Program-made: the position numbers and the translations under genes
NCBI GenBank assembly: GCA_020726505.1
Contig: JAHLEZ010000020.1
Coordinates: forward strand, 682,001-746,000
Source: Leptodontidium sp. MPI-SDFR-AT-0119
Lineage: Eukaryota; Ascomycota; Leotiomycetes; Helotiales; Leptodontidiaceae
Reading direction: 5' to 3'
DNA: 64,000 nt
Notes under the pieces: generated by a model
What the model was told of the DNA's origin: nothing
Databases searched by the model: none
Seen by the model: the letters and a program-made list of their open reading frames with translations, nothing else
In this document: positions 1-64,000 of the stretch, piece after piece
Position numbering within the stretch: position 1 is the first letter of the stretch
Layout of the letters: the number at the start of each line of letters is the position of its first letter

Positions 1-584
1 CACTATCGCCTTCACGCCACCGACCCCTTGACAAGATGCCGCAATAGGTAGAAGTCCGCGTTCCAGGAGACGACTGGACTGGCCGTACAAGTGCTGCTGA
101 GCGGACAAAACTCTAAAACCCGATTACATCAGAGGACGTATAGTAAGTTCTGCTCTACACCTGCTTGCGCAACCCTTGGGGGTTTTTTTTTTAAATACTT
201 TACACTAGTGCTATTTCAGCTATACAATTTATAATGGAAAGGACTTAGTAGAGTAATGATTTTGTTTACAGTGCCGTACTGTAGAACGAAATTTTGTCTT
301 TAGAAAACTGGATCAGGCTTAGCACTTTACAGCTGATTGTCATATGAAGGTATCCATGGAAAGTTACTTTATACTCGAGTATTACATGGCTGATTACCAT
401 GTGAAAGGCACATCTATTACCCACAGAGCCTTTTAAAGGTTAAAATAAAGTGATGGTGCCACACCATCACCTGTTTAGGTGTAGGGGCCACCCACCAATC
501 ATAATAGAGGCCATATTTCACTATCACCAGACTTCTCATGCTGCTTTACTACGTGAACATCAACATCATCATGGAGGCAACTTC
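1..584. other. AT-rich non-coding flank
   Basis: No supportable gene. The stretch holds short poly-T/AT runs and a small palindrome near 452-470 built from GATGGTG and CACCATC. It is probably decayed transposon sequence belonging to the relic that follows. Confidence 0.4.
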
Positions 585-945
585 CCATATACTTGTTCCA
601 AATATCCCACGGCTCACAGAGCTCTCTAGAGATGACAAGCTCAAGCTATAGACTCTCTATTACACTGCAGGCTGGTCTATTACTGAGATCCTTTTGCAGC
701 ACCCTAAAATCACGCGCAAACAGCTCCACATGCCCTTTAAATACGACTCACCCCTCAAAAGCAAGGCCACTGTGGCAGGCACTCTGAGGTGCATAGGAAC
801 TACGGAAGGCTTAGGAGGGCAGCAATAGAGGCGTGGGATTCAATTATAGATGCAGAGATTCGGCATATCATTTATGCAATACCAGAGCATTGTAGGGCTG
901 TTATAGCTGCGAATGGACATTACACTCAACATCAGATATTAAGAC
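585..945 (+). mobile_element. Tc1/mariner-type transposase relic, internally deleted
   Basis: Broken reading frames around 590-760 give a helix-turn-helix-like start (TLYYTAGWSITEILLQHPKI, then KQLH), typical of the DNA-binding end of fungal Tc1/mariner transposases. At about 805-930 another frame reads AAIEAWDSIIDAEIRHIIYA followed by IPEHCRAVIAANGHYT, which resembles the C-terminal tail of the same family. The DDE catalytic core that should lie between them is absent. There are in-frame stops (for example TAG near 650). I infer a deletion derivative of a dead element. No flanking terminal repeats could be fixed with certainty. Confidence 0.5.
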
Positions 946-2332
946 ACTGAATAGCTTCAATCTGCAGTTGATGAAAAGCAGCATGCCCGAAGCATGCCAT
1001 AGGTGGTGCGCCTAGGAGTGGGAAGAGAGTGGCAACGAGTCTGTGCATTAACCCTTGATGGGGCCTGTACGGAGTATAAGTAAACTTAAACTGTAGTCTG
1101 AAACGCATGGATACAGTTCGGCTTAGGAGGTGCTTAAGGTAGCGTCTTTCCCAAGTTGTAATGACGTAGAGTCGGCAAGATTAGCTAGGGCACGGGCGAG
1201 TACTTTCTATTTTATGCCTTCTCGTCACAGGCCAGCCTAAATCAAGGCATACAATTCATGTCGTCGTCTCCACAACGTAAGGGAGCTCACCGAGAACCTT
1301 CCCCCGACACGTAATGCCACGGCACAGCAAGGCAGAAGCTGGCCACGTCACCGCGAGGCATTTCTTCCATTGACCTGGATCGCATGAAGGGAATGCCAAG
1401 GGCAACCCTCCACTGACGCGGTCACTGAGGGAGGCATTGCAGCGAGGATTTGGCTGGTGCGGCAGCGAGCTGAGCTCACGCTCATATCTCGGGCATTGCG
1501 ATGCCATCCAGAGGAATGATCGCCGTCGCAACAGCCACAAGCATCGAATCCAGAGTGGCAGATCGAGGAGGATCGGGGGTTCTGGCTTCAAGCCGGCCGT
1601 GCCGTTAAGGCTTTTCAGCTGCGGCGGACCTGCGACGGGGGCATTCTTAGTAGGTTTGGTGGGGAGGGATCGATGGCGCATGACGAGGTTAAACGGCCGA
1701 GCGATGGGTGTTAGGATTGAGGAGGACGATGGTCGAGCAGCTGGGGGAGCGTGGCCTTTATGCAGCCAACTGGCACGAACGAGAGGAGGCCACTTTGATA
1801 AGAGATGCTAAAGACTTCTTGTGGAGAGTGATGGTTTTGATCAATTGAGGATGAGAAGCATAAATGCCATACTGTGCAAAACTCGCCTCATGAAAGACAT
1901 CCGTAAGAGGTCATCAACAAATCGCTCAATAGCCAATACCAAACGCATCTCACCCAGCATCATAATCTCCCGATGCAAAAGTTCTGCGCAGGCGATCATG
2001 AAAGAGGCGACAATCAGGTAAGGTAGCGTTACAGGGGGGAATGTCAAGTATTTAAGCAAATCAGGGCAATGACCAGCTGGTTTACCACCGTATTAGGAAG
2101 AGAAGAAGCATTTTTGCACGAGACATCCGGATCCACTCCACCAAAAATCCGCTGCACGAGGCACTTGCAGGGTTAATTACAAGTATAGCCTGGCTTGGCC
2201 GAACAGGGGCGCCTTGAATTAAATTTATTCAAACAACTGGATATTCAGGCATTGCTTTAGATTCATGGTACGAGACGCCGAATTTAACAAGGAAGGTCAT
2301 GTCGTGATCTCTAATGCAATCAAAGGATCGGC
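946..2332. other. Intergenic; open frames without recognisable product
   Basis: Between 1256 and 1811 both strands are open for more than 120 codons, but neither reading resembles a known family and the segment is simply GC-rich. A 72-codon hydrophobic frame on the minus strand (1841-2059) is also unrecognised. About 40 bp next to 2332 are homologous to the sequence just after the stop of the plus-strand oxygenase copy, so the duplication ends about here. Confidence 0.4.
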
Positions 2333-3607
2333 CTAGAAAGCAGTTACCGCAGTCTTGGCACCAGCCAACGCCTCCAACTGCGCTGTGCTCAAATCAGCCT
2401 CCTCCTCCATACCACCCAGCAACAAGTAGCTCGGCGCCCCAGCCTGCATCTCCGGAGGAGCGGTGAAAGTGTAGAACTTCTCGTCATGCCATTGTCCAGC
2501 AGTGACAACTCTGCCGCTAGAATCGGTGAACTGGGTCTCGTTCTCGGCACGGAGGAAGTAGGCGATGGAGTAGCGATGCTCAGTTGGGTTCAATGGTACA
2601 ACTCTGTGGATGCATGACTGCATGGTGTGGCCGCTAGCAAAACGGAGGGAGTCTCCTACGTTGACAATGGCAGTACCAACCTTTGGTGCCACGAAGCCGA
2701 ACTCTTTGGCTCCTGCAAAACAAGAACACAGACGTCAGTATGGGTCAAGTGACATATTTTACGGTCTTAAGAACAGAGGGTTACCTGGTGGTCTAATCTG
2801 GAGCCCCCACTGCTCGCTGAACAACAAAGTCAAGGAACTGATATCTGTGTGCTTCTGGTGTCCAATGTTCTTGTCCGTCACGGGGTCGGAAGGAATGTAG
2901 TGCATCATTGCCAGTGTGCTCGAAGAGGCACGGTGGTTACGGTGGGAGTTCTCGAATCGATCCTTGCCTGTGAGGCCCATGCTGGTGGAGAGACCAGACA
3001 GGATGGCCTTGGTGATGATGTTGGAGCCGGCAATGGCGTTTTCGAGGACCTTCATGTCTCCAGTATTCTTGATATTGCGAGGGATGTGTGGGGATTCGCT
3101 TTGGATTTCGTCTCGGGAGACCTTTGGTCCAGGTTAGCAAACAGTCAGGCACCTCCGCTGGAATGACTTACCTTAACCATTTCGTATCCATCTTTGGTGT
3201 TCTCGAGCACACCTGTGCGGGAACCAACAGGCTCATATCCAAGATGTGGAGCGACGAGGCCTAGATATTACCGAGAAGTCCGCCACTTTTCGATCGCAAG
3301 GTAGGGAGACAGAAATATTTGGAAGGTCCCGAATACTTACCAAACTCGTTCTTGACTTCCAATGGCGAATCGAAAAACTTGTTCATGAGTTTCAAGGTCT
3401 CTTGTTGGTCTTCAAGAAACCTGCGGCCATCAATGCCCTGAAGGTCAATGTAGAAGAACCCCTTAGTCTGGCAGCATTTGAGCAGCTCCTCAAGCTCTTC
3501 TGGCTCCTGGGAAAGAAGACGTGAAAAGTCAACAGTCTGCATGGAGTATACAGGGACATCTTTCCCGCTCCATTGCACTGTTTTAGAACCGCTGAAGTGA
3601 TTCCCAT
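2333..3607 (-). pseudogene. 2OG-Fe(II) oxygenase (IPNS-like), minus copy, start frameshift
   Basis: Inverted paralogue of the gene at 10120-11400. Exons by comparison: 3607-3341, 3260-3172, 3121-2785 and 2712-2333; all introns are GT-AG, and the first uses a TAG acceptor. The double-stranded beta-helix motifs are present: GHQKHTD supplies His-x-Asp, and IHRVV plus RYS supply the distal His and the 2-oxoglutarate-binding Arg-x-Ser. Relative to the plus copy one base is missing about 25 bases after the ATG, so the conserved ATG reads out of frame. The first in-frame ATG is internal (before QTVDF), about 22 codons in. The C-terminus is three residues shorter. The TATA-like element of the plus copy has changed to CATACATAA here. 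Probably inactive or N-terminally truncated; an RNA-supported alternative start could rescue it. Confidence 0.8.
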
Positions 3608-3865
3608 GATGCCGGATTGTGTTTCTGTGGAGTATAAAAATATAGGGTGGGGTTTGATTGAGGAATTGTTGAGGAGTCCTCTAAAGAAGCTACTATTATG
3701 TATGCTCAGAAGTTACCCAAAGCTCATTAGCCAAAGATAAGCTAAACAGCCATATATGGAATACCCCTCAGCAGGTGGGACGCGTGTCGTGAGGGGCAGC
3801 TTCCATACGAGGGAGAAATGTGAGAGATAAACAAAACGCACTACCGGTTCGCCAGGGGTTCGACT
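2333..3865 (-). repeat. Left arm of inverted segmental duplication
   Basis: This segment is the reverse complement of 9866-11400 at high identity. It covers the whole oxygenase gene plus about 240 bp upstream, including a conserved block at about 3767-3802 with CCCCTCACGACACGCGTCCC and a second block TTATCTTTGGCTAATGAGCT. Beyond 3865 and below about 2290 similarity fades. The spacer between the arms is about 6.0 kb. Confidence 0.85.
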
Positions 3866-4302
3866 CGGCTTCATGCAGCCAGAGCAGCCAATGCACTCCT
3901 ATCAAATACTGAACATCGAAAACCCCACATTAATATGCACTAGATTGTACCATGTGCATACGTCCGTATCCGGCCCGATGAGGAAGGTGGCGTGGTCGAA
4001 TATGAGGCCAATCCTGCAGCCAAGTTTAGTTCAGCCTCTTTGGTTCAGCCCACAGCTGGTCTCTGAAACGCCGCGTGGGCTCCCCTGGGAGTCTAGTTGG
4101 GTCAATGATAGCTTCTTTCGATTATCCCAGTTAAAGCCGTTATCTGCGAACCAAAGAAGTGGAGCAATGTCATGAGCTAGTAGTAGAACCGCTTAGCCGA
4201 CTGAAGAAATGCCAACTTCAATCGTGGTGCTTACCTGCCTCCTTCTCTTCACCTGATCAAATATTCCTGCTAATATTTTGACAGCGAGACGTATTTTCCG
4301 CC

Positions 4303-5888
4303 ATGGGAAGTTTAGGGGCTGAGCCAAAGGTGCTCCAAGTAGCCATTGTCGGGACTGGAATTGCGGGATTAACAGCGGCGATCGCACTCCGCGAGCATCC
4401 AAACATCAATGTTGGGTTATACGAGAAGGCAAGCGAATTGAAAGAAATAGGTGCCAGCATTACATTAGGTCCCAAGTAAGTGAATGTCATGGAATTACTC
4501 ACAAGATGAATCTACTGACTCTTTGGTCTTGAAGTGGGTTGAGAACACTTCAGCGACTGGGCTTGGAAGACTGCATCAGCAACAAAGTGGGATATCGAGG
4601 ACCAAACCCTATTTCCAGATTCTATCGTCACTGGAAGACAAACGAGATCATCGGCGAGGACTTTTATGAAGATGTTTCAGAACCTTTGCATTATACCGCG
4701 AGGTTCCACAGAGGACACTTGCAGCAGGCTTTATTGAAGCATGTCCCCCTTGATACAATACACCTGAAGAAGAAGCTGGTTTCTGCAACTGTGGAAGCTG
4801 GGGATTACGTGAAGATGGAGTTTCAAGATGGCAGTACTGCAACGGCAGATATTCTCATTGGAGCAGATGGGATTGGTTCGGTACGTGGTGACTTTCCAGC
4901 AACAAGCATTGCTGCGTCTAACAACTTACCAGGGCGTGAGGAAATCGTTTGCACCAGACTTTGAGTTGGAATGGAGTGGACATACTGCATTCCGTGGTAT
5001 TTTTGACGCCTCTCTTGTCGAACCTATAGAAGGTGTTCCACTTGATTCAACTCACTGGTGGGGTCCCGACACGAACTTCTTCGCAACCCGTCTTGCACAA
5101 AACCTGTTCACCGTCCAGGGTGGGATCTATGCCGATCCTAAAGACCCAGCCGCAATTGCGAAGTTCCGAGATGGAGGTCATTGGGACAAAGAAGCTGATA
5201 TCCAGCTCTTGAGAGAGAAATACGTTGTAAGTATTTGCTGGGGGATTCCTTTTGGGATGTTGCTGATATATGCTCAGGACTGGAACCCCGTCGTGAAGGC
5301 ACTTTCAGAAGTAACTCCGAATGTACGATACTATCCAAATTATTTCTGCGGATCTTCATTACCAACATGGATATTCGGGGGTCGTGTAACCTTGGTAAGC
5401 CTTGCTTCCCGGCGGACACTTTCAATTTTTCATCTGTCGATATCCAGTCGCTGTGACTTCGATGCCCTCATTTGAGAAAATAAATATCTGACTTCAGGTT
5501 GTCTAACTAGATTGGCGATGCAGCACATGCACATGGCGGTGCATTTGCAACCGGCGGATCACTCGCCATAGACGACGCCTACGCACTGTACCTATCTCTC
5601 TTATCCGTTTTCCCTGTATCAGAGACGGAGAAGCCTTCCTCAGAAAACATCATGCGGGCACTGAAGCTTTATGAAAACACCCGAAGACCACATGCAGTAA
5701 AATTGCTGAAAGTCGTGCATGCAAACAATGAGATGAAGACCCGAAAGATCATCACGGAAACGCAAGAGACTGATTCGGAATTGAGAGCTAGGGCCAAGAG
5801 GGGATCGAACACGACTTGGTTACATGAGCATGATGTTGTGAAGAGCTTTGAAGATGCAGTTGCTGCGTCGCCAAGGGTAGAGCCTTGA
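4303..5888 (+). CDS. FAD-dependent monooxygenase, salicylate hydroxylase-like
   Basis: Five exons (4303-4475, 4535-4880, 4933-5226, 5278-5394, 5511-5888) join to an uninterrupted 435-residue protein. Residues 13-22 carry the Rossmann GxGxxG (GTGIAG), the DG motif GADGIGS lies at about 167-173 and the flavin-binding GDAAHAHGG at 312-320. This is the class A flavoprotein hydroxylase fold, using NAD(P)H and O2 to hydroxylate an aromatic ring; salicylate-type substrates are typical but not proven. The length fits the family. It lies between the two oxygenase copies, so a shared aromatic or secondary-metabolite route is an inference. The last acceptor (TAG at 5508-5510) was chosen because it keeps the GDAAHA motif in frame. 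No damage seen. Confidence 0.85.
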
Positions 5889-7521
5889 AGACCGCAGATT
5901 CTAAAGCGGTTCCAAGATACCTACGATAGACGGAGAAAGCGTGAAGGGTCTGCTTGGGTATGGGTATGATTTAGAGAAAATAGCAGAGTCCCATTAGCAC
6001 AGTACATTATCAACACCCCGGATACCAGAACGGCCCATCTCCCACGACATGATTCAGGACGAGAGTACTTATCAATTCATTATCTGACAATTGTGGATGA
6101 TTGTCGTTCCGCTAGAATATATATTTTCATATTACTCTTGTGGACTGGTAACTGAAGTGTGAAGAGTGTGGGATTCGAGAATGGGCTGAAGCATGGTTTG
6201 GGGGCTTTCGCGAGGCTCAAGATTGGACTACTTGCATGGAACATATTGTGTAGAGTGTAATGCGTGCTGCTGTCCTTGAACGTGGCATCAGATGATGTTG
6301 GGACGCTGGATGAGAATAGCTCCGTTCGACAACAAGGTATCAAATGACAGTACTATATAGCCAGTTGGGAATTTCGAGAGTCTGGATAATGAAAAGCAAG
6401 GAATTTTTTCTCAGTGACGAATGGCTCGACTTCCACTGAAGATCTACTGTACACATTAAAAGAGCCACGAAGTAGAACATGTTCTCAAGTCCAATGTCCT
6501 CGCCAACATAATTTCCGATTTGGACCCGATTCCGCCAATGTTCCCCTTTCCTGTGAAACGTTTGGTACTTATACGCGGCTGCAGATACGTCCTTCAAACA
6601 TAAACTTAATGACTATGGCGAATGTTAAAAAGTAGCTGAAGTGGATAATTTGGAGCTAGGATGGAGTCCTTCCCGGGACAGCGAGGTTGTGGAGGATGGA
6701 TTGGCGCCTCACCCGCATCCCCGGTCATGGATGGGTTTCAATGCCAACCAATCAGATAGGAAAGTCGAGGACTTATCAGTGTATCAAGCTAGAATTATGG
6801 ATGACTTTATTCATGTATACGGCTGTGAGTGGGTTCTGGTAAAGCTACCAGGACAGAAGAAACGTTAGGTAAAATTTTCAAACTAAACAAAGTGGATTGT
6901 TTGTTGTTACAATACAAAAACAAATGTGACCTCCTTGAAACTTCCTCTCGATAAAATTGGCCGGAAATCACGGGCCGGCAAAGTAACGTTTAACACATGC
7001 GGCAAGAGATCGATTCCAAAAGAGGTTGTTGATTAATACGTGAACTCCGCCTGCAGGCAAGTCGGTCGGAGTACTGATCTGAGGTCTCCTCAAGCTACCC
7101 GTGGCTTCGCGCACAGTAGTTCGTTAAAGCTGTGTTAGAGCTATGATTACCCAAAACTTAAATGGCATTCGCTTATAAATTGAAAGATGCTCAAAGTTCT
7201 GTAACTAACTTCACTCTCGTACACTATAACGGGCTGCAGCTTTGCTACCGGAGCCAGAGCAGAGGCTCATTCTCGAATTTACACCTGACTTCAAAGTAGG
7301 CTCTTTCAATTCTTGACGTATCACGGACAATGTTCACTAAGAAAGAGGTGCCTTCTCGGGTGAGAGGATGCCAGGAACCGTAGATATTGAAGTTAATATT
7401 ACACAAATGCTGGGACTCACAGTCGCCAGATTACTTTTGCATAGAACAAATGAGCCCATCTTTCAATAAAGTCCCCAGAAGAGACGCATCAGAGCCTCTA
7501 GGCATGCCTAATTTACACATC
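5889..7521. other. Intergenic region between convergent genes
   Basis: The 3' ends of the FAD monooxygenase (plus) and the AA12 dehydrogenase (minus) face each other here. Open frames of 60-90 codons exist on both strands (for example 6641-6868 plus, 6340-6597 minus) but none is recognisable and none has a convincing start. I see no RNA gene or transposon. Confidence 0.4.
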
Positions 7522-9043
7522 CTATCCTACTCTGCCGACCAAGAACAACTCCCCCTCCCTCTGATTGTCACTAGTCATATACATGTTGCCTCCAGCTACA
7601 AATGTCAGCCCAGCAGGCCGGATGCACGTCGTTCCGGAACAGTTCGAGGGATCTGCCTGATACAAAATGTCCTGGGACCCTGAAGTTGTATTTGCGGCAG
7701 CCACAGGTGCATACGACCTATCGCTATTGCGAGTGAAGGGGACACTGACAAGCCGAAACCCCGCCGCTGGCTGGCGATTCCAGGAACCGTGTAGCGTGAT
7801 GAACAGATTCGAAAAGGTGGCGTCGAATTTGCTGTCGATGGGCGCGTTGTGGGACTGTAAGATCATGCGAGCGGGCTGTGACCTCTGGATGCAGGTACTA
7901 TCGTTGAAGGTATTATTTGGCGCGGCAACGAACTGGTCGCCGGGGCGAAAGACGTGATCTGTGATCAAATTCGGCTGCCAAACGGTGTAGCAGACGGGAT
8001 AGCCGTACCAGTTGTTATTTGGTACTGTTACGTCGCCGAGGTAATTGAGTTCCTCGGCGGGATTGTCCTGATGGATATCTGTTGTCACACCGTTTACTGT
8101 ACGCCCGAAATCGTCACCGCTGTTCTCGACGCCCCAGAGCCTATTTCAGAATTAGCCTTCCTGTTCATCCAAGGTAGGGTAGATAATCAAACATGTTATT
8201 GCCGTCAAAGGCGAGGGCAACTTCATTTCGAAGTCCATAGCCCATCAGGTAGCCTTGCCTCACGTAGTTGTAGCCGCCTACGGGAAGTAAGGACAAGTCG
8301 AATACCTTGACTACAGCACGCGCGGTAGCTGGGCTGACAGAGGCAGCATCGATATTCCCATTCGATCCATGCGCAACTAGTAGCAAGTTGGGTGCGTGCG
8401 GCGGAATAATGAGTGTCCTAGTGATATGACCACTGTTTACCATGCCTGTAACCAGCACGGTAGGTGATCCAGAAACATTACCGCTAGCAGGATCGTAGGT
8501 CCAGCTCCATACAGTCGTCGGGGAGCTTGCATAAAGCGTGGTACCGCCTGGGCTCAGGTAGATGCCATGGTTGAGGTTAGTCTGAGCGATCAAGACCCGA
8601 CTGGATTGAATACAGCCATTGCCAGCCAAAGTAAGCTGTGAGATGCCCACGCCGTTTTGAACCATGAGGAGACGGCCCTGGCTATCAACGACGATGCCCC
8701 GGGGTAAGGTGAGATTCCCCGCAACCTTTGTCGCAGCCCATCCACGGGCTACTTGGAAGGGAAACCTGATGGCCGGAACTCCAGGGCAGGCGGATGGCAC
8801 AGCCGCCGGAGGAGCGGCGACTTGTGGGAAGGGATGGCGGGAGAGGAGATCGTTATCGACCTGACGTGCCAAAACCAAACCACCAAAAAGGGCTAAGAAA
8901 TGGTAATGAGTATTTAGTACATCAATGACATCTTCCTAGTTGACGTGAGGAGAGGGGAAAATGGAAGCAGGAAACATAGATTTTCACTCACCGGTGCTGA
9001 CTGGAGCCGCAACCGCTGCCACTGCGACGTTTGAAAAGCGCAT
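7522..9043 (-). CDS. Secreted PQQ-type sorbosone/pyranose dehydrogenase (AA12-like)
   Basis: Three exons (9043-8992, 8892-8193, 8140-7522) give 456 residues. The N-terminus MRFSNVAVAAVAAPVST followed by a hydrophobic stretch looks like a secretion signal. The body matches the fungal sorbosone dehydrogenase/AA12 beta-propeller: LPRGIVVDSQGRLL, QTNLNHGIYLSPGG, GLRNEVALAFDGNN, WGVENSGDDFGR, TDIHQDNPAEELNYLGD and HGSWNR are typical blades. In this family PQQ serves as cofactor for oxidation of sugars or sugar-like substrates outside the cell. Intron 2 uses a GTTTGA donor; it was chosen because it alone joins DGNNM to LWGVEN in frame. It is complete and has no premature stop. The exact substrate cannot be told from the sequence. 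Confidence 0.85.
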
Positions 9044-9865
9044 AGCGAACGATATTGTGCAACGAGTGGATACAAGATGACCAGGCTTAATGTACTACTC
9101 GACTTAGTCAATAGATAGGAAAGTTCAAAAGTTGGTGACATGAGCCACGGGCACGTTAAGTAGACTGGCGGTCGATATCAGGATTGCCGCAACGATAACT
9201 TCGCCAGTGTGTTATCATTCTTCCATGGATTAAAATTCTTGGAATCTAAGTTACAAGGGCAAGGGCAAGCAGATGAGCACTGAAGGCCGCGTCATCCTCG
9301 AATTAAAAGGAGAGTCTCTGGATACCTGGATAACTGGATACGTGGAGAAATTCAATCTGTTTGTCGCGCAGCGACTACGTTCGGACGCCGCGCATACTGT
9401 AGCTATCTAACCAGCCAGGCACTATTATGGGCCTGTAAATCGCGGCCCGTCAACGGTTACTTGGCAGTTCGGCACTTCCTCCTAAGATAGGGTTCGGACG
9501 AAGAGTCGCTCGATTGACCAACCCCTCTATTTGCCGTACTTGTAATCTCGCAAGGCGCATGGAAGGCCCATGTGGTAGGCACCCTGGACAGTGCCAGTAG
9601 AGTCAGCCTCTTCGAATTCCTACGGTGGTGCCAGGGCTAATTTTTGTCACACCGCCTTGGGCAGAACAGGGGAATTTGGTAGTAAACCGCTGGTTCTGCC
9701 CAAGGCGGTGTGACAAAAATTACCCCCGGCACCACCGTACTCAATGGCACCGCCTTAAATTAAGGTTTAAAACTACTTAAGCGATATGCAGCCTGCTTAT
9801 CCTGTAGCGGCATACTGTAGCTTAACGGGCTTTAACGTCCGTTCCCGTTTTCGCTTGCACTTGGC
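9044..9865. other. Intergenic between divergent AA12 and oxygenase genes
   Basis: Apart from the hairpin MITE at 9621-9739 I find no gene. The first part must hold the AA12 promoter (minus strand) and the last part the upstream promoter of the plus-strand oxygenase. Confidence 0.4.
9621..9739. mobile_element. Short hairpin MITE, TA-flanked (Tc1/mariner-like)
   Basis: About 48 bp at the left (starting TACGGTGGTGCC, containing TTTTTGTCACACCGCCTTGG) is repeated inverted at the right, around a loop of about 25 bp. The two ends are bounded by TA dinucleotides, as expected for a Tc1/mariner-type target site. It carries no gene. It sits just upstream of the plus-strand oxygenase promoter, outside the duplicated segment. 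Confidence 0.75.
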
Positions 9866-10025
9866 ATTCCCCTGACAAACCGGTAAGTGTTTTTTGTTTA
9901 TCTCTTACACTTCTTCCTCGTTTTGAAGCTACCCCTCACGACACGCGTCCCACCTGCTGAGGGTACTCCATATGTGGCTGTTTGCCTTATCTTTGGCTAA
10001 TGAGCTTTGGGTAGCATTTCAAGAG

Positions 10026-10033
10026 TATATAAT
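10026..10033 (+). promoter_or_regulatory. TATA-like element of the oxygenase gene
   Basis: TATATAAT lies about 90 bp upstream of the ATG at 10120. The equivalent position in the minus copy reads CATACATAA, so the element is lost there. Functional role is inferred from position only. Confidence 0.45.
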
Positions 10034-10119
10034 AGTAGCATCTTTCAAGCTCTCCTCCACAAATCCGCAATAATCCAACCCCACTCTACATTCTGCTCAC
10101 ATAAAATCAATCCGGCATC

Positions 10120-11400
10120 ATGGGAATCACTTTAGAAGTTCCAAAGACAGTGCAATGGAGCGGCAAGGAGGTGCCCGTCTATTCTATGCAGACGGTTGAC
10201 TTCTCGCGTCTGCTTTCCCAGGAACCAGACGAGATTGAGAAGCTGGTGAAATGCTGCCAGACTGAAGGATTTTTCTACATTGATCTCCAAGGCATTGATG
10301 GCCGCAGATTTCTTGCCGATCAACAAGAGACCTTGAAGCTTATGAACAAGTTCTTCGATTCGCCATTGGAAGTCAAGAACGAGTTTGGTAAGTGTCGAGA
10401 CCTCCAGATATTTGTGTCGCCTTGCCTTGCCATCTTAGCTGCTGACTCCTCGGTAATTTTCAGGCCTCGTCGCTCCTCATCTTGGATATGAACCCGTCGG
10501 GTCCCGTACAGGTGTGCTTGAGAACACTAAAGACGGATACGAGATGGTCAAGGCAAGTCGTTCGAGAAGAGTTTGCGCGAGTCTTGCTAACCTGCCCCGA
10601 AGGTATCCCGAGACGAGATCCAAAGCGAATCCCCACACATCCCTCGCAACATCAAGAATACTGGAGACATGAAGGTCCTCGAAAACGCTATTGCCGGCTC
10701 CAACATTATCACCAAGGCCATCTTGTCAGGCCTCTCCACCGGTATGGGTCTCACAGGCAAGGACCGATATGAGAACTCCCACCGTAACCACCGTGCCTCT
10801 TCGAGCACACTGGCAATGATGCACTACATTCCTTCCGACCCCGTGACGGACAAGAACATTGGACACCAGAAGCACACAGATATCAGTTCCTTGACTTTGT
10901 TGTTCAGCGAGCAGTGGGGGCTCCAGATTAGACCACCAGGTAACCCTCTGTTCTTAAGACCGTAAAATATGTCACTTGACCCATACTGACGTCTGTGTTC
11001 TTGTTTTGCAGGAGCCAAAGAGTTCGGCTTCGTGGCACCAAAGGTTGGTACTGCCATTGTCAACGTAGGAGACTCCCTCCGTTTTGCTAGCGGCCACACC
11101 ATGCAGTCATGCATCCACAGAGTTGTACCATTGAACCCAACTGAGCATCGCTACTCCATCGCCTACTTCCTTCGTGCCGAGAACGAGACCCAGTTCACCG
11201 ATTCTAGCGGTAGATCCGTCACTGCTGGACAATGGCACGACGAGAAGTTCTACACTTTCACAGCCCCTCCAGAGATACAGGCTGCGGCACCAAGCTACTT
11301 GTTGTTGGGTGGAATGGAGGAGGAAGCCGACTTGAGCAAGGCTCAGTTGGCTGAGAAGGAAACTTTGGCTGGTACTAAAACCGCGGTTACAGCATTCTAG
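10120..11400 (+). CDS. 2OG-Fe(II) oxygenase (isopenicillin N synthase-like), intact copy
   Basis: Four exons (10120-10387, 10464-10552, 10603-10939, 11012-11400) encode 360 residues without interruption. The family couples 2-oxoglutarate decarboxylation to oxidation of a substrate. The iron ligands are His210-x-Asp212 (KHTD) and His267 (CIHRVV), and Arg278-x-Ser280 (RYS) should bind 2-oxoglutarate. The N-terminal part (VPVYSMQTVDFSRLL, then CCQTEGFFYIDL) is the usual DIOX_N region. Intron 2 begins with GC instead of GT (GCAAGT), while the minus copy has GTAAGT at the same place. Neighbouring oxidative enzymes suggest a shared small-molecule pathway, but the substrate is unknown. Confidence 0.87.
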
Positions 11401-11834
11401 GCCGACCATTGGATCGCCTTGGAAATCATGACCAAATTTGTATTTAGTTTGTCGTGGAAGTATACAGATAACTTCAGATCCTTCTTTTGAGAACCACCAG
11501 AACCCGACAAGTTACTTGGCTGCTGAGTACTCATTGGCGAAGTGAACATCGCATATCCTCTGATTGGCTTGATGTGTTATTAAACAGGGAAAATTTAGAG
11601 GGAAATTCATGACGGAAGTTAGTAGCAGAACGACTAGTAAGAGCGTACAGTGGTGGCTTTCCTGGAAAGATGAGTGAAATGATTGGGCAGCGGGGTCGTG
11701 GGAGACATTATCGCTTAATTTGAGATGAAGAATTCAGTTTGATGAGGTATGCAACTAAGAACAATATATCGAGGATCACCTGAAATGAGCTGACCGCACA
11801 AAGTATCACAATCTAACTCTTGTTACTCTGTCTG
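11401..11834. other. Intergenic; tail-to-tail 3' regions
   Basis: No gene seen. The first 40 bp resemble the region after the stop of the minus oxygenase copy, and the remainder is ordinary AT-balanced sequence with the 3' end of the small secreted-protein gene beyond it. Confidence 0.4.
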
Positions 11835-12225
11835 TCATGGCTTCGCAATTGCCTCCTTGATTCTCCTGCCCAAATCCTTGTCTACTCGAGCAAACACCTC
11901 TGCGAAATTGTTAGCATTCTCCTCGAAACACCTTCTCGATCCAAGAAACGTATCGATAGCCTTCTCCGGCACCTCCGGAATAGCCAGCCCCAAATGTACC
12001 GACACATTATACACAAAGTTCTCCTGCTGTCCAGGATACCTAGCGAAAACATCCCACATCCTCTTCGACTGCACAAAATCCTCATCGGTAATCTCAGATG
12101 AATCTCGACTCCCACCCAGCAGCCATCACGGGAGTTGTATATTCCGGCTCTAGATTGCATGTTATAGATTGCGTAGAAACTACCTGCAGCGACGCTATCA
12201 ACAATAAGGACGAATAAAGTTTCAT
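11835..12225 (-). pseudogene. Small secreted protein, apparent 1-nt frameshift
   Basis: From the ATG at 12225 the reading begins MKLYSSLLLIASLQVVSTQS, a clear secretion signal, and continues about 43 codons through PEYTTPVMAAGWESRF to a stop. A shift of one base at about 12108 continues into an open frame of about 85 codons (SSEITDEDFVQSKRMWDVFA ... AEVFARVDKDLGRRIKEAIA) that ends at 11835. The whole would be a secreted protein of about 130 residues with two cysteines. I do not recognise the family. An intron starting at the GTAGTT after LQ could also join the frames while skipping the break, so a functional gene is not excluded. Confidence 0.5.
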
Positions 12226-12509
12226 GACTGCAGAATTCGAGAATTTGGTAAGATTCAATTGTGCAAGAACACGATATATTCATGACAGGGCTTGGCAAAC
12301 GCGTCCGCATTAATTTCGTAGGCGAACTCAGCCACCACCAATACGTCGTCAACCTGGAAAATTGGTGATATCCCCAATCACGGCAGTTGTACGAAAGTAC
12401 TTCGTATCGAAGTATACATCATTTGAAGCTTAGCAACCAAGACTCGAGGATTTGGCAATCAATGACCGAGGTCCTTAACTCCGATTTGCATTTGAAACGG
12501 CGGATCACT

Positions 12510-12691
12510 ACTTCGTACAGGTGGAAACTAATCCGGATTTCTCGTCTGTGCACCTGCCGCATGTTCTACTAAGAACGGGGGGTTCTGATTTATAGAACGT
12601 TAGGATTTCACAACTTTTATCCCTTTTGGGTTTAAGTCAGTGTAAGAAGCACAGACGAGAAATCCGGACTTGTTTACGCCTGTACGAAGCA
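12510..12691. mobile_element. MITE-like inverted repeat, about 180 bp
   Basis: The left end (CTTCGTACAGGTGGAAAC, then TCCGGATTTCTCGTCTGTGC) recurs inverted at the right end (GCACAGACGAGAAATCCGGA, then GCCTGTACGAAG), about 40 bp with a few mismatches. No gene inside. Terminal repeats, size and absence of coding point to a non-autonomous DNA transposon; the superfamily is unclear. Confidence 0.65.
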
Positions 12692-12861
12692 TGATCTTGC
12701 TGGAGTTGGTCGTAATCATATGGACTCTTCGGTGTCTGCTCCATGACAGATTCGTCCCATACCAGTATGTCTCCTTACACATCATAATAAAAGTTGAGAC
12801 ATTTACCGCAAACTTCGCAAAGAAACAGCCTGTCCAAGCCTACTCTCTGCATCATACTTGG

Positions 12862-13010
12862 TGGTTAGGATAAATAAACCCTTGCCCTGTAGGGTGGTTC
12901 TAGTAGGTTCTCCTCCATAAAATGGAATATACTTATCGTTTGATTGGGTGACAGCCCTTGCTGAGGCTCGTGCTGATAGAGACAGAGCAAGGGTTTATTT
13001 ATCCCTACCA
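12862..13010. mobile_element. MITE-like inverted repeat, about 149 bp
   Basis: Left terminus TGGTTAGGATAAATAAACCC is matched inverted at the right terminus GGGTTTATTTATCCCTACCA. The interior is short and non-coding. Confidence 0.65.
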
Positions 13011-13456
13011 CGAGTAACCCTCCGTTTTGGATTTTGCTTAGCGTCTTGGCATTGAAGCTCTCAATACCTGGACTCGAGATAAAGGTAGGCCACATTTGAG
13101 GTTGGCCGAGGGTCGGCCGAGGTGTTACCCTTATCTGGCCGGATGGAAGTACCTTTCGTACGTAGCCGGCCTGTTGGTGTTGCGATTCGGTCTAATCATC
13201 TACTTGGTACATGTTGAAAATAATGTACCCTTCCGTACATTCACTGTCTGTGCGGCTTCTAGATACGAAGTAGTTCTACAAACCCAGGGTTCTACAGCGA
13301 ATTATCTTCCAAGTTCACAGTGCTTTACTTCCCGAACAAGCAAGGCTGTGGCAAAGTGCACAGATAACGGATGTGCATTTTTTTACCCTTGATACGAAGT
13401 ATTTAGTTGCCAGTATACAAGGTCCTGAAATACTTAGGAACTTAGTACTTGGTAGT

Positions 13457-13616
13457 TGGGGGAATAATCTGACCTTTGGCGTCTGTGCGGTATACTAGAA
13501 TATTCCACTTTACCAGGGGTGTCAAGCAATGAACCAATCCGGTTCGTTCCTTTTCTTCTATAAGAAGTAAAATCTGGGTCATTCAGCACAGATAGAAAAG
13601 GTCAGATTATTGCCCC
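13457..13616. mobile_element. MITE-like inverted repeat, about 160 bp
   Basis: GGGGGAATAATCTGACCTTT at the left pairs with AAAAGGTCAGATTATTGCCC at the right, and the match extends to GTCTGTGC/GCACAGA inside. It is the third hairpin element within 1.1 kb. Confidence 0.6.
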
Positions 13617-14303
13617 TGATACGAAGTAGTCATGCCGTTGTTGGCGATAGTTCTAGAAGCTCAGGTCGTCCAAGTGGTTATCTTCATCTGCTTTAAAGTG
13701 CTTTCTCCACCTCTCAATTGTCGCTACCAAGATCTTGGAACAAGGGTAGTGCAGTCTGCTTACTCCCCCAACTACCCAATACTGTAGGTTGTACCAAGAA
13801 TAGGAATCATTGGCACAAGGAGCGATTCAGTGTTGCCACATTACTCGCCAGGGGCACACTCCTTGGTCGGTGTGATATGAACCAGGACGGTTCATACCAA
13901 AGTAGAATGAAAGGAGCAGGGTGATAGTCCACGTAGCCAAAATCAGCCCCAAACCCTTCGGCTGTGTCCACGGAGCCGCATGGATAGAGATCAGTCCCTA
14001 CTACCAAAGTATCCACCCCCTACATACGTAATCAAATGAGACTGAGGGCCGAATCCTACCATCTACTACTCCGCTTGGCCAGAATCCCCGGGTAACTGAT
14101 CGCACTGGCCATCGTCAGGCCTTTCTCAGGGGTTTTTGCCAACACTGTTTTAATTTGCTAAAACCCTGGCAAACACGTTGATTAACCCCAATTAAACTTT
14201 TCACAGTAAATCCACAATAAACTTTATTTGGGGGGGGGGATAGTATCCAATAAGATATCGGCAATTGAGTCAGCACACAATGGGGCAGACCAAGGTCGTC
14301 TCT

Positions 14304-14311
14304 TATAAAAG
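14304..14311 (+). promoter_or_regulatory. TATA box of the tannase gene
   Basis: TATAAAAG about 70 bp upstream of the ATG at 14374, the expected spacing for a fungal core promoter. Confidence 0.5.
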
Positions 14312-14373
14312 CACTATGCAGCCAGTGTCAATCGACCAACCACCGTGACTACCGAGAGCAAACGACCAACACC

Positions 14374-15996
14374 ATGGCGCCGAACTTACATCTTTTCTCT
14401 ATTTTAGCCCTCGTCGCCTCCTCTGGATCCCTTGCAGCGGCATCAAACACCAAATTATGCTCGGTTTCTGTGCTCTCCAACGCCCTTCCCGAGAATGCAA
14501 CTATTTTGTCCGCCGACTTCATCTCACCCGGTCAATCACATGGCGAGGGTGCGGCTAACCCTGCATTTCCAACCAACCCGACTGATCTGCCAGCCACCTG
14601 TGCTGTCCTGGTAAATGTGTCCACCTCAGAGACGTCCTCCTACCGATTCGGACTGTTCTTGCCCACTACCACCTGGAACGAACGTTACCTAACAGTTGGC
14701 AACGGCGGATTTTCGGGCGGCATCAACTGGCTTGACATGGGTGCTGGCTTGCGCTACGGCTTCGCAGTCGCATCCACTGACATGGGACACAACTCAACCA
14801 TGGTGGACATTACCTGGGCGCTGGGACAGCCTGAGAAACAGCTCGACTTTGGTTTCCGTGCGACCCACGGCACCACAGTCCTCGCCAAGCAGCTTACTGA
14901 GTCTTTTTATGCGTCTAAGATCAAGTATTCTTACTACTCCGGCTGTTCGACAGGTGGACGCCAGGGCCTCAAGGATGCGCAGCTCTTCCCAGACGATTTT
15001 GACGGCCTGCTCATCGGAGCTCCGGCATGGTGGACGACACACCTTCAGACGTGGACCGCCAGAGTGGGAATATACAATTTGCCTCAAGGGGCTGCCAACC
15101 ACATTGATGCCTCTCTGTATCCCTCCATCGCTGTGGATGTCGTTGCTCAGTGCGATGCATCAGATGGTGTCATCGACGGTATCATTAGCACTCCCCACGA
15201 GTGTAGGCTCGATGTGGATCGATTGCTTTGCAACACCACCAACACATGCATCAGCCCAGAACAGGCGCAAACTGTACATAACATACACTCAAACTACACT
15301 ATAGAAGGTCAATTTACGTTCCCAGGGTTGGAAATTGGGTCTGAAAGCGAATGGAATGTGTTGTTCTCTGGTCCGGAGCCCCAACCACTAGGTGTCCAGT
15401 ACATCCAGAACATGTTGCTTGATGATCCCCAGTGGCCATGGCAGAATTACACAGACTCCCTTGTTGCCTTGGCCGATGACAAAAACCCTGGAAATATCAC
15501 TGCCGACGACTTCGCCGCCATGGTTCGGTATTTGGCAGACGGGGGTAAAGTGCTCATGTACCACGGAATGGCCGACGGGTTGATTCCAACTGGTAGCTCG
15601 ACATACTTTTACGAGTCAGTAACCCGTGAAATGGGAGGACACAGCAACATCTCTGATTCGTTCCAATTCTTCTTAGTACCGGGCCTCCATCATTGTGTCG
15701 GTACTTCAGTTGACGCACCTTGGTATTTCGCGGGCGCCAATCAAGCTGGTACTATTGGAACCTCCATTTTCTCGGTGCCTGGGTTTACAGATCCGAAACA
15801 TGATGCTTTGATGGCTCTCATGGAATGGGTCGAGAATGGCAGAACTGTTGACACCATTGTGGCCACCGCATGGACCAACTTTACCGATTTGACGTCGGGT
15901 GTCCTACGCCAGCGTCCACTCTGCCCATATCCCACACGTGCGGTTTTGAAGAATAGCGATATCGTGAACTCCGCGGACGCATGGGTTTGCGAGTAG
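14374..15996 (+). CDS. Tannase/feruloyl esterase family protein, secreted
   Basis: Single-exon gene of 540 residues. A signal peptide (about residues 1-23, hydrophobic SILALVASSGSLAAAS) precedes the mature enzyme. The nucleophile motif GCSTGGRQG puts Ser192 next to Cys191; Asp401 (MADGLIPTG) and His440 next to Cys441 (GLHHCVG) complete the triad. Together they form the CS-D-HC arrangement in which a disulfide ties Ser and His, a hallmark of this family. A DASDGVIDG stretch at 261-269 resembles the calcium-binding loop. The enzyme hydrolyses gallate or hydroxycinnamate esters in plant material; which one is not decidable here. It is intact, and a copia LTR begins only about 40 bp downstream. 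Confidence 0.9.
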   Translation: MAPNLHLFSILALVASSGSLAAASNTKLCSVSVLSNALPENATILSADFISPGQSHGEGAANPAFPTNPTDLPATCAVLVNVSTSETSSYRFGLFLPTTTWNERYLTVGNGGFSGGINWLDMGAGLRYGFAVASTDMGHNSTMVDITWALGQPEKQLDFGFRATHGTTVLAKQLTESFYASKIKYSYYSGCSTGGRQGLKDAQLFPDDFDGLLIGAPAWWTTHLQTWTARVGIYNLPQGAANHIDASLYPSIAVDVVAQCDASDGVIDGIISTPHECRLDVDRLLCNTTNTCISPEQAQTVHNIHSNYTIEGQFTFPGLEIGSESEWNVLFSGPEPQPLGVQYIQNMLLDDPQWPWQNYTDSLVALADDKNPGNITADDFAAMVRYLADGGKVLMYHGMADGLIPTGSSTYFYESVTREMGGHSNISDSFQFFLVPGLHHCVGTSVDAPWYFAGANQAGTIGTSIFSVPGFTDPKHDALMALMEWVENGRTVDTIVATAWTNFTDLTSGVLRQRPLCPYPTRAVLKNSDIVNSADAWVCE

Positions 15997-16036
15997 GTTT
16001 TAGGTCTCTCATTTGTATCTAGCACATATTGCTTCT

Positions 16037-16262
16037 TGTTAGAATACGGTGGGCTGTTTTGACCTCCTAGGCACTCTTTTAGTACGAGTCACGGGACTCT
16101 ATCACATGATGATTGACTCATCTGTTTCCTTTGTTGCCTACTTCTGCCTATTGCATGTAGATGCATATAAGCATCTGTAGTTACAGTCTTAGAACAGTAA
16201 CTCTTCCGCTACCAATCTACCAGAATGATTGGTGATCAGACCCGTGACCTGCTCTGTTAACA
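16037..16262 (+). repeat. 5' LTR of a copia element
   Basis: Begins TGTTAGAATACGG and ends CTCTGTTAACA, so it has the TG...CA ends of an LTR, 226 bp. A TATA-like ATGCATATAAGC lies inside. Directly after it comes GGTTATGAGCCCC, which resembles the primer-binding site of copia elements. No second LTR copy is present in the window. Confidence 0.7.
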
Positions 16263-16402
16263 GGTTATGAGCCCCGGTTGGCCTTCAAACGCTGTGAAAT
16301 ACGTAGCAATACGTGATCCAGGGCAGAAATCATCCACTTCGGAGACTTGTCACCTCCGAGAAAGAGTTCAGTGGATAACGTTTCCAACTTACGGAACACA
16401 CC

Positions 16403-19361
16403 ATGGCTTCGTCCTCGGCATACGACCTTGGGAAGCTCTCAATCCCTAAAATCGAGAAGTTGAACGACAAGAACTACCGCCGATGGAGCATCCATATGCG
16501 GGACATCCTTATTGCGGGAGCACTCTGGTGGCTGGTACTCACCAAACCTGAAACCATTGGTCTTGTCATCACGATTGAGGACTTTACCGATCCGCAAAGA
16601 GTGCCACTACCGTCAATGTCATACGAGACCCCGCTACCATCGTCCGGAACCGAGGATGGTAATGAGAAGGAACCAGTTCTTGAGAAAGTCGATGACAAGA
16701 TCGACAGATACCGTGGCATGAACAGTGCAGCACTGTACATTATTCGAAACACGGTTGAAGCAACTCAATTTGACCATGTTGCCAACTGCCTCACGGCATA
16801 CGACGCTTGGCGCACTCTCGAACGAATACACAAGGGAAAAGGAGGTGTGAAGTTGATGAGCCTCTACAGGGAATTCACATCCTTGAGACATAGTGGCGAC
16901 TCTGTTGACAAAGTCGCGTCGACGTTGACGCGTCTTCAGGAACAGATTGGAGACCTCGACAAAGCCAACAAGCCTACGGATTTCATGAAGACCTACAGGC
17001 TGATGGAGATCTTTGAAGGGGAGGAGTCGATGAAGACTCAAATCGGAATTTTGATGTCTGGTGATCCTCCTGCGTGGGACACTGTCATCAACCGGCTGAA
17101 GGAAGCCAAGCTCTTCCATGATCAAAAGTCCGAAACTGCCAAATACGGTTCGACTGACGGAAGGAATCAAGACCGAAGTCGATCGAAGTATCAAGGTGGA
17201 AAGGATGGGCGTCAAGGCCAAGGGAGAACGCCATGCAAGCACTGCGGCAAGACCAACCATTAGGACAAGCATTGTCCGAAATGGCTTCTTACTCCTGAAG
17301 GCAGGGCTCATTTGGAGACAAAGCCACCAACCTCCAAGACGGCAACAGATCGATGGACAAGAAAGGGAAGGAGAAAGCTGGCTCCGCGAGGATGACCGGA
17401 AATGACACCGCCTGGCGTGCGGGAGTCACTACGGCGAATTCAGCCACTTGGTATTTTGACTCAGGTGCCTCACGGCATATGAGTGCTGATCGAAGTCAAT
17501 TCGTTGACCTTGATACGACAGACCGCAGGGAAGTTGAGCTAGCAAACGGAACCTTCATTTCAGCAGCAGGAACTGGAACCTGTCGCGTTTCCCTCCGCAA
17601 CGGGGAAGATTTGGACCTGCTAGACGCACTCTATGTTCCATCACTGGCAGCCAATTTGCTGTCAGTGAGACAGCTCGATCGCAGAGGGATAACGGTTGAA
17701 TTTGGAAACGGGAAGGCCATTGTGCGGAAAGATGGCCGGGAAGTCGGCTATGGCGAACTCAACGGCAACGACTATGTGCTAAAGCGTGTTTCGCAGTCAA
17801 AAGCACACGCTGTTCGCCACAAACCGCTAAGAGAACAGAAGGATGACGAACTTTCTTCCGAGGAATACTCTAAGCTGATGCACAGACGACTTAGCCATCT
17901 TGGCTCGGATCGAATGAAGGATCTTCACCGTCACGTCGATGGTTCCGTGAACCCTTGAAAGCGCTTCCCAAATCCAAACCGTGCAGACCGTGCCTTCGAT
18001 CGAAGCTTCTGCGGGTGATGAACAAGAAGAGTGGTAGTCCAGTGACGAAAAAGCTGGGGAGGGTGCATATGGACACCTGGGGACCGTATCACGTCCCCAC
18101 CACTGAAGGATTCGTGTACTTTATCACCTTCACGGATGAAGCCACGAGAAAGAGTTGGGTCTACCTAGCTAAGAGCAAAAGCGATGTCTATGACATAGTG
18201 AAGCTCTGGAAACCGTACGTAGAGTTGCAGTCAGGATGCAAACTCACGACATTGCGTATGGACAACGCTGGCGAGTTTCGAAAGCTGGCAGAAGCATTGA
18301 AGCACGAGGGGGTAGAAAGTGAGTTCACAGTTACGTATACGCCAGAGCAGAACGGGATTGCTGAGCGTCTGAATCGTACTCTGATCACTGCCGCCCGTGC
18401 GATGCTCTTGGATGCTGATCTCCCTACGCAGTTATGGGGAGAGGCTGTACTAGCAGCAAATCACATCCGAAACTTGTTGACTACCAAGGCAACTGGCAAG
18501 TCACCCGAAGAATTGTGGAGCGGACGGAAGTCGTCGATTGCACGCGTACGCGTATGGGGATGCCTATGTTTTGTGCATACTCAGTTTGAAAAGCGCGACG
18601 GAAAGCTTGACGCAGTATCAGAGCCGCGAATCTTCGTTGGCTACGAACAAACCCTCCACCAATTCCGCGTTCTTGACCCTCGAACGGGTAAGATCGAGCG
18701 AACTGCGAATGTCGAGTTCTTTGAGCAAGAAACATGGGGGGAACCATTGGATTCGGATATCTTCCCGCTCAAAGAAGAAGGAGAACTCGAATTGGACGAC
18801 GATGAGGAAGCAGACGACCTAGCTATCCTACGGAATGTCGAACGTCCCGCAAACCCCGAAAATGAGGCTTCCGATGAAGTTTCAATGTTGAATGCACCCC
18901 AACACGGAGCACCAGCTGCTGCCGAGAATGGCACGTCTATGGGAGAAGACGATAATGGCAGACCTCACATTATCGAAGACAGCGATTTCGACGAGGATGT
19001 GGGCGACACTATCGTTGTAGACACTGGTGAGGGGCATACCGAAAGCGCTTCTAACAGGCCTACGATTGGCCAAGGAGTTGCTCGCTCGAGGGGAGATTTG
19101 GAAACTCCTGAACCCGACGAAAACGATACCGAGTCGGACGAATCCGAACCGGAACATCGGGAGCGTGAAAGACAGAAGAGATCACGTCACTTTGAAGCTC
19201 CTGATATGAATCTTCCCCGTGGTGGGAGATCTCGTCACGCCCCGAAGCGGCACGACGAGGATGAGACAGCTCGTCGAGTTGAAGAAAATAATTCGACCGA
19301 GCAACCCGTTGACCAGCACTCGCCGATTCCACCCGTTGTTGAGCCGAAATCGTACAAATAA
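16403..19361 (+). mobile_element. Ty1/copia retrotransposon, gag-protease-integrase only, inactive
   Basis: Gag (16403-17263, MASSSAYDLGKLSIPKIEKL...) ends in the zinc knuckle CKHCGKTNH where the expected next codon is TAG; the spacing to DKHC shows this was probably TGG. The next open frame (17353-17958) has the aspartic protease motif DSGAS and the pre-integrase segment MHRRLSHLG, then a frame change near 17955. The integrase (17955-19361) shows the D-D-E residues in HMDTWGP, RMDNAGEF and TPEQNGIAERLNR and a long acidic tail. At EPKSYK a TAA stop is met and the sequence leaves copia homology at about 19365, so reverse transcriptase, RNase H and the 3' LTR are absent. Clearly dead. Confidence 0.88.
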
Positions 19362-19364
19362 GCC

Positions 19365-20066
19365 ATCAACAGAAGCTTTTATCGTCGCGGGCTTGAATAA
19401 TGGCGCGAGAGAGGAGTTGTATAGAGTTCATTGGGGATTTGGTTTAGTGGGTATTCGTGGAAGGAATTGAGTGGGATTGAACTGGATATACTGAATCGGG
19501 CGTTCAGAAGATTGGTGAGGGGATTGAAGCTTGGTGTTTTTTTGTTGCGATGTGTCGAGTCTGCTAGTCTGGGAAGACGGGCGGCTGGTTTGGCAATCAG
19601 GCGCTGTTTGGTGGTGTTGGGCTGTATGCTGTGGGACGCCGTTGCAAGAGGCTGCGGTGAATAATTGGGATCATACAATTGAAAGCGGAGCAGAGGATAT
19701 CACAACGTCTATTTATCTAACGATGAATCCTTCCTCCCTAGTTATAGACTTCCTTTCGTTGCTCGGATAGCGTTCTATGGCGATACGACAATTGCGACAA
19801 AGCTTGCATTAGGTAGTCAAAAAAGATATAGTTTTAGAACGCCACGGTGTGACGCGGACAGGCTGATAGCAGCAAGAAGAGCCATGAGACATTGTTCATC
19901 TCCCGGGATTTCCAGCAGCGCTGTGGCATGAGCTCGAATAGTAGCTAGCGTTTTGGTACTGTGAATCAGCTGAAGGAAAGCGAAAGTCGAATTCGAGGCT
20001 GGTGCTTCTTCGCGAACGAGTACGATGGTTGATCATAACAGTATTAGTGCGGCATCTTCCTGGTCG
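19365..20066. other. Unassigned junction between two truncated retroelements
   Basis: Neither copia nor LINE homology is recognisable. The minus strand holds a 99-codon frame (19678-19379) and, at about 20030-19825, a stretch reading TIRAHATALLEIPGDEQCLM and MALLAAISLSASHRGV, which looks protein-like but unfamiliar. It could be a fragment of a host gene or of LINE ORF2. Confidence 0.35.
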
Positions 20067-20603
20067 CTATTCGTCTAGAATAATTGTAACATTAGTCGTG
20101 GGCGTCCAAGTCTTTGCAAGAGACGTTCTCATATCGACATTCAAGTTCTCCCATTCGTCGCGCAAGAATTGGATAAACACGTCCGGGACTGGAGATGTGA
20201 AGACTGCGTCGGCTTCAACGCTGCGATCGCGTGAGTCACCGGTAGTTTGGCCGTCTGATACAGAGAGGATTTGAATGTCTGTATCGAGTGGTGATTCTTG
20301 TGAGAGGTTGACGTTGAGCTCGCATGATTTGGATACGTATGTGAGCGTGCGTGGACGAAGGTTAGTAGGATGATTAGGGGGGATTTGCATAAAGCTGTGG
20401 TGGGATGTAGAGGTAAAGTTGGTGAAATCGTCTCTTGGGGGGTTGGAGTTCTTTCCAAACCACCATGGTTCTTGGACGACGATTATATCAAATTGCTGTT
20501 CAACTCCTTGTTGGAGAAAGTCTTCGGTAACTTCTTGAGATGCATTTGCGTTAATGGAGAGGATTTTGAGAGGTTTTCCTAACATATAGGTCGGACTATA
20601 CAT
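20067..20603 (-). mobile_element. LINE ORF2 fragment: APE-type endonuclease only
   Basis: The reading LKILSINANASQEVTEDFLQ followed by FDIIVVQEPWW is the start of an AP-endonuclease domain of Tad/I-like LINEs (conserved Asn and the QEP catalytic Glu). It overlaps the end of ORF1 by 25 bp, a usual arrangement for these elements. A stop comes after 178 codons, well before the rest of the endonuclease, and the reverse transcriptase is missing. Confidence 0.75.
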
Positions 20604-22976
20604 TCTTTAGTGTATGCTATGTGGGGTTCATTACAGTTGCAACATTTGTATATAGTGTGCTCGCAGGGGCTACCTATGATATTGCAAGTTGGGCATGTAT
20701 GCTCTCGGGTATGGTGTTTAGCAGCGCAAAAAGCGCAGTTTGGCTCTGTTTTAGGGCATCTTTGCTGGAGATGGCCGAATCCAAGGCATCTAGTACATTG
20801 AGTGGAGGGGAGCACATGACGGAGCTTTTCAACTCTAACACTTACTCCGCCAATGTTGAGTCGGTTGCGAATAGCTCTGGTTTGTTCCTCTTCTGTGGCG
20901 AAGGCGATTATCATTGAGGCGGCTTTTTGAGGTCCCAACCTTTTGCTTTCTGACGTGAGCCAGTAGGGGGTGCCTACGATGTTAAGGTTAAGTGATTTAT
21001 TGAAGGTGTTAATCTCGTCACGTATCATTTGAGGCATTTCGGGGGTGTCAAGCTGTAGAGTCACTCCGTGAACTGCAACTTTGAAGAATGAGATATCTTT
21101 CTTTGCTTCCTTGAATTGGATGAATTTGGCGAGTATATCGCTTTGTTGAATGAGGTATTCAGCTGAGTATTCGGCTGTGGTTGTGAGGATTAGGTTTTGT
21201 GCAATTGACTTGGTGATTGTCGCTAGAACTGGTGTAATAGTGTGGCGTTGTTTGCTGAGTTCTTCGTTGATTTTGGATCGCAGTTCCAGTGGGTTGATGT
21301 CGGTGAAGCTGGTGAGCGTGTGTTTAATTAGTATAACCGTATGATCTCGTTTGAGCTGCTTTTTCGCCTTGAGTTGTTGCTGGCGGTTGGGTTTTGGGTC
21401 TAGTATTGTAACTCTCTTGCCGTGTTGGGACGTATTAAATTGAGCGCTGAAGAGTGGTCTGGGTAAGGATTCGGTAGGGGCGCCTTCGTCGGACGAGTCA
21501 GAACTGGAGGGAGTGAAAGATGTATTGATGGCTTCTCTAGGGAAGTGTCTAGAGGCTTTGGCAATGATTTGTTCCATATGGTTCGCCGCGTTGACAATCA
21601 TATTGCTTGCTTTGGTTATAGGAAATCCACTATTGATTTGTTCCATGGTGGCGAGTACTTGGATGAAGCTGTTTCGGTACTCAGGTTCTTGCACCTTCGA
21701 GACTATCAGAGCTAGGTCGTTCATAATACGGTCTGAGAGACCCCTGATTGTAGTTGGTTCTCCGTGACGGAGGAATTTGGCAGTTGGGAGTTCCATGGGG
21801 GCCTCTGAGGGGCGTTTAGACTTCCAAATTGGGGATCGGTGAGGTCTGGCAGAATGAGTTGAAGTGGAAAAGCTTGGCTGGGAGCCTCCATTTGTGAAGG
21901 ATGGGATGTTTAGGAAGCCAGGAGAGTTGCTTTGGTTGAGGTTTAGTTGGGAACCTCTAATTGTATTGTTGATAGGGCTGGACGGTGCGTGTCCACCGGC
22001 AGGGTGGTGGTTGTTGAGACGGGGGGTGTTTGGTGTACTTAGGTCTGGCCAATGAATAAATGAACGTGAAAATTCGCTGAATTTTCATCCATTCAGCTGA
22101 ATTAGGGGTGGCTGAATTGAACGCTGAACTTGGGGGTGGCGAACAATGAAAAGAGGGCCCAGTTCATTGAAAATAAGTCTATTTATATGTGATTTTGGAG
22201 GGGTATTTATGCCTTAGATTCTTAGATATTTGTCCACTTTCCCACCCGAAATTACATGATTTCCATAACTTAATGAACCTCTGACTTACTAATCAAGCTC
22301 AATTCTGAGGCTCTTGATTAGCTCTTTAGTTGATCTTTTTCACTTTATACGTACGTTGCTTTTCTTCCAATTAAGCTCTAGCTCGCTCCCTGAACTCGTT
22401 GCGGATTAACATTTGACAATAAGCTCATTGATTCTCGTTGCTTTATACGCCAACAGACCAGCTTATTGTCGTCGGGGAGAGGCTCTCTTAATTAAAGTTA
22501 GTAGGGGTATTAATCTTTTAAGAGGGGATCTGCTTTGTCGACTGTTTTGGGCGTGTTACATAATGAGAATCCGAGAAACGACGCTAATATAATATTAATA
22601 TATCTTTATAACAAATAATAGGAATAATATCGGAATAGGTGCATTCGATTCGGCGTACCTTGATTGACAAATTTGTACCTTGAATTCGTTGATTTCATAA
22701 AAATATGTCCCGTATAGTCTTAAGCGGTCTGATCCGTCACGGGAAAATCACGGGATTTTAGGTATATTTTCATTTAAATTCAATGAAAATTCATTGAATT
22801 ATTCAGATTAGAATGAATTGAACGCTGAACTTTATGCGTTAGAATGAAATGAATGATGAAAGTCAAGATGTGTTTTCATTTATTCATTGGCCAGACCTAG
22901 GTGTACTGTGGGCAGACGAGCCTAAAATGACTGGCCCTGAAGGGAGGTCTAGGTTGTCTATATTCATTGCGGACAT
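20579..22976 (-). mobile_element. LINE ORF1 (gag-like, zinc knuckles), split by a hAT MITE
   Basis: Starts at the ATG 22976 (MSAMNIDNLDLPSGPVILGS), is interrupted by the insertion at 22040-22899, and continues from 22031 to the stop at 20579. Leaving out the insert and one copy of its 8-bp target duplication gives 1530 bp, a single 509-residue frame. The C-terminal end carries three CCHC-type knuckles (CTRCLGFGH, CAFCAAKHH, CCNCNEPH with following Cys), as in ORF1 nucleic-acid-binding proteins of fungal LINEs. The frame itself is intact apart from the insert. Confidence 0.82.
22040..22899. mobile_element. hAT-type non-autonomous element (860 bp) with 8-bp target duplication
   Basis: The termini TAGGTCTGGCCAATGAATAA and its inverse TTATTCATTGGCCAGACCTA mark the ends. 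The flanks are GGTGTACT at 22032-22039 and GGTGTACT at 22900-22907, a perfect 8-bp duplication typical of the hAT superfamily. The interior is AT-rich with no transposase. It inserted into LINE ORF1 after the LINE had arrived. Confidence 0.88.
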
Positions 22977-23625
22977 GTTGGAAAGATCTTAATATGGGTA
23001 GAGGAAGGTATTTCGTGTGATTATTATGATTTAGAGGCGTTGCGGGGTGAAGGGTTGTAGGATGTGGTGTTTTTAGTGATTTTACCGATTTTTGGCGACG
23101 ACGTGAATCAACAACCAGTTGTCGTAGACAACTGGTGGAAGCTTGAAAAAGCTCGAAGAGCTGTGGTGAGACGAATGGATTAGCCAGATATGGGCGTATT
23201 CGAAGAAATTTCTTTGAAGATGTAGCTTGAGATATGCACGAGTGCTGTCCAAGTGAACTTTTTGATGGCAAGTTGCTAAAATTGCCACCCAGTCGTCCTG
23301 GTCTTGGTCTGCGCTACTTGGCCCTATTTACCACAGTCGAACGCAAGCACACAGCAACAAGTGCTTATGATTACGAAAACCGAGGCTTAGGCTGTTGGTC
23401 TAAGGGGTGAGTTCGATTTGGATAGTTCAACATGTCAAAAGGAGGCGAGGAGCCGAGGTGTCGGTGATTGCAGAGAGATGACAGTCACGAGAATCTGCTG
23501 AGGATCATAGGAATCGTTTATCATTTCTATTGCTAAGAAGTTGTTCGCCCTCTCTTTTTCCAAAGTTGTTGCCTTTGTTGGACATTGTTTCCCCTGACAT
23601 CTTTGAGATTCACCTCGTCATCGCC
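22977..23625. other. LINE 5' untranslated region and flank
   Basis: Directly upstream of LINE ORF1. A perfect hairpin (ACCAGTTGTC, loop GTA, GACAACTGGT) lies at 23114-23136 and would be part of the LINE transcript. No gene seen. Confidence 0.4.
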
Positions 23626-24078
23626 TCAAAAAGTCCCTCCACTAGTATAGATACAAACATAAAATCTTACACTAGGATTCTCATCGCCGGTTCTAGAAGA
23701 AAGGGGGTGATGAAATTCATCATCGAATTTATCTCCAGGTGAGTGATAGTGCCAACCTCTCAGATCATCCCAATCAATCAATTGACCTGGGGTGTCTGCA
23801 AGCTTCACAATGATATCCCTATCAATAATTGCCTTGTCGACGTCCTGGAAGAGCTTTCGCGGTGTTTTATTCTTCGGGAGTCTTCCTTTGACCTTATAGT
23901 CAACGAAATCTTTCCAAGGACCTTCATTATATGCCGCCTCGTCCCGGATGAAGTATGTTTGGACGCCAGCGGAAGGATCTGTAATAATGTCGGCAGGGTG
24001 GATGCGGCGATGTCCGCCATTGGTGCCGAACTTGTACTTAATAGCTTCATTGACAAGTCGTGTCAATCGATTTTCCAC
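23626..24078 (-). CDS. Hypothetical protein or fragment, 150 codons
   Basis: An open frame of 150 codons (… RLTRLVNEAIKYKFGTNG … PSAGVQTYFIRDEAAYNEGP … DWDDLRGWHYHSPGDKFDDE) with balanced composition. No ATG starts it in place; the frame is open upstream to about 24140, so an upstream exon or truncation is likely. I do not recognise a family. Its position next to the LINE suggests it may be a remnant. Confidence 0.35.
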   Translation of the reverse strand: MENRLTRLVNEAIKYKFGTNGGHRRIHPADIITDPSAGVQTYFIRDEAAYNEGPWKDFVDYKVKGRLPKNKTPRKLFQDVDKAIIDRDIIVKLADTPGQLIDWDDLRGWHYHSPGDKFDDEFHHPLSSRTGDENPSVRFYVCIYTSGGTF

Positions 24079-24340
24079 CTCTTCGATTGTGTTGGAAAAG
24101 GTTACTATGGTTGACGATTTGAGGGACGGTAAAATTTTAGATATTCAACCGCTGCAGAAGGAAATAAACATAAACAAATGTTGGTATTGAATATGTATAA
24201 TGATCTAAGGACAGTAGTACGCACTCAGTTTTGGACCAAAGTTCTCGTGTTTGTATCAAACTTTTATTGCCATTTCAGAAATGTTGTCCGCTGGTTGATA
24301 CTTTGATGAATGGTCGTCAACCCGTACTTTCAGGCTGAGC

Positions 24341-24443
24341 TCACCACCCCGCTTTTAGTGCCGCGCCTCAAAACCCCGCTTCGGTGACCACCCGCTTCAG
24401 TGACCACCCCGCTTTAGTGACCACCTCGCTTCACACTAGGTGG
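24341..24443 (+). repeat. Degenerate tandem repeat CCACCCCGCTTTAGTGA
   Basis: About five imperfect units of 16-27 bp, for example CCACCCGCTTCAGTGA and CCACCCCGCTTTAGTGA. It ends about 160 bp before the receptor ATG at 24606. Related words recur at 49381-49495 and 58415-58545. Confidence 0.6.
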
Positions 24444-24605
24444 CAAAACAAATTTGTAAACATTCCATGCTAAGTAATTCTATACAATTCATCAAATCTG
24501 CCCATTTTCTGAGGCACATCTAAACCTGGCTTTCGTCCCTAGATATTTACAAACATCTTCAAAGAAAACTAGATCTGGCAGTTCCAGGTCTTCAACACTT
24601 GTATT

Positions 24606-26145
24606 ATGGCAATCGCGCCCCCTGTCGCAAAAATGAACCTCGCCAACAGAGTCCTACCAACATGTGCTGTAAGTTAGGATTCTTGATCTTATTTCTATAT
24701 ACTGAGAGAATAGGTCCAATGTATAACCGAGTTGACCACCAAATTGCCCAGGATGCTGGCAACTGAACCGCACATGTGCACGGATCAACAGATGGGTGAT
24801 AGTCTTGAACTCTGCGTGAGTGGGACCTGCACGATCAAAGAGGCTCTTTGTAGGTCTGTTTTCATGAAGCTTTGGGAGGATAACTGATATCATTAGCGAC
24901 TAAATACATTACGGAAAGCATCTGTAACCGGCCACTACGAAACAGAACCAATATTGTTTCCATCACCGCAATCGTTGGAGTGTCCCTTGCTTTGCTGGCC
25001 GTAATGCTACGCTTCTTGTCGAGGATGAAAAGTCGAAAACCCGGAATGGACGACTGGACTATGATTATTGCAATGGTTTGAATGCCTAGGTTCGAAATAT
25101 ATGCTGGTAATGACTTTTTCCTGGTAGGGATTTGTGATTCCGCTCTCTGCAATGGCTATCATACGTATGTCAATAAGGATATTACACGTTCCCGAATTAA
25201 AAAATGCTAATATATTAACGTAGTTGCGAACCATGGACTTGGAAAGGATATCTGGTCTGTGCCTTTTGAGAATATAACTCATATTCTATATGTAAGTCTA
25301 GATCAACTTCGTGATTATTCTAAACTTGTTTAGATATTTTACATCAGCGAGGTACTGTATCTTGGGAGTTCGACGATAATACGGGTGTCGATACTATGTC
25401 TTTACCTTCGAATTTTCTCCCAGGGACTGCTGAGAAGAATAACGCATGTCGCTACGGTGGTAAATCTTCTCTACGGCACGGCTTTTATTACTGCTTCAAT
25501 ATTCCAATGTATTCCAGTCCACGCCGCTTGGACGAGCTGGGATAGCACGGTTCCGGCTAAATGCATCAATGCAAATGCAGTCGGATGGACAAGCGCCGCA
25601 ATCAATATTATTCTTGATGTAGTTACTGTTATCCTCCTATTACTAGAGTTGACAAGACTCGCGATGTCATGGGAACAAAAGATTCATATATTAGTCATGT
25701 TTAGCCTCGGATTTCTGTAAGTACTTAAGAATCAAAGTTCCAAGACTTGCCCCTAATACAGGAACAACTAGAGTCACTATCGTCAGCGCATTGCGACTGA
25801 CATCGCTGGTCAAGTTCGCAAACACTCATAACATAACTTGTAAGTTCCTTTTGAAACGTCGATATACAGGGATTAACCATGGAGGCAGGGGATTATGTTC
25901 CTGTGGGATATTGGAGCTCCATCGAGGTGCATGTCAGTGTTATCTGCGTATGCTTACTAACCCTACCTTCTCTCTTCAGGAGAAAAGCACCAGCTACTAG
26001 ACAGGACGATCTGGCTCTACCGCCGGATCCGATTCCTCGCAAGCCAAAGAACAGTCATTCGGATGTCCTCCTACTTCTGAGGCTGGTAACCATCGATGAG
26101 CACAAAGGCGTCGATCAAGATCAAATCTCTCAAAGTTTCAAGTAG
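24606..26145 (+). CDS. CFEM-domain PTH11-like seven-TM receptor
   Basis: Eight exons (24606-24668, 24714-24853, 24919-25075, 25128-25164, 25224-25291, 25334-25716, 25772-25839, 25889-26145) total 1173 bp and give an uninterrupted 390-residue protein. The N-terminal CFEM cysteine pattern is visible (LPTCAVQCITEL, HMCTDQ, ELCVSGTCTIKEAL). The membrane part follows the fungal rhodopsin-like/PTH11 pattern: MDDWTMIIAM, ANHGLGKDIW, RVSILCLYLRIF, VGWTSAAINIILD, VTIVSALRL and WDYVPVGYWSSIEVHV. Such receptors sit in the plasma membrane and sense host or nutrient cues. The exon 2 donor is an unusual GTCTGT; the exon 7 acceptor was chosen to keep the frame. Exon lengths are consistent throughout, so I regard it as intact. 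Confidence 0.85.
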
Positions 26146-27352
26146 ATGATAAAACCTCAACGACGAATGATACCTTTCTTTAAGTCAGCTGCTTCGCGTG
26201 CGAGTAATATCGTGATATTTGCTTGAATATGGGTCATGCTTGAATTTTACCGTGCCAGAAACCCCTCGAAGGAATTCTCGAATACTAGGGGACGAAAAGG
26301 ATAATCGGACTTATTTGTTCACCAGATTATTGGACTGTTTGGAGGGGTCGCCCTTTCTTGTCTTAACACATCCTCTGGGAAGCGTGTGGTAGTACTCGTT
26401 ATTCTCGCATCAAGCTCAGTTTGTGACTGTTGAAATAAATCGTTCACTATCGGGCTTATTATGTTAGGATTCACAGATTGCAGTCAGCAGATACGGTCCA
26501 CGATACTCCATGCGGTTCCCGAGATGTAGGTGGGGACCTAGTTGTGGAGTCGTGCCTAAGCGAAGGGCGATGCACCAAGTGATGTGAAATTTGCTGCTTA
26601 TAAGCGCTACTGACCCCAGGTTCGCAAATTCTTGTGTTCCGTTTTCTTGCACAAGGCCTCCCATACACTAGACTTCTCACACAAAGCAATCCACCTCGGT
26701 TTACGAACGAGATCACTGCGTTATTCTTGCTTTAATCGGCAAATACTTCTAGCCGCAGCTTATATTTATCGATACGTTGCGATAGAAGACGTGGCGGAGA
26801 AAGTTGAAAGTATTAAGAAACGACTCAATAGACTGGTCGAAAATTTCAAGACATTTTTCAGCAGCAGGAATGGAGACTACCGCTTAACGCATACGAACAG
26901 TGTGATCCTTCAGTAAAGTTCAAGGTAATGAAGATATCTGAAATGTGGAGACAGATGATTGTTGCAGTCAGGGACATATTACACGACGAGGAAGTAACTG
27001 CCTTCTGTGGAACGAATTTTCTACGAGGGCAAGGAAAGAGCTGTGCTTGTAGTGTATGTAGTAGATAGACGTTGGCATAGATAAGAGAGAAATTCGATTA
27101 GACCCAGACTCGCTGTGTGAACGAGCCATGATAGGAAAATTTCCTACGGTGGCCCGTGCACACCCTACCGTGAGCTTCCAATCAATACCGGAATCGATCG
27201 TCTTCCTCCGACAGAGCTGGAAGATCCCCCCACACCCTTAGCCTGCCTTGCGCGTCAAGAGACGCGCCTTCATTGCTTATCTAGATACTATCGTAGGTTT
27301 TCCTTATATGGCTAATCTCATTATTAGCAACGCCTAACTCGTCCTTTGGGAT
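26146..27352. other. Intergenic, no supported gene
   Basis: Frames of up to 94 codons (26632-26916 plus) are present but unrecognised. No repeats or RNA genes seen. Confidence 0.4.
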
Positions 27353-29790
27353 CTAAATGACGGGACGAGCCGAAGTCAGAGCTTCATCTTTGGGCTCCGA
27401 TTGAGATATGTCAGGCAAAACTGCTAATCTCTTCAGCATTCCTCGATACCTTTGGGTCCGCTGTGCCTTACCTTCAATGCCAACTTGATCCCCTGGCTGC
27501 TTGATAACCTTCGCAAACGGCAGCCAGTGTAGCTTATGTCCATGGTTCAAGGTGTAATGAAATAACCCCGTCAACAATGTGGCGAATATCATAATTATTG
27601 CTTGCGCAGTGTATGCAGCTTTGCCGTCCGTGTCGCGCACAAGAAAGAACAATCCGATCAAGCACAGTTCCATAAAATAGACGCCTGTGAACAGCTGGCG
27701 TATTGCAGTAGGGTAAAACAGACTACTAGGAGTGAGACCCGGTTCCGTGAGCATCGGTGGATAGGATCGACAGAGCAACCAAAGAACCCCAAAGTAGATG
27801 ATACCAAAGACTAGAATAAGAGGGGCAATCACTGAATAGATAATGCCTGGAGGAATGTCAGTCGAACTCTGACTTACAAACTGAGAAACGAACCTATGCA
27901 TGCAACATTCGTGAGTACCGGTATGAACGTTCCCCAGTTCTGTAGGCCTACATTTTGGCCTCTTGCCCACTTTTCTTTGGCCGTCTTGTCGAATAGAGGG
28001 GAGAGAACGAAAACGGACAGAAGCCTGTTGACTTCTACGAGGGTCGAGACAACGGTTGTGAATGTATGTATTAAGATGTAAGAGAAGAAGTAATTGTATG
28101 CCTTGGGCAGATTCTGAGCAAGGACTACCGGGGTCGACGTAATGTTGTCTTTTAAGTCTCTAACGAGAGTTGTGATGCCTGCTGAGAGGGAAACGGTGAG
28201 GAAAACCTGCACAAATAAGAACGTATAGTAGTAGATCTGAACGTGGTTTTCGACAACTTGACGCGAATGGTGTCCTTGTACATTCGCAAGCAGGCGTATT
28301 ACGACTGGGACCGCGGCAGTGATCAGGGCTAGCATTGCGGGAGGCAGAACTCCTTGAATGACCGCTACTAACCAACTTGGGATTGAATTGATCCATCGCA
28401 GCTATGGCACTACCTTAACCAGGTATTCGATCTGAGAAATCGACCCTATGATTGTAACAGGGAATGCGAACCTAAGGGTAAGCAAGGCGACGAGGAAATA
28501 GACAACGGACGTTCGGATGCAATGCTGCCACTAGCTGATCGACACGTTGCGCCAAATTGTATCGGTTGCCACAGTTCCCTGCTTAAGCGTCCATGTGGGG
28601 GGAACTCGAGCCTTAAGTGCCAGAGTCGCAAGCGGTATCGAGAGGGCTCTGTTAAAATACACTAAAGCTGAGTTTATCGGAGGAAACTCATTCGGGTGGA
28701 GTTGATACTAATCGATCTCGAGATTGTGTCGCGCAACTTCTGCACGCAGATGATGGATAGCATCCACGCGAGGCCCTAGAAGAGGCATGGCCGGCAGCCA
28801 TGGGGAGAGTGGGAGTCGTATGGACGGGCGATCATTGTGATGTAGGTACTTCATCTAAGGAGGCAAAGATGTGCTATCATCGTCAGGGTTGGTACCCTCC
28901 ACTCGCTGAAGAAACTTCCTTTGATGATTTGCCTTTATTATGAGCGTGGTCTCTGTAGCCTCCAGCTTCCTTATCAATGCGTCTCGACGGCATAGTTTCG
29001 TGCGTAAACTAGAAAAATCCCGATTTATCGTTACTCTATGTACGCCCCCGCAGATGTTACGAAAACGTCGCTTGATTTTGTTGGCGGAGAGCTGCTTTGC
29101 CGAAGTGGAGGTAAGGAGGAGACATGATCCTTTGCAGCCGTCCCATCCAAAGCTACTCTGGAGTCTAGCATAATCCAAGAGTTCACTCTGAATAGTGTAA
29201 CAGATTGAAATGATAACAAACATGGCAAGTACTAGGTGAACCCAGTACTTCCCTGTGTGCGAAAGACTAATATTGGAATAGCTTAAGCGATCCAATCCTC
29301 GAACACCTCCAAGTTCATTCCTGCCATTAACTATATTTAATGGAAGAAGCACTGGCAGTATTACTAGTCCAAGAACGATAAAAATCTTCAATATAGTCTG
29401 TAAATATCGGTCGAAGAGGTAGTTTTGGAACCCTGACGCATGTTTCAACTCGGGGTCCGGAATTGGCGAGAGGAGTATCCGCAGTTGTAGCGGAACTGGC
29501 TTCCATTTCGTATCTAGGACCTGACGTGCTCGTTGGTGACTTTAGATTAGTATGGTTGTCTTAAACATTCACTGAGAAAACCTACTAGTACTCGGGACAT
29601 TTCCATTTGAGAAGTATGTACGCCATGAGCCCCAATGCAAGGATTGCTCCGGATGTTGTAAGAGATGCGAGGAAGGTGGCTAATGACTCGCCCTGGGAAC
29701 TCTGCGCTTTCCCAGCAGCTTGATCTAAAACATCGTTAACCCTGTTACTTATAGTTGGAAGTGAATAGGAGTGTAGATGGGAAGGAAACC
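27353..29790 (-). pseudogene. CSC1/OSCA-like calcium-permeable channel (RSN1_7TM), stop-riddled
   Basis: The order of the family is complete. An N-terminal membrane segment (ESLATFLASLTTSGAILALG, KWKCPEY) comes first, then RARQVLDTKWKPVPLQLRIL and GLDRLSYSNISLSHTGKYW. A cytosolic loop (RVDAIHHLRAEVARHNLEID, NSALVYFNRA) follows, and the seven-TM core contains PKAYNYFFSYILIHTFTTVV, APLILVFGIIYFG and FTGVYFMELCLIGLFFLVRD. Introns near 29585-29540 and 27890-27845 rejoin the frame. In-frame stops lie at 28855-28857, 28708-28710, 28531-28533 (in SIS-stop-WQH) and 28402-28404 (in VP-stop-LRW); the last two stand where Trp is expected. No start ATG is clear. The protein would be a mechanosensitive or osmosensitive cation channel; this copy is dead. 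Confidence 0.82.
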
Positions 29791-31701
29791 TGTGAGTCGA
29801 CTGTAACTTATAGAGAGACCAGGGATGATGGTTCTCATAAAGCCAACCTTCCGAGACCACCCTAAGGATGTATTACATAATTCGCCAACGCTGAAACGCA
29901 GCGGTCATTAGGCCATCTTGTTACTGCCCCTAATGATTATAGACTATACATATGTTGCCTCCTTGATGACCCCACATAATTATTGCAAATTTGGGAAATT
30001 TCAAGCGATAGTAGATTCGGCGTGACCGCCGACCTCTCGATGGTATATTGTGTGGATAGGCTGTGTTTTTCGCTGCCTTGTTACTCTGACTTGAGACGGA
30101 TGAATTTTGAGTCGCCCAAAAAAACTTTAGTGTTCGTAAGAAAGCTGGTCAAATTGTAGGCTTCAGATATGAGTGATACCTAAACGAGGATCCTGAATCG
30201 GAATTTCAGAGCAGGAAGTCAGAGATATCATCATTATTAATGTCCACAATCTTCACACTAAGACCTCTAATATCCTCATCGTCGATTTCTACCTCCGACT
30301 GAAGAGAGTTGTCACCAGAATCTTCACTCTCCTCTTCGTCAAATCCATTCTCACTTAAACTTTTATAGCCAATGCCCATGGCCTCGCCTTCGCTCCGCGC
30401 TTCATTAGACTCGCCTCTATTGATATCCTTAACACCTACGTCTATGTGCTTGACCCCTTCATTATCTGTCTCCACTTCGTCATCCACATATTCGCTATCT
30501 TTAGACTCCAATGACGAAGTGTCGCCATCGGTCATAAACTATGAAGCTGCCCGACACCTGAGACTCTCCGAATCCTTAGGACCTACCCATAGGTCTACTG
30601 TCGAAACATTGGGTTTGTCTACATTGCTAGTGACAAGACGTAGTACTATTCTGTTAGCATGCTCCAAAAGGACCAAGGGGCCTGCTTACCTTCGTTACTA
30701 AGTCCTGCTTGAACTGGTAATATCATGAGATTAATCAAGTAATCTATATTGAACCCTACATCGTTGACTAATAGACGCCCCTTTTTCTCCCACGTTCGCT
30801 TCTCATCACAGAGATTGTTCTATTCAAACAAAACATCTCTATCGACGGGTGAGCATTCAAGGCTGCCCTCGTCGAATTGGGCTTGAAGAAGCTCATTAAT
30901 GTAATGCCACGAGTAGCTATGTCCCTCTATGATACCGTGTAGCTCAAGAAGCACTTGTTGCTTTGATAGATTCTCTACCCGGAGGACTTGTCGCACTGCC
31001 TACCTTTCGAGGTCGTGGAGGGTATTGTTGTCGTGTACTATGTTGTCGAGTGGTTGGGCAGTTTCTATTCGGATTCGAATCACAACCGGCTTTGAGTGAA
31101 GGCAAAGAGAATCTCGGATTGTCTTGCATTTTTATATCGGATATCTAATACTCTAGTCGGTCAACTTAGCGCTCAACGCTAAGTGTTGTAAGCGAGTCGT
31201 CAAGGGCCTGAATTTTCGAGTGGGGCAAGACTCGTTTAAGATTACTACTAGGTGGGTCGTCACTGCCCTCAACTCAAGGCGGGTCAGCGAACAACCACCT
31301 CGCCAGTCTCGGTACGACCGTTGAATCAGGTTGACCACGCCGGCAAGTCGCAACTTTAGCGCAACATCATTGTGGGGCGGACTTTTGAAAGTCAATTTAT
31401 GTTTTCTTGCGAAAATCGGCCAAGACTAGTGTTTTCTAGAGCTCGGGTTGTAGATGTTGAAGTATCTTCTATGAGGTTGCAGAGGACATGTATATAGTTT
31501 ATGTCAACGGTACTGGAAGATTGTTCAGTCGATGGAAGGTCTTTTCAATCTTCTATATTGAAACCTCTACAATCTATTCTATACTTCACGGACGACTCCC
31601 GATGTCTATTTCGACCACCTCACTCCCGAAAACAGAAATTCGTGTACTGAAATTGTTGGCTGAGATAGTTGAGAACACGACCACTCGAAGTTGTTGGCTA
31701 A
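29791..31701. other. Gene-poor region with one acidic open frame
   Basis: The only notable frame is 30535-30206 on the minus strand, 109 codons from an ATG, very rich in Asp, Glu and Ser (MTDGDTSSLESKDSEYVDDE...). It has no recognisable domain and could be an exon of a lost gene. A small perfect hairpin (ACTTAGCG and CGCTAAGT) lies near 31164-31184. I find nothing else. Confidence 0.35.
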
Positions 31702-33190
31702 CTAGCCGGTCACGATGACCACTGACGTTACGTAATGCGTTGTTGCTGGCAGAGTGATCGTTGTGTATGATATGGGAACAGAATCGCCGAGGTTTTCACC
31801 CGCCGTAGGTAATGCCGGGTCATTCTTTGAAGTCGAAGACGAAAGTGCGCCAGTCGAATTGGCTGGTGATGTTGTGGCGTTGGCTGTTGGTTTTGTTGAG
31901 GAAACTGGGATACAACCCTCTCCTGGCATACCTGCCCGAAGATTGTCATAGACTGAATCAAGATAGACCAATTGGTTCGAGACGACCCGCAAGTCACCAA
32001 GAACCCGAACTGTGTTCTTGATCAAGCTCTTATCCCCCAGCCCATCTGCGCTGCCCTCCCACCACATAATACCACTAAGTTTCATCTGCTGAATCTAGGT
32101 GGCCTTTTGCTTCCCCGCCATAATGGTGTCGTAACTAATCAACTCCCTTGTCGTAGCATCATAACTATAGCTCGCGTCGGACGCATTGTCGTAGTTCTTA
32201 ACCGCTCCTCTTAATGGAAGGTCTTTATAATCGTAGATGCCAGCCTCCCAGGTACCCTTACTAACGCCATTGAATGGTTTTCCGAGACTATTAGTTGCAC
32301 CGAAAGATCGACCATAGATGGGAACGCCAAGGACAAGTTTATCTGAGCTGACATTTTGGGACAGATAGTATTTGATGGCTGTCTTAGTGTCGAAGGGGGT
32401 CGCAGCCGGATCGCTTGTGGATCTGAAGAGGTTGGCTTGATAGGAAGCTAGAGTACTCCAAGGACCGGCATAGTCCCAGGCCATGAGATTCCAAAAATCA
32501 ACGAACTTGTCCATGTCGGCAATATGTATTGTCTGGTAGTTGGTAGGCCCGGCTGGGCATGTAACTGTCAGTTGGAAGTGATATAGTGGGCTGAGCGAGT
32601 GCCCATAAGCGTCTAGTGCCTCCCTGATGTTTTGAAGGAGGAGAACTATATTTCTAGCCTCAGTATGATCTGCTGGGAATTCCCAATCGATGTCGAGGCC
32701 GTCGAGTCCGAGATTTTTAACTAGTGTGACAGCAGTTGAGGCAAACGCTGTGCGACCTGACACTGTCGATGCTGGCGCGGCAAAATTTGCTGAGTAGCTC
32801 GAGCCACCAATGGAGAGAAGTACTTTGAGATGACGGTTCTTCTTCTTCATAAGATATAACTGCTTGAGGCAGCTATAAATATTGGTTCCTGCCTCACTTG
32901 GAGAATCCTCGGGAAAGGGGATGTCCGTATCGGCCCAAGCATCGGACAAGTACCTAGCTTACAGTATTAGCGGGATCTCTAATAATTGAAGGAATCTTGA
33001 AAGAAGCTCATTAGCTAGACTCACACCTCCCCAGTGTCCGGCTTTATGTTGGCAAAGGCATAGAGGATGTGCGTCAAATTGTCTACTGGGAGGTCTTGCG
33101 GGTTGAACTTTCTGTCATAGATCGCCCTATCGAGACTTTAGCGAGAACACCAACAATCGACGATGAAATATACCAATTGGCATAATATAC
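31702..33190 (-). pseudogene. GH18 chitinase, interrupted by an in-frame stop
   Basis: The catalytic motif GLDGLDIDWEFP (DxxDxDxE) is present and complete, with LLSIGGSSYSANF before it and NLMAWDYAGPW after it, all classic for fungal GH18 enzymes that cleave chitin. An upstream exon ([20 protein letters not shown]) joins through a GT-AG intron at about 33029-32952. After KQKAT a TAG (32095-32097) interrupts the frame; reading on gives MKLSGIMWWEGSADG, the expected C-terminal end of the barrel, then a Ser/Thr-rich tail. The N-terminal strand near 33190 (VYFIVD) is only poorly joined. A TAG readthrough product is unlikely, so I call it a pseudogene. Confidence 0.8.
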
Positions 33191-33593
33191 TACTGAGCGA
33201 AAGGTTGTACTGTTGCCAGCGGCCGGTGTACTGCCGCAGGTGGCCAGCTTGCAACATAGGGAGAATAAGATAAAAAAGTTTGTCTAAAACATTGTGGGCA
33301 AGACGAGTGGGGTGCAATCGACTTTGTTCGGGGTAGATCATAGTATAAATGCATTGATGATGTGGACTAAGCGAGGTAGACACCGAAGTTATCACCTCAA
33401 CTTCCTGCTGGCCACCCGTGTCGCCCTCTTCTTGTGGAACGAGTTTTAATTACAATAGGTTTCAGCGACAAAGAAAGAAACTGAGCGAAGTCTTGGTTGC
33501 GAGCTATGTGAGTCACACAACTTCAACCTCGCCTGCCTAGGATTCTCTCCTCCACTTCCTCTACTTCCTCCACCCGTGTTGCATGTCCCCCTT
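33191..33593. other. Upstream region of the chitinase pseudogene
   Basis: Should hold the chitinase promoter and first exon, but no clear start codon or signal peptide could be assigned. No repeats. Confidence 0.3.
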
Positions 33594-34332
33594 TCAGCTC
33601 TCAGAACCAGGATCTAGCCACGAGCCTAAGTCCTCTACCCGATGCCCTTCCTGGCCCACGATATGCGCGCCCATATTCTCCGCAAGCCATTTCAGAAGTG
33701 CTTTCACAGTCTCGCCTATATCCAGCGTCCAGCGCAGGAGCTGCGTATGGTTGGATTTGATTGTATACAGCTCCGAATTTGCCGTCTGAAACTGGCCTTT
33801 CACCGTTACCAGCTCCCTGGGTATTGTCAGTCCGTACGCTAGCTCGGGAAAGGCTATACTACCTTTTTACTTCCTGTAGCCTACAACGTATAAGTAATTG
33901 TCAACAAAACGATGCAGTGACTCACGCGTCCCGGAGTTCTTTCACCTCTTTCTTGATAGCTTCATTCGACTCTTCGATGGGCAAATTGTAACTTTGGGGA
34001 GCAAGCTGATCTGGCGAGAGCATCTCAGTGTCCAAATGATACGGCAAATCGTGGTTAGAGGAGGCGTTGTTCTGGACGTCCTGAGGTGCCATGATTAGGC
34101 TGTCGATGCTGGAGCTCGCAAAGACCTGTGAGTCTTGAGCCAGCGTTTCTAGGTCCGAAAAAAGAATTTGGCTCCAGAAATCAAGATCCGAAGGGACTGC
34201 TTGAACGTCAATTGACGGTGTAGCGTTAGAACTATCGCACCAACTACCGTCATCTGTGGAGTTCTCCATGGCGTCGTGAGGATATGCACTGTATTGATGT
34301 TGGCTATGGACCTTAAATGTACCTCGTCGCAT
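33594..34332 (-). CDS. Hypothetical coiled-coil protein
   Basis: Two exons (34332-33926 and 33816-33594, intron 109 bp GT-AG) encode 209 residues from ATG 34332, or 188 from the ATG at 34269 (MENSTDDGSW). The first half is Ser/Asp-rich, the second a predicted coiled coil (EESNEAIKKEVKELRDA, then ELVTVKGQFQTANSELYTI). No family recognised. Similar small coiled-coil proteins occur elsewhere in this half of the window. Intact as read. Confidence 0.5.
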
Positions 34333-34861
34333 TTAGGTCGGTCCGTAGGTACCCTTTTAAACCCATTGAAGATGAATGACACTAGTCTTCCACGTATTAC
34401 CGCGACAGGGACGAAATCTAGCTAACGCCACTCCACTACTCCGCTGAAGGTTGTACCCTCCGATGAGTGATGGTCTAAGCGGCTAAGTAAGCCCCACTCG
34501 ATGCAAGGGGGGTTTTTTTTTTCTTTTTCTTTCCGAGGGATCTTCATCAGTCTGGCCGGAAGCGATTGCCGCGCTACTATATCAAGTCCACGAGACTGCC
34601 CGGATTGAGGTAGTGTTGATCATCTCCTACCAAAGCCATGTCTGATTAACGACTTGCCTGGTCCGATTCAGAGAAATCCTTATTAGTCAGCCTTCGGCAT
34701 GGACTGCCAATGGCCACGGTTAAGGATCTCACGCAAGTTTTTAACATGAGCAACCACCGGGAGAGAAGCACCACTGTAGTCAGAACAAAGTTACGGATGC
34801 TGGGCATGTCACGCAGACCGTAATGTTTGTGCAGAATCCCTGTTTATATCTATAAAGGCTA
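34333..34861. other. Intergenic
   Basis: Contains GATGGTCTAAGCGGCTAAG next to a poly-T tract at about 34471-34522, which faintly resembles the front half of a tRNA gene but cannot be folded into one. No gene. Confidence 0.3.
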
Positions 34862-35367
34862 ATGATGGAAAGTCAGCGTTACATTTCCGACGATGCCGGC
34901 GACTTTGAGGGATCTAGCCTCGCCAAAAAGATCAAAAGGCTCGTGTAATGCTTTATCCCCTTAATCTTAAGCTAACTATCAGAACAGCCAGTTTCAAGAT
35001 TTCGATGAAGCTAGCGAAACCACTTCAACGCGACCGCCCGCTCGTAGGAGATCCCTTTTTCAAACCGTCTCCAAAACTAATTCTTCGTTAGGCACGGTAT
35101 GAATGGGGTGTTCTTGAGTTGGGTGTCTTCCTTCCACTTCATCCCCTCCTTGCAGAGGCTCGACAGCACGCAGCCAAGCCACAGACGCCCAGGTATCCTG
35201 AAGACTTGTACGTAGCGCTTCCATGGCTATCAACACTTGGAAAGGATACTATATTGAAGCTGAAGTGTGGAGAGAAGGACAAATTGGCATTGCAGCAGTA
35301 CATGGAGTACCTTGGAAGTTGGAAAGCAAAATCGACAGCACTGAGATTTTCACTCGATGCAGGATAG
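34862..35367 (+). CDS. Hypothetical small protein, three exons
   Basis: MMESQRYISDDAGDFEGSSL begins at 34862 with a likely intron at about 34945-34984. A second part (FQDFDEASETTSTRPPARRR) follows, and after another intron (about 35098-35159) comes ARQHAAKPQTPRYPEDLYVA through YMEYLGSWKAKSTALRF to the stop at 35367. The total is about 130 residues with basic RRR patches. No domain recognised. Splice sites are guesses chosen to keep one frame. Confidence 0.4.
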
Positions 35368-35741
35368 GGAAGTCAGGGCGTACAAGATCCGGTACATGAA
35401 TAGAGAATGTGAACTTGCCTGTAGATATATCTTTGAATCTATGAATTTGCAATTTATAGTGTACACTGCCCCTCAACAAGTGGTGGCACGTCATCTTATA
35501 TGATCATGGACGTTCAAACACTATGGCCATGCTCGAACGTAAGTGGGTCATCTAGGCCCCACATGGTAAAACAATGGATGATCAGGTACAACCAAACCCG
35601 GGCTAAACCAAGCGATGATACCTACTAAGGTAATTTGGGTATAAGATGATCGAAATTCCGTCGAGCATACCTAGCACTACCAAGGTGATTAGTTTCCAAA
35701 TATATCGTCTAGTTTTATACTTTGAACGCAGACACTTCTTA

Positions 35742-36555
35742 ATGTCTCAACAAGCCCCCTCGGTAAGCTCTTCCAGAAACGTGGGCGAAGGTGGCCATTA
35801 ATAGCCGTTAGGTGTTCGCTACTTAGTGTGAGATATACATAGGAAGGTCAACATGGGATTTCTTGCAAGACTTCTACCTGAGGGTGGAAGCAGCGGAAAA
35901 TCACGCACGAAGGTTAGAGAAGGATCTCTGCGAAGCTCAAATAACTATGCACTATTGCCAAAATACTCTCGTTTAGTGCGAAGCGTCTCTATCCTCTAGC
36001 TGGGAGGTTCTCAATGAGGAGCGTCGAAATCACTAAGCATGCCAAGAGGCCCTTATGTTTGAAAGCCAGAGACAAAAAGAGACGATAGCATTGCTTGAAC
36101 GGATACTCAAGGAGGCTATATTGAGTAGCGAGGCTGCAGAGATTCTCGGTAGCCGGCTTACCACAGCGCCCAAAGCTGCAGTCTGTCAAACGACACCGAC
36201 CTGTGAGGGATCCCTGACGGAGGCTACCCCATTCGCAAAGACCTTGACAGAGACCGGCGCATCAACTTCTGTGGAACGACAGAGCGAGTCAACCCTGCCC
36301 TCCCTAGTTCCCGGATCGCATCAGTTGGGTGAGCACGAGAGCCAGACTGCCACTCGCATCTGCAGCACTGAAATGTCGAACCAAAATCAGCAAAACGGTT
36401 CGAGATCCGCTTATAGCGGCTCATATGTTACAAGTAGGATACCGAATGTCTACGGTTGTACGGAATCTGCACAGGTCACTGAAAGCAGGAAGATCGCGCA
36501 AAACAGCGTGCGGGAGTCACCTTTGAGAAGAACACGCTTCGCCGATGTATACTAA
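35742..36555 (+). pseudogene. Coiled-coil protein gene, two premature stops
   Basis: An exon start (MSQQAPS, 35742) with a GTAAGC donor leads to a long coiled-coil frame from about 35855: DFYLRVEAAENHARRLEKDL and CEAQITMHYCQNTLV, stop, CEASLSSSWEVLNEERRNH, stop, then ACQEALMFESQRQKETIALL to 36555. The stops are TAG at 35974-35976 and TAA at 36034-36036, each one C-to-T change from a Gln codon. The C-terminal third is Ser/Thr-rich and without domain. The function is unknown. Confidence 0.6.
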
Positions 36556-37203
36556 ACGAATCGCCAGATCTGAGCGGGCGGCTTTCTTCGTTAGAGGGAT
36601 TGCTCTGGTTTCGATATTTTCTAGGTGTGTCTTGGAACGCTAGTAGTTTGAAATAAAGTTTCGATTTGAGATTGATGGGTGCGATAGCTAGTATTCTCAT
36701 GTCCGGATTTGCCCTAACAAGGCAACTTTTAACCCTAATCTCTGCGTAGAAATTCCTCGGTGAATCCTCCTCTAACACCCAACCACTACCATCATCCCCT
36801 TGTTCCCATTGATGCTGGCTTACTAAGAGCTCTAGAACCGGGTTAGCATTAACACGCAGTAGAATTTCTCCTAAGCGTGTCATCGGGCAGTTTTAGTCCA
36901 CTGTTAACCCCACCTCTTGATCATCTCGCTTCGAGCGTGAGTCGTCCACAGCAGCCTTCGACTGGCGTCCACTATGTGATGGTCAGAGCAACCACTAGTC
37001 CAGGTAAGAGTATGATAACCCCGATTGAGATTGATTTACTACTCCCTACTGTGCTGCAAATTCACTTCGGTCAGGTCGATCAGGGATGTCCTAGCCGTCA
37101 GGTCTGCGTGGTAACTCCGGGTCGAGAGCACCCCTTCTCTCTATGCGAACCTGCTCCGAGACCCCAAGTATTAACAATCTAGACCATCAGATTGGCCTCT
37201 AGA
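36556..37203. other. No confident gene
   Basis: A 135-codon minus-strand frame (36883-36476) overlaps the pseudogene at its left, and a 101-codon plus frame (36877-37182) exists; neither is recognisable or has splice support. Confidence 0.3.
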
Positions 37204-37574
37204 ATGGGTCAACTTCAATACTCGAACTCTCTCGGCAAAGGCTCTAACTTGCAAAACAAGCCCCCCCCTTGAACTTGTCAGCCCGCGTCAAAGAGCTCAC
37301 GAGGGAGTTGGGCCACTAACGCCAAGAGATTCAATTTTACCGGCAAGCATTCGAGAACCTGCAACGGTTCCGCGAAACCGTGTATGACCTCTCTCAGCAG
37401 CTCTTTCTCGCCCACTACCTCGATCATGATGTCGGCCGTTTAGATGACGTGATAGCCCAGCTTCGGAATGCGTTGGAGGACTCTAAGCGACGCGAGTTTA
37501 AGGCGAAGAGGGATTGGATGGAATTCTGGGGCATAGATCACATTGCGCAGGAACATAGAGGGAATGTGATCTAA
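37204..37574 (+). pseudogene. Coiled-coil protein gene, frameshift in a C run and one stop
   Basis: From ATG 37204 the frame reads MGQLQYSNSLGKGSNLQNKP into a run of eight C at 37261-37268, where the frame is lost. One more C would enter LNLSARVKELTRELGH, stop (TAA 37317-37319), RQEIQFYRQAFENLQRF and on to the end KRDWMEFWGIDHIAQEH. Heptad-like Leu/Ile spacing suggests a coiled coil of about 120 residues. No family known to me. Confidence 0.55.
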
Positions 37575-38079
37575 ATATGGGGCACAGTGACCTCACACTT
37601 TAGGGAAGGTTAAAAAGTAGAGTACTGCTTTTTTATTCCCTTTTCAATCGCTTACTCGGCTACCCCTCACTCCAAAACATAACCCTCGCTAACCAACATG
37701 ATGACAGAAACGAGCCGGGAGCGTTCCGCCTGGCCTAAAGAACATTAGTAAACTTTCTTTTAATCCCCCTGCTTGCTCCATACCGTCCAATATTTTGCGT
37801 GCAACCAAAATCGATCTGGTTCGGAGGGGTGGTCGTTAATTGGTAATTGACGAATTGGGTTTCGCAACCCAGGCATCGAAGGTGAAGACATTCGGGAAGC
37901 TTGCAGGTACTAACGTCGAAGCTAACAGTTTGAGAATTATTACAACGGCAGTACCGCCAACGCCACGGCATTGCTGTCTATGACTTAGTGGTGGATTTGG
38001 ATACGTGAGAACGGGTTCATAGATATGAGAGAGCTACTTTCTGAATCATATAACACATTGAAGGCGATTTACTTTGATT
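37575..38079. other. Intergenic
   Basis: A 78-codon minus-strand frame with several Cys (37971-37735) is not recognisable. No repeats before the tandem array starts. Confidence 0.3.
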
Positions 38080-38615
38080 GAGATGTGAGGTGCCAGCATA
38101 CTAGAGACTCGCAGAAAATCCAGAAGTGACCACCACTTTGGTTACCACCTCATCGGATAGTACGGCAAATGTTTTCCATCGTATAAGCCCGTGTTGGTGG
38201 TGTGGGTTAGCCAATATGTTGGTGGCGCACAGCATCGCTTGAGATGTGAAGGTGCTAGTATACTAGAAACTCGCAGAAAATCTACAAGTGATCATCACTT
38301 CTCAGAGAAGTGACTATTAAGTCGGCTACCACCTCATCGGATCGTACGGCAAGTGCTTTCCATCGTATAAGCCCGTGTTGGAAATGTTGGTGGTGTGGGT
38401 CGGCCAACATGTTAGTGGCGCATAGCATCGGTTGAGATGTGAAGATGCCAGCATACTAGAAACTCGCAGAAAATCTAGAGGTGACTATCATTTCCCTAGA
38501 GAAGTGACCATCGCCTTGGCCATTACCTCATCGGATCGTATGGAAAGTATAAACCCGTGTTGGAAATGTTGGTGGTGTGGGTCGGCCGATGTTTTGTTTG
38601 CGGCACAGCATGTTG
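38080..38615 (+). repeat. Tandem repeat, three units of 160-195 bp
   Basis: Units begin at 38080, 38241 and 38434 with GAGATGTGA and share ACTCGCAGAAAATC, ACCTCATCGGATCGTA and TAAGCCCGTGTTGG. Lengths differ by internal deletions (161, 193 and about 182 bp). It is non-coding and lies downstream of the ferric reductase pseudogene, whose 3' end is at 38847. Confidence 0.8.
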
Positions 38616-38846
38616 GTTCTAACAACAGCTGCGACGATCTGTTGGTTCCAATAACAACAACGGAAACGGAGGAGACTCGGTCGGTCATGACCTCGAAAAA
38701 CTTTAAATCACCTTTTTCTTTTTAACCAGGACTCGCAGCACGGCAGGTACATTGGATCGTTTTCAGCCTAGTCTAATAAACTACTCTACTAAAGCCCCGG
38801 TTGGTGTGCTTGCCATCTGACTCGTGAGCATTGGCACTTGATTTCT

Positions 38847-40675
38847 CAGCCCTTGCACTTGAATTCCATGTCATTAGATGACGGCCACCCCGTCTCTCGC
38901 AAGGATGGTTAGAAATCTAGCTCGACTAGGCGTACCCTCTTATTCATTCTCCCCACGACCTCCCTGTGAACTTTGTCGGCTATAATTCGGTCAGCACACA
39001 CTATTACGATTTTAGTTGGTGGTCTAAGGATGTGATGAACCGACGCCTACGGGAGACCATCACCTTGCCTCGGTGGGATTCGAACTCAGTCTCGAGTACT
39101 TTGACAACATTCGGGGGGGTGAATATCTTCTTGATCTTAGAATGACTCCCATATTCCAAATCTTTCTTCCCGTAGTCCTGGACATGAAGGCAGACCTCGA
39201 GGATCCACGTAGTGTTAGCAAGCTAACAATTTTAGATGACGCATACGCACATATCCGGTATCACTATCGAGGAGATCATCCATCTAACTCTTGACCCACT
39301 GCTCTTGGCCTGAGAGGAAATTAAAAGCGGCAGGAAGATTTTTCTTCTCCTTGACTCACTTTCTTTGTTTATTTGCCAGACGAGGAGAATCCGACGCGTC
39401 CGTACTTCGCAATTGTTATATCCGCTAATGAGGTCCTTGATATATGGAATATGGCCCGCTATGCCGATCCCGGTGGCAAACATGATCACTGTTCCGTAGT
39501 CTCCAAACTTATGCTGTATCCCGTATGGTCCATCGATGAATGCAAGGAGCTCTCTGTTGGTGTACCTATCCAACTGCCTGGTAAACCCCGTCCTTGACTT
39601 CACTAAGAGGGAGATTGTCAACCCTTTCTGGCTCTAATCCCACCACGAAATCATGAAAGGGTGTCCTCGCAGTCCTACTAAGACCCCAAGTTTAGGGATT
39701 GAAAGGAAGACATGCTGACTAGCCCTAACCTTCCACTTTCTAGGCACGGTTATATCGACCTGTAATACGTTCGACGGCTCTGTAAGCGACTTATCAGATG
39801 GGTAGGGATTTGAGAGGCGAGTTGCTATCGCTTTTGCAAATGGCCTGCCGATGGCAAAGTTTCTGAATGCGAACATAAGCCAGTGGAGTGTCGTCATCCC
39901 AAGCCACAAATATATGCCGATCTGTAAAAATATCTCCGCCGGCTTTTTTGAGAATACGTGACGTCTAATGGCGATTGACGCCGTGATGAAGAGAAGTAGA
40001 TGTAGATTAAGAAACCATTCGTAGAAAAGCCTCCGCCCGACGCGAAACGAGAAAAGGAGAATAAACCCAATAGCGGAGCTCGCCTATGACTTGAAGTTAG
40101 CCGAAGATCCCCCTAGGGGAAAGCCAACGCAGACGCACCACAACTCCAGAGGCATTAATCCCCGTCCATACGAATGACTGACTGCCAGTCAATGATATGA
40201 TCGTGTGCAACAAGACCTCCGCGACCGCCGTTCGGCCCAACCATTGGTGGCTTCTAATGCTGGTCCGCAGCGAAATTCCGAGCATCTCTGTCATGAGGCT
40301 CAAACGCGGACCGCACAGGAGCGGAATGAGGTTGATAATCGACATTGTAGTAGCACGGGCGCCTATATCTGACCTTGACTCCACCCCAACGACTGTGACG
40401 AGGACGGTATTCGTGATAACGTACGCGGATGCGAGTAGAACCTTGAGACGCGTTGCCGTCCCTACAAAGGGAATCCTTGGAAAGGCATGTGGATATGTAG
40501 TATGTTTCAAGAAGAAGGAGGAAGTCGAGAGCCACTCGGAGGTGAACGTACGATAGATGGCACGAAGGAAAAGCCATATGGCAAAGATATAGGCAAAAAT
40601 GAAGCAGTACCGCGACGGTATGTCCATGTCACTGAGTTTAGAAACCCCTGAACGTACAAATGATGAAAACGACAT
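38847..40675 (-). pseudogene. Ferric reductase (FRE family), full-length but nonsense-mutated
   Basis: A membrane part (MSFSSFVRSG... LMTEMLGISLRTSIRSHQWL, VAEVLLHTIISLTG) joins, through a GT-AG intron at about 40110-40059, to FRVGRRLFYEWFLNLHLLL. Then follow the FAD-binding block (VFLSIPKLG, RGHPFMISWWD) and the NAD(P)H-binding block (IDGPYG, FATGIGIAGHIPYIKDLI). The C-terminal end VELDF-stop-PS closes the family alignment. In-frame stops: TAG 39634-39636 after WWD, TAG 39284-39286 after WVKS, TAA 38909-38911 after LDF. The enzyme would move electrons across the plasma membrane to reduce Fe(III) or Cu(II) before uptake. FREs are one of the recurrent accessory families of Starship transposons. 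Confidence 0.85.
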
Positions 40676-40848
40676 GATTGACAGTGCTGTGAGTATCCAA
40701 ACTTCTAATGTTGGAAAATTGAGAATCCCGATTCGGTCCTAGAGATGGCGTTATGCCGCTTGCCAGTAATCACAACCATCAGCATTGTGAGGCCCACAGT
40801 AATTAACCTGCATAACCGCAGGGGTGATCGGCTAAGAGTTTATGAACC

Positions 40849-40912
40849 GAGTGGTCACTCAAGTGATAATTCAAGTAGATTATGGAAGTGATCATTCAAA
40901 TGGTCGTCCAAA
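40849..40912 (+). repeat. Degenerate 12-13 bp tandem repeat upstream of a MADS-like gene
   Basis: Units of the form AGTGATCATTCA recur with changes (AGTGGTCACTCA, AGTGATAATTCA, AGTGATCATTCA, AATGGTCGTCCA). The array ends about 115 bp before the ATG at 41028. Confidence 0.5.
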
Positions 40913-41027
40913 AGGTGGGCATTCGACATAGTGGTAACGATGATATTGCAGCTTGGTACAGGTGCCCACCAATATAATGACGGGTAAGTCCACCTCTCAC
41001 TAATCTTCATCGGCGTCAACTCTAATC

Positions 41028-41483
41028 ATGGACAAGCGGGCTAAATCAGAGCAATTTCGCAAGAGGAAGAACAACTTCTTTCATCGGGGTTACGATATTA
41101 GAGTGGTCTGTGACACGGAGGTTTTCATCCTCTTCAAGAGGAACGGCAAATTCTACACTTTCGCAAATACGGAGGAACTAGTATGGCCAACCGAGGAAGA
41201 TATCGTGAGTTAACTATGCCCCAAGAGAAACTCTATGCCTAACCCTCGTAAGTAACGTAATCTAGTCATTTCTAAAACAGCTGCGGACTACGAAACTACG
41301 TCTCGGGCGAAGGAGAAAGCTTCTAAAGTAAACGCAACCACCTCATGCCCATCATACGCTTCTGAGGATATGTCTACCTTACCCTTACTTGGAATTAAAA
41401 CCCCAGAATTACCACGACTCGATTTATCATCCCAGTACAGGGTGGGAGGTTGGAAGGACTTTATAGCATCCCTAACTCGCTGA
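41028..41483 (+). pseudogene. MADS-box (SRF)-like protein, probably disrupted
   Basis: The first exon reads MDKRAKSEQFRKRKNNFFHR and then GYDIRVVCDTEVFILFKRNG, which matches the MADS/SRF DNA-binding helix and strand (basic KRK, CDTEV, then FKRNGKFYTF). A GTGAGT follows EEDI at about 41206. Downstream a frame from about 41283 (ADYETTSRAKEKASKVNATT … LPRLDLSSQYRVGGWKDF) looks like its second exon but does not join in phase with the visible splice sites. It is either a frameshifted gene or one with a splice site I missed. Small MADS-like proteins of this sort are common in fungal accessory DNA. Confidence 0.5.
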
Positions 41484-41854
41484 ATGAGGTTCGGGTAGAA
41501 ATGGCTCGACCTTTGTCATTTTGGGTTTTAATAAACAAACCAAAGAGTTTTAGAAGAATGAAAAACTATGCTCAGGTTTAATTCGTGTGAGATTTGACAA
41601 GTCGCTTTTAAATGGTGCGTTGACGAATCGTATTCGGCATCTGATATGTGAGTAGTCTTTCTTAGCCGCTTCAGCAGGATAAGATGAGTATAGTTCGTCG
41701 GAAGTCTGGACATCGCTCGATTGTTTTGGGTATGTTCTATGATGGCTCATTTGATCACATACAATTAATCTAGGTATGGTTGTTTGATGGTTTCATTTCT
41801 TGTCTATATATTCCTTCAACCTGGCAAATCTCCATCCCCAGCATCCTTCTCATC

Positions 41855-42232
41855 TATTTAGCTGCGGCAATACTATAGCGGCTGGTGGGACGATGGCCGC
41901 AATCATGGGCAGGCTGGTAAGTAGCGCGAAGCTGGAGCTCGTGCTCGTTAGAATGTTGCTGAGGGCAAAACCGGACGGCGGCAATCTTGTATCGATGAGG
42001 AGGCTCGAGGGCAGTGCAGATGTGTATTCGATGGTTAGCGTGTAGCCCGGGTTCTCGACCTGCCCCTTGGCGACGGTGCTCGCGATCTTCTGTGACGGGA
42101 GGCTACTATGTTAGCAACTGAGGATTCGTCGATCTGATATGCTCACAATGATTCTGCTCTGTCTCTGCAAATTTTAGCGAACATAGAACGAAGATCAGTG
42201 CAAGTGCCATAGCGAGTGGACTCTTCATCTTG
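41855..42232 (-). CDS. Possible small secreted or membrane protein
   Basis: From 42232 a signal peptide-like start is read (MKSPLAMALALIFVLCSLKF). After a possible intron the same strand reads IASTVAKGQVENPGYTLTIE and LPSSLLIDTRLPPSG through a hydrophobic tail ending near 41855. The two parts do not join in frame with the visible splice sites, so it may be a broken gene. Local GC content is higher than the surroundings, which favours former coding. Confidence 0.3.
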
Positions 42233-42614
42233 CTGGAATACTGTTGCGTTCTAGGTAATTCGCATATCGTTTCCTGGGTCGCTAGATAACTGTTGCGTTA
42301 GATAAGATAACAAGAGGAGATTTAATCTCGTGAAATACTCTTGTTCAATTCCAGATCAAACCGATTGTGGGTGCAATTAGACCATCAACTAATGGCTCCC
42401 GGTGGAGCCCTCTATTATTTGACTGTTAGATGACCACTTGACGACTGGTGGTGAATTGCCTCCATATATTTAGGGTGGTGTAGCCATCCGGTTTTAGGGG
42501 GTATTAATCTATCATTGTAATATCCCAATGAGAAATGATTTTAGAAACTTTGTTGAGTGATATATATTCTTGGATTTAACCCCGTGTTCTGACAAGTTCC
42601 AAGGAACAATCAAG

Positions 42615-43877
42615 ATGCCGAAAGAGACGAAACCCAAAGGTGCAAGCAACAGGGTAGCTCCTGTCACGTCAGCAGCCAGAAAGGCACGCAAACAAGAAGT
42701 TCGCGGGAAAATTCTGGAAACCACTCTCAATGTCGAAAAACATCGTAACGACGTCGCAGAAAAGAAAGCCAAGCTAGAAGAGCTCTCGAAGACTCCCCTC
42801 GATAGCTCCAGGCCCGGGGAGAGAGCAGAGTACGACAATCTGAAGGCGGAGATCGCCAAGTTAGACGGAGAGTTGATGGAGTGGGAGAGAGAACTGGAGA
42901 AGTTGAACAAGGAAGACAAGGATATCGATATGGAACGTCAAGAGGATGGTGACGGCGGGGGACTCTTCGTTCCGCCTGGGGAACCAAGTGCTTCGTCCAA
43001 CAACACCACTCGGCTGCCTCCGATCGACCTAACTGAGCCCAACGGCAAATCCACACCACTAGTCATTGGCGAGCCGTCCGAGGATGAGGAGGCTGTGTTC
43101 ACGCCAGCTCAAGCAAGGGAGGCGACAGGACAGAGCCATGGTGGAAAGATCGTTGCATGGAGGCAGCAAGATCGGTCAAAGCCAGTTATTGTGAGATATG
43201 GTCCCCAAAACGCCGCAAAATACGAACGTTCCACGGCTGCCAAAGAGGACAACGACTTTGACGAAGAGGAGACTGAGCAATTTGGTCCAGACCATAGACT
43301 TGGAGACTTGAAAGTCGCGAAGAAATTCGTGCGCAAGAGACGTGAGCTATTGGGGATCGCGGGCTTGGCCTACAACTGCGATTTGAAGGACCTGGAACCG
43401 AGGGAAAAGGGCGAAACTCGAAGAGTTGCTCCTCTTGAAATTTGGGTTAAATGGGAGATTGGTGGTGTCATCCAAAAGAAGTGGGAGGTCCGGTCCTCGA
43501 TTCGGCACCTCTTCAGCAACGCCAAGAAATGCGATGTCTATATCTATGAGGCGGCAAAGTGGCACGCGGCTCGTCACGAGGAATGGCAGAACGGCCAGCG
43601 TGAGGCAAAGGACAGATCTCTGACCCCAGTCCCGAACAGCCGACTCTCACCAACGCCCGAGCCAAGTCAGCCAGAGATCAAGATTGAGGGTGGAAATATT
43701 GGCAACCCGCCTGCTGCTACCAATGGCACAGCATCGTCAAAGGCATCCCAGCGAGCAGCAATGCTGCAGTACCGTGAACAGTGGTGCGACCTCAAGGGCA
43801 TAGACCCAGAAAATATGGAGCCGGCCGCTGAGGGAAGGTTCCTGAAGGCCTGGAACGAGATCAAAGATTTATTGTGA
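42615..43877 (+). CDS. Hypothetical 420-aa coiled-coil protein
   Basis: Single exon from ATG 42615 (MPKETKPKGASNRVAPVTSA) to 43877. Residues about 20-110 are a long Lys/Glu-rich coiled coil, followed by an acidic linker (GDGGGLFVPPGEPSASS) and a more ordered region at about 240-340. The latter contains KKFVRKRRELLGIAGLAYNC, LEIWVKWEIGGVIQKKWEVR and KKCDVYIYEAAKWHAARHEE. The end (YREQWCDLKGIDPENM) is well formed. I do not recognise a family. It is uninterrupted, unlike its neighbours, and basic plus acidic segments suggest a nuclear protein. Confidence 0.65.
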   Translation: MPKETKPKGASNRVAPVTSAARKARKQEVRGKILETTLNVEKHRNDVAEKKAKLEELSKTPLDSSRPGERAEYDNLKAEIAKLDGELMEWERELEKLNKEDKDIDMERQEDGDGGGLFVPPGEPSASSNNTTRLPPIDLTEPNGKSTPLVIGEPSEDEEAVFTPAQAREATGQSHGGKIVAWRQQDRSKPVIVRYGPQNAAKYERSTAAKEDNDFDEEETEQFGPDHRLGDLKVAKKFVRKRRELLGIAGLAYNCDLKDLEPREKGETRRVAPLEIWVKWEIGGVIQKKWEVRSSIRHLFSNAKKCDVYIYEAAKWHAARHEEWQNGQREAKDRSLTPVPNSRLSPTPEPSQPEIKIEGGNIGNPPAATNGTASSKASQRAAMLQYREQWCDLKGIDPENMEPAAEGRFLKAWNEIKDLL

Positions 43878-44273
43878 AAGCTGTGGAATTGAGGAGGCGG
43901 AGTCCGGTATCTGAATAGGTACTGCCAGAGTATCACTCTCTGCTCACTCTTGATCTCGGATGGATAGACTTTCTTTTGGCCCCTTGCTCGTTTCCTTTTG
44001 TCTAGCCCTCCTTGTACTGACGAGTCGATTTTATTTTTGTCAGTCCTTACCGATATATACTCGCATCCCCTCTCTTTCACCTTAGATTTCCTTGCCCACA
44101 GTCTATCATTACATACAACTTCACATGCTTTTGTAAATAGATAGAATTCCAAATGTACAGCAATCTGCATAGCTGAGACCAGAACATCTTAGCTACTACC
44201 TATGATCCGAACAAGGCTCATCAACCTTACTCTAGGATGACCATTCTTCTGTGACCTTCTCATCTTGGGCTCC

Positions 44274-45985
44274 CTAAGCAAGCAGATACTCCTTTAAGTT
44301 AATTGACTTATTCATTCTCCTCCGGGCCGCCTGCATTTCCGCTTCATTTTCTTTGAGCAACCGGACTCTCTTCTCCTTTATCGTGTCAATTTCTTTCTCT
44401 GTCTCCTTAATTATCTTCTCAATCTTTGAAACCGATCCGCTTATCCATAGGATTTCGTTGGTAAGGTGTTTCCCAGGTGAAGTCTTCCGTTGTGGTCGTT
44501 GGCGGTTTAGTGTATTATCCATATTGTGGTTTCCTGCTGCTGCTCAATTGTGAGTTTGAGAATCTCATTAAAGTCTGCTGCAACTTACAGGAGTTTGAAG
44601 CTGACACCGGAGCTCTCTCGTCGTTAGTAGCCTTGGAGCGCTTTCGCTTCTTTGTGTCTGACTTAGCCGAAGCAGACTTCGGGCTAGCTTGGATCTTCCG
44701 GGTTGTGGTGGAAATCGGTTCAGAATCTGCAACTATATGTTAGGCCATTCATGAGTAGTGCTAAGGAGCACTCACTTGTACTTGAGGGTGATGGTGACCT
44801 GGATGCCTGCGTGCTCTTGGCTACGCTAGGTCGAAGACTTTGAGGATCGGTAGGGTAGCAGGGTAGCTCTGATCCGGTGGCCATATCTACCTCATCGTCG
44901 TCCGTCAAATCAATCACCGCTCGGTTCGGCTTGCGTGAATCGTGAGGGGCGGGAGAAGGGGGCGGGGTAGGCTTGGAATGCTCGTTGGCCGGAGTGCTAA
45001 TGGACTCATTGTTATGATCGCTAGCTGGCCGCTCTGATCTAACGACCATGTTCAGCGCCCGTTCCTCCATCAAACCAGTTGCTGAAGTTGGTTCTTCATT
45101 TCCTAGTAGTTTTTGTGAGTCCACCGTGTTGGCAGCCTTCTCTTCGTCTGCAATTGCGCTGAGTCCAGTGCCATCATGTTTGATTGGCCTCCCAGTCGAG
45201 GATGTGGTCTGATCTTCTTTCTCCGAGCTCGTTCCCCACTTCTCGAGTAACGTAGTTGCTCGGTCCTTAAAAGAATATTTGCCGTTTCTTGGGATCTCAT
45301 CTAGATTTGTGATCTTTTTGAGAAGTTTGGTAATCCTGGTAGCGCGCAGGATACTTTGCGGTGGGTCTCTAATCTGCTCTAATTTCTTCAGGTAAGCAGA
45401 CATGGTTTTCATCTCATCTGCTTCAGGCTGTCCAGTAGTTGGCAAAAACCCTTTCTGTAGCTTGTGCCGCAAAAATCGAAGTTGAGCCTTGCTTGTTGTT
45501 AGTATTTGTATGCTAAGTCTGAGTTTCCTGCCCAAATATACCTCTAGCTCTTACATTGACTTGACCTCCGGTTTTGGTTGATCGTCGCCTCCCTTGGTAT
45601 TTGTTTCTGATGCTTTCTGGATCGCCGATTCCGGAGTAGAGTGGATAGGATGAGGCGTGGAATCATCGGCATCAGCCATAGGAGGTAGAACGCCCGTTGT
45701 CGGCTGGGTGGCTCCAATGGGACGTGTCTGCGTTTCCTCTGCAGTGAATTGGGTTTCGGAACACGAGCTCTCAATTCTCTGTTGCAGAGTCTTTGCAGTC
45801 GAATCCGAGTCGCAAGTATCGAGACCAAGAAGGGCTGATAGGTCATCACCGTTCTGTGGTACGGCTTCTTGGAGATAATCCGAATCGTACGTCTGGAGAT
45901 CGTGGAGGGTTGGTGGATCCGTGTCTGATGGCCAGTCGATCTCTATGCTTGGCTGGCTGTCATGGGTCTGCGGTTCTGGATTCAT
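44274..45985 (-). CDS. Nuclear protein with TFIIS-N/LEDGF-like domain
   Basis: Four exons (45985-45555, 45491-44776, 44732-44589, 44536-44274) give 1554 bp, 517 residues. The second exon carries a helical domain (AQLRFLRHKLQKGFLPTTGQ, ILRATRITKLLKKITNLDEI, KDRATTLLEKWG) with the closing LLxKW typical of TFIIS N-terminal/LEDGF-type chromatin-interaction domains. Flanks are disordered with NLS-like KKRKRSK and an acidic DLTDDDEVD patch. The last exon is a coiled coil (SVSKIEKIIKETEKEIDTIK). A strong branch-point TACTAAC sits near 45498. The role would be chromatin or transcription related, by analogy only. Confidence 0.6.
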
Positions 45986-46906
45986 GTTGATCAAAGATGC
46001 TGGATCTAGGAGGGGGCCGAGGGTTCAAAGAGATGAAAACTGTAGGACAAATGTTTGTCCTCAGAGCTGGGAGGGAGACGACTTCTTATACTTCTCCCTT
46101 CAAGAGATCGACCCACTATCGGATCCCACTTTGCCATCATGCTCGGTGATTTACTGAGTCAGTAGCGGTTGTGATACATCTCGGGAGGAAATATTTGTCA
46201 ATGGCAAGGCAGACTTGCCGAAAATAGCTCCGGATCACCAGATTCCACGCACAAATCAAGACAAGTCTCCTCTCCTGTGGAACCAGCTGAGTGCCATCGG
46301 CATATGGCGTCGTCATGGCAGCTTGGAAGCAGCTTAATTGGAGCCAGTAACTATTCTTGCACAGATATGGAAAGGTTCAGCGGGTCTCCTTCCACACTCC
46401 TTGAACTGCCATTGACGAAAATATCCCTTTTCACCGACAGATGCTCCACTAATAATCCCTTAAGCGTCTTTTCGTCACCCCCAAGCGCCTTCAATACGAG
46501 AGATATTTTTGGATAACGCCTAGAACTGCGATGTGGAATGCCTTCTAACTTCATGATTAGTAGATACTATTCAAGAGAGGCACAGGCTCGACGACGCAAT
46601 GAAGACCAGCGCCCATCTACAGCTGGCATATCCATGATCCGCCCCAAAAGCTGACGAGCGATGACGACCGTCTCTGCCTCGTCTATTTCTAGCACACCTT
46701 TTACAGACATGCCAATGGAGAAGTCGGCCCACCTCCTCCAAGTAGACCGATCGCGGAGAGTTCTCTCCGGGCTCAGCGACTGCTTGAAGTAGAAAGGAGC
46801 ACTTCGCCCTCCTCTGACCTTCATCTCCTCCTACGTCTCAACTGTAGTCTGTAACATTCTCTCATACTTTCATCACCTCTTTCCACGTCAAGAACCTGCA
46901 TAAGAA
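45986..46906. other. Weakly coding region
   Basis: A minus-strand frame 46824-46567 starting with ATG (MKVRGGRSAPFYFKQSLSPE … EAETVVIARQLLGRIMDMPA) and another at 46554-46351 look protein-like but have no recognisable domain and could be exons of one gene. I do not call a gene. Confidence 0.3.
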
Positions 46907-47911
46907 ATGTCAGCCAGTCGACAATACGCAGCCTCATCCGGTGTATGTGATGCTCAGTACCTTACATCTTCCAACATCAATCCTGACTCACTAATTTCTT
47001 AACTATCTAATAGTGGCCACTTAGCCGGCCGCGATACAGCTAGAGAGGGCCAAGAAGGCCATGGAGATGCTCCATTCAACATCCTCTGTCACGCAGCAGC
47101 AGGGCTCCGCTATATGCAGAATGTGGCCTATGGGTGTGACGGTAGTTGCGTTCGTTCCGTGCCCATATACAACATGCTAATCGTAATGTAGGAGCGACCT
47201 TTCAGGAGGATGCAATGGGGAGTTGCTCCCTGAATGATGAAATTTCAGAAGTAGATTACAAGTCTACCAATCGTGAGGCCGGAACCTGTCAGCAGGCTGG
47301 CTCGCATGGTATTACCAAACTTTCTGAAAGCTTCGAAGAGACACAAAACTCTGCTTAGAGTAGGACCAGTGTCGAGATGCTGGTCAGAGATGCGAAAATG
47401 TCACCCGGGACGCCCCCATTACTCCTATCGGGAGCCCAGCTATAGGCCGTGGCAACCCGTGGCGCCGAAGCGCCTCAAGTCGGAACCGGAAATGCCCTCG
47501 GGAAACTCGGCAGTGTCGGTCTTAATAAGCGTCGACGGGAACAGACATCGAATCTCTCAGCTGTAGACACCAATGAAAGTAAGCCTCGCTCTCCATTATG
47601 TTAGTTTATACTCACATTTTCAAGGCTCTGATGACGGTGCCCGGGGTTCAAAGAGATCTAAAGTGGACTGCGACTGTGAGGATGATCATTTATGGTGGAT
47701 GACCATCAAGATTGGCGACATGAATGAAGCTCTTCATCGAATCGATGCTGCGATAGGTCTGGTTGTGGGGTTGGCATACGGGTCAAATGACCTAGACAGT
47801 GTTACAATTAATAATCTCGTTGATCTCCTCAAAAATTCACGGGCAATTTTGGACAGTGCGAAAGACGATATGAGAGCAGAAGGTGGAATAGATAGAGAGG
47901 CCACAGAATAG
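46907..47911 (+). pseudogene. Hypothetical multi-exon gene with two premature TAG stops
   Basis: MSASRQYAASS (46907), then after an intron AGRDTAREGQEGHGDAPFNI, a second intron (GTAGTT to AATGTAG, about 47140-47190), then GATFQEDAMGSCSLNDEISE. The same frame passes TAG at 47356-47358 (NSA-stop-SRTSV) and TAG at 47443-47445 (AQL-stop-AVATRG). It continues to NKRRREQTSNLSAVDTNE and, after a last intron, to GSDDGARGSKRSKVDCDCED through DATIGL-like helices to 47911. Both stops are one C-to-T step from CAG. Basic clusters suggest a nuclear product. The family is unknown. Confidence 0.5.
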
Positions 47912-47936
47912 CTGGATCTAAATATCGACATTGCCA

Positions 47937-48461
47937 TCAATCCCTCTTGTCCACTGCAGGTTGTTCTCCGCTGGCCATTACATCCGAGCTGCCTGACCTT
48001 TCAAAGGAAGATGTAGAAAGCATCCGAATAACAGCTTCTAAAGTCGCCACTATCACTTTTACCTTCTGAAGCTCCTGCGAGAGGGCAAGATGCGAACTCG
48101 ACACAAGATCAAAGTGGTGCCTCATCACGCTACAGTCCTGCACTGCTCGCCCCAACCCTTCCATATACTTATAATTTTGTTGCTGAAGCCGCCGGTTCTT
48201 GCGAATCTCTCGTGCGAGCTTAGTACGTGCAACCGACAATTCTCGCTCGGCGTTGTTGGCACGATTTTGCACGTCGTACGCGTCGGCAACATTCACTTTT
48301 TGCGTTGCAGGCGTGAGAGGCAATTGTTCAAGGTTGTCGATGGAGACAGACTCTTCCTACTACTTGTTAAAAATGTGCTTTTGCGGGCTAGGGTGCCTTA
48401 CCGAAGTCATCTGGATAGTTTGCGACATTATATTTTCGTAGATCCTGGACTGAGATATCAT
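47937..48461 (-). CDS. Coiled-coil protein, 159 aa
   Basis: Two exons (48461-48402 and 48356-47937; intron 45 bp, GTAAGG...TAG) join in phase to 159 residues: MISQSRIYENIMSQTIQMTS, then EESVSIDNLEQLPLTPATQK. A heptad-rich segment NNAERELSVARTKLAREIRK and a second helix SSHLALSQELQKVKVIVATL predict a dimeric coiled coil. No damage seen. It ends 26 bp from the end of the plus-strand pseudogene at 47911, so the two are convergent. Function unknown. Confidence 0.55.
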
Positions 48462-48860
48462 AGACTTTTTAGAAGGTATATGATTTATTGTGCGACGTCG
48501 ATCAAGCGGTTGAAGTAAAGTTCTGGGTCTCCTAAAGCAGTTAGACGATGGACCATAAGTGGTGCCCATCAACTTGCTGCTGCATCAATAGTGACCACCT
48601 CCAGGGATGAAACACCCACGTTAGATGGTATGAACTACCGTCTAATAATTGAGGGGTAGGTTGGCTGGCTGCAGAGAGTACTTGAAGGCTGTGAACGCAG
48701 TCGAGTCGAAATCTCACATCTACAAGCCCCAAAATTCAAAATTCACCTGGAGAGGAAAACTCAACAAGAGGTAAGAACCTAATAACTTTGACAGTCATCG
48801 AATCTAACAAATAAAGCAATGTGTATCATCGTCTATCTCAACGAAGACTAGTTTAAGGCG

Positions 48861-49145
48861 ATGCAAGAAAGGATTAACGGGTCAAGACTTCGACGTGCAT
48901 GCCGCCGACTAGTTTCGAAGTTTTCCTCCGCCCGAGAAACATCTCCTCCCCCGTATACAGAAGGAGCCTCCGTCCAACAGGCTCCTCGAAAATCAACCTT
49001 TAAGAGACCCGACTCTCTTACACTTCCTATGTACGCAAGCTACCGCAAGTATGTGGGCGCTCAAGTTATGGAGGGAGCAGTTGGTCCAGAGAATCATCGG
49101 GGGCAGGTCTTTGATGGAGGATCGCAAACGCTCTTCAGCGGGTGA
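48861..49145 (+). CDS. Hypothetical small basic protein
   Basis: A 94-codon ATG frame (MQERINGSRLRRACRRLVSK, SPPPYTEGAS with a PPxY motif, KRPDSLTLPMYASYRKYVG). Composition is plausible for a short basic protein but there is no recognisable family, and it may be an exon. Confidence 0.35.
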   Translation: MQERINGSRLRRACRRLVSKFSSARETSPPPYTEGASVQQAPRKSTFKRPDSLTLPMYASYRKYVGAQVMEGAVGPENHRGQVFDGGSQTLFSG

Positions 49146-49380
49146 ATACCCGGGTACACGATATCAAGTTGCGCTCTGATTAAGAGGGTGTATCTGAGGT
49201 CATTCTTTGATTAAATGGCAGAAATTACAATTACAATCATCTCTAAACAACTCTATTGTGAATAAATTTCTGGTGTGCTTTGATTGAGATCACGTAATAC
49301 TTGCACTCGCCACCAAGTTCTTAGGCCAGCGTTATGATTGGAGGGTTGGCAGTTATGGGGCATCCCGGTGTTGATGACCC

Positions 49381-49495
49381 CTTTACCACCTCGCTTAATT
49401 TATGTGCCACCTCGCTTCATTCAAGTGCCCGCGTTTGGCAACACCACCTCGCCTAATTTGACTACCCCTTGCCCCACCTGACCCACACATCCACC
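49381..49495 (+). repeat. Degenerate tandem repeat ACCACCTCGCTTAATTT
   Basis: Imperfect units such as ACCACCTCGCTTAATTTATG, GCCACCTCGCTTCATTCAAG and ACCACCTCGCCTAATTTGAC. It lies about 130 bp upstream of the patatin-like gene start. Closely related words occur at 58415-58545 and more distantly at 24341-24443. Confidence 0.6.
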
Positions 49496-49623
49496 TCACT
49501 TGATTGCTGGATAGATCACTATCACGATCGATCACCTACGACCCTCATAATTCGGCTGTCTTGTTCCACCACACGCATTGCCCACACGCGTCCAGCAGGT
49601 ATACATCTTGATAATCCTCCAAA

Positions 49624-52600
49624 ATGATTAAAGTTGCCGATGGAAATCAGATTTGCATACAAACTGTTATTGGAGGCGATCCCCTTTCAATCAAGTGTCA
49701 GTAACATGGCGTTGTGTGCTCACTAATACTGGCTCCGCGTGTATTAGGGTGAGAACGGTGTCGGAATGCAACATACGAATCGACTTCACCATATTTCGAC
49801 CTTGTTTCCGGACCCCGTAAACCAACGTCCATCGATACTGTTCTTTCTTGGAAAGCAGCTCAAAACACGAGTATTGAGAGATCTATATCCCGGCAACACC
49901 ATATTAAACTGTCGAAAGTACGGCATCGCAAACATTTGTCTCTATCCGGCCACACAAAACGATGAACATCCAATTCTCATCGCGGATAGCTGCCCTGATT
50001 ATACACAAGCCAAGTTGAGAGGCAAAGACACCTGCTATGAGACGATCAATCACCCGGTGGGCTGGCTAGACGAGGGTGACCAACAAAAGCAGCAGCACTT
50101 GGCTAGCCATGCCCTGGCCAGACTATTCTCGTTATTCATCGATGTGTTGTGCATATTTGCCCAGGATTGCGGCGGCCTTGACGGAGTGGTAGACATGTTA
50201 GCAGGGTAGACAGCAATCGGCTCGGCGTCGAGCCTTCCTGATGCTATCCGTCCTCGATTGGTCGTCGTCACGAGTATACCTGGCGATATTTTCGCATCTG
50301 AAGCCCTTCAATTTCGTCTAAGGGTTTTATCCGATCGTAAGTTCTCAGAGTCATTCTCTTCGTTGAATGTAGTCAACGTGTTGGGCCTAGGTCGAACCCC
50401 CTCGCGCGAGCATTTCAAAGGGCTGGCAGAGGCCCTGCAGCACGAAACGCATCTGATTCGTGCTGAGAAAATCAACTCCCACACGCTTTTCTCCATGATT
50501 CATATCACCCAGTTCTTCGATGCAGTACTGCGCCAGTTCGCGACATCGCCACAGACCTTTGATTTTATTCTATGCTCAAGAGAATTATGCCCTGTTTCCC
50601 ACAGCTTCCAGCATCACCTAAGCATCTTCATAGGCTTATGTTCTGAGCACAATATTCCTGCAAGTATGATTTGGGACTTCATTGCCTCAGTGGTCATTTT
50701 TGACAGCTTCTCTCCGGACATACACAGTAAGTGTTGATGTTAAACATCCACAGGTGGAATCTAACTAATTGGAAAAAGTGTTCAACCCATCAGACGTCTT
50801 CCGAAACTTATACCGTCAATCTTGCGTCCTGGGTATACATGACTTCGCAAATTCCCAGCAGTTAGATGTCGACTTGATCACTGCCGACATCGAGGCCCAT
50901 ATAATCTCTATGTTCTCACACATGAAGTACGGTGGACAGTCAGCAGCTGCACTTCGCCAGAGAAGCTTGGGGCGAAACTTCTAACATTGGTCATTATTAT
51001 CGCATACCTCGATCTGCCTCACCTGTCTCTAGAGGAATTTGGAACACTATCTAGAGTGTGGACATGCTATTTGCGACGATTGTCTTGTCGCCTTTGGTGA
51101 GCTAACGAAGGGGGCGGAAGTACCGGTACGACCTCGCCACCTGTCCTTTCTGCTAGAGGGGGATTCATTTTTAGGCCAGACTCTTGCCGCCCACCTGTCG
51201 AGTAAGATTCCTTGGCATTGATGGGGGCGGTTCTAGAGGTATTATCTCCTTGGCATTCATGGAAGAGCTGGAAAAGACGCTGGACCTGCTATACCCTCTG
51301 TAGGAGCACTTTGATTATGGCATCGGGACGAGTTCAGGTAAGGCCGGCTTCGTGAGCTAGTTCTAGGCTAACAGCCAATAGGTGGTGTTGCAACCATTGG
51401 GTTCTTTGCTAAGTACTGGACGCCAAAGCAATGCCTCGCTTTCTTTCTTAAGTTTGCGAAGATTATCTTCCCACTAAAGCGCGGTTGCAGGTATTTAATC
51501 TGTGCTATACTCAGACGTATCTTTGCTTCCTATCTCGCAAATGGCGGGTACGACGCAGTCGTTTTAGAAAAGGCTCTAAAGGAAACATTTGGATTAGGCC
51601 GGGTGTTTGATTCGGCAAAATCAAGGCCATCCGGAATGAAATTTGTAGTTACGGCGACGACGATATCGGATGCCACATTATGCCTGATCTCAAATTATAA
51701 TGGTAACGGCCCTCCTGGCAGAGATTCAAGTAAGTTGACACCTCTCACATTCTACCAAGACTAACACCCCAGGATATAAACATCTTCGTGCCAAGAAGAC
51801 GACGGATGAGATGCTACTCTGGGAAGCGTAAGTCTCCTTGGTTGTTTGTTTCGTGCTAGCTAACGATGGACAGCGCGAGGTGTACAACAGCTGCCCCAAC
51901 GTAAGAGTTATATTTAGCAATTAGAGACTGGTGCTGACTGAGCTAGTTACTTTACGCCAAAGTATCTCGAGTCATTTGGTACGTTCCAAGACGGCGGGTT
52001 GAAATATAATAACCCTGTCCGACCCGGCCTGCGTGAAGTTCGCCGGATTTGGGGTGATGTAGGTTGCGATCTGGTACTTTCAATTGGGACGGGATATCAG
52101 CAGAAGCTCTTATCGCCAGTGGCTTCCAACGTCCGGAACCTGCTACAGGATAGCGCCCTGGCTCGCGTCTATCGAGCTTCTATGCAGTCGTTATCACTTA
52201 ACGGCCAACTTAGCTGGGAAGATCATTGGCATGGCCTTGATGAGGAAGAAAAGAAACGGCACTTCCGGCTTAATTTGCCCCTTATAGGTCAGGAACCTCG
52301 GATTGACGATGTCGACAAGATGTAATATCTCCGTGATCAGATCTACCATCACTTAGGCGATATGGAGGGTATCGCTAGGGCTTTCAAAGCAGCGTCCTTC
52401 TTCTTTGAGCTCAACGGGCCTCTAGTATTCGAGGGTGGGCAGTACACATGCCACGGTTCGATTTTGTCCCGGAGTCCAGACAGTCGTGCCCTTGTGCAGA
52501 GTCTCAGAACGAGCTACCCCTTTGCACAGTTCCTACATCAGGAATCTTCGCTTGGGTTCCTAGCCCCGAACGATATCTGCGAGTTGTGTGGACGATTCCT

Positions 52601-52867
52601 GAAGCTGATTAAGTTCCACATACGCCATCCCTCGGATCGAGTCAACCTCTAGTTTTCATTTAGCAGATTGTTCCGTCGGAGCATCAGTGGGTTTCCGCAG
52701 CCAATGGAATAGTTCGTCAAACGGCAGAAACTGAATGCGAAGTTTGGACTGCCTGACCATAAAAGTAGAAACGAGCGAGCTCAAAATCCGGCCTGCAGTT
52801 GTGAGCTCATGCGTTACCTTGACAGACCTGTCAAGCTCTCAGAGAGCAAACGGGCCTTAGGCGTCTA
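49624..52867 (+). pseudogene. Patatin-like phospholipase (PLP family), nonsense-mutated
   Basis: The N-terminus MIKVADGNQICIQTVIGGDP and the long fungal-specific region (FPDPVNQRPSILFFLGKQLK, LFIDVLCIFAQDCGGLDGVV, RPRLVVVTS, LECGHAICDDCLVAFGE) precede the patatin domain. The oxyanion loop is IDGGGSRGIISLAF (about 51215), the nucleophile GTSSG is split by an intron at about 51336, and the catalytic Asp is in DGGLKYNNP. In-frame stops: TAG 50207-50209 (AG-stop-TAIGS, Trp expected), TAG 51301-51303 (PL-stop-EHFDY), TAA 52323-52325 (DKM-stop-YLRD) and TAG 52710-52712 (PME-stop-FVK). It would hydrolyse lipid acyl groups. PLPs are recurrent Starship cargo and, in other fungi, relate to programmed cell death pathways. 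Confidence 0.83.
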
Positions 52868-53150
52868 AACAAGAACACAGAATAAGAGGCGGCGCTTAAG
52901 ATGAAGGGAAGGCGATGTAGCAAGTCTCATTTTTGAAAGCTAAACCCAAATAAATCAGTTGTTTATTACTTGACTCTATTACATGATGCATTTTTTGCTT
53001 TATCCCATCCCGTGAGGCATTCGTAAACATGCTCTCCGTCTGCCCTGCTGCCCCGGCAAGCCCTAGAACTCGCCACACAAAACGACAACAAACACAGATA
53101 CCGGGCTTGTCTAGCCATCAAACACTCCAACCTTGCACGACCCAACTGCC

Positions 53151-54068
53151 TTATTTTCTGGTTTGGAAAGATATCAATCCTGGCATCTCATCCTGAACAT
53201 GGCGCAATCTCTGTACGATATGGGAAAAGCTAGGTTCCTCATCCGAATCCACAAATGGTTTTTTGAGGGCTGGGAAGACTCTGCGCAGGCAGCGTTCGAG
53301 CACTGCGAAAGCATCCAAGTCTTGTGCCGGAAACAAACCGACAAACATTAGAACTTCCTTCAGGTCATGAATTTGTTTAAAATGGAGCCGTGTAGTACCG
53401 AAGCAATGCTCCTTTGGCAACCTTTTGTGCGAGGCGAGGAAAACCGTACTAGAAGGCGCAAAGCGTGACCCGTAAGCTTCCAGGAGCCTCGCTATCGCCA
53501 AGAATATATGGCCTTCCCCATTCTGGATCTGTCGCTCCACAGCTTCATGAGTTTCAAGACCGAGTCTCGTAACCATTCTGAAAGCTACTGCTAGACTGAG
53601 CCTAAGACTTTCCAGAACCTCATCCAAAATTCCCGCGTCCGCCTTCATTCGTTCAAATTTGCTCCGAAATAGAGCTATTGCCATTTGAGTAAGATGGTAC
53701 GGTGGCGCTACAACATCATGGACGATGGCGGCAGGCAGTGAGGCAAGCCCTACCGTCCGTAGTCGCTGATGGCAGCTGGACGCATACTTGGCCGCCTCTA
53801 TTACCGATGGTACTTGCGTGAGCTTTCTTCGATGTCGTCTCGCCGTGTCCGTGAGATGATAGACCTTCTTGCAGGAGTTGAGGTAGCAGTAGGGAATTCT
53901 ACCAGCGATCCATGCGTCTATCTCATCTGACATGCCGATCAAAGTTCCGTAGCAATACGCGGGAGGGTTGATGTCCTCAAGCGAAGAGTCATATGCCGGA
54001 GGAGATCCATCCGCAGGAAAGAATTCGTAGTCGTGTTGGCAGCGCTCCGTAGATGAAGTCTGATTCAT
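53151..54068 (-). CDS. Hypothetical protein, 305 aa
   Basis: An uninterrupted frame from ATG 54068 (MNQTSSTERCQHDYEFFPAD) to 53151; the frame is also open to an ATG at 54182, giving 343 residues. The N-terminus has two PPAY motifs, and the rest is helical and rich in Leu/Ala (AKYASSCHQRLRTVGLASLP, LESLRLSLAVAFRMVTRLGL). No family recognised. It is one of the few undamaged single-exon genes in this stretch. Confidence 0.6.
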   Translation of the reverse strand: MNQTSSTERCQHDYEFFPADGSPPAYDSSLEDINPPAYCYGTLIGMSDEIDAWIAGRIPYCYLNSCKKVYHLTDTARRHRRKLTQVPSVIEAAKYASSCHQRLRTVGLASLPAAIVHDVVAPPYHLTQMAIALFRSKFERMKADAGILDEVLESLRLSLAVAFRMVTRLGLETHEAVERQIQNGEGHIFLAIARLLEAYGSRFAPSSTVFLASHKRLPKEHCFGTTRLHFKQIHDLKEVLMFVGLFPAQDLDAFAVLERCLRRVFPALKKPFVDSDEEPSFSHIVQRLRHVQDEMPGLISFQTRK

Positions 54069-54182
54069 GATGGAGGATGGAAGAGTGCAGTATGGAGAAG
54101 AAATGTGAAGTGATGAGGAGAAGATAGTTGACAGAGGGAGGGAAGCTCGTCCCTTTATATCTTTGGAGCTCATGGGAGCCAC

Positions 54183-55740
54183 GGCTTTAGACTGCCTACG
54201 TGTCCGAAATTATTAATCCAGCCCACCATTTAAACCATGTTCGAGGCAGCATGGTGGGTGTCTCGACCAGCTCCTCAGGGGTTTAACGCTGCACCTTCAG
54301 CAAGATGCTTTGCAGTGGAGCTGGTATCTTCAGGAACTTCCTTCCTTCCGACCGGTTTACTGTTTTGGATATGCCAGCCCGTCTCTATTGTGGAGAATAG
54401 CTGAAAACTGAGGAGCTTCCTTTGCAGATACGAGAAGCGAAAGTCACCTTGGGATTTCCTAAGTCACAAACAGCAAGTGGGTGCTGATCGATCTCGGTGT
54501 CTCTAAGCCACCTCGGCAGAACGTGATCTCTCCTTCGGTATAAGCTACCAGTCATGGTATAGGTAGGTATGGCAATGGGATAGCTGCGAAACGAAGGGGC
54601 CGCGGAAGCGGAGTACCAGTAGGATAAACAGCCACCAAAAATAGCAAGGCAGACTTGCTAGCAGAGACCATGAGGGATCCATATGGATAACTGGGGGTGG
54701 TGCAGGGTTTTCCTCCCATCCGTCAGTCACCCTCTTTTACATGTCATATCATTATCCTGCAATATGAGCTGCGAACTTCAAGCTAAAACAATGCGTGCTG
54801 CAAATGAGAACTTCCCGTCTGTGAGTTCAGGTGCCAAGGAATCGGGCAATATACCGAATATACGAAAGACTATACGGAACACTATGCGCAACGTACTAAG
54901 GCTGTTTGAGAGGAGCCCAAAAGTAGATGAGTCAGTTCTTCATCAGTTACCCATGTTACATCTGATCACATGTGCAGAACGGAAGGCAACAAACGCGAAG
55001 TTCTTCGACCAGCACGGAGAAAGCTCTGAGCCAGTATGTTATAGGTGTATCCGATGCGATACTGGAACCTTCTAAGCCGACGCATATTTCTAGATACCCA
55101 TAACAGCGCCTTGAGTCGAAGAGATATTCGATTCAACGAATTACGACATGTGGCTACATGTACTGTTTCCTTCCGAGCATGAGCTGACTCCTTTAGATTT
55201 AGATGTGAGGTTTCGGAAGCGGGGTGGAAGAGGCTGCGACTGCCCAATTGAGATTTCGGGCACGGCCATGAGATATTTTCAGCTAGCAACTCGAAGTTCT
55301 ATTCGTATATGCCCCCTCACTTATTTACTAGACGTTTAACGAAAATAGCCAACTGCTAAGAGCGTCAGCAGTGACGGCAGTTCGGTAATGGTTGGGCTTC
55401 AGGGGAAGCAGTTGTGTTTGGGCCAAAACGAGATGCGGCCGCGCGGCGGAGGTTGAGCGCAAAATTGAGTCAAGTGAGCTGGGCCGGGGCAATGAGAGGG
55501 CCCGAGAGAGATAAGAGGGGTATATTGTTCACAAAACTCGAGTTCTCGGGAAGTCTAGAGCTCTCTTAAATTTATCACATAACCTTCAACTCTCTTGCCC
55601 GCGCCACCTTCATACATCAATGTGTGAAAGTGCTACAAGCCGGTTCACTAAGCCAAGTCGCCCTAAGACACGTGAGCTAGTTGCAAGATGCACGAGTAGT
55701 CTTAGGTGGTATAAGACCATCTAGATACTGAGGGCCAGAC
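54183..55740. other. Intergenic with unsupported frames
   Basis: A 130-codon plus frame (54683-55075, TIRNTMRNVLRLFERSPKVD) is the best open frame but lacks any similarity I know. No repeats until 55741. Confidence 0.3.
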
Positions 55741-56042
55741 CACTTGCACCAACAACTTGTTTGCACCAATCACTTACTAGTACCACTCAGTTTATAGTAC
55801 CAACAACTTGTTTGTACTAGAAATTCAATGGCACCAGTATTTTGATGGTACTAATGACCTATTTATGCCAGCTATCCGTTTGCACCAACTATTTCTTAGT
55901 ACAAAAGTTACTTTGGCACCACCAAATTATTTGTACTAATAGTTTCATGGCACCAACTGGACTTTAGTGCCAACATGAGTTTTGTGCCAGCCATTTCCTC
56001 GTACCAATGATTTTCCAGTACCAACCTTTTTTTGTTACCAGT
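55741..56042 (+). repeat. Degenerate minisatellite, unit about 18-20 bp
   Basis: About 15 imperfect copies of a unit like AGTACCAACAACTTGTTTG or GGCACCAACTATTTCTTAGT run through this segment. The array ends about 180 bp before the ATG at 56220. Confidence 0.7.
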
Positions 56043-56219
56043 GACTTGACGAGGATGACGTGTAGCTACACATTAACACAGCCCCCTTGATCCGTAGGCA
56101 TATCGACTATAAATATAACGTCCTCACACCTTGGAGATTGACTCCCCTTTACATCTCTGCGCCTTATTTGTTTCAACGTTTCCCACACATCAACCATCAT
56201 CCAGATCAGTAAAGACAAG

Positions 56220-57042
56220 ATGTCAAGTCCCCAACCACACCTAGACATCTCTAGCGCGCCCAGTACCCAACAGCTTTCGTCCTCCCAAAGCGATCCCCTG
56301 GTTTTCCACCCTTTTGAGAGGCTTGCCCTGGAAATAAGGCGGTATATCTGGTCTGAAGCACTGCCACCACCCAGGATTCTTGAATTTGAATTTTGGAACG
56401 ACTGGGTTTTTGGGGGTACTGGAGAGCTCGCACCAGCCCTCTGCTCTCCTTAGTGTTAATAGAGAGTCGCGAACCCTCTTCCTCCAGTTATACCGGAAGG
56501 TCGACCTACTCATTTTAACCTCAAACGACATATATCAAAGGACAACGGCGAAAGTAGTTTGGCACTTCAACCCCATGATCGACACGATATACATCAGCAG
56601 CATTCCGCCACACCCAGTATCAGCAAACCATTGCCTTGATCGAATGGCCACCGAAATTTCCTTTAGGGAACTACGATTTCTCGCGGTTAATCATTCTTTC
56701 CTTCACGAGATCTTAACACTGCGCAATCTTACGAGGTTTCCAGCGATGAAAGAGCTGTGCGCAATAACTGCCGATCCATTATGGGACAAGAGGGAGGATT
56801 AGAACTGGATTAAAGTTGATGGCAAGATCGAAATAATCGAGAAATCCTTCCTTTGGAATGAGGACGGAGAGTCACGGATTAAATACCGAGAAACGTCGAT
56901 AAAGGATGGTATAAAATGGCATAAAGACCGCTTTTTGCGTGAAGTTGATGCCCAAGGATTATCGATGACATTGATTCCAGTAATCCGAGAGATGAACATC
57001 TTGCGTGGAGGAATAGGAATGCTAGGTATCGGAGATTGGTAG
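56220..57042 (+). pseudogene. 2EXR-domain protein, frameshift and stop
   Basis: MSSPQPHLDISSAPSTQQLS leads into the 2EXR motif (FHPFERLALEIRRYIWSEAL, PPRILEFEF). At about 56443 the frame shifts by one: the first frame ends in LAPALCSP, the second continues ALLSVNRESRTLFLQLYRKV, the expected end of the motif. A TAG at 56800-56802 (KRED-stop-NWIKVDGK) is the second lesion; the frame stays open to 57042. 2EXR proteins are an abundant, mostly uncharacterised fungal family related to F-box-like proteins. This copy is disabled. Confidence 0.65.
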
Positions 57043-57179
57043 GAGGCTACGTGGATGATTATTTTACAAATTGTGTGGGTGGGGTTGCTTGAGTTAGGGT
57101 TTAGAGCAATTACAGCAGCTGTAGTTTCTTTTTGGGTGTTTGGTGGAAATCTTCTTATTTAACAATCCAAGCTATATAT

Positions 57180-58358
57180 TCAACCGCTAACAACTAATGT
57201 AGCTGAATCCGACGTCTTCAAGCTTAGACTTTCGATAGTATCCCAGCCTGCATAGTGAATGAATGGAATCATAACAGTTGGCGATACATGGGCTAGGAAG
57301 CGATGCTAAAACAAAATTGATAAGTGGACTTAAAGGCAGCAAGGGGACCTCTCACTTTCTCAATTTCCTTTAACGTGCCCCAGGAGGTGACCTCGAGGAA
57401 GTTCGATGCCTCTGGTGACCAGCGGTCGGGGTGCTTCAAGACAAACTTCCCGTCCTCCTCCGGGGGGATGCCATTCTGTATCATTTCGATAGCGATGACC
57501 CCAAGAGACCGTGCAGCAGCGGATTCCGTGGTTCTGCATTCATTAAAGTGGGCTTAAGCATTGATTAGACTGGTGTATATGTTATGATCCCGAACAACGC
57601 ACCTATTTTTACACACCCATTTGGTGAGAATAATACCCTGGAGCTATCCAGTTTCTTATGAGACATACCAAACCTAGATAAATGCTGCATGCCTTCAAAG
57701 ACCTACGCGTTTTAGTCGTTGAATTTTCGGAAACATACGAAGGATGTACCTGACGGCAAGTCGCGGACACGTGCCGCTCTTCGAGAGGCAGTGGGATGGC
57801 GATAATTTGCTTGAGAGTGGCGGCCGTATAGTCCGTAATAATGGAAAAGACACCTTGAAAGCGATAGACCTCCGTAATCGCTAGTAGGTTCTCGTGTTGG
57901 CATTTTCTTAGCTCCAGAAAATCGTGGGACACAAGCTCTTTAATGACGACCATACGCACAGGAACCTCCCGAGTACATGCCACCGTGACTTGGCCGCCGC
58001 GCTCTAGATGACGAAGAGATATATAAAAGTCCCAGGGACTCTCTACTCGAACGGGAGGAAGCTGATTTACTTCGGAGATCTCGATGTTCGTTTTCGGCAC
58101 AGGTTTCTCTAGGACAATATCGGGAGGATTAGCCCTTATGGGCAGTCGAAATGGAAGTTGGGCGGGTTATTCTTTCTCTGGAGAAGATTCAACTAGGTGC
58201 TCTTCTTTCTCCAATAGACGGATTTTTTCGATATCAGTGCCTCCTGGAAATCGGGTACGTCGATTAAGGTTGGCATTCTTCTTGCTAACATCAGTTTCTA
58301 CTAACAGAGCCTGATCATTGCTTGGAAACCGTGTTTTCCGATTGAATTTCATATCCAT
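57180..58358 (-). pseudogene. Pseudokinase-type protein kinase domain gene, one stop
   Basis: The N-terminus MDMKFNRKTRFPSNDQALLV runs to a TAA (58167-58169) and continues PAQLPFRLPIRANPP. The kinase fold follows: VVIKEL (strand 3 Lys), LRKCQHENLLAITEVYRF, DYTAATLKQIIAIPLPL and TCRQ. Two introns (about 57748-57702 and 57602-57551) lead to VFEGMQHLSRFGMSHKKLDS, AARSLGVIAIEMIQNGIPPE and SPEASNFLEVTSWGTL. The HRD loop reads SHKKLDSSRV, without catalytic Asp or Asn, so the family is a pseudokinase. The start is back-to-back with the DUF3723 gene. Confidence 0.65.
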
Positions 58359-58414
58359 GGTCGATAGGGTTAGTGAAGTGTACTACAGGTATCTGCCGTA
58401 TGTATTCAAGTGGT

Positions 58415-58545
58415 GAGCACCTCGCCCGATTCTGACACCCCCGCAATTTCGTCTCGCTTAACTATTGACCACTATCCCTCCACAAATGATGGGTTAATCA
58501 ATGCACCACCTCGCTTAATTTTGACTACCTTATACCCGCCAAAAG
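58415..58545 (+). repeat. Degenerate CACCTCGCTTAATTTT repeat in a divergent promoter
   Basis: Imperfect units include GCACCTCGCCCGATTC, GTCTCGCTTAACTATTGACC and CACCACCTCGCTTAATTTTG. It lies between the pseudokinase (start 58358, minus) and DUF3723 (start 58697, plus), about 150 bp from the latter. Confidence 0.55.
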
Positions 58546-58696
58546 TGAAGAACTAGTATTACTTAGGAAGGGACCATGCAGTCATTACAGAAGGGCGGTG
58601 CTATCATAAACGTCTTGCCTGTTACTACTGCAAAGTTTGCAACTCCAGCACTGCCATTTATCCTGTCTCATCCGAACCGATAGCTGCCGACTCGAC

Positions 58697-60966
58697 ATGG
58701 AAACATCAAGTCAGGAAACTCTTGCCGCCATAGACCAGAGGATTGCAAGCGATAAGTTGGCCAAGTTCAAGGGCGCAGCTCAAGTATCGATTCGACACTT
58801 AGAATTTCCACACCCAACTCGTCAGATCGATAGGAAGGCTATCCGGCAGTTGATAAGAGATTTCGATGGCGAAGGATGCATTCGAGAGGAACCGAGCCAC
58901 CGGATTCCTGTCATTGTCGATAATTCGATACTGCAAGCTGCGCTTGAGAAGCTCTCTCTCACAACCGAAACGTTCAAAGCAAAAGCAGACCATCCACCCT
59001 TCCTAGAACTAGAAAGCGGAGTAAAACTGGAATGCCTTCACGGCCAACATCGAATTCTGGCAGCGAAAGAGCATCTTGCCGCATCGCAATGGTAGTGGGT
59101 AGTTGATATCTATGGGACCGGTAGCTGCACCTGTTCTGACGTGTGACCAAGCTAACCACAACCTAGATCTCAACAAAGATACCAAGCAAGCGCTTCGCGA
59201 GGGGTATTCATACTCAGCAAAATACACATCCGGCGAAGTGTTTCGGCACATGCGCCTCTGTCATTACGATAATGATCCTGTGGGAGTACAACGCTGGCGG
59301 GGAAGGTTTAGCCCTTCTCAAGACAAGTTTTTAACGTAACTCCTCAAGCGGCCTACACTAGTTGCCGCTTTGGATTCCGTTCTCCACATCCAGGGTATCT
59401 GGAGAGAGTTTTATATAGGATCTCTTGATGTCTTCTTGTTTCCGAAGTGTGACGAAGTCAGTTTTCTTCAATCTCCGAAATATCTGGTCTAACTTAGGAC
59501 AGGAAATCGCTCATTACATCAACTCTACTAAAGTTATTTTCACCCATATTTTCAATGGCGATATGGCCGCGATGATGCGAACTGATCCTACCTCCATAGA
59601 ATCCATACAGTCGAGGTCGCCTGCCCTTTCGAAGTCAGATTATGAGTTTATCCGCGAGACCATAGGATCTGGCGAGCTTTTCCCCGAAATCGTCGATCCC
59701 CTAGAGAGAGCTGGCATCGCCCAGCGTCTGCTCGCTAGTGAGGAATTGATGCCGAGTCTATATACGTTAATCAAAGACATCAGGTACTTGAAGCAGCCAG
59801 CCGAATTCTTGTCCAAACTCCTACCTGCGTCCCGTAAGAAAACTCTTCGCCAGCGGTGGTTTCATTACTTTACCGGCACTGGATTAGATGGCGGTGGGAT
59901 CGTAATACAGCAGGGGGTGTCGGGTCCGTACACAACTGTCCCAAGAGGACACCAGGATGCTTTTGATGTCTGCTATCAGCAGCTGTGGCTTTGCTCATAT
60001 AGGGTATGCAAATATCCAAATGCGTATAGCCTGCTGCAGTTAGCGGAGCTTGCGTCCCGCTTAGGATTTTCGACTCCAAAGATCAAGTTCGAAGTAACTC
60101 AGGACCCTGCGCAAGCTATGGTTGAGAAGGCACTTCGGGACGTATTCTACACCCTGCGGCCAAACGAAAAATTCAATTTCGATGCTTACAAAGCAAGCCC
60201 TCTCATTGCATCATTCAAGGAATATATTAATAGCCAAGATACTATCCGCATAGATTCAGCATTCCCTCAAATTACTGTCACTGGCAAAGGCGCTCCGTTG
60301 TCTTGTAGATGTGGCCACGGCCCGATGGATACTCGGGACCTCGCACACCTTTTTTTGGACAAGATACACGTTCCCCTTTCCAAATATAGAAGGGATGGAG
60401 ATGAGATTAGTTCGTTTTATGTCAAACGTTCACGACATATTGCGTTCTTTGGTACGATAGACCTCACAGGAAGTCAAGAAGGCCCTTCCATGCATCTAGT
60501 GCCGGCTAGTTTACCTTTGCATCGCCATCAACTAGACGTATCTCGACCTGCCGTGGAAAGTACTGGTTCCACCCCTACCACAAATCGCCAAGCTCGTAGC
60601 CCAGATGAAGGTATTGAAAGCAACCAAGTTGTTTTGTTCAAGGAAGGGATGGTTAGATTTATTGAGAAGGGTGCCACTGTTGGAGAAGTTCCGTCCAGAA
60701 AGGAAGATGTTAACAACCAAGCCAAGGAATACGCGGATCAAGGCAGAAAATTATCGTTGATACAAGGCCCGTACTTCACCTGGCAGGATTGTTTTGATAT
60801 ACTTACAAGGACGAAAAAATCGGCTGTCATTGTAACTACGGTTGTTGAGTCGCTGGCGGGGAAGAGACGCCGGGGTGAAGACTTGCCTCAACGGTTACAA
60901 CCTGCAACAAAGGAAGCTTTCGACTTTGAGATGAACGAGGATGAGGACGAGGAGGAGGAGTTGTAA
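58697..60966 (+). pseudogene. DUF3723 protein, two stops and a frameshift
   Basis: METSSQETLAAIDQRIASDK (58697) leads to the conserved N-terminal segment LECLHGQHRILAAKEHL, then QW-stop-WVVDIYG (TAG 59093-59095). After an intron at about 59119-59165 come KDTKQALREGYSYSAKYTSG and QDKFLT-stop-LLKRP (TAA 59337-59339). At about 59455 one extra base shifts the frame from FPKCDE to VFFNLRNIWSNLGQEI. The large C-terminal part (FFTDT-like LYTLIKDIRYLKQPAEFL, RQRWFHYFTGTGLDGGGIVI, SCRCGHGPM) is open to 60966 and ends acidic. DUF3723 is an accessory family strongly tied to Starship transposons. The molecular role is unknown. Confidence 0.8.
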
Positions 60967-61999
60967 TCTAGTAATGAAATAACACCAAACTCTCTGCTAG
61001 CTCGCTATGAAAGAGTGCTAGGACCAATTTCCACCTAATCTTGATTCTCCTAGCAATCTCTACCCATCCACAGATTACAGAACTTTTCCGGCAGTTATGC
61101 CCCTCAACAACGGCAGTTCCTCGTCGATTCACGATAATCAACGGTTCTAACATGGAGGTCTACTCATGGATAATGAAGCATAGAATGTACCATTGCAACA
61201 CCAGGGACTTTCTTCCGTGGGTCATGCAGCGCTTCCAGGGCCACAATCCCAAATCTGCTGCTTCCATTAAGAAGACCCAATTAGATTCCTTTCCACTCAC
61301 TGTGACCACGTCACCAAAGACATGCCCGGGCGCCTAGCTATAGTTAGCGCCGACGCTTCTAAAAGGAGTATCTAAGAAGTGGGAGTGTGCATTCGTCTCG
61401 TATCCATGGCATGTGGTGCTAGGGGATAGCGGGTACAATGGCCGGGATAGGGACATACATGATGCTACTCTTCACCGTTAGTGAGGCAAATTTGGTGGTG
61501 GAGGAGACTGCATTCCACTTTCTACTAGCTATGATGCATAAAAGCAAGGCTGAGGCCACCACGAATCCATGCAGGAGAGGTACGGAACAGATGATCCCTG
61601 CTAGAACGATCAGCTAGCCTTCAGATTATCGAAGCAAGCACACGAGGACCTATAAAGAATGCCTGACATAACCATCTTCAACAGCTCTGGGAAACTTAAG
61701 AAACAAAGGGGCCTATTAGCTATTTAATCCTGCCTGCGTCACATCCGTGAAATAATGCGAGCAGGGTATGATATGATATATATAAGTTCTCCTAAGTAGT
61801 ATCTGCCAGTTCATTGAATCCTTGACTACAGGGCCGACGAAACACTCCTAATTCTCTGTCAACACTTGGAGTCCGTGCCCTCTGAGTTCGCCTGTAGATT
61901 AGAAAATTGTTTACCCCAATGGCTATAGACCGAATGAGCCAGAGCGCAGCTGTCCCAAAATGTATCTACCTCTATTAGCATACATTAGACAATATTCAC
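60967..61999. other. Intergenic, no supported gene
   Basis: A 98-codon plus frame (61041-61337) and short hydrophobic stretches near 61440-61600 are seen but cannot be assigned. Confidence 0.3.
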
Positions 62000-62750
62000 C
62001 TAGGAGAGACTAACCCATAGAGCCAAAACCCAATTGATTTGATGCGGCCCGAGGAAGGAAAGAATGGTGGCACTAAGACATCCCAACAGGCTTAGTACAA
62101 GTGCCAAAACTAACTGGTAATAACTCAATAAACCTGTGCTCCAACGCCGGGAATGCCAGATCAACCACGCATAAAAACTCGAGAGACCAAGAAACTCAAC
62201 GGCCAATAATATCGAGCTAACTTTGAGTACACGACAGCGGTTTTGGTGCCGAAACAATCCTTCGGTAATGAAGATAGTAGATCCAAAGAAGCAGGCCGAT
62301 ACACAAAAGACGATCCAGTGAAGATGGCCGAGAATTGCGTTTACTTTTCTGGCCCATGATTCGGGTTGAGATGTAGATCGAATGCGCACTCCCCGAAGAA
62401 ATCTCCAAAGAAATACCGCCTGGGTCTCGTTAATAAATAGTCTGTGACTGAAAATAGATTCTTACTTGTTGTATAAGCAGAACTCTCCCAGATAGAAGGA
62501 GCAATACTTCAATCCATTTCTCGTCATAAGAAACTGAAAAGACTAATAGAGAGATGCTAAATCCCATAATAGCAGTGGATGTGACGGCTGTAATGAGGAT
62601 GCTCAAGATATATTCCCAAGATGGAGGGTGGTACTGGCGTGTTTGCTTGTAGTGATGCCATTCAAAATGCGAGAAAAACGCGATGGCAATAATAACCACA
62701 GCCAGAGTGAATGATGATGCTATGATGGAGATAGTGCGTGGCCCGTACAT
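62000..62750 (-). CDS. Multi-pass membrane protein of unknown function
   Basis: Two exons (62750-62466 and 62419-62000; intron GTAAGA...CAG) join in phase to 234 residues. Hydrophobic segments are clear at about 10-30 (IIASSFTLAVVIIAIAFF), 47-75 (ILSILITAVTSTAIMGFSIS), 125-145 (HLHWIVFCVSACFFGSTIFI), 160-180 and 195-230, five or more membrane passes. No catalytic motif. The frame is open upstream to 62861 (MRILRESTLL), so a longer start is possible. No damage seen. Confidence 0.5.
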
Positions 62751-62861
62751 GATTATAGTAGAAGTGTAATGGAAGGTAACCAAGTGATCTGGGCGAAGGG
62801 GAGGGAGGGGCATACTTGACTTATACAAAGACAGAAGTGTGGATTCTCGTAGAATCCTCAT

Positions 62862-63250
62862 GCTTTGGCAAGTGAGGACTTATGGGTAGGCTGTGCTAGT
62901 TTACCTGGGTGCGCCAGTTGTTGTGGCCTGGAGGATCCCGCTTACTACCCAATTATCTTGAAGTTACGACTGCTACTCGAACTCGCAGGACACGTCAACG
63001 CACTTTGCCAGAATAATCTATAAGAAGCATCGATGAATATCCGCCGGCTCACTGAAGTGGCAGAATTCGAGACTGACTCCTAAAATTGCTTATAAACAAC
63101 ACAGATTTCGATCATTTTCACCATCGCTGATGAGGTTCATCACTACTCGACAGCTCTTCTCCTCCTGGGATACAAGGCTAACCGTCATTTCTTAGCATCT
63201 GATCTCTATGTGGCTGAATTTATCCATTTGTACCCCACACTGCGACGTAA
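62862..63250. other. Intergenic before the palindromic array
   Basis: No gene; ordinary sequence separating the membrane protein (divergent, minus) from the repeat array. Confidence 0.3.
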
Positions 63251-63453
63251 TGCCTTCGTACTCTTAGCTTGCTAAGAGAGAGAAGGGCTTCGAAGCCACC
63301 CAGCGCCCAAGGCTCTCGGGGCCAAAAATGCCTTCGTACTCTTAGCTTGCTAAGAGAAAGAAGGGCTTGCCTTCGTGCCTTCGTACTCTTAGCTTGCTAA
63401 GAGAAGAAGGGCTTCGATACCACCCAGCGCCCAAGGCTCGCGGGGCCCAAAAA
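63251..63453 (+). repeat. Three direct repeats each with an internal palindrome
   Basis: Units start at 63251, 63329 and 63376 with TGCCTTCGTACTCTTAGCTT; the core CTCTTAGC, TT, GCTAAGAG is a perfect 8-bp-stem hairpin. Units 1 and 3 (78 bp each) also share CCACCCAGCGCCCAAGGCTC; unit 2 is a 47-bp shortened form. The array ends about 55 bp before the ATG at 63509. Confidence 0.75.
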
Positions 63454-63508
63454 TTAGCCGAGCTTTTTAAGCGAGCCTTTTAAGGGGTAAAACACGGGGT
63501 CACTGTCA

Positions 63509-64000
63509 CATGCGGAGTCTGTTGTTGTTTTTCGCTTCCATCCAGTTCGCATTTACCTTTTTAACCTTTGGTCCTGTGACTATGATTTCCCCTCATAACG
63601 TGTCTAATCTGACGTCACCAACCCAGCATCTTCTTCTGTTGTCGACTGCGTTGGCATTCTGCATTTGTCTGTTGGACATGAGAATGGCTTCTCCTGCACC
63701 ATTCCTAGTCACTCCCAGTGATCCTGATGCTACCCAATGGCAGGATGCAAATAAACAACGACTAGCCGCAATTGAACTCCAGAGGGAAAAGGTTCGAGAT
63801 TTAGAACGCCGAGCACGACAGCGTGAGATCGAAACTACGACCTCGCGGCTAGAATCCCGAAGGGAAAGGGCGGAAGAGCTAGAGCTTCAAGCAGGACGGC
63901 ATAAACTCCCTGATCCTCCTCAGAGCCAGAGAGAGATGTATGCGGTGCGAAGCCTGGACCAACTGAATCGAGACCGAGAACAGCAGCGAAAGCATGATGA
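63509..64000 (+). CDS. Membrane-anchored or secreted coiled-coil protein, partial
   Basis: Open from ATG 63509 (MRSLLLFFASIQFAFTFLTF) through the end of the window, 164 codons without a stop. Two hydrophobic stretches (about residues 1-25 and 42-55) precede a second Met (MRMASPAPFLVTPSDPDATQ) and a strongly charged coiled coil (KVRDLERRARQREIETT, SRRERAEELELQAG). The inner ATG could be the true start, giving a soluble coiled-coil protein. The 3' end is cut by the window edge. Confidence 0.5.

Follow-up and report, generated by a model that had tools for sequence, protein, structure and literature searches.

Starships are the best-known carriers of large blocks of genes, both inside fungal genomes and from one fungus to another; the usual way to find their borders is to compare isolates at a site that is cleanly empty in some of them. 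A 64-kb stretch of a 77-Mb fungal genome (contig C13, 682001–746000, hereafter the window) carries a ferric reductase (FRE), a patatin-like phospholipase (PLP) and a DUF3723 gene, and raises the question of whether this DNA came by insertion or sits in a chromosomal context of ordinary synteny. An earlier note had read the right half of the window as Starship cargo or a derived island, a remnant with no captain in view and a boundary either outside or lost. We find that the entire window very probably lies inside a Starship of 304,854 bp, which is likely mobilised by the DUF3435 captain at its left end. The element is a further member of the already known Starship class of giant transposons. 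Among the papers listed from one open-licence library, no Starship account for this host group or this target was found, and one may exist elsewhere.

Termini of the Element

Both ends of the element were mapped, at C13:475,457 and 780,310. The left terminus is common to eight loci (C13, C34, C19, C4, C17, C67, C5, and C27), and homology around the captain paralogues begins at about the same base at C34, C19, C4, C17, C67, and C5. In the seven left ends compared, the flanks diverge outside the end; the eighth, at C27, matched at 77% in one comparison and at 89% over 138 bases in another. The right end is common to C13, C17, and C4, with homology stopping at the same base in all three, and a genome-wide search with the right-terminus pattern found four places, one each on C13, C17, C4, and C34, against none for the backward control. 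That search gave no right-end match at C19, C5, C67, and C27, where the left end is present. The copies with both termini thus number four and measure 305 (C13), 402, 292, and 254 kb. A right end predicted near C13:779,714 from repeat spacing was discarded, as the sequence there still matches C17 and C4, and the true end is at 780,310.

The candidate terminal inverted repeat is weak (TGTTGGTGATT versus TGTCGGTGATT, 8–9 bases from the ends, with 10 of 11 positions matching), 822 of 20,000 shuffles being equally good. A search of C13:460001–775800 for the left terminus in inverted orientation gave no good match, and neither a tRNA (ARAGORN with the bacterial code) nor an Rfam structure was found at the left end. 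Because both ends abut TTA tracts, the length of any direct repeat is unreadable.

The Captain Gene

The gene nearest the left end, pointing inwards, is the DUF3435 captain, located by a DUF3435 search; by frame reading, no gene lies between it and the end. Its predicted model has six exons and ∼798 amino acids with no stops, the exons having been modelled from visible splice sites and the first intron chosen among 12 in-frame options. PF11917 was found in all 48 of the 48 captain relatives, which belong to Helotiales and other Pezizomycotina, and paralogues occur at C34, C19, C4, and C17 (93–97%) and at C67 and C5 (83–84%). The window itself contains no captain according to a DUF3435 profile search (100 of 144 candidates scored), just as the earlier note had held, and captain and boundaries do lie beyond the window. 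Its confinement of the cargo to the right half did not hold, the whole window being within the element, and "remnant" is too weak a word for an element with both termini and an open predicted captain.

A second DUF3435 locus lies within the element at C13:600796–601985 on the minus strand and means nesting or rearrangement. It was rejected as the leader of the window block, as it points left, away from the window; the DUF3435 loci at C13:824776 and 851176 (both on the plus strand) were likewise rejected, pointing right and away.

Table 1. Features of the window and of the element around it (positions are those of the window unless preceded by C13)
Feature	Position	Strand	Remarks
Very probable interior of element C13:475,457–780,310	1..64000	.	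Ends at window positions −206,543 and +98,310
DUF3435 tyrosine-recombinase captain (predicted)	C13:475,848–478,6xx	+	PF11917; 391 b from left end
2OG-Fe(II) oxygenase	2336..3680	-	PF03171, PF14226; one arm of inverted duplication
AA12-like sugar dehydrogenase	7525..8935	-	PF22807, 100.3 and 110.1 bits
Tannase/feruloyl esterase	14269..15996	+	PF07519, 285.4 bits; open over 575 codons
GH18 chitinase-like frame	32098..32958	-	PF00704, 188 bits
Ferric reductase (FRE)	39235..40738	-	PF01794, PF08022, PF08030; in-frame TAG 39634–39636; hit again, at C13:721517–721780, in a second search
Patatin-like phospholipase (PLP)	49748..52867	+	Motifs; right limit from the earlier note
DUF3723 gene	58610..60966	+	PF12520, 62.6 and 180.7 bits (cut-off 22)
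Helitron frame start (DUF6570, Helitron_like_N, PIF1)	63801..64000	+	Continues to C13:751,461
NLR-like genes (NPHP3_N/NACHT + ankyrin repeats)	C13:754,804–769,221		Right of window, after Helitron
Shared segment	24001..26899		With C19, C34, C4, C17; 90–95% DNA identity
Shared segment	26900..29748		With C17; 90–95% DNA identity
Shared segment	38640..42181		With C4:532340, inverted, 88%; with C5 in two pieces, 85%
Shared segment	41672..44000		With C4:741523; 92%
Shared segment	44001..50833		With C17; 92%
Shared segment including DUF3723	56921..63251		With C19; 92%

Cargo Genes

FRE and PLP had both been called full-length. For FRE the family assignment stands on three Pfam domains, each barely above its cut-off (Ferric_reduct, 28.8 bits against 28; FAD_binding_8, 22.2 against 22; NAD_binding_6, 24.7 against 22.2), but the in-frame TAG argues against a full-length gene. 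The PLP frames carry FLGIDGGGSRG, GIGTSSG, and later DGG, in that order, which we take to be motifs of the patatin-like phospholipase family, and the gene is present in that sense; two in-frame TAGs (50207–50209 and 51301–51303) contradict a clean full-length gene. No Pfam match to PLP was obtained from the three open pieces tested or from a genome-wide Patatin search at that locus. As their frames stand, FRE and PLP are broken in the window copy. The DUF3723 gene is borne out by Pfam; a TAG at 59093–59095 is either a nonsense codon or lies within an unmodelled intron. All four two-ended copies hold a DUF3723 match.

Helitron, LINE, hAT, and copia genes were also observed inside the element. 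Three further proteins proposed for the right half were not confirmed: the supposed pseudokinase (frame 57612–58166) gave only a sub-threshold MerR_2 match in Pfam, the 2EXR protein (56338–56802) stayed below threshold at 16.8 bits against a cut-off of 24.8, and no frame was identified as MADS-like. An FAD monooxygenase suspected by eye at 4533–5472 and LINE-like frames at 20067–22084 were dropped; for each of these, two frames were run against Pfam and neither matched.

Segments Shared among Copies

Stretches between the ends are shared with other copies in the same orientation (Table 1), the exception being that at C4:532340, and C13:765801–775800, to the right of the window, is common to C34, C17, C4, and C19. 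The left 20 kb of the window (tannase, AA12-like, and oxygenase genes) has no long match in the other copies, and the 2OG-Fe(II) oxygenase was not seen as cargo in them; the copy-to-copy comparison covered part of C13:480–682 kb. In the short stretches compared, the C13 copy looks the least RIP-exposed.

A composite or nested origin, in which captain end and right end delimit one element enlarged by later Starships or repeats and the accessory genes of the window came with another captain, is the alternative that survives best, although we consider it rather unlikely. It would account for the second DUF3435 locus, for copy lengths that vary from 254 to 402 kb, and for the Helitron, LINE, hAT, and copia genes, and one report describes larger multi-recombinase Starships as thought to be nested (PMC12289983). 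Against it, the DUF3723 match recurs in all four two-ended copies, pieces around this gene are shared with C17, C19, and C4, and the second captain is oriented to the left, with the window on its other side. Because DUF3723 occurs in the four copies and the surrounding pieces are shared, the accessory block appears to be old within the family. The composite alternative alters the history only; under it the window is still inside a Starship.

Target Sites and Empty Sites

At the four insertions examined (C13, C4, C27, and C17) the flanks consist of dispersed, A/T-rich repeat sequence that contains TTA tracts, and in the C17 and C4 target repeats the insertion point coincides with a TTA tract. 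Empty sites were read from repeat copies in one genome, standing in for isolates. The joined flanks of C17 run uninterrupted in 40 of 40 repeat copies among the matches listed (40 of 150 candidates scored), and the C4 insertion fits an empty copy at C25, less sharply than in the C17 case. The flanks of C13 join uncleanly, the right flank picking up the repeat ∼610 bases past the left one, and these 40 scored matches do not include the joined C13 flanks; given this offset and this absence, no empty site is demonstrated for C13. At the level of sequence, paralogous copies with diverging flanks, together with uninterrupted target repeats, are the answer to the question of insertion versus synteny within this genome.

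The same evidence makes segmental duplication, in which recombination spread large blocks of a repeat-rich accessory region from contig to contig with the captain as a passenger, very improbable. The shared blocks are interrupted, one of them is inverted, and the contigs that hold them are all rich in repeats and in DUF3435 matches, as such copying might produce; however, eight places have a common first base of homology, the three right ends read have a common last base, uninterrupted target copies exist for C17, and the explanation is disfavoured because recombination would not yield common termini.

In a post hoc test with hand-merged exon matches and contig ends ignored, 40 DUF3723 loci were taken and 12 of 33 FRE matches had at least one of them within 50 kb (1.5 expected, p ∼1e-8), as did 6 of 28 PLP loci (1.3 expected, p 0.0015), the window PLP being outside the 28. 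That three unrelated families are chance neighbours on an ordinary chromosome has a negligible probability, for although FRE and patatin matches are common in the genome (33 and 34, respectively), FRE clusters with DUF3723 above chance and the shared termini of the interval refute this reading.

Proposed Mechanism

In the Starship reading that we prefer, the captain would recombine the element ends with TTATTA-type sites, all cargo would be carried along by this recombination, and the cargo differences among copies may reflect gain and loss inside the element. We raise tentatively, as possible though on balance doubtful, a further reading: a living family of 254–402 kb Starships whose captain targets TTA microsatellites in silenced, RIP-mutated repeats, a safe harbour letting very large copies accumulate, with the C13 copy recent, possibly horizontally acquired, and still mobile. 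One genome here yields four two-ended copies larger than 250 kb, the captain of one of them predicted open, and target preference and cargo turnover can therefore be put to a direct test. Should captains of this type insert into dispersed repeats as a rule, such elements would tend to escape comparisons that rely on a unique empty site.

Comparison with Known Starships

In two published accounts (PMC12134995, PMC12153272), Pezizomycotina Starships have a DUF3435 captain at the 5′ end and accessory DUF3723, FRE, PLP, and NLR genes, range from 15 to about 700 kb, and in A. fumigatus are mostly single copy per strain. The C13 element resembles Pezizomycotina Starships in its 5′ DUF3435 captain, its DUF3723/FRE/PLP/NLR set, its size, and its copies at different sites, and differs in a target that looks like TTA tracts in dispersed repeats; unlike the A. 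fumigatus Starships, it has four two-ended copies of more than 250 kb in one genome. Hephaestus- and Phoenix-family Starships are associated with TTAC(N7)A and with TTTAC/ATTAC direct repeats (PMC12153272, PMC12257634). The short A/T-rich target beside the captain end is common to these and the present family, whereas the left flanks here are TTATTA-type with no constant TTAC. Verticillium Starships (PMC12289983) span 17–625 kb, the larger ones with several recombinase genes, and show cargo gain and loss. Size and more than one recombinase locus are matched here, as is probably the gain and loss of cargo; the Verticillium borders came from strain comparison, whereas ours come from paralogous and repeat copies in one genome. 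Sanctuary, of ∼200 kb (PMC12506042), is described with the accessory class made up of DUF3723, FRE, PLP, and NLR-type genes, the same accessory families as here, and the C13 element differs from it in having a different captain and different cargo.

The element and its captain

The window proved to be Starship cargo, as an earlier note had proposed for its right half: the captain, the left ends shared by eight copies and the right ends shared by four were all found outside it. The window occupies C13:682001-746000 of a genome assembled in 69 contigs totalling 76,969,438 bases. Both boundaries, which that note had expected to lie beyond the window or to be lost, map to either side of it on the same contig, C13, and delimit an element at C13:475,457-780,310, with related copies on other contigs of the same genome (C4, C5, C17, C19, C27, C34 and C67). 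A search with the profile of the captain domain DUF3435 (PF11917) gave at least 115 exon-level matches genome-wide and, as the earlier note had observed, none in the window among the matches scored (100 of 144 candidates). On the flanking contig, where a search had been advised, it located a captain candidate outside the window, about 204 kb away and oriented toward it.

The captain can be modeled as six stop-free exons with visible GT-AG splice sites, encoding ~798 amino acids, where the first intron is one among 12 in-frame options; the predicted protein has a C-terminal C2H2-like motif, as read by eye. Among 7,993 candidates scored, 48 relatives passed an E value of 0.001, PF11917 being present in 48/48, with the best hits in Hyphodiscus hymeniophilus (57% over 95%), Rhynchosporium agropyri (77% over 41%), Botrytis, Pseudogymnoascus, and Cadophora. 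These relatives make a Helotiales-type fungus the likely host, with the reservation that captains can cross species boundaries. According to PMC12153272, a captain is both necessary and sufficient for an element to transpose, and direct repeats belong to the target; on that basis, the captain would link both ends of the element with a short target site and bring the cargo with it. A second DUF3435 locus within the element, oriented left, may be the leader of a nested Starship.

Shared ends and paralogous copies

The DNA around the captain is best matched on C19 (97%), C17 (95%), C4 (94%), and C34 (93%), followed by C5 (84%) and C67 (83%); the match on C27 is weaker (77%), and C4:580960-582978 holds a partial copy in inverted orientation. 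Each of the first four contigs, all of which also hold paralogues of window segments, has a DUF3435 match whose relative orientation is as on C13. Seven copies have a common start point, at which the flanks diverge and before which a TTATTA-type tract is found; the start reads TATTGAGATGTTRGTGATTTCATCC in C13, C4, C19, C34, and C5, with near-identical letters in C17 and C67. C27 provides an eighth left end, identical in position.

Toward the right, C13:765801-775800 is still common to C17 (96-98%), C4 (94%), C34 (93%), and C19 (90%), and a sampled piece at C13:778101-778280 matches C17 (97%) and C4 (94%) among the matches listed (40 of 253 candidates scored); a piece at C13:781101 is already part of the dispersed repeat that also forms the left flank of C13. 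C13 and C17 are 97% identical up to CACCGACACGCAGAATATTATTATTATT, with the last ~200 bases identical, and diverge there; C4 stops as these two do. Searched for as a degenerate pattern of 34 letters with at most two mismatches allowed, this end occurs at four places genome-wide (C4, C13, and C17 with no mismatches, C34 with two), none of them on C19, C5, C67, or C27, and the pattern read backwards, as a control, occurs at none. All four copies also have the left end in matching orientation, giving end-to-end lengths of 304,854 (C13), 401,716 (C17), 291,620 (C4), and about 253,560 bp (C34).

Within the window, a DNA search of the genome matched 44001-50833 to C17 and 56921-63251 to C19 (both 92%), and the stretch from 24001 to about 26.6-26.9 kb is shared with C19, C4, C34, and C17 (90-95%). 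For positions 1-20000 the other copies offer no long match, only pieces of <600 bases that are also found elsewhere (for example, 1217-1751 at C17:138521). Window 2328-5870, part of the cargo, is 78% identical to C56:359415-362972; this locus lies outside any mapped copy and may have given rise to the stretch or be its sister.

Insertion sites

The joined flanks of the C17 copy run uninterrupted across the junction in 40/40 repeat copies listed (40 of 150 candidates scored). For C4, the two flanks correspond (80 and 85%) to the two sides of a continuous repeat, C25:171651-172150, in which a TTA tract marks the insertion point; the C4 tracts are much longer than that of the repeat. The C13 left flank, a dispersed A/T-rich repeat with about two dozen other long matches that also adjoins the C4 and C27 copies, is 95% identical to that C25 repeat. 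The right flank of C13 has no match in the 500 repeat bases past the tract and, from the match positions, seemingly resumes ~610 bases further along; the joined C13 flanks are absent among the 40 matches listed (40 of 150 candidates scored). Sequence has likely been lost beside the C13 right end. Collectively, eight left and three right flanks suggest a target that looks like TTATTA tracts.

Cargo

Open frames of ≥160 amino acids between the ends were scanned in four groups (25, 35, 30, and 27), with tallies kept per group that identify the frame for the first member of each, and with 25 of 90 families listed for one group. Enzyme families included homogentisate 1,2-dioxygenase, multicopper oxidase, GMC oxidoreductase, and desaturase, alongside transcription-factor, WD40, AAA, and NmrA domains and LINE, hAT, and DDE genes.

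Features of the C13 element (w, window position)
Feature	Coordinates	Strand	Remarks
DUF3435, captain	C13:476857-478210	+	
DUF3435, second locus	C13:600796-601985	-	
Tannase	in window		Pfam
GH18	in window		Pfam
AA12-like enzyme	in window		Pfam
2OG oxygenase gene, inverted duplication	w2374-3584; w10144-11350		Flanks AA12-like gene; arms of 767 nt (95%), 250 nt (87%), and smaller
Copia-type retrotransposon	w16379-19358	+	Gag and integrase frames; a piece matches C21 at 98%
Long open frame, CCHC-like motif	w20067-22084	-	Adjoins endonuclease-like frame; LINE-like by eye; no Pfam match in two frames tested
CSC1/RSN1-type channel	w27356-29541		
FRE, single in-frame TAG	w39634-39636		
438-codon open frame	w42561-43877	+	Coiled-coil-like by eye; no Pfam match
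PLP, two in-frame TAGs	w50207-50209; w51301-51303		
DUF3723 frame, TAG	w59093-59095		Possibly intronic
Helitron	C13:745,801-751,461		Right of window
NLR-like, NPHP3_N	C13:754,804-755,484; 762,671-763,351		Right of window
NLR-like, ankyrin repeats	C13:755,802-759,275; 763,369-764,676; 768,094-769,221		Right of window

The earlier note had reported three full-length families in the right part of the window: ferric reductase (FRE), patatin-like phospholipase (PLP), and DUF3723. All three families are present, DUF3723 (PF12520, 62.6 and 180.7 bits) and FRE (PF01794, PF08022, and PF08030, barely above the cut-off) by Pfam and PLP by its motifs; FRE and PLP, with their in-frame stops, are not clean full-length genes. 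None of three open pieces of PLP matched Pfam, nor did its locus appear in the genome-wide Patatin listing; its frames contain, in order, FLGIDGGGSRG, GIGTSSG, and DGG, which we take to be patatin-like family motifs. TAG stops such as these are compatible with RIP-type changes. A pseudokinase also noted in the window was not confirmed in the Pfam search of window pieces, and a MADS-like protein noted there also stayed unconfirmed.

Across the genome, FRE and PLP lie near DUF3723 more often than chance predicts: 12/33 FRE matches (1.5 expected, p about 1e-8) and 6/28 PLP loci (1.3 expected, p 0.0015) have at least one of the 40 DUF3723 loci at a distance of 50 kb or less, in a post hoc test with exon matches merged by hand and contig ends ignored. 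Further DUF3435 clusters with FRE, DUF3723, or PLP, at C13:1026986-1128872, C14:195781-276485, C27:280215-398597, and C32:253367-337624, are likely additional Starships.

RIP and relative age

Of 887 positions compared with C17 in the right-end stretch, 15 carry C/G in C13 and T/A in C17 (CpA context in 10/15), and 2 show the opposite; against C4 the counts are 28 and 2 (600 positions; CpA context in 21/28), with 2 against 0 over an additional 126 positions. Because these differences are one-sided, the C13 copy looks, from base changes, to be the least RIP-affected at this end. The left end by itself would not reveal this: the near copies give mixed counts (C17 4:4, C19 4:2, C34 6:2, C4 1:2), the old copies one-sided counts (C5 12:2, C67 11:2). 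A positive composite RIP index with low GC was seen at C13:460001-465000, 470001-475000, and 635001-640000, the second block abutting the element's left end.

Comparison with known Starships

None of the Starship features tested came out against the assignment, and the C13 element belongs to this known kind as a new example of it. Its size falls inside the reported range, which extends to about 700 kb in PMC11623301 and PMC12134995, with a possible 989 kb element mentioned in PMC12257634. Less usual are the TTA-tract sites within repeats and the four very large two-ended copies in one genome; a passage on Aspergillus fumigatus describes its Starships, in contrast, as mostly single copies, and adds that other species accumulate several.
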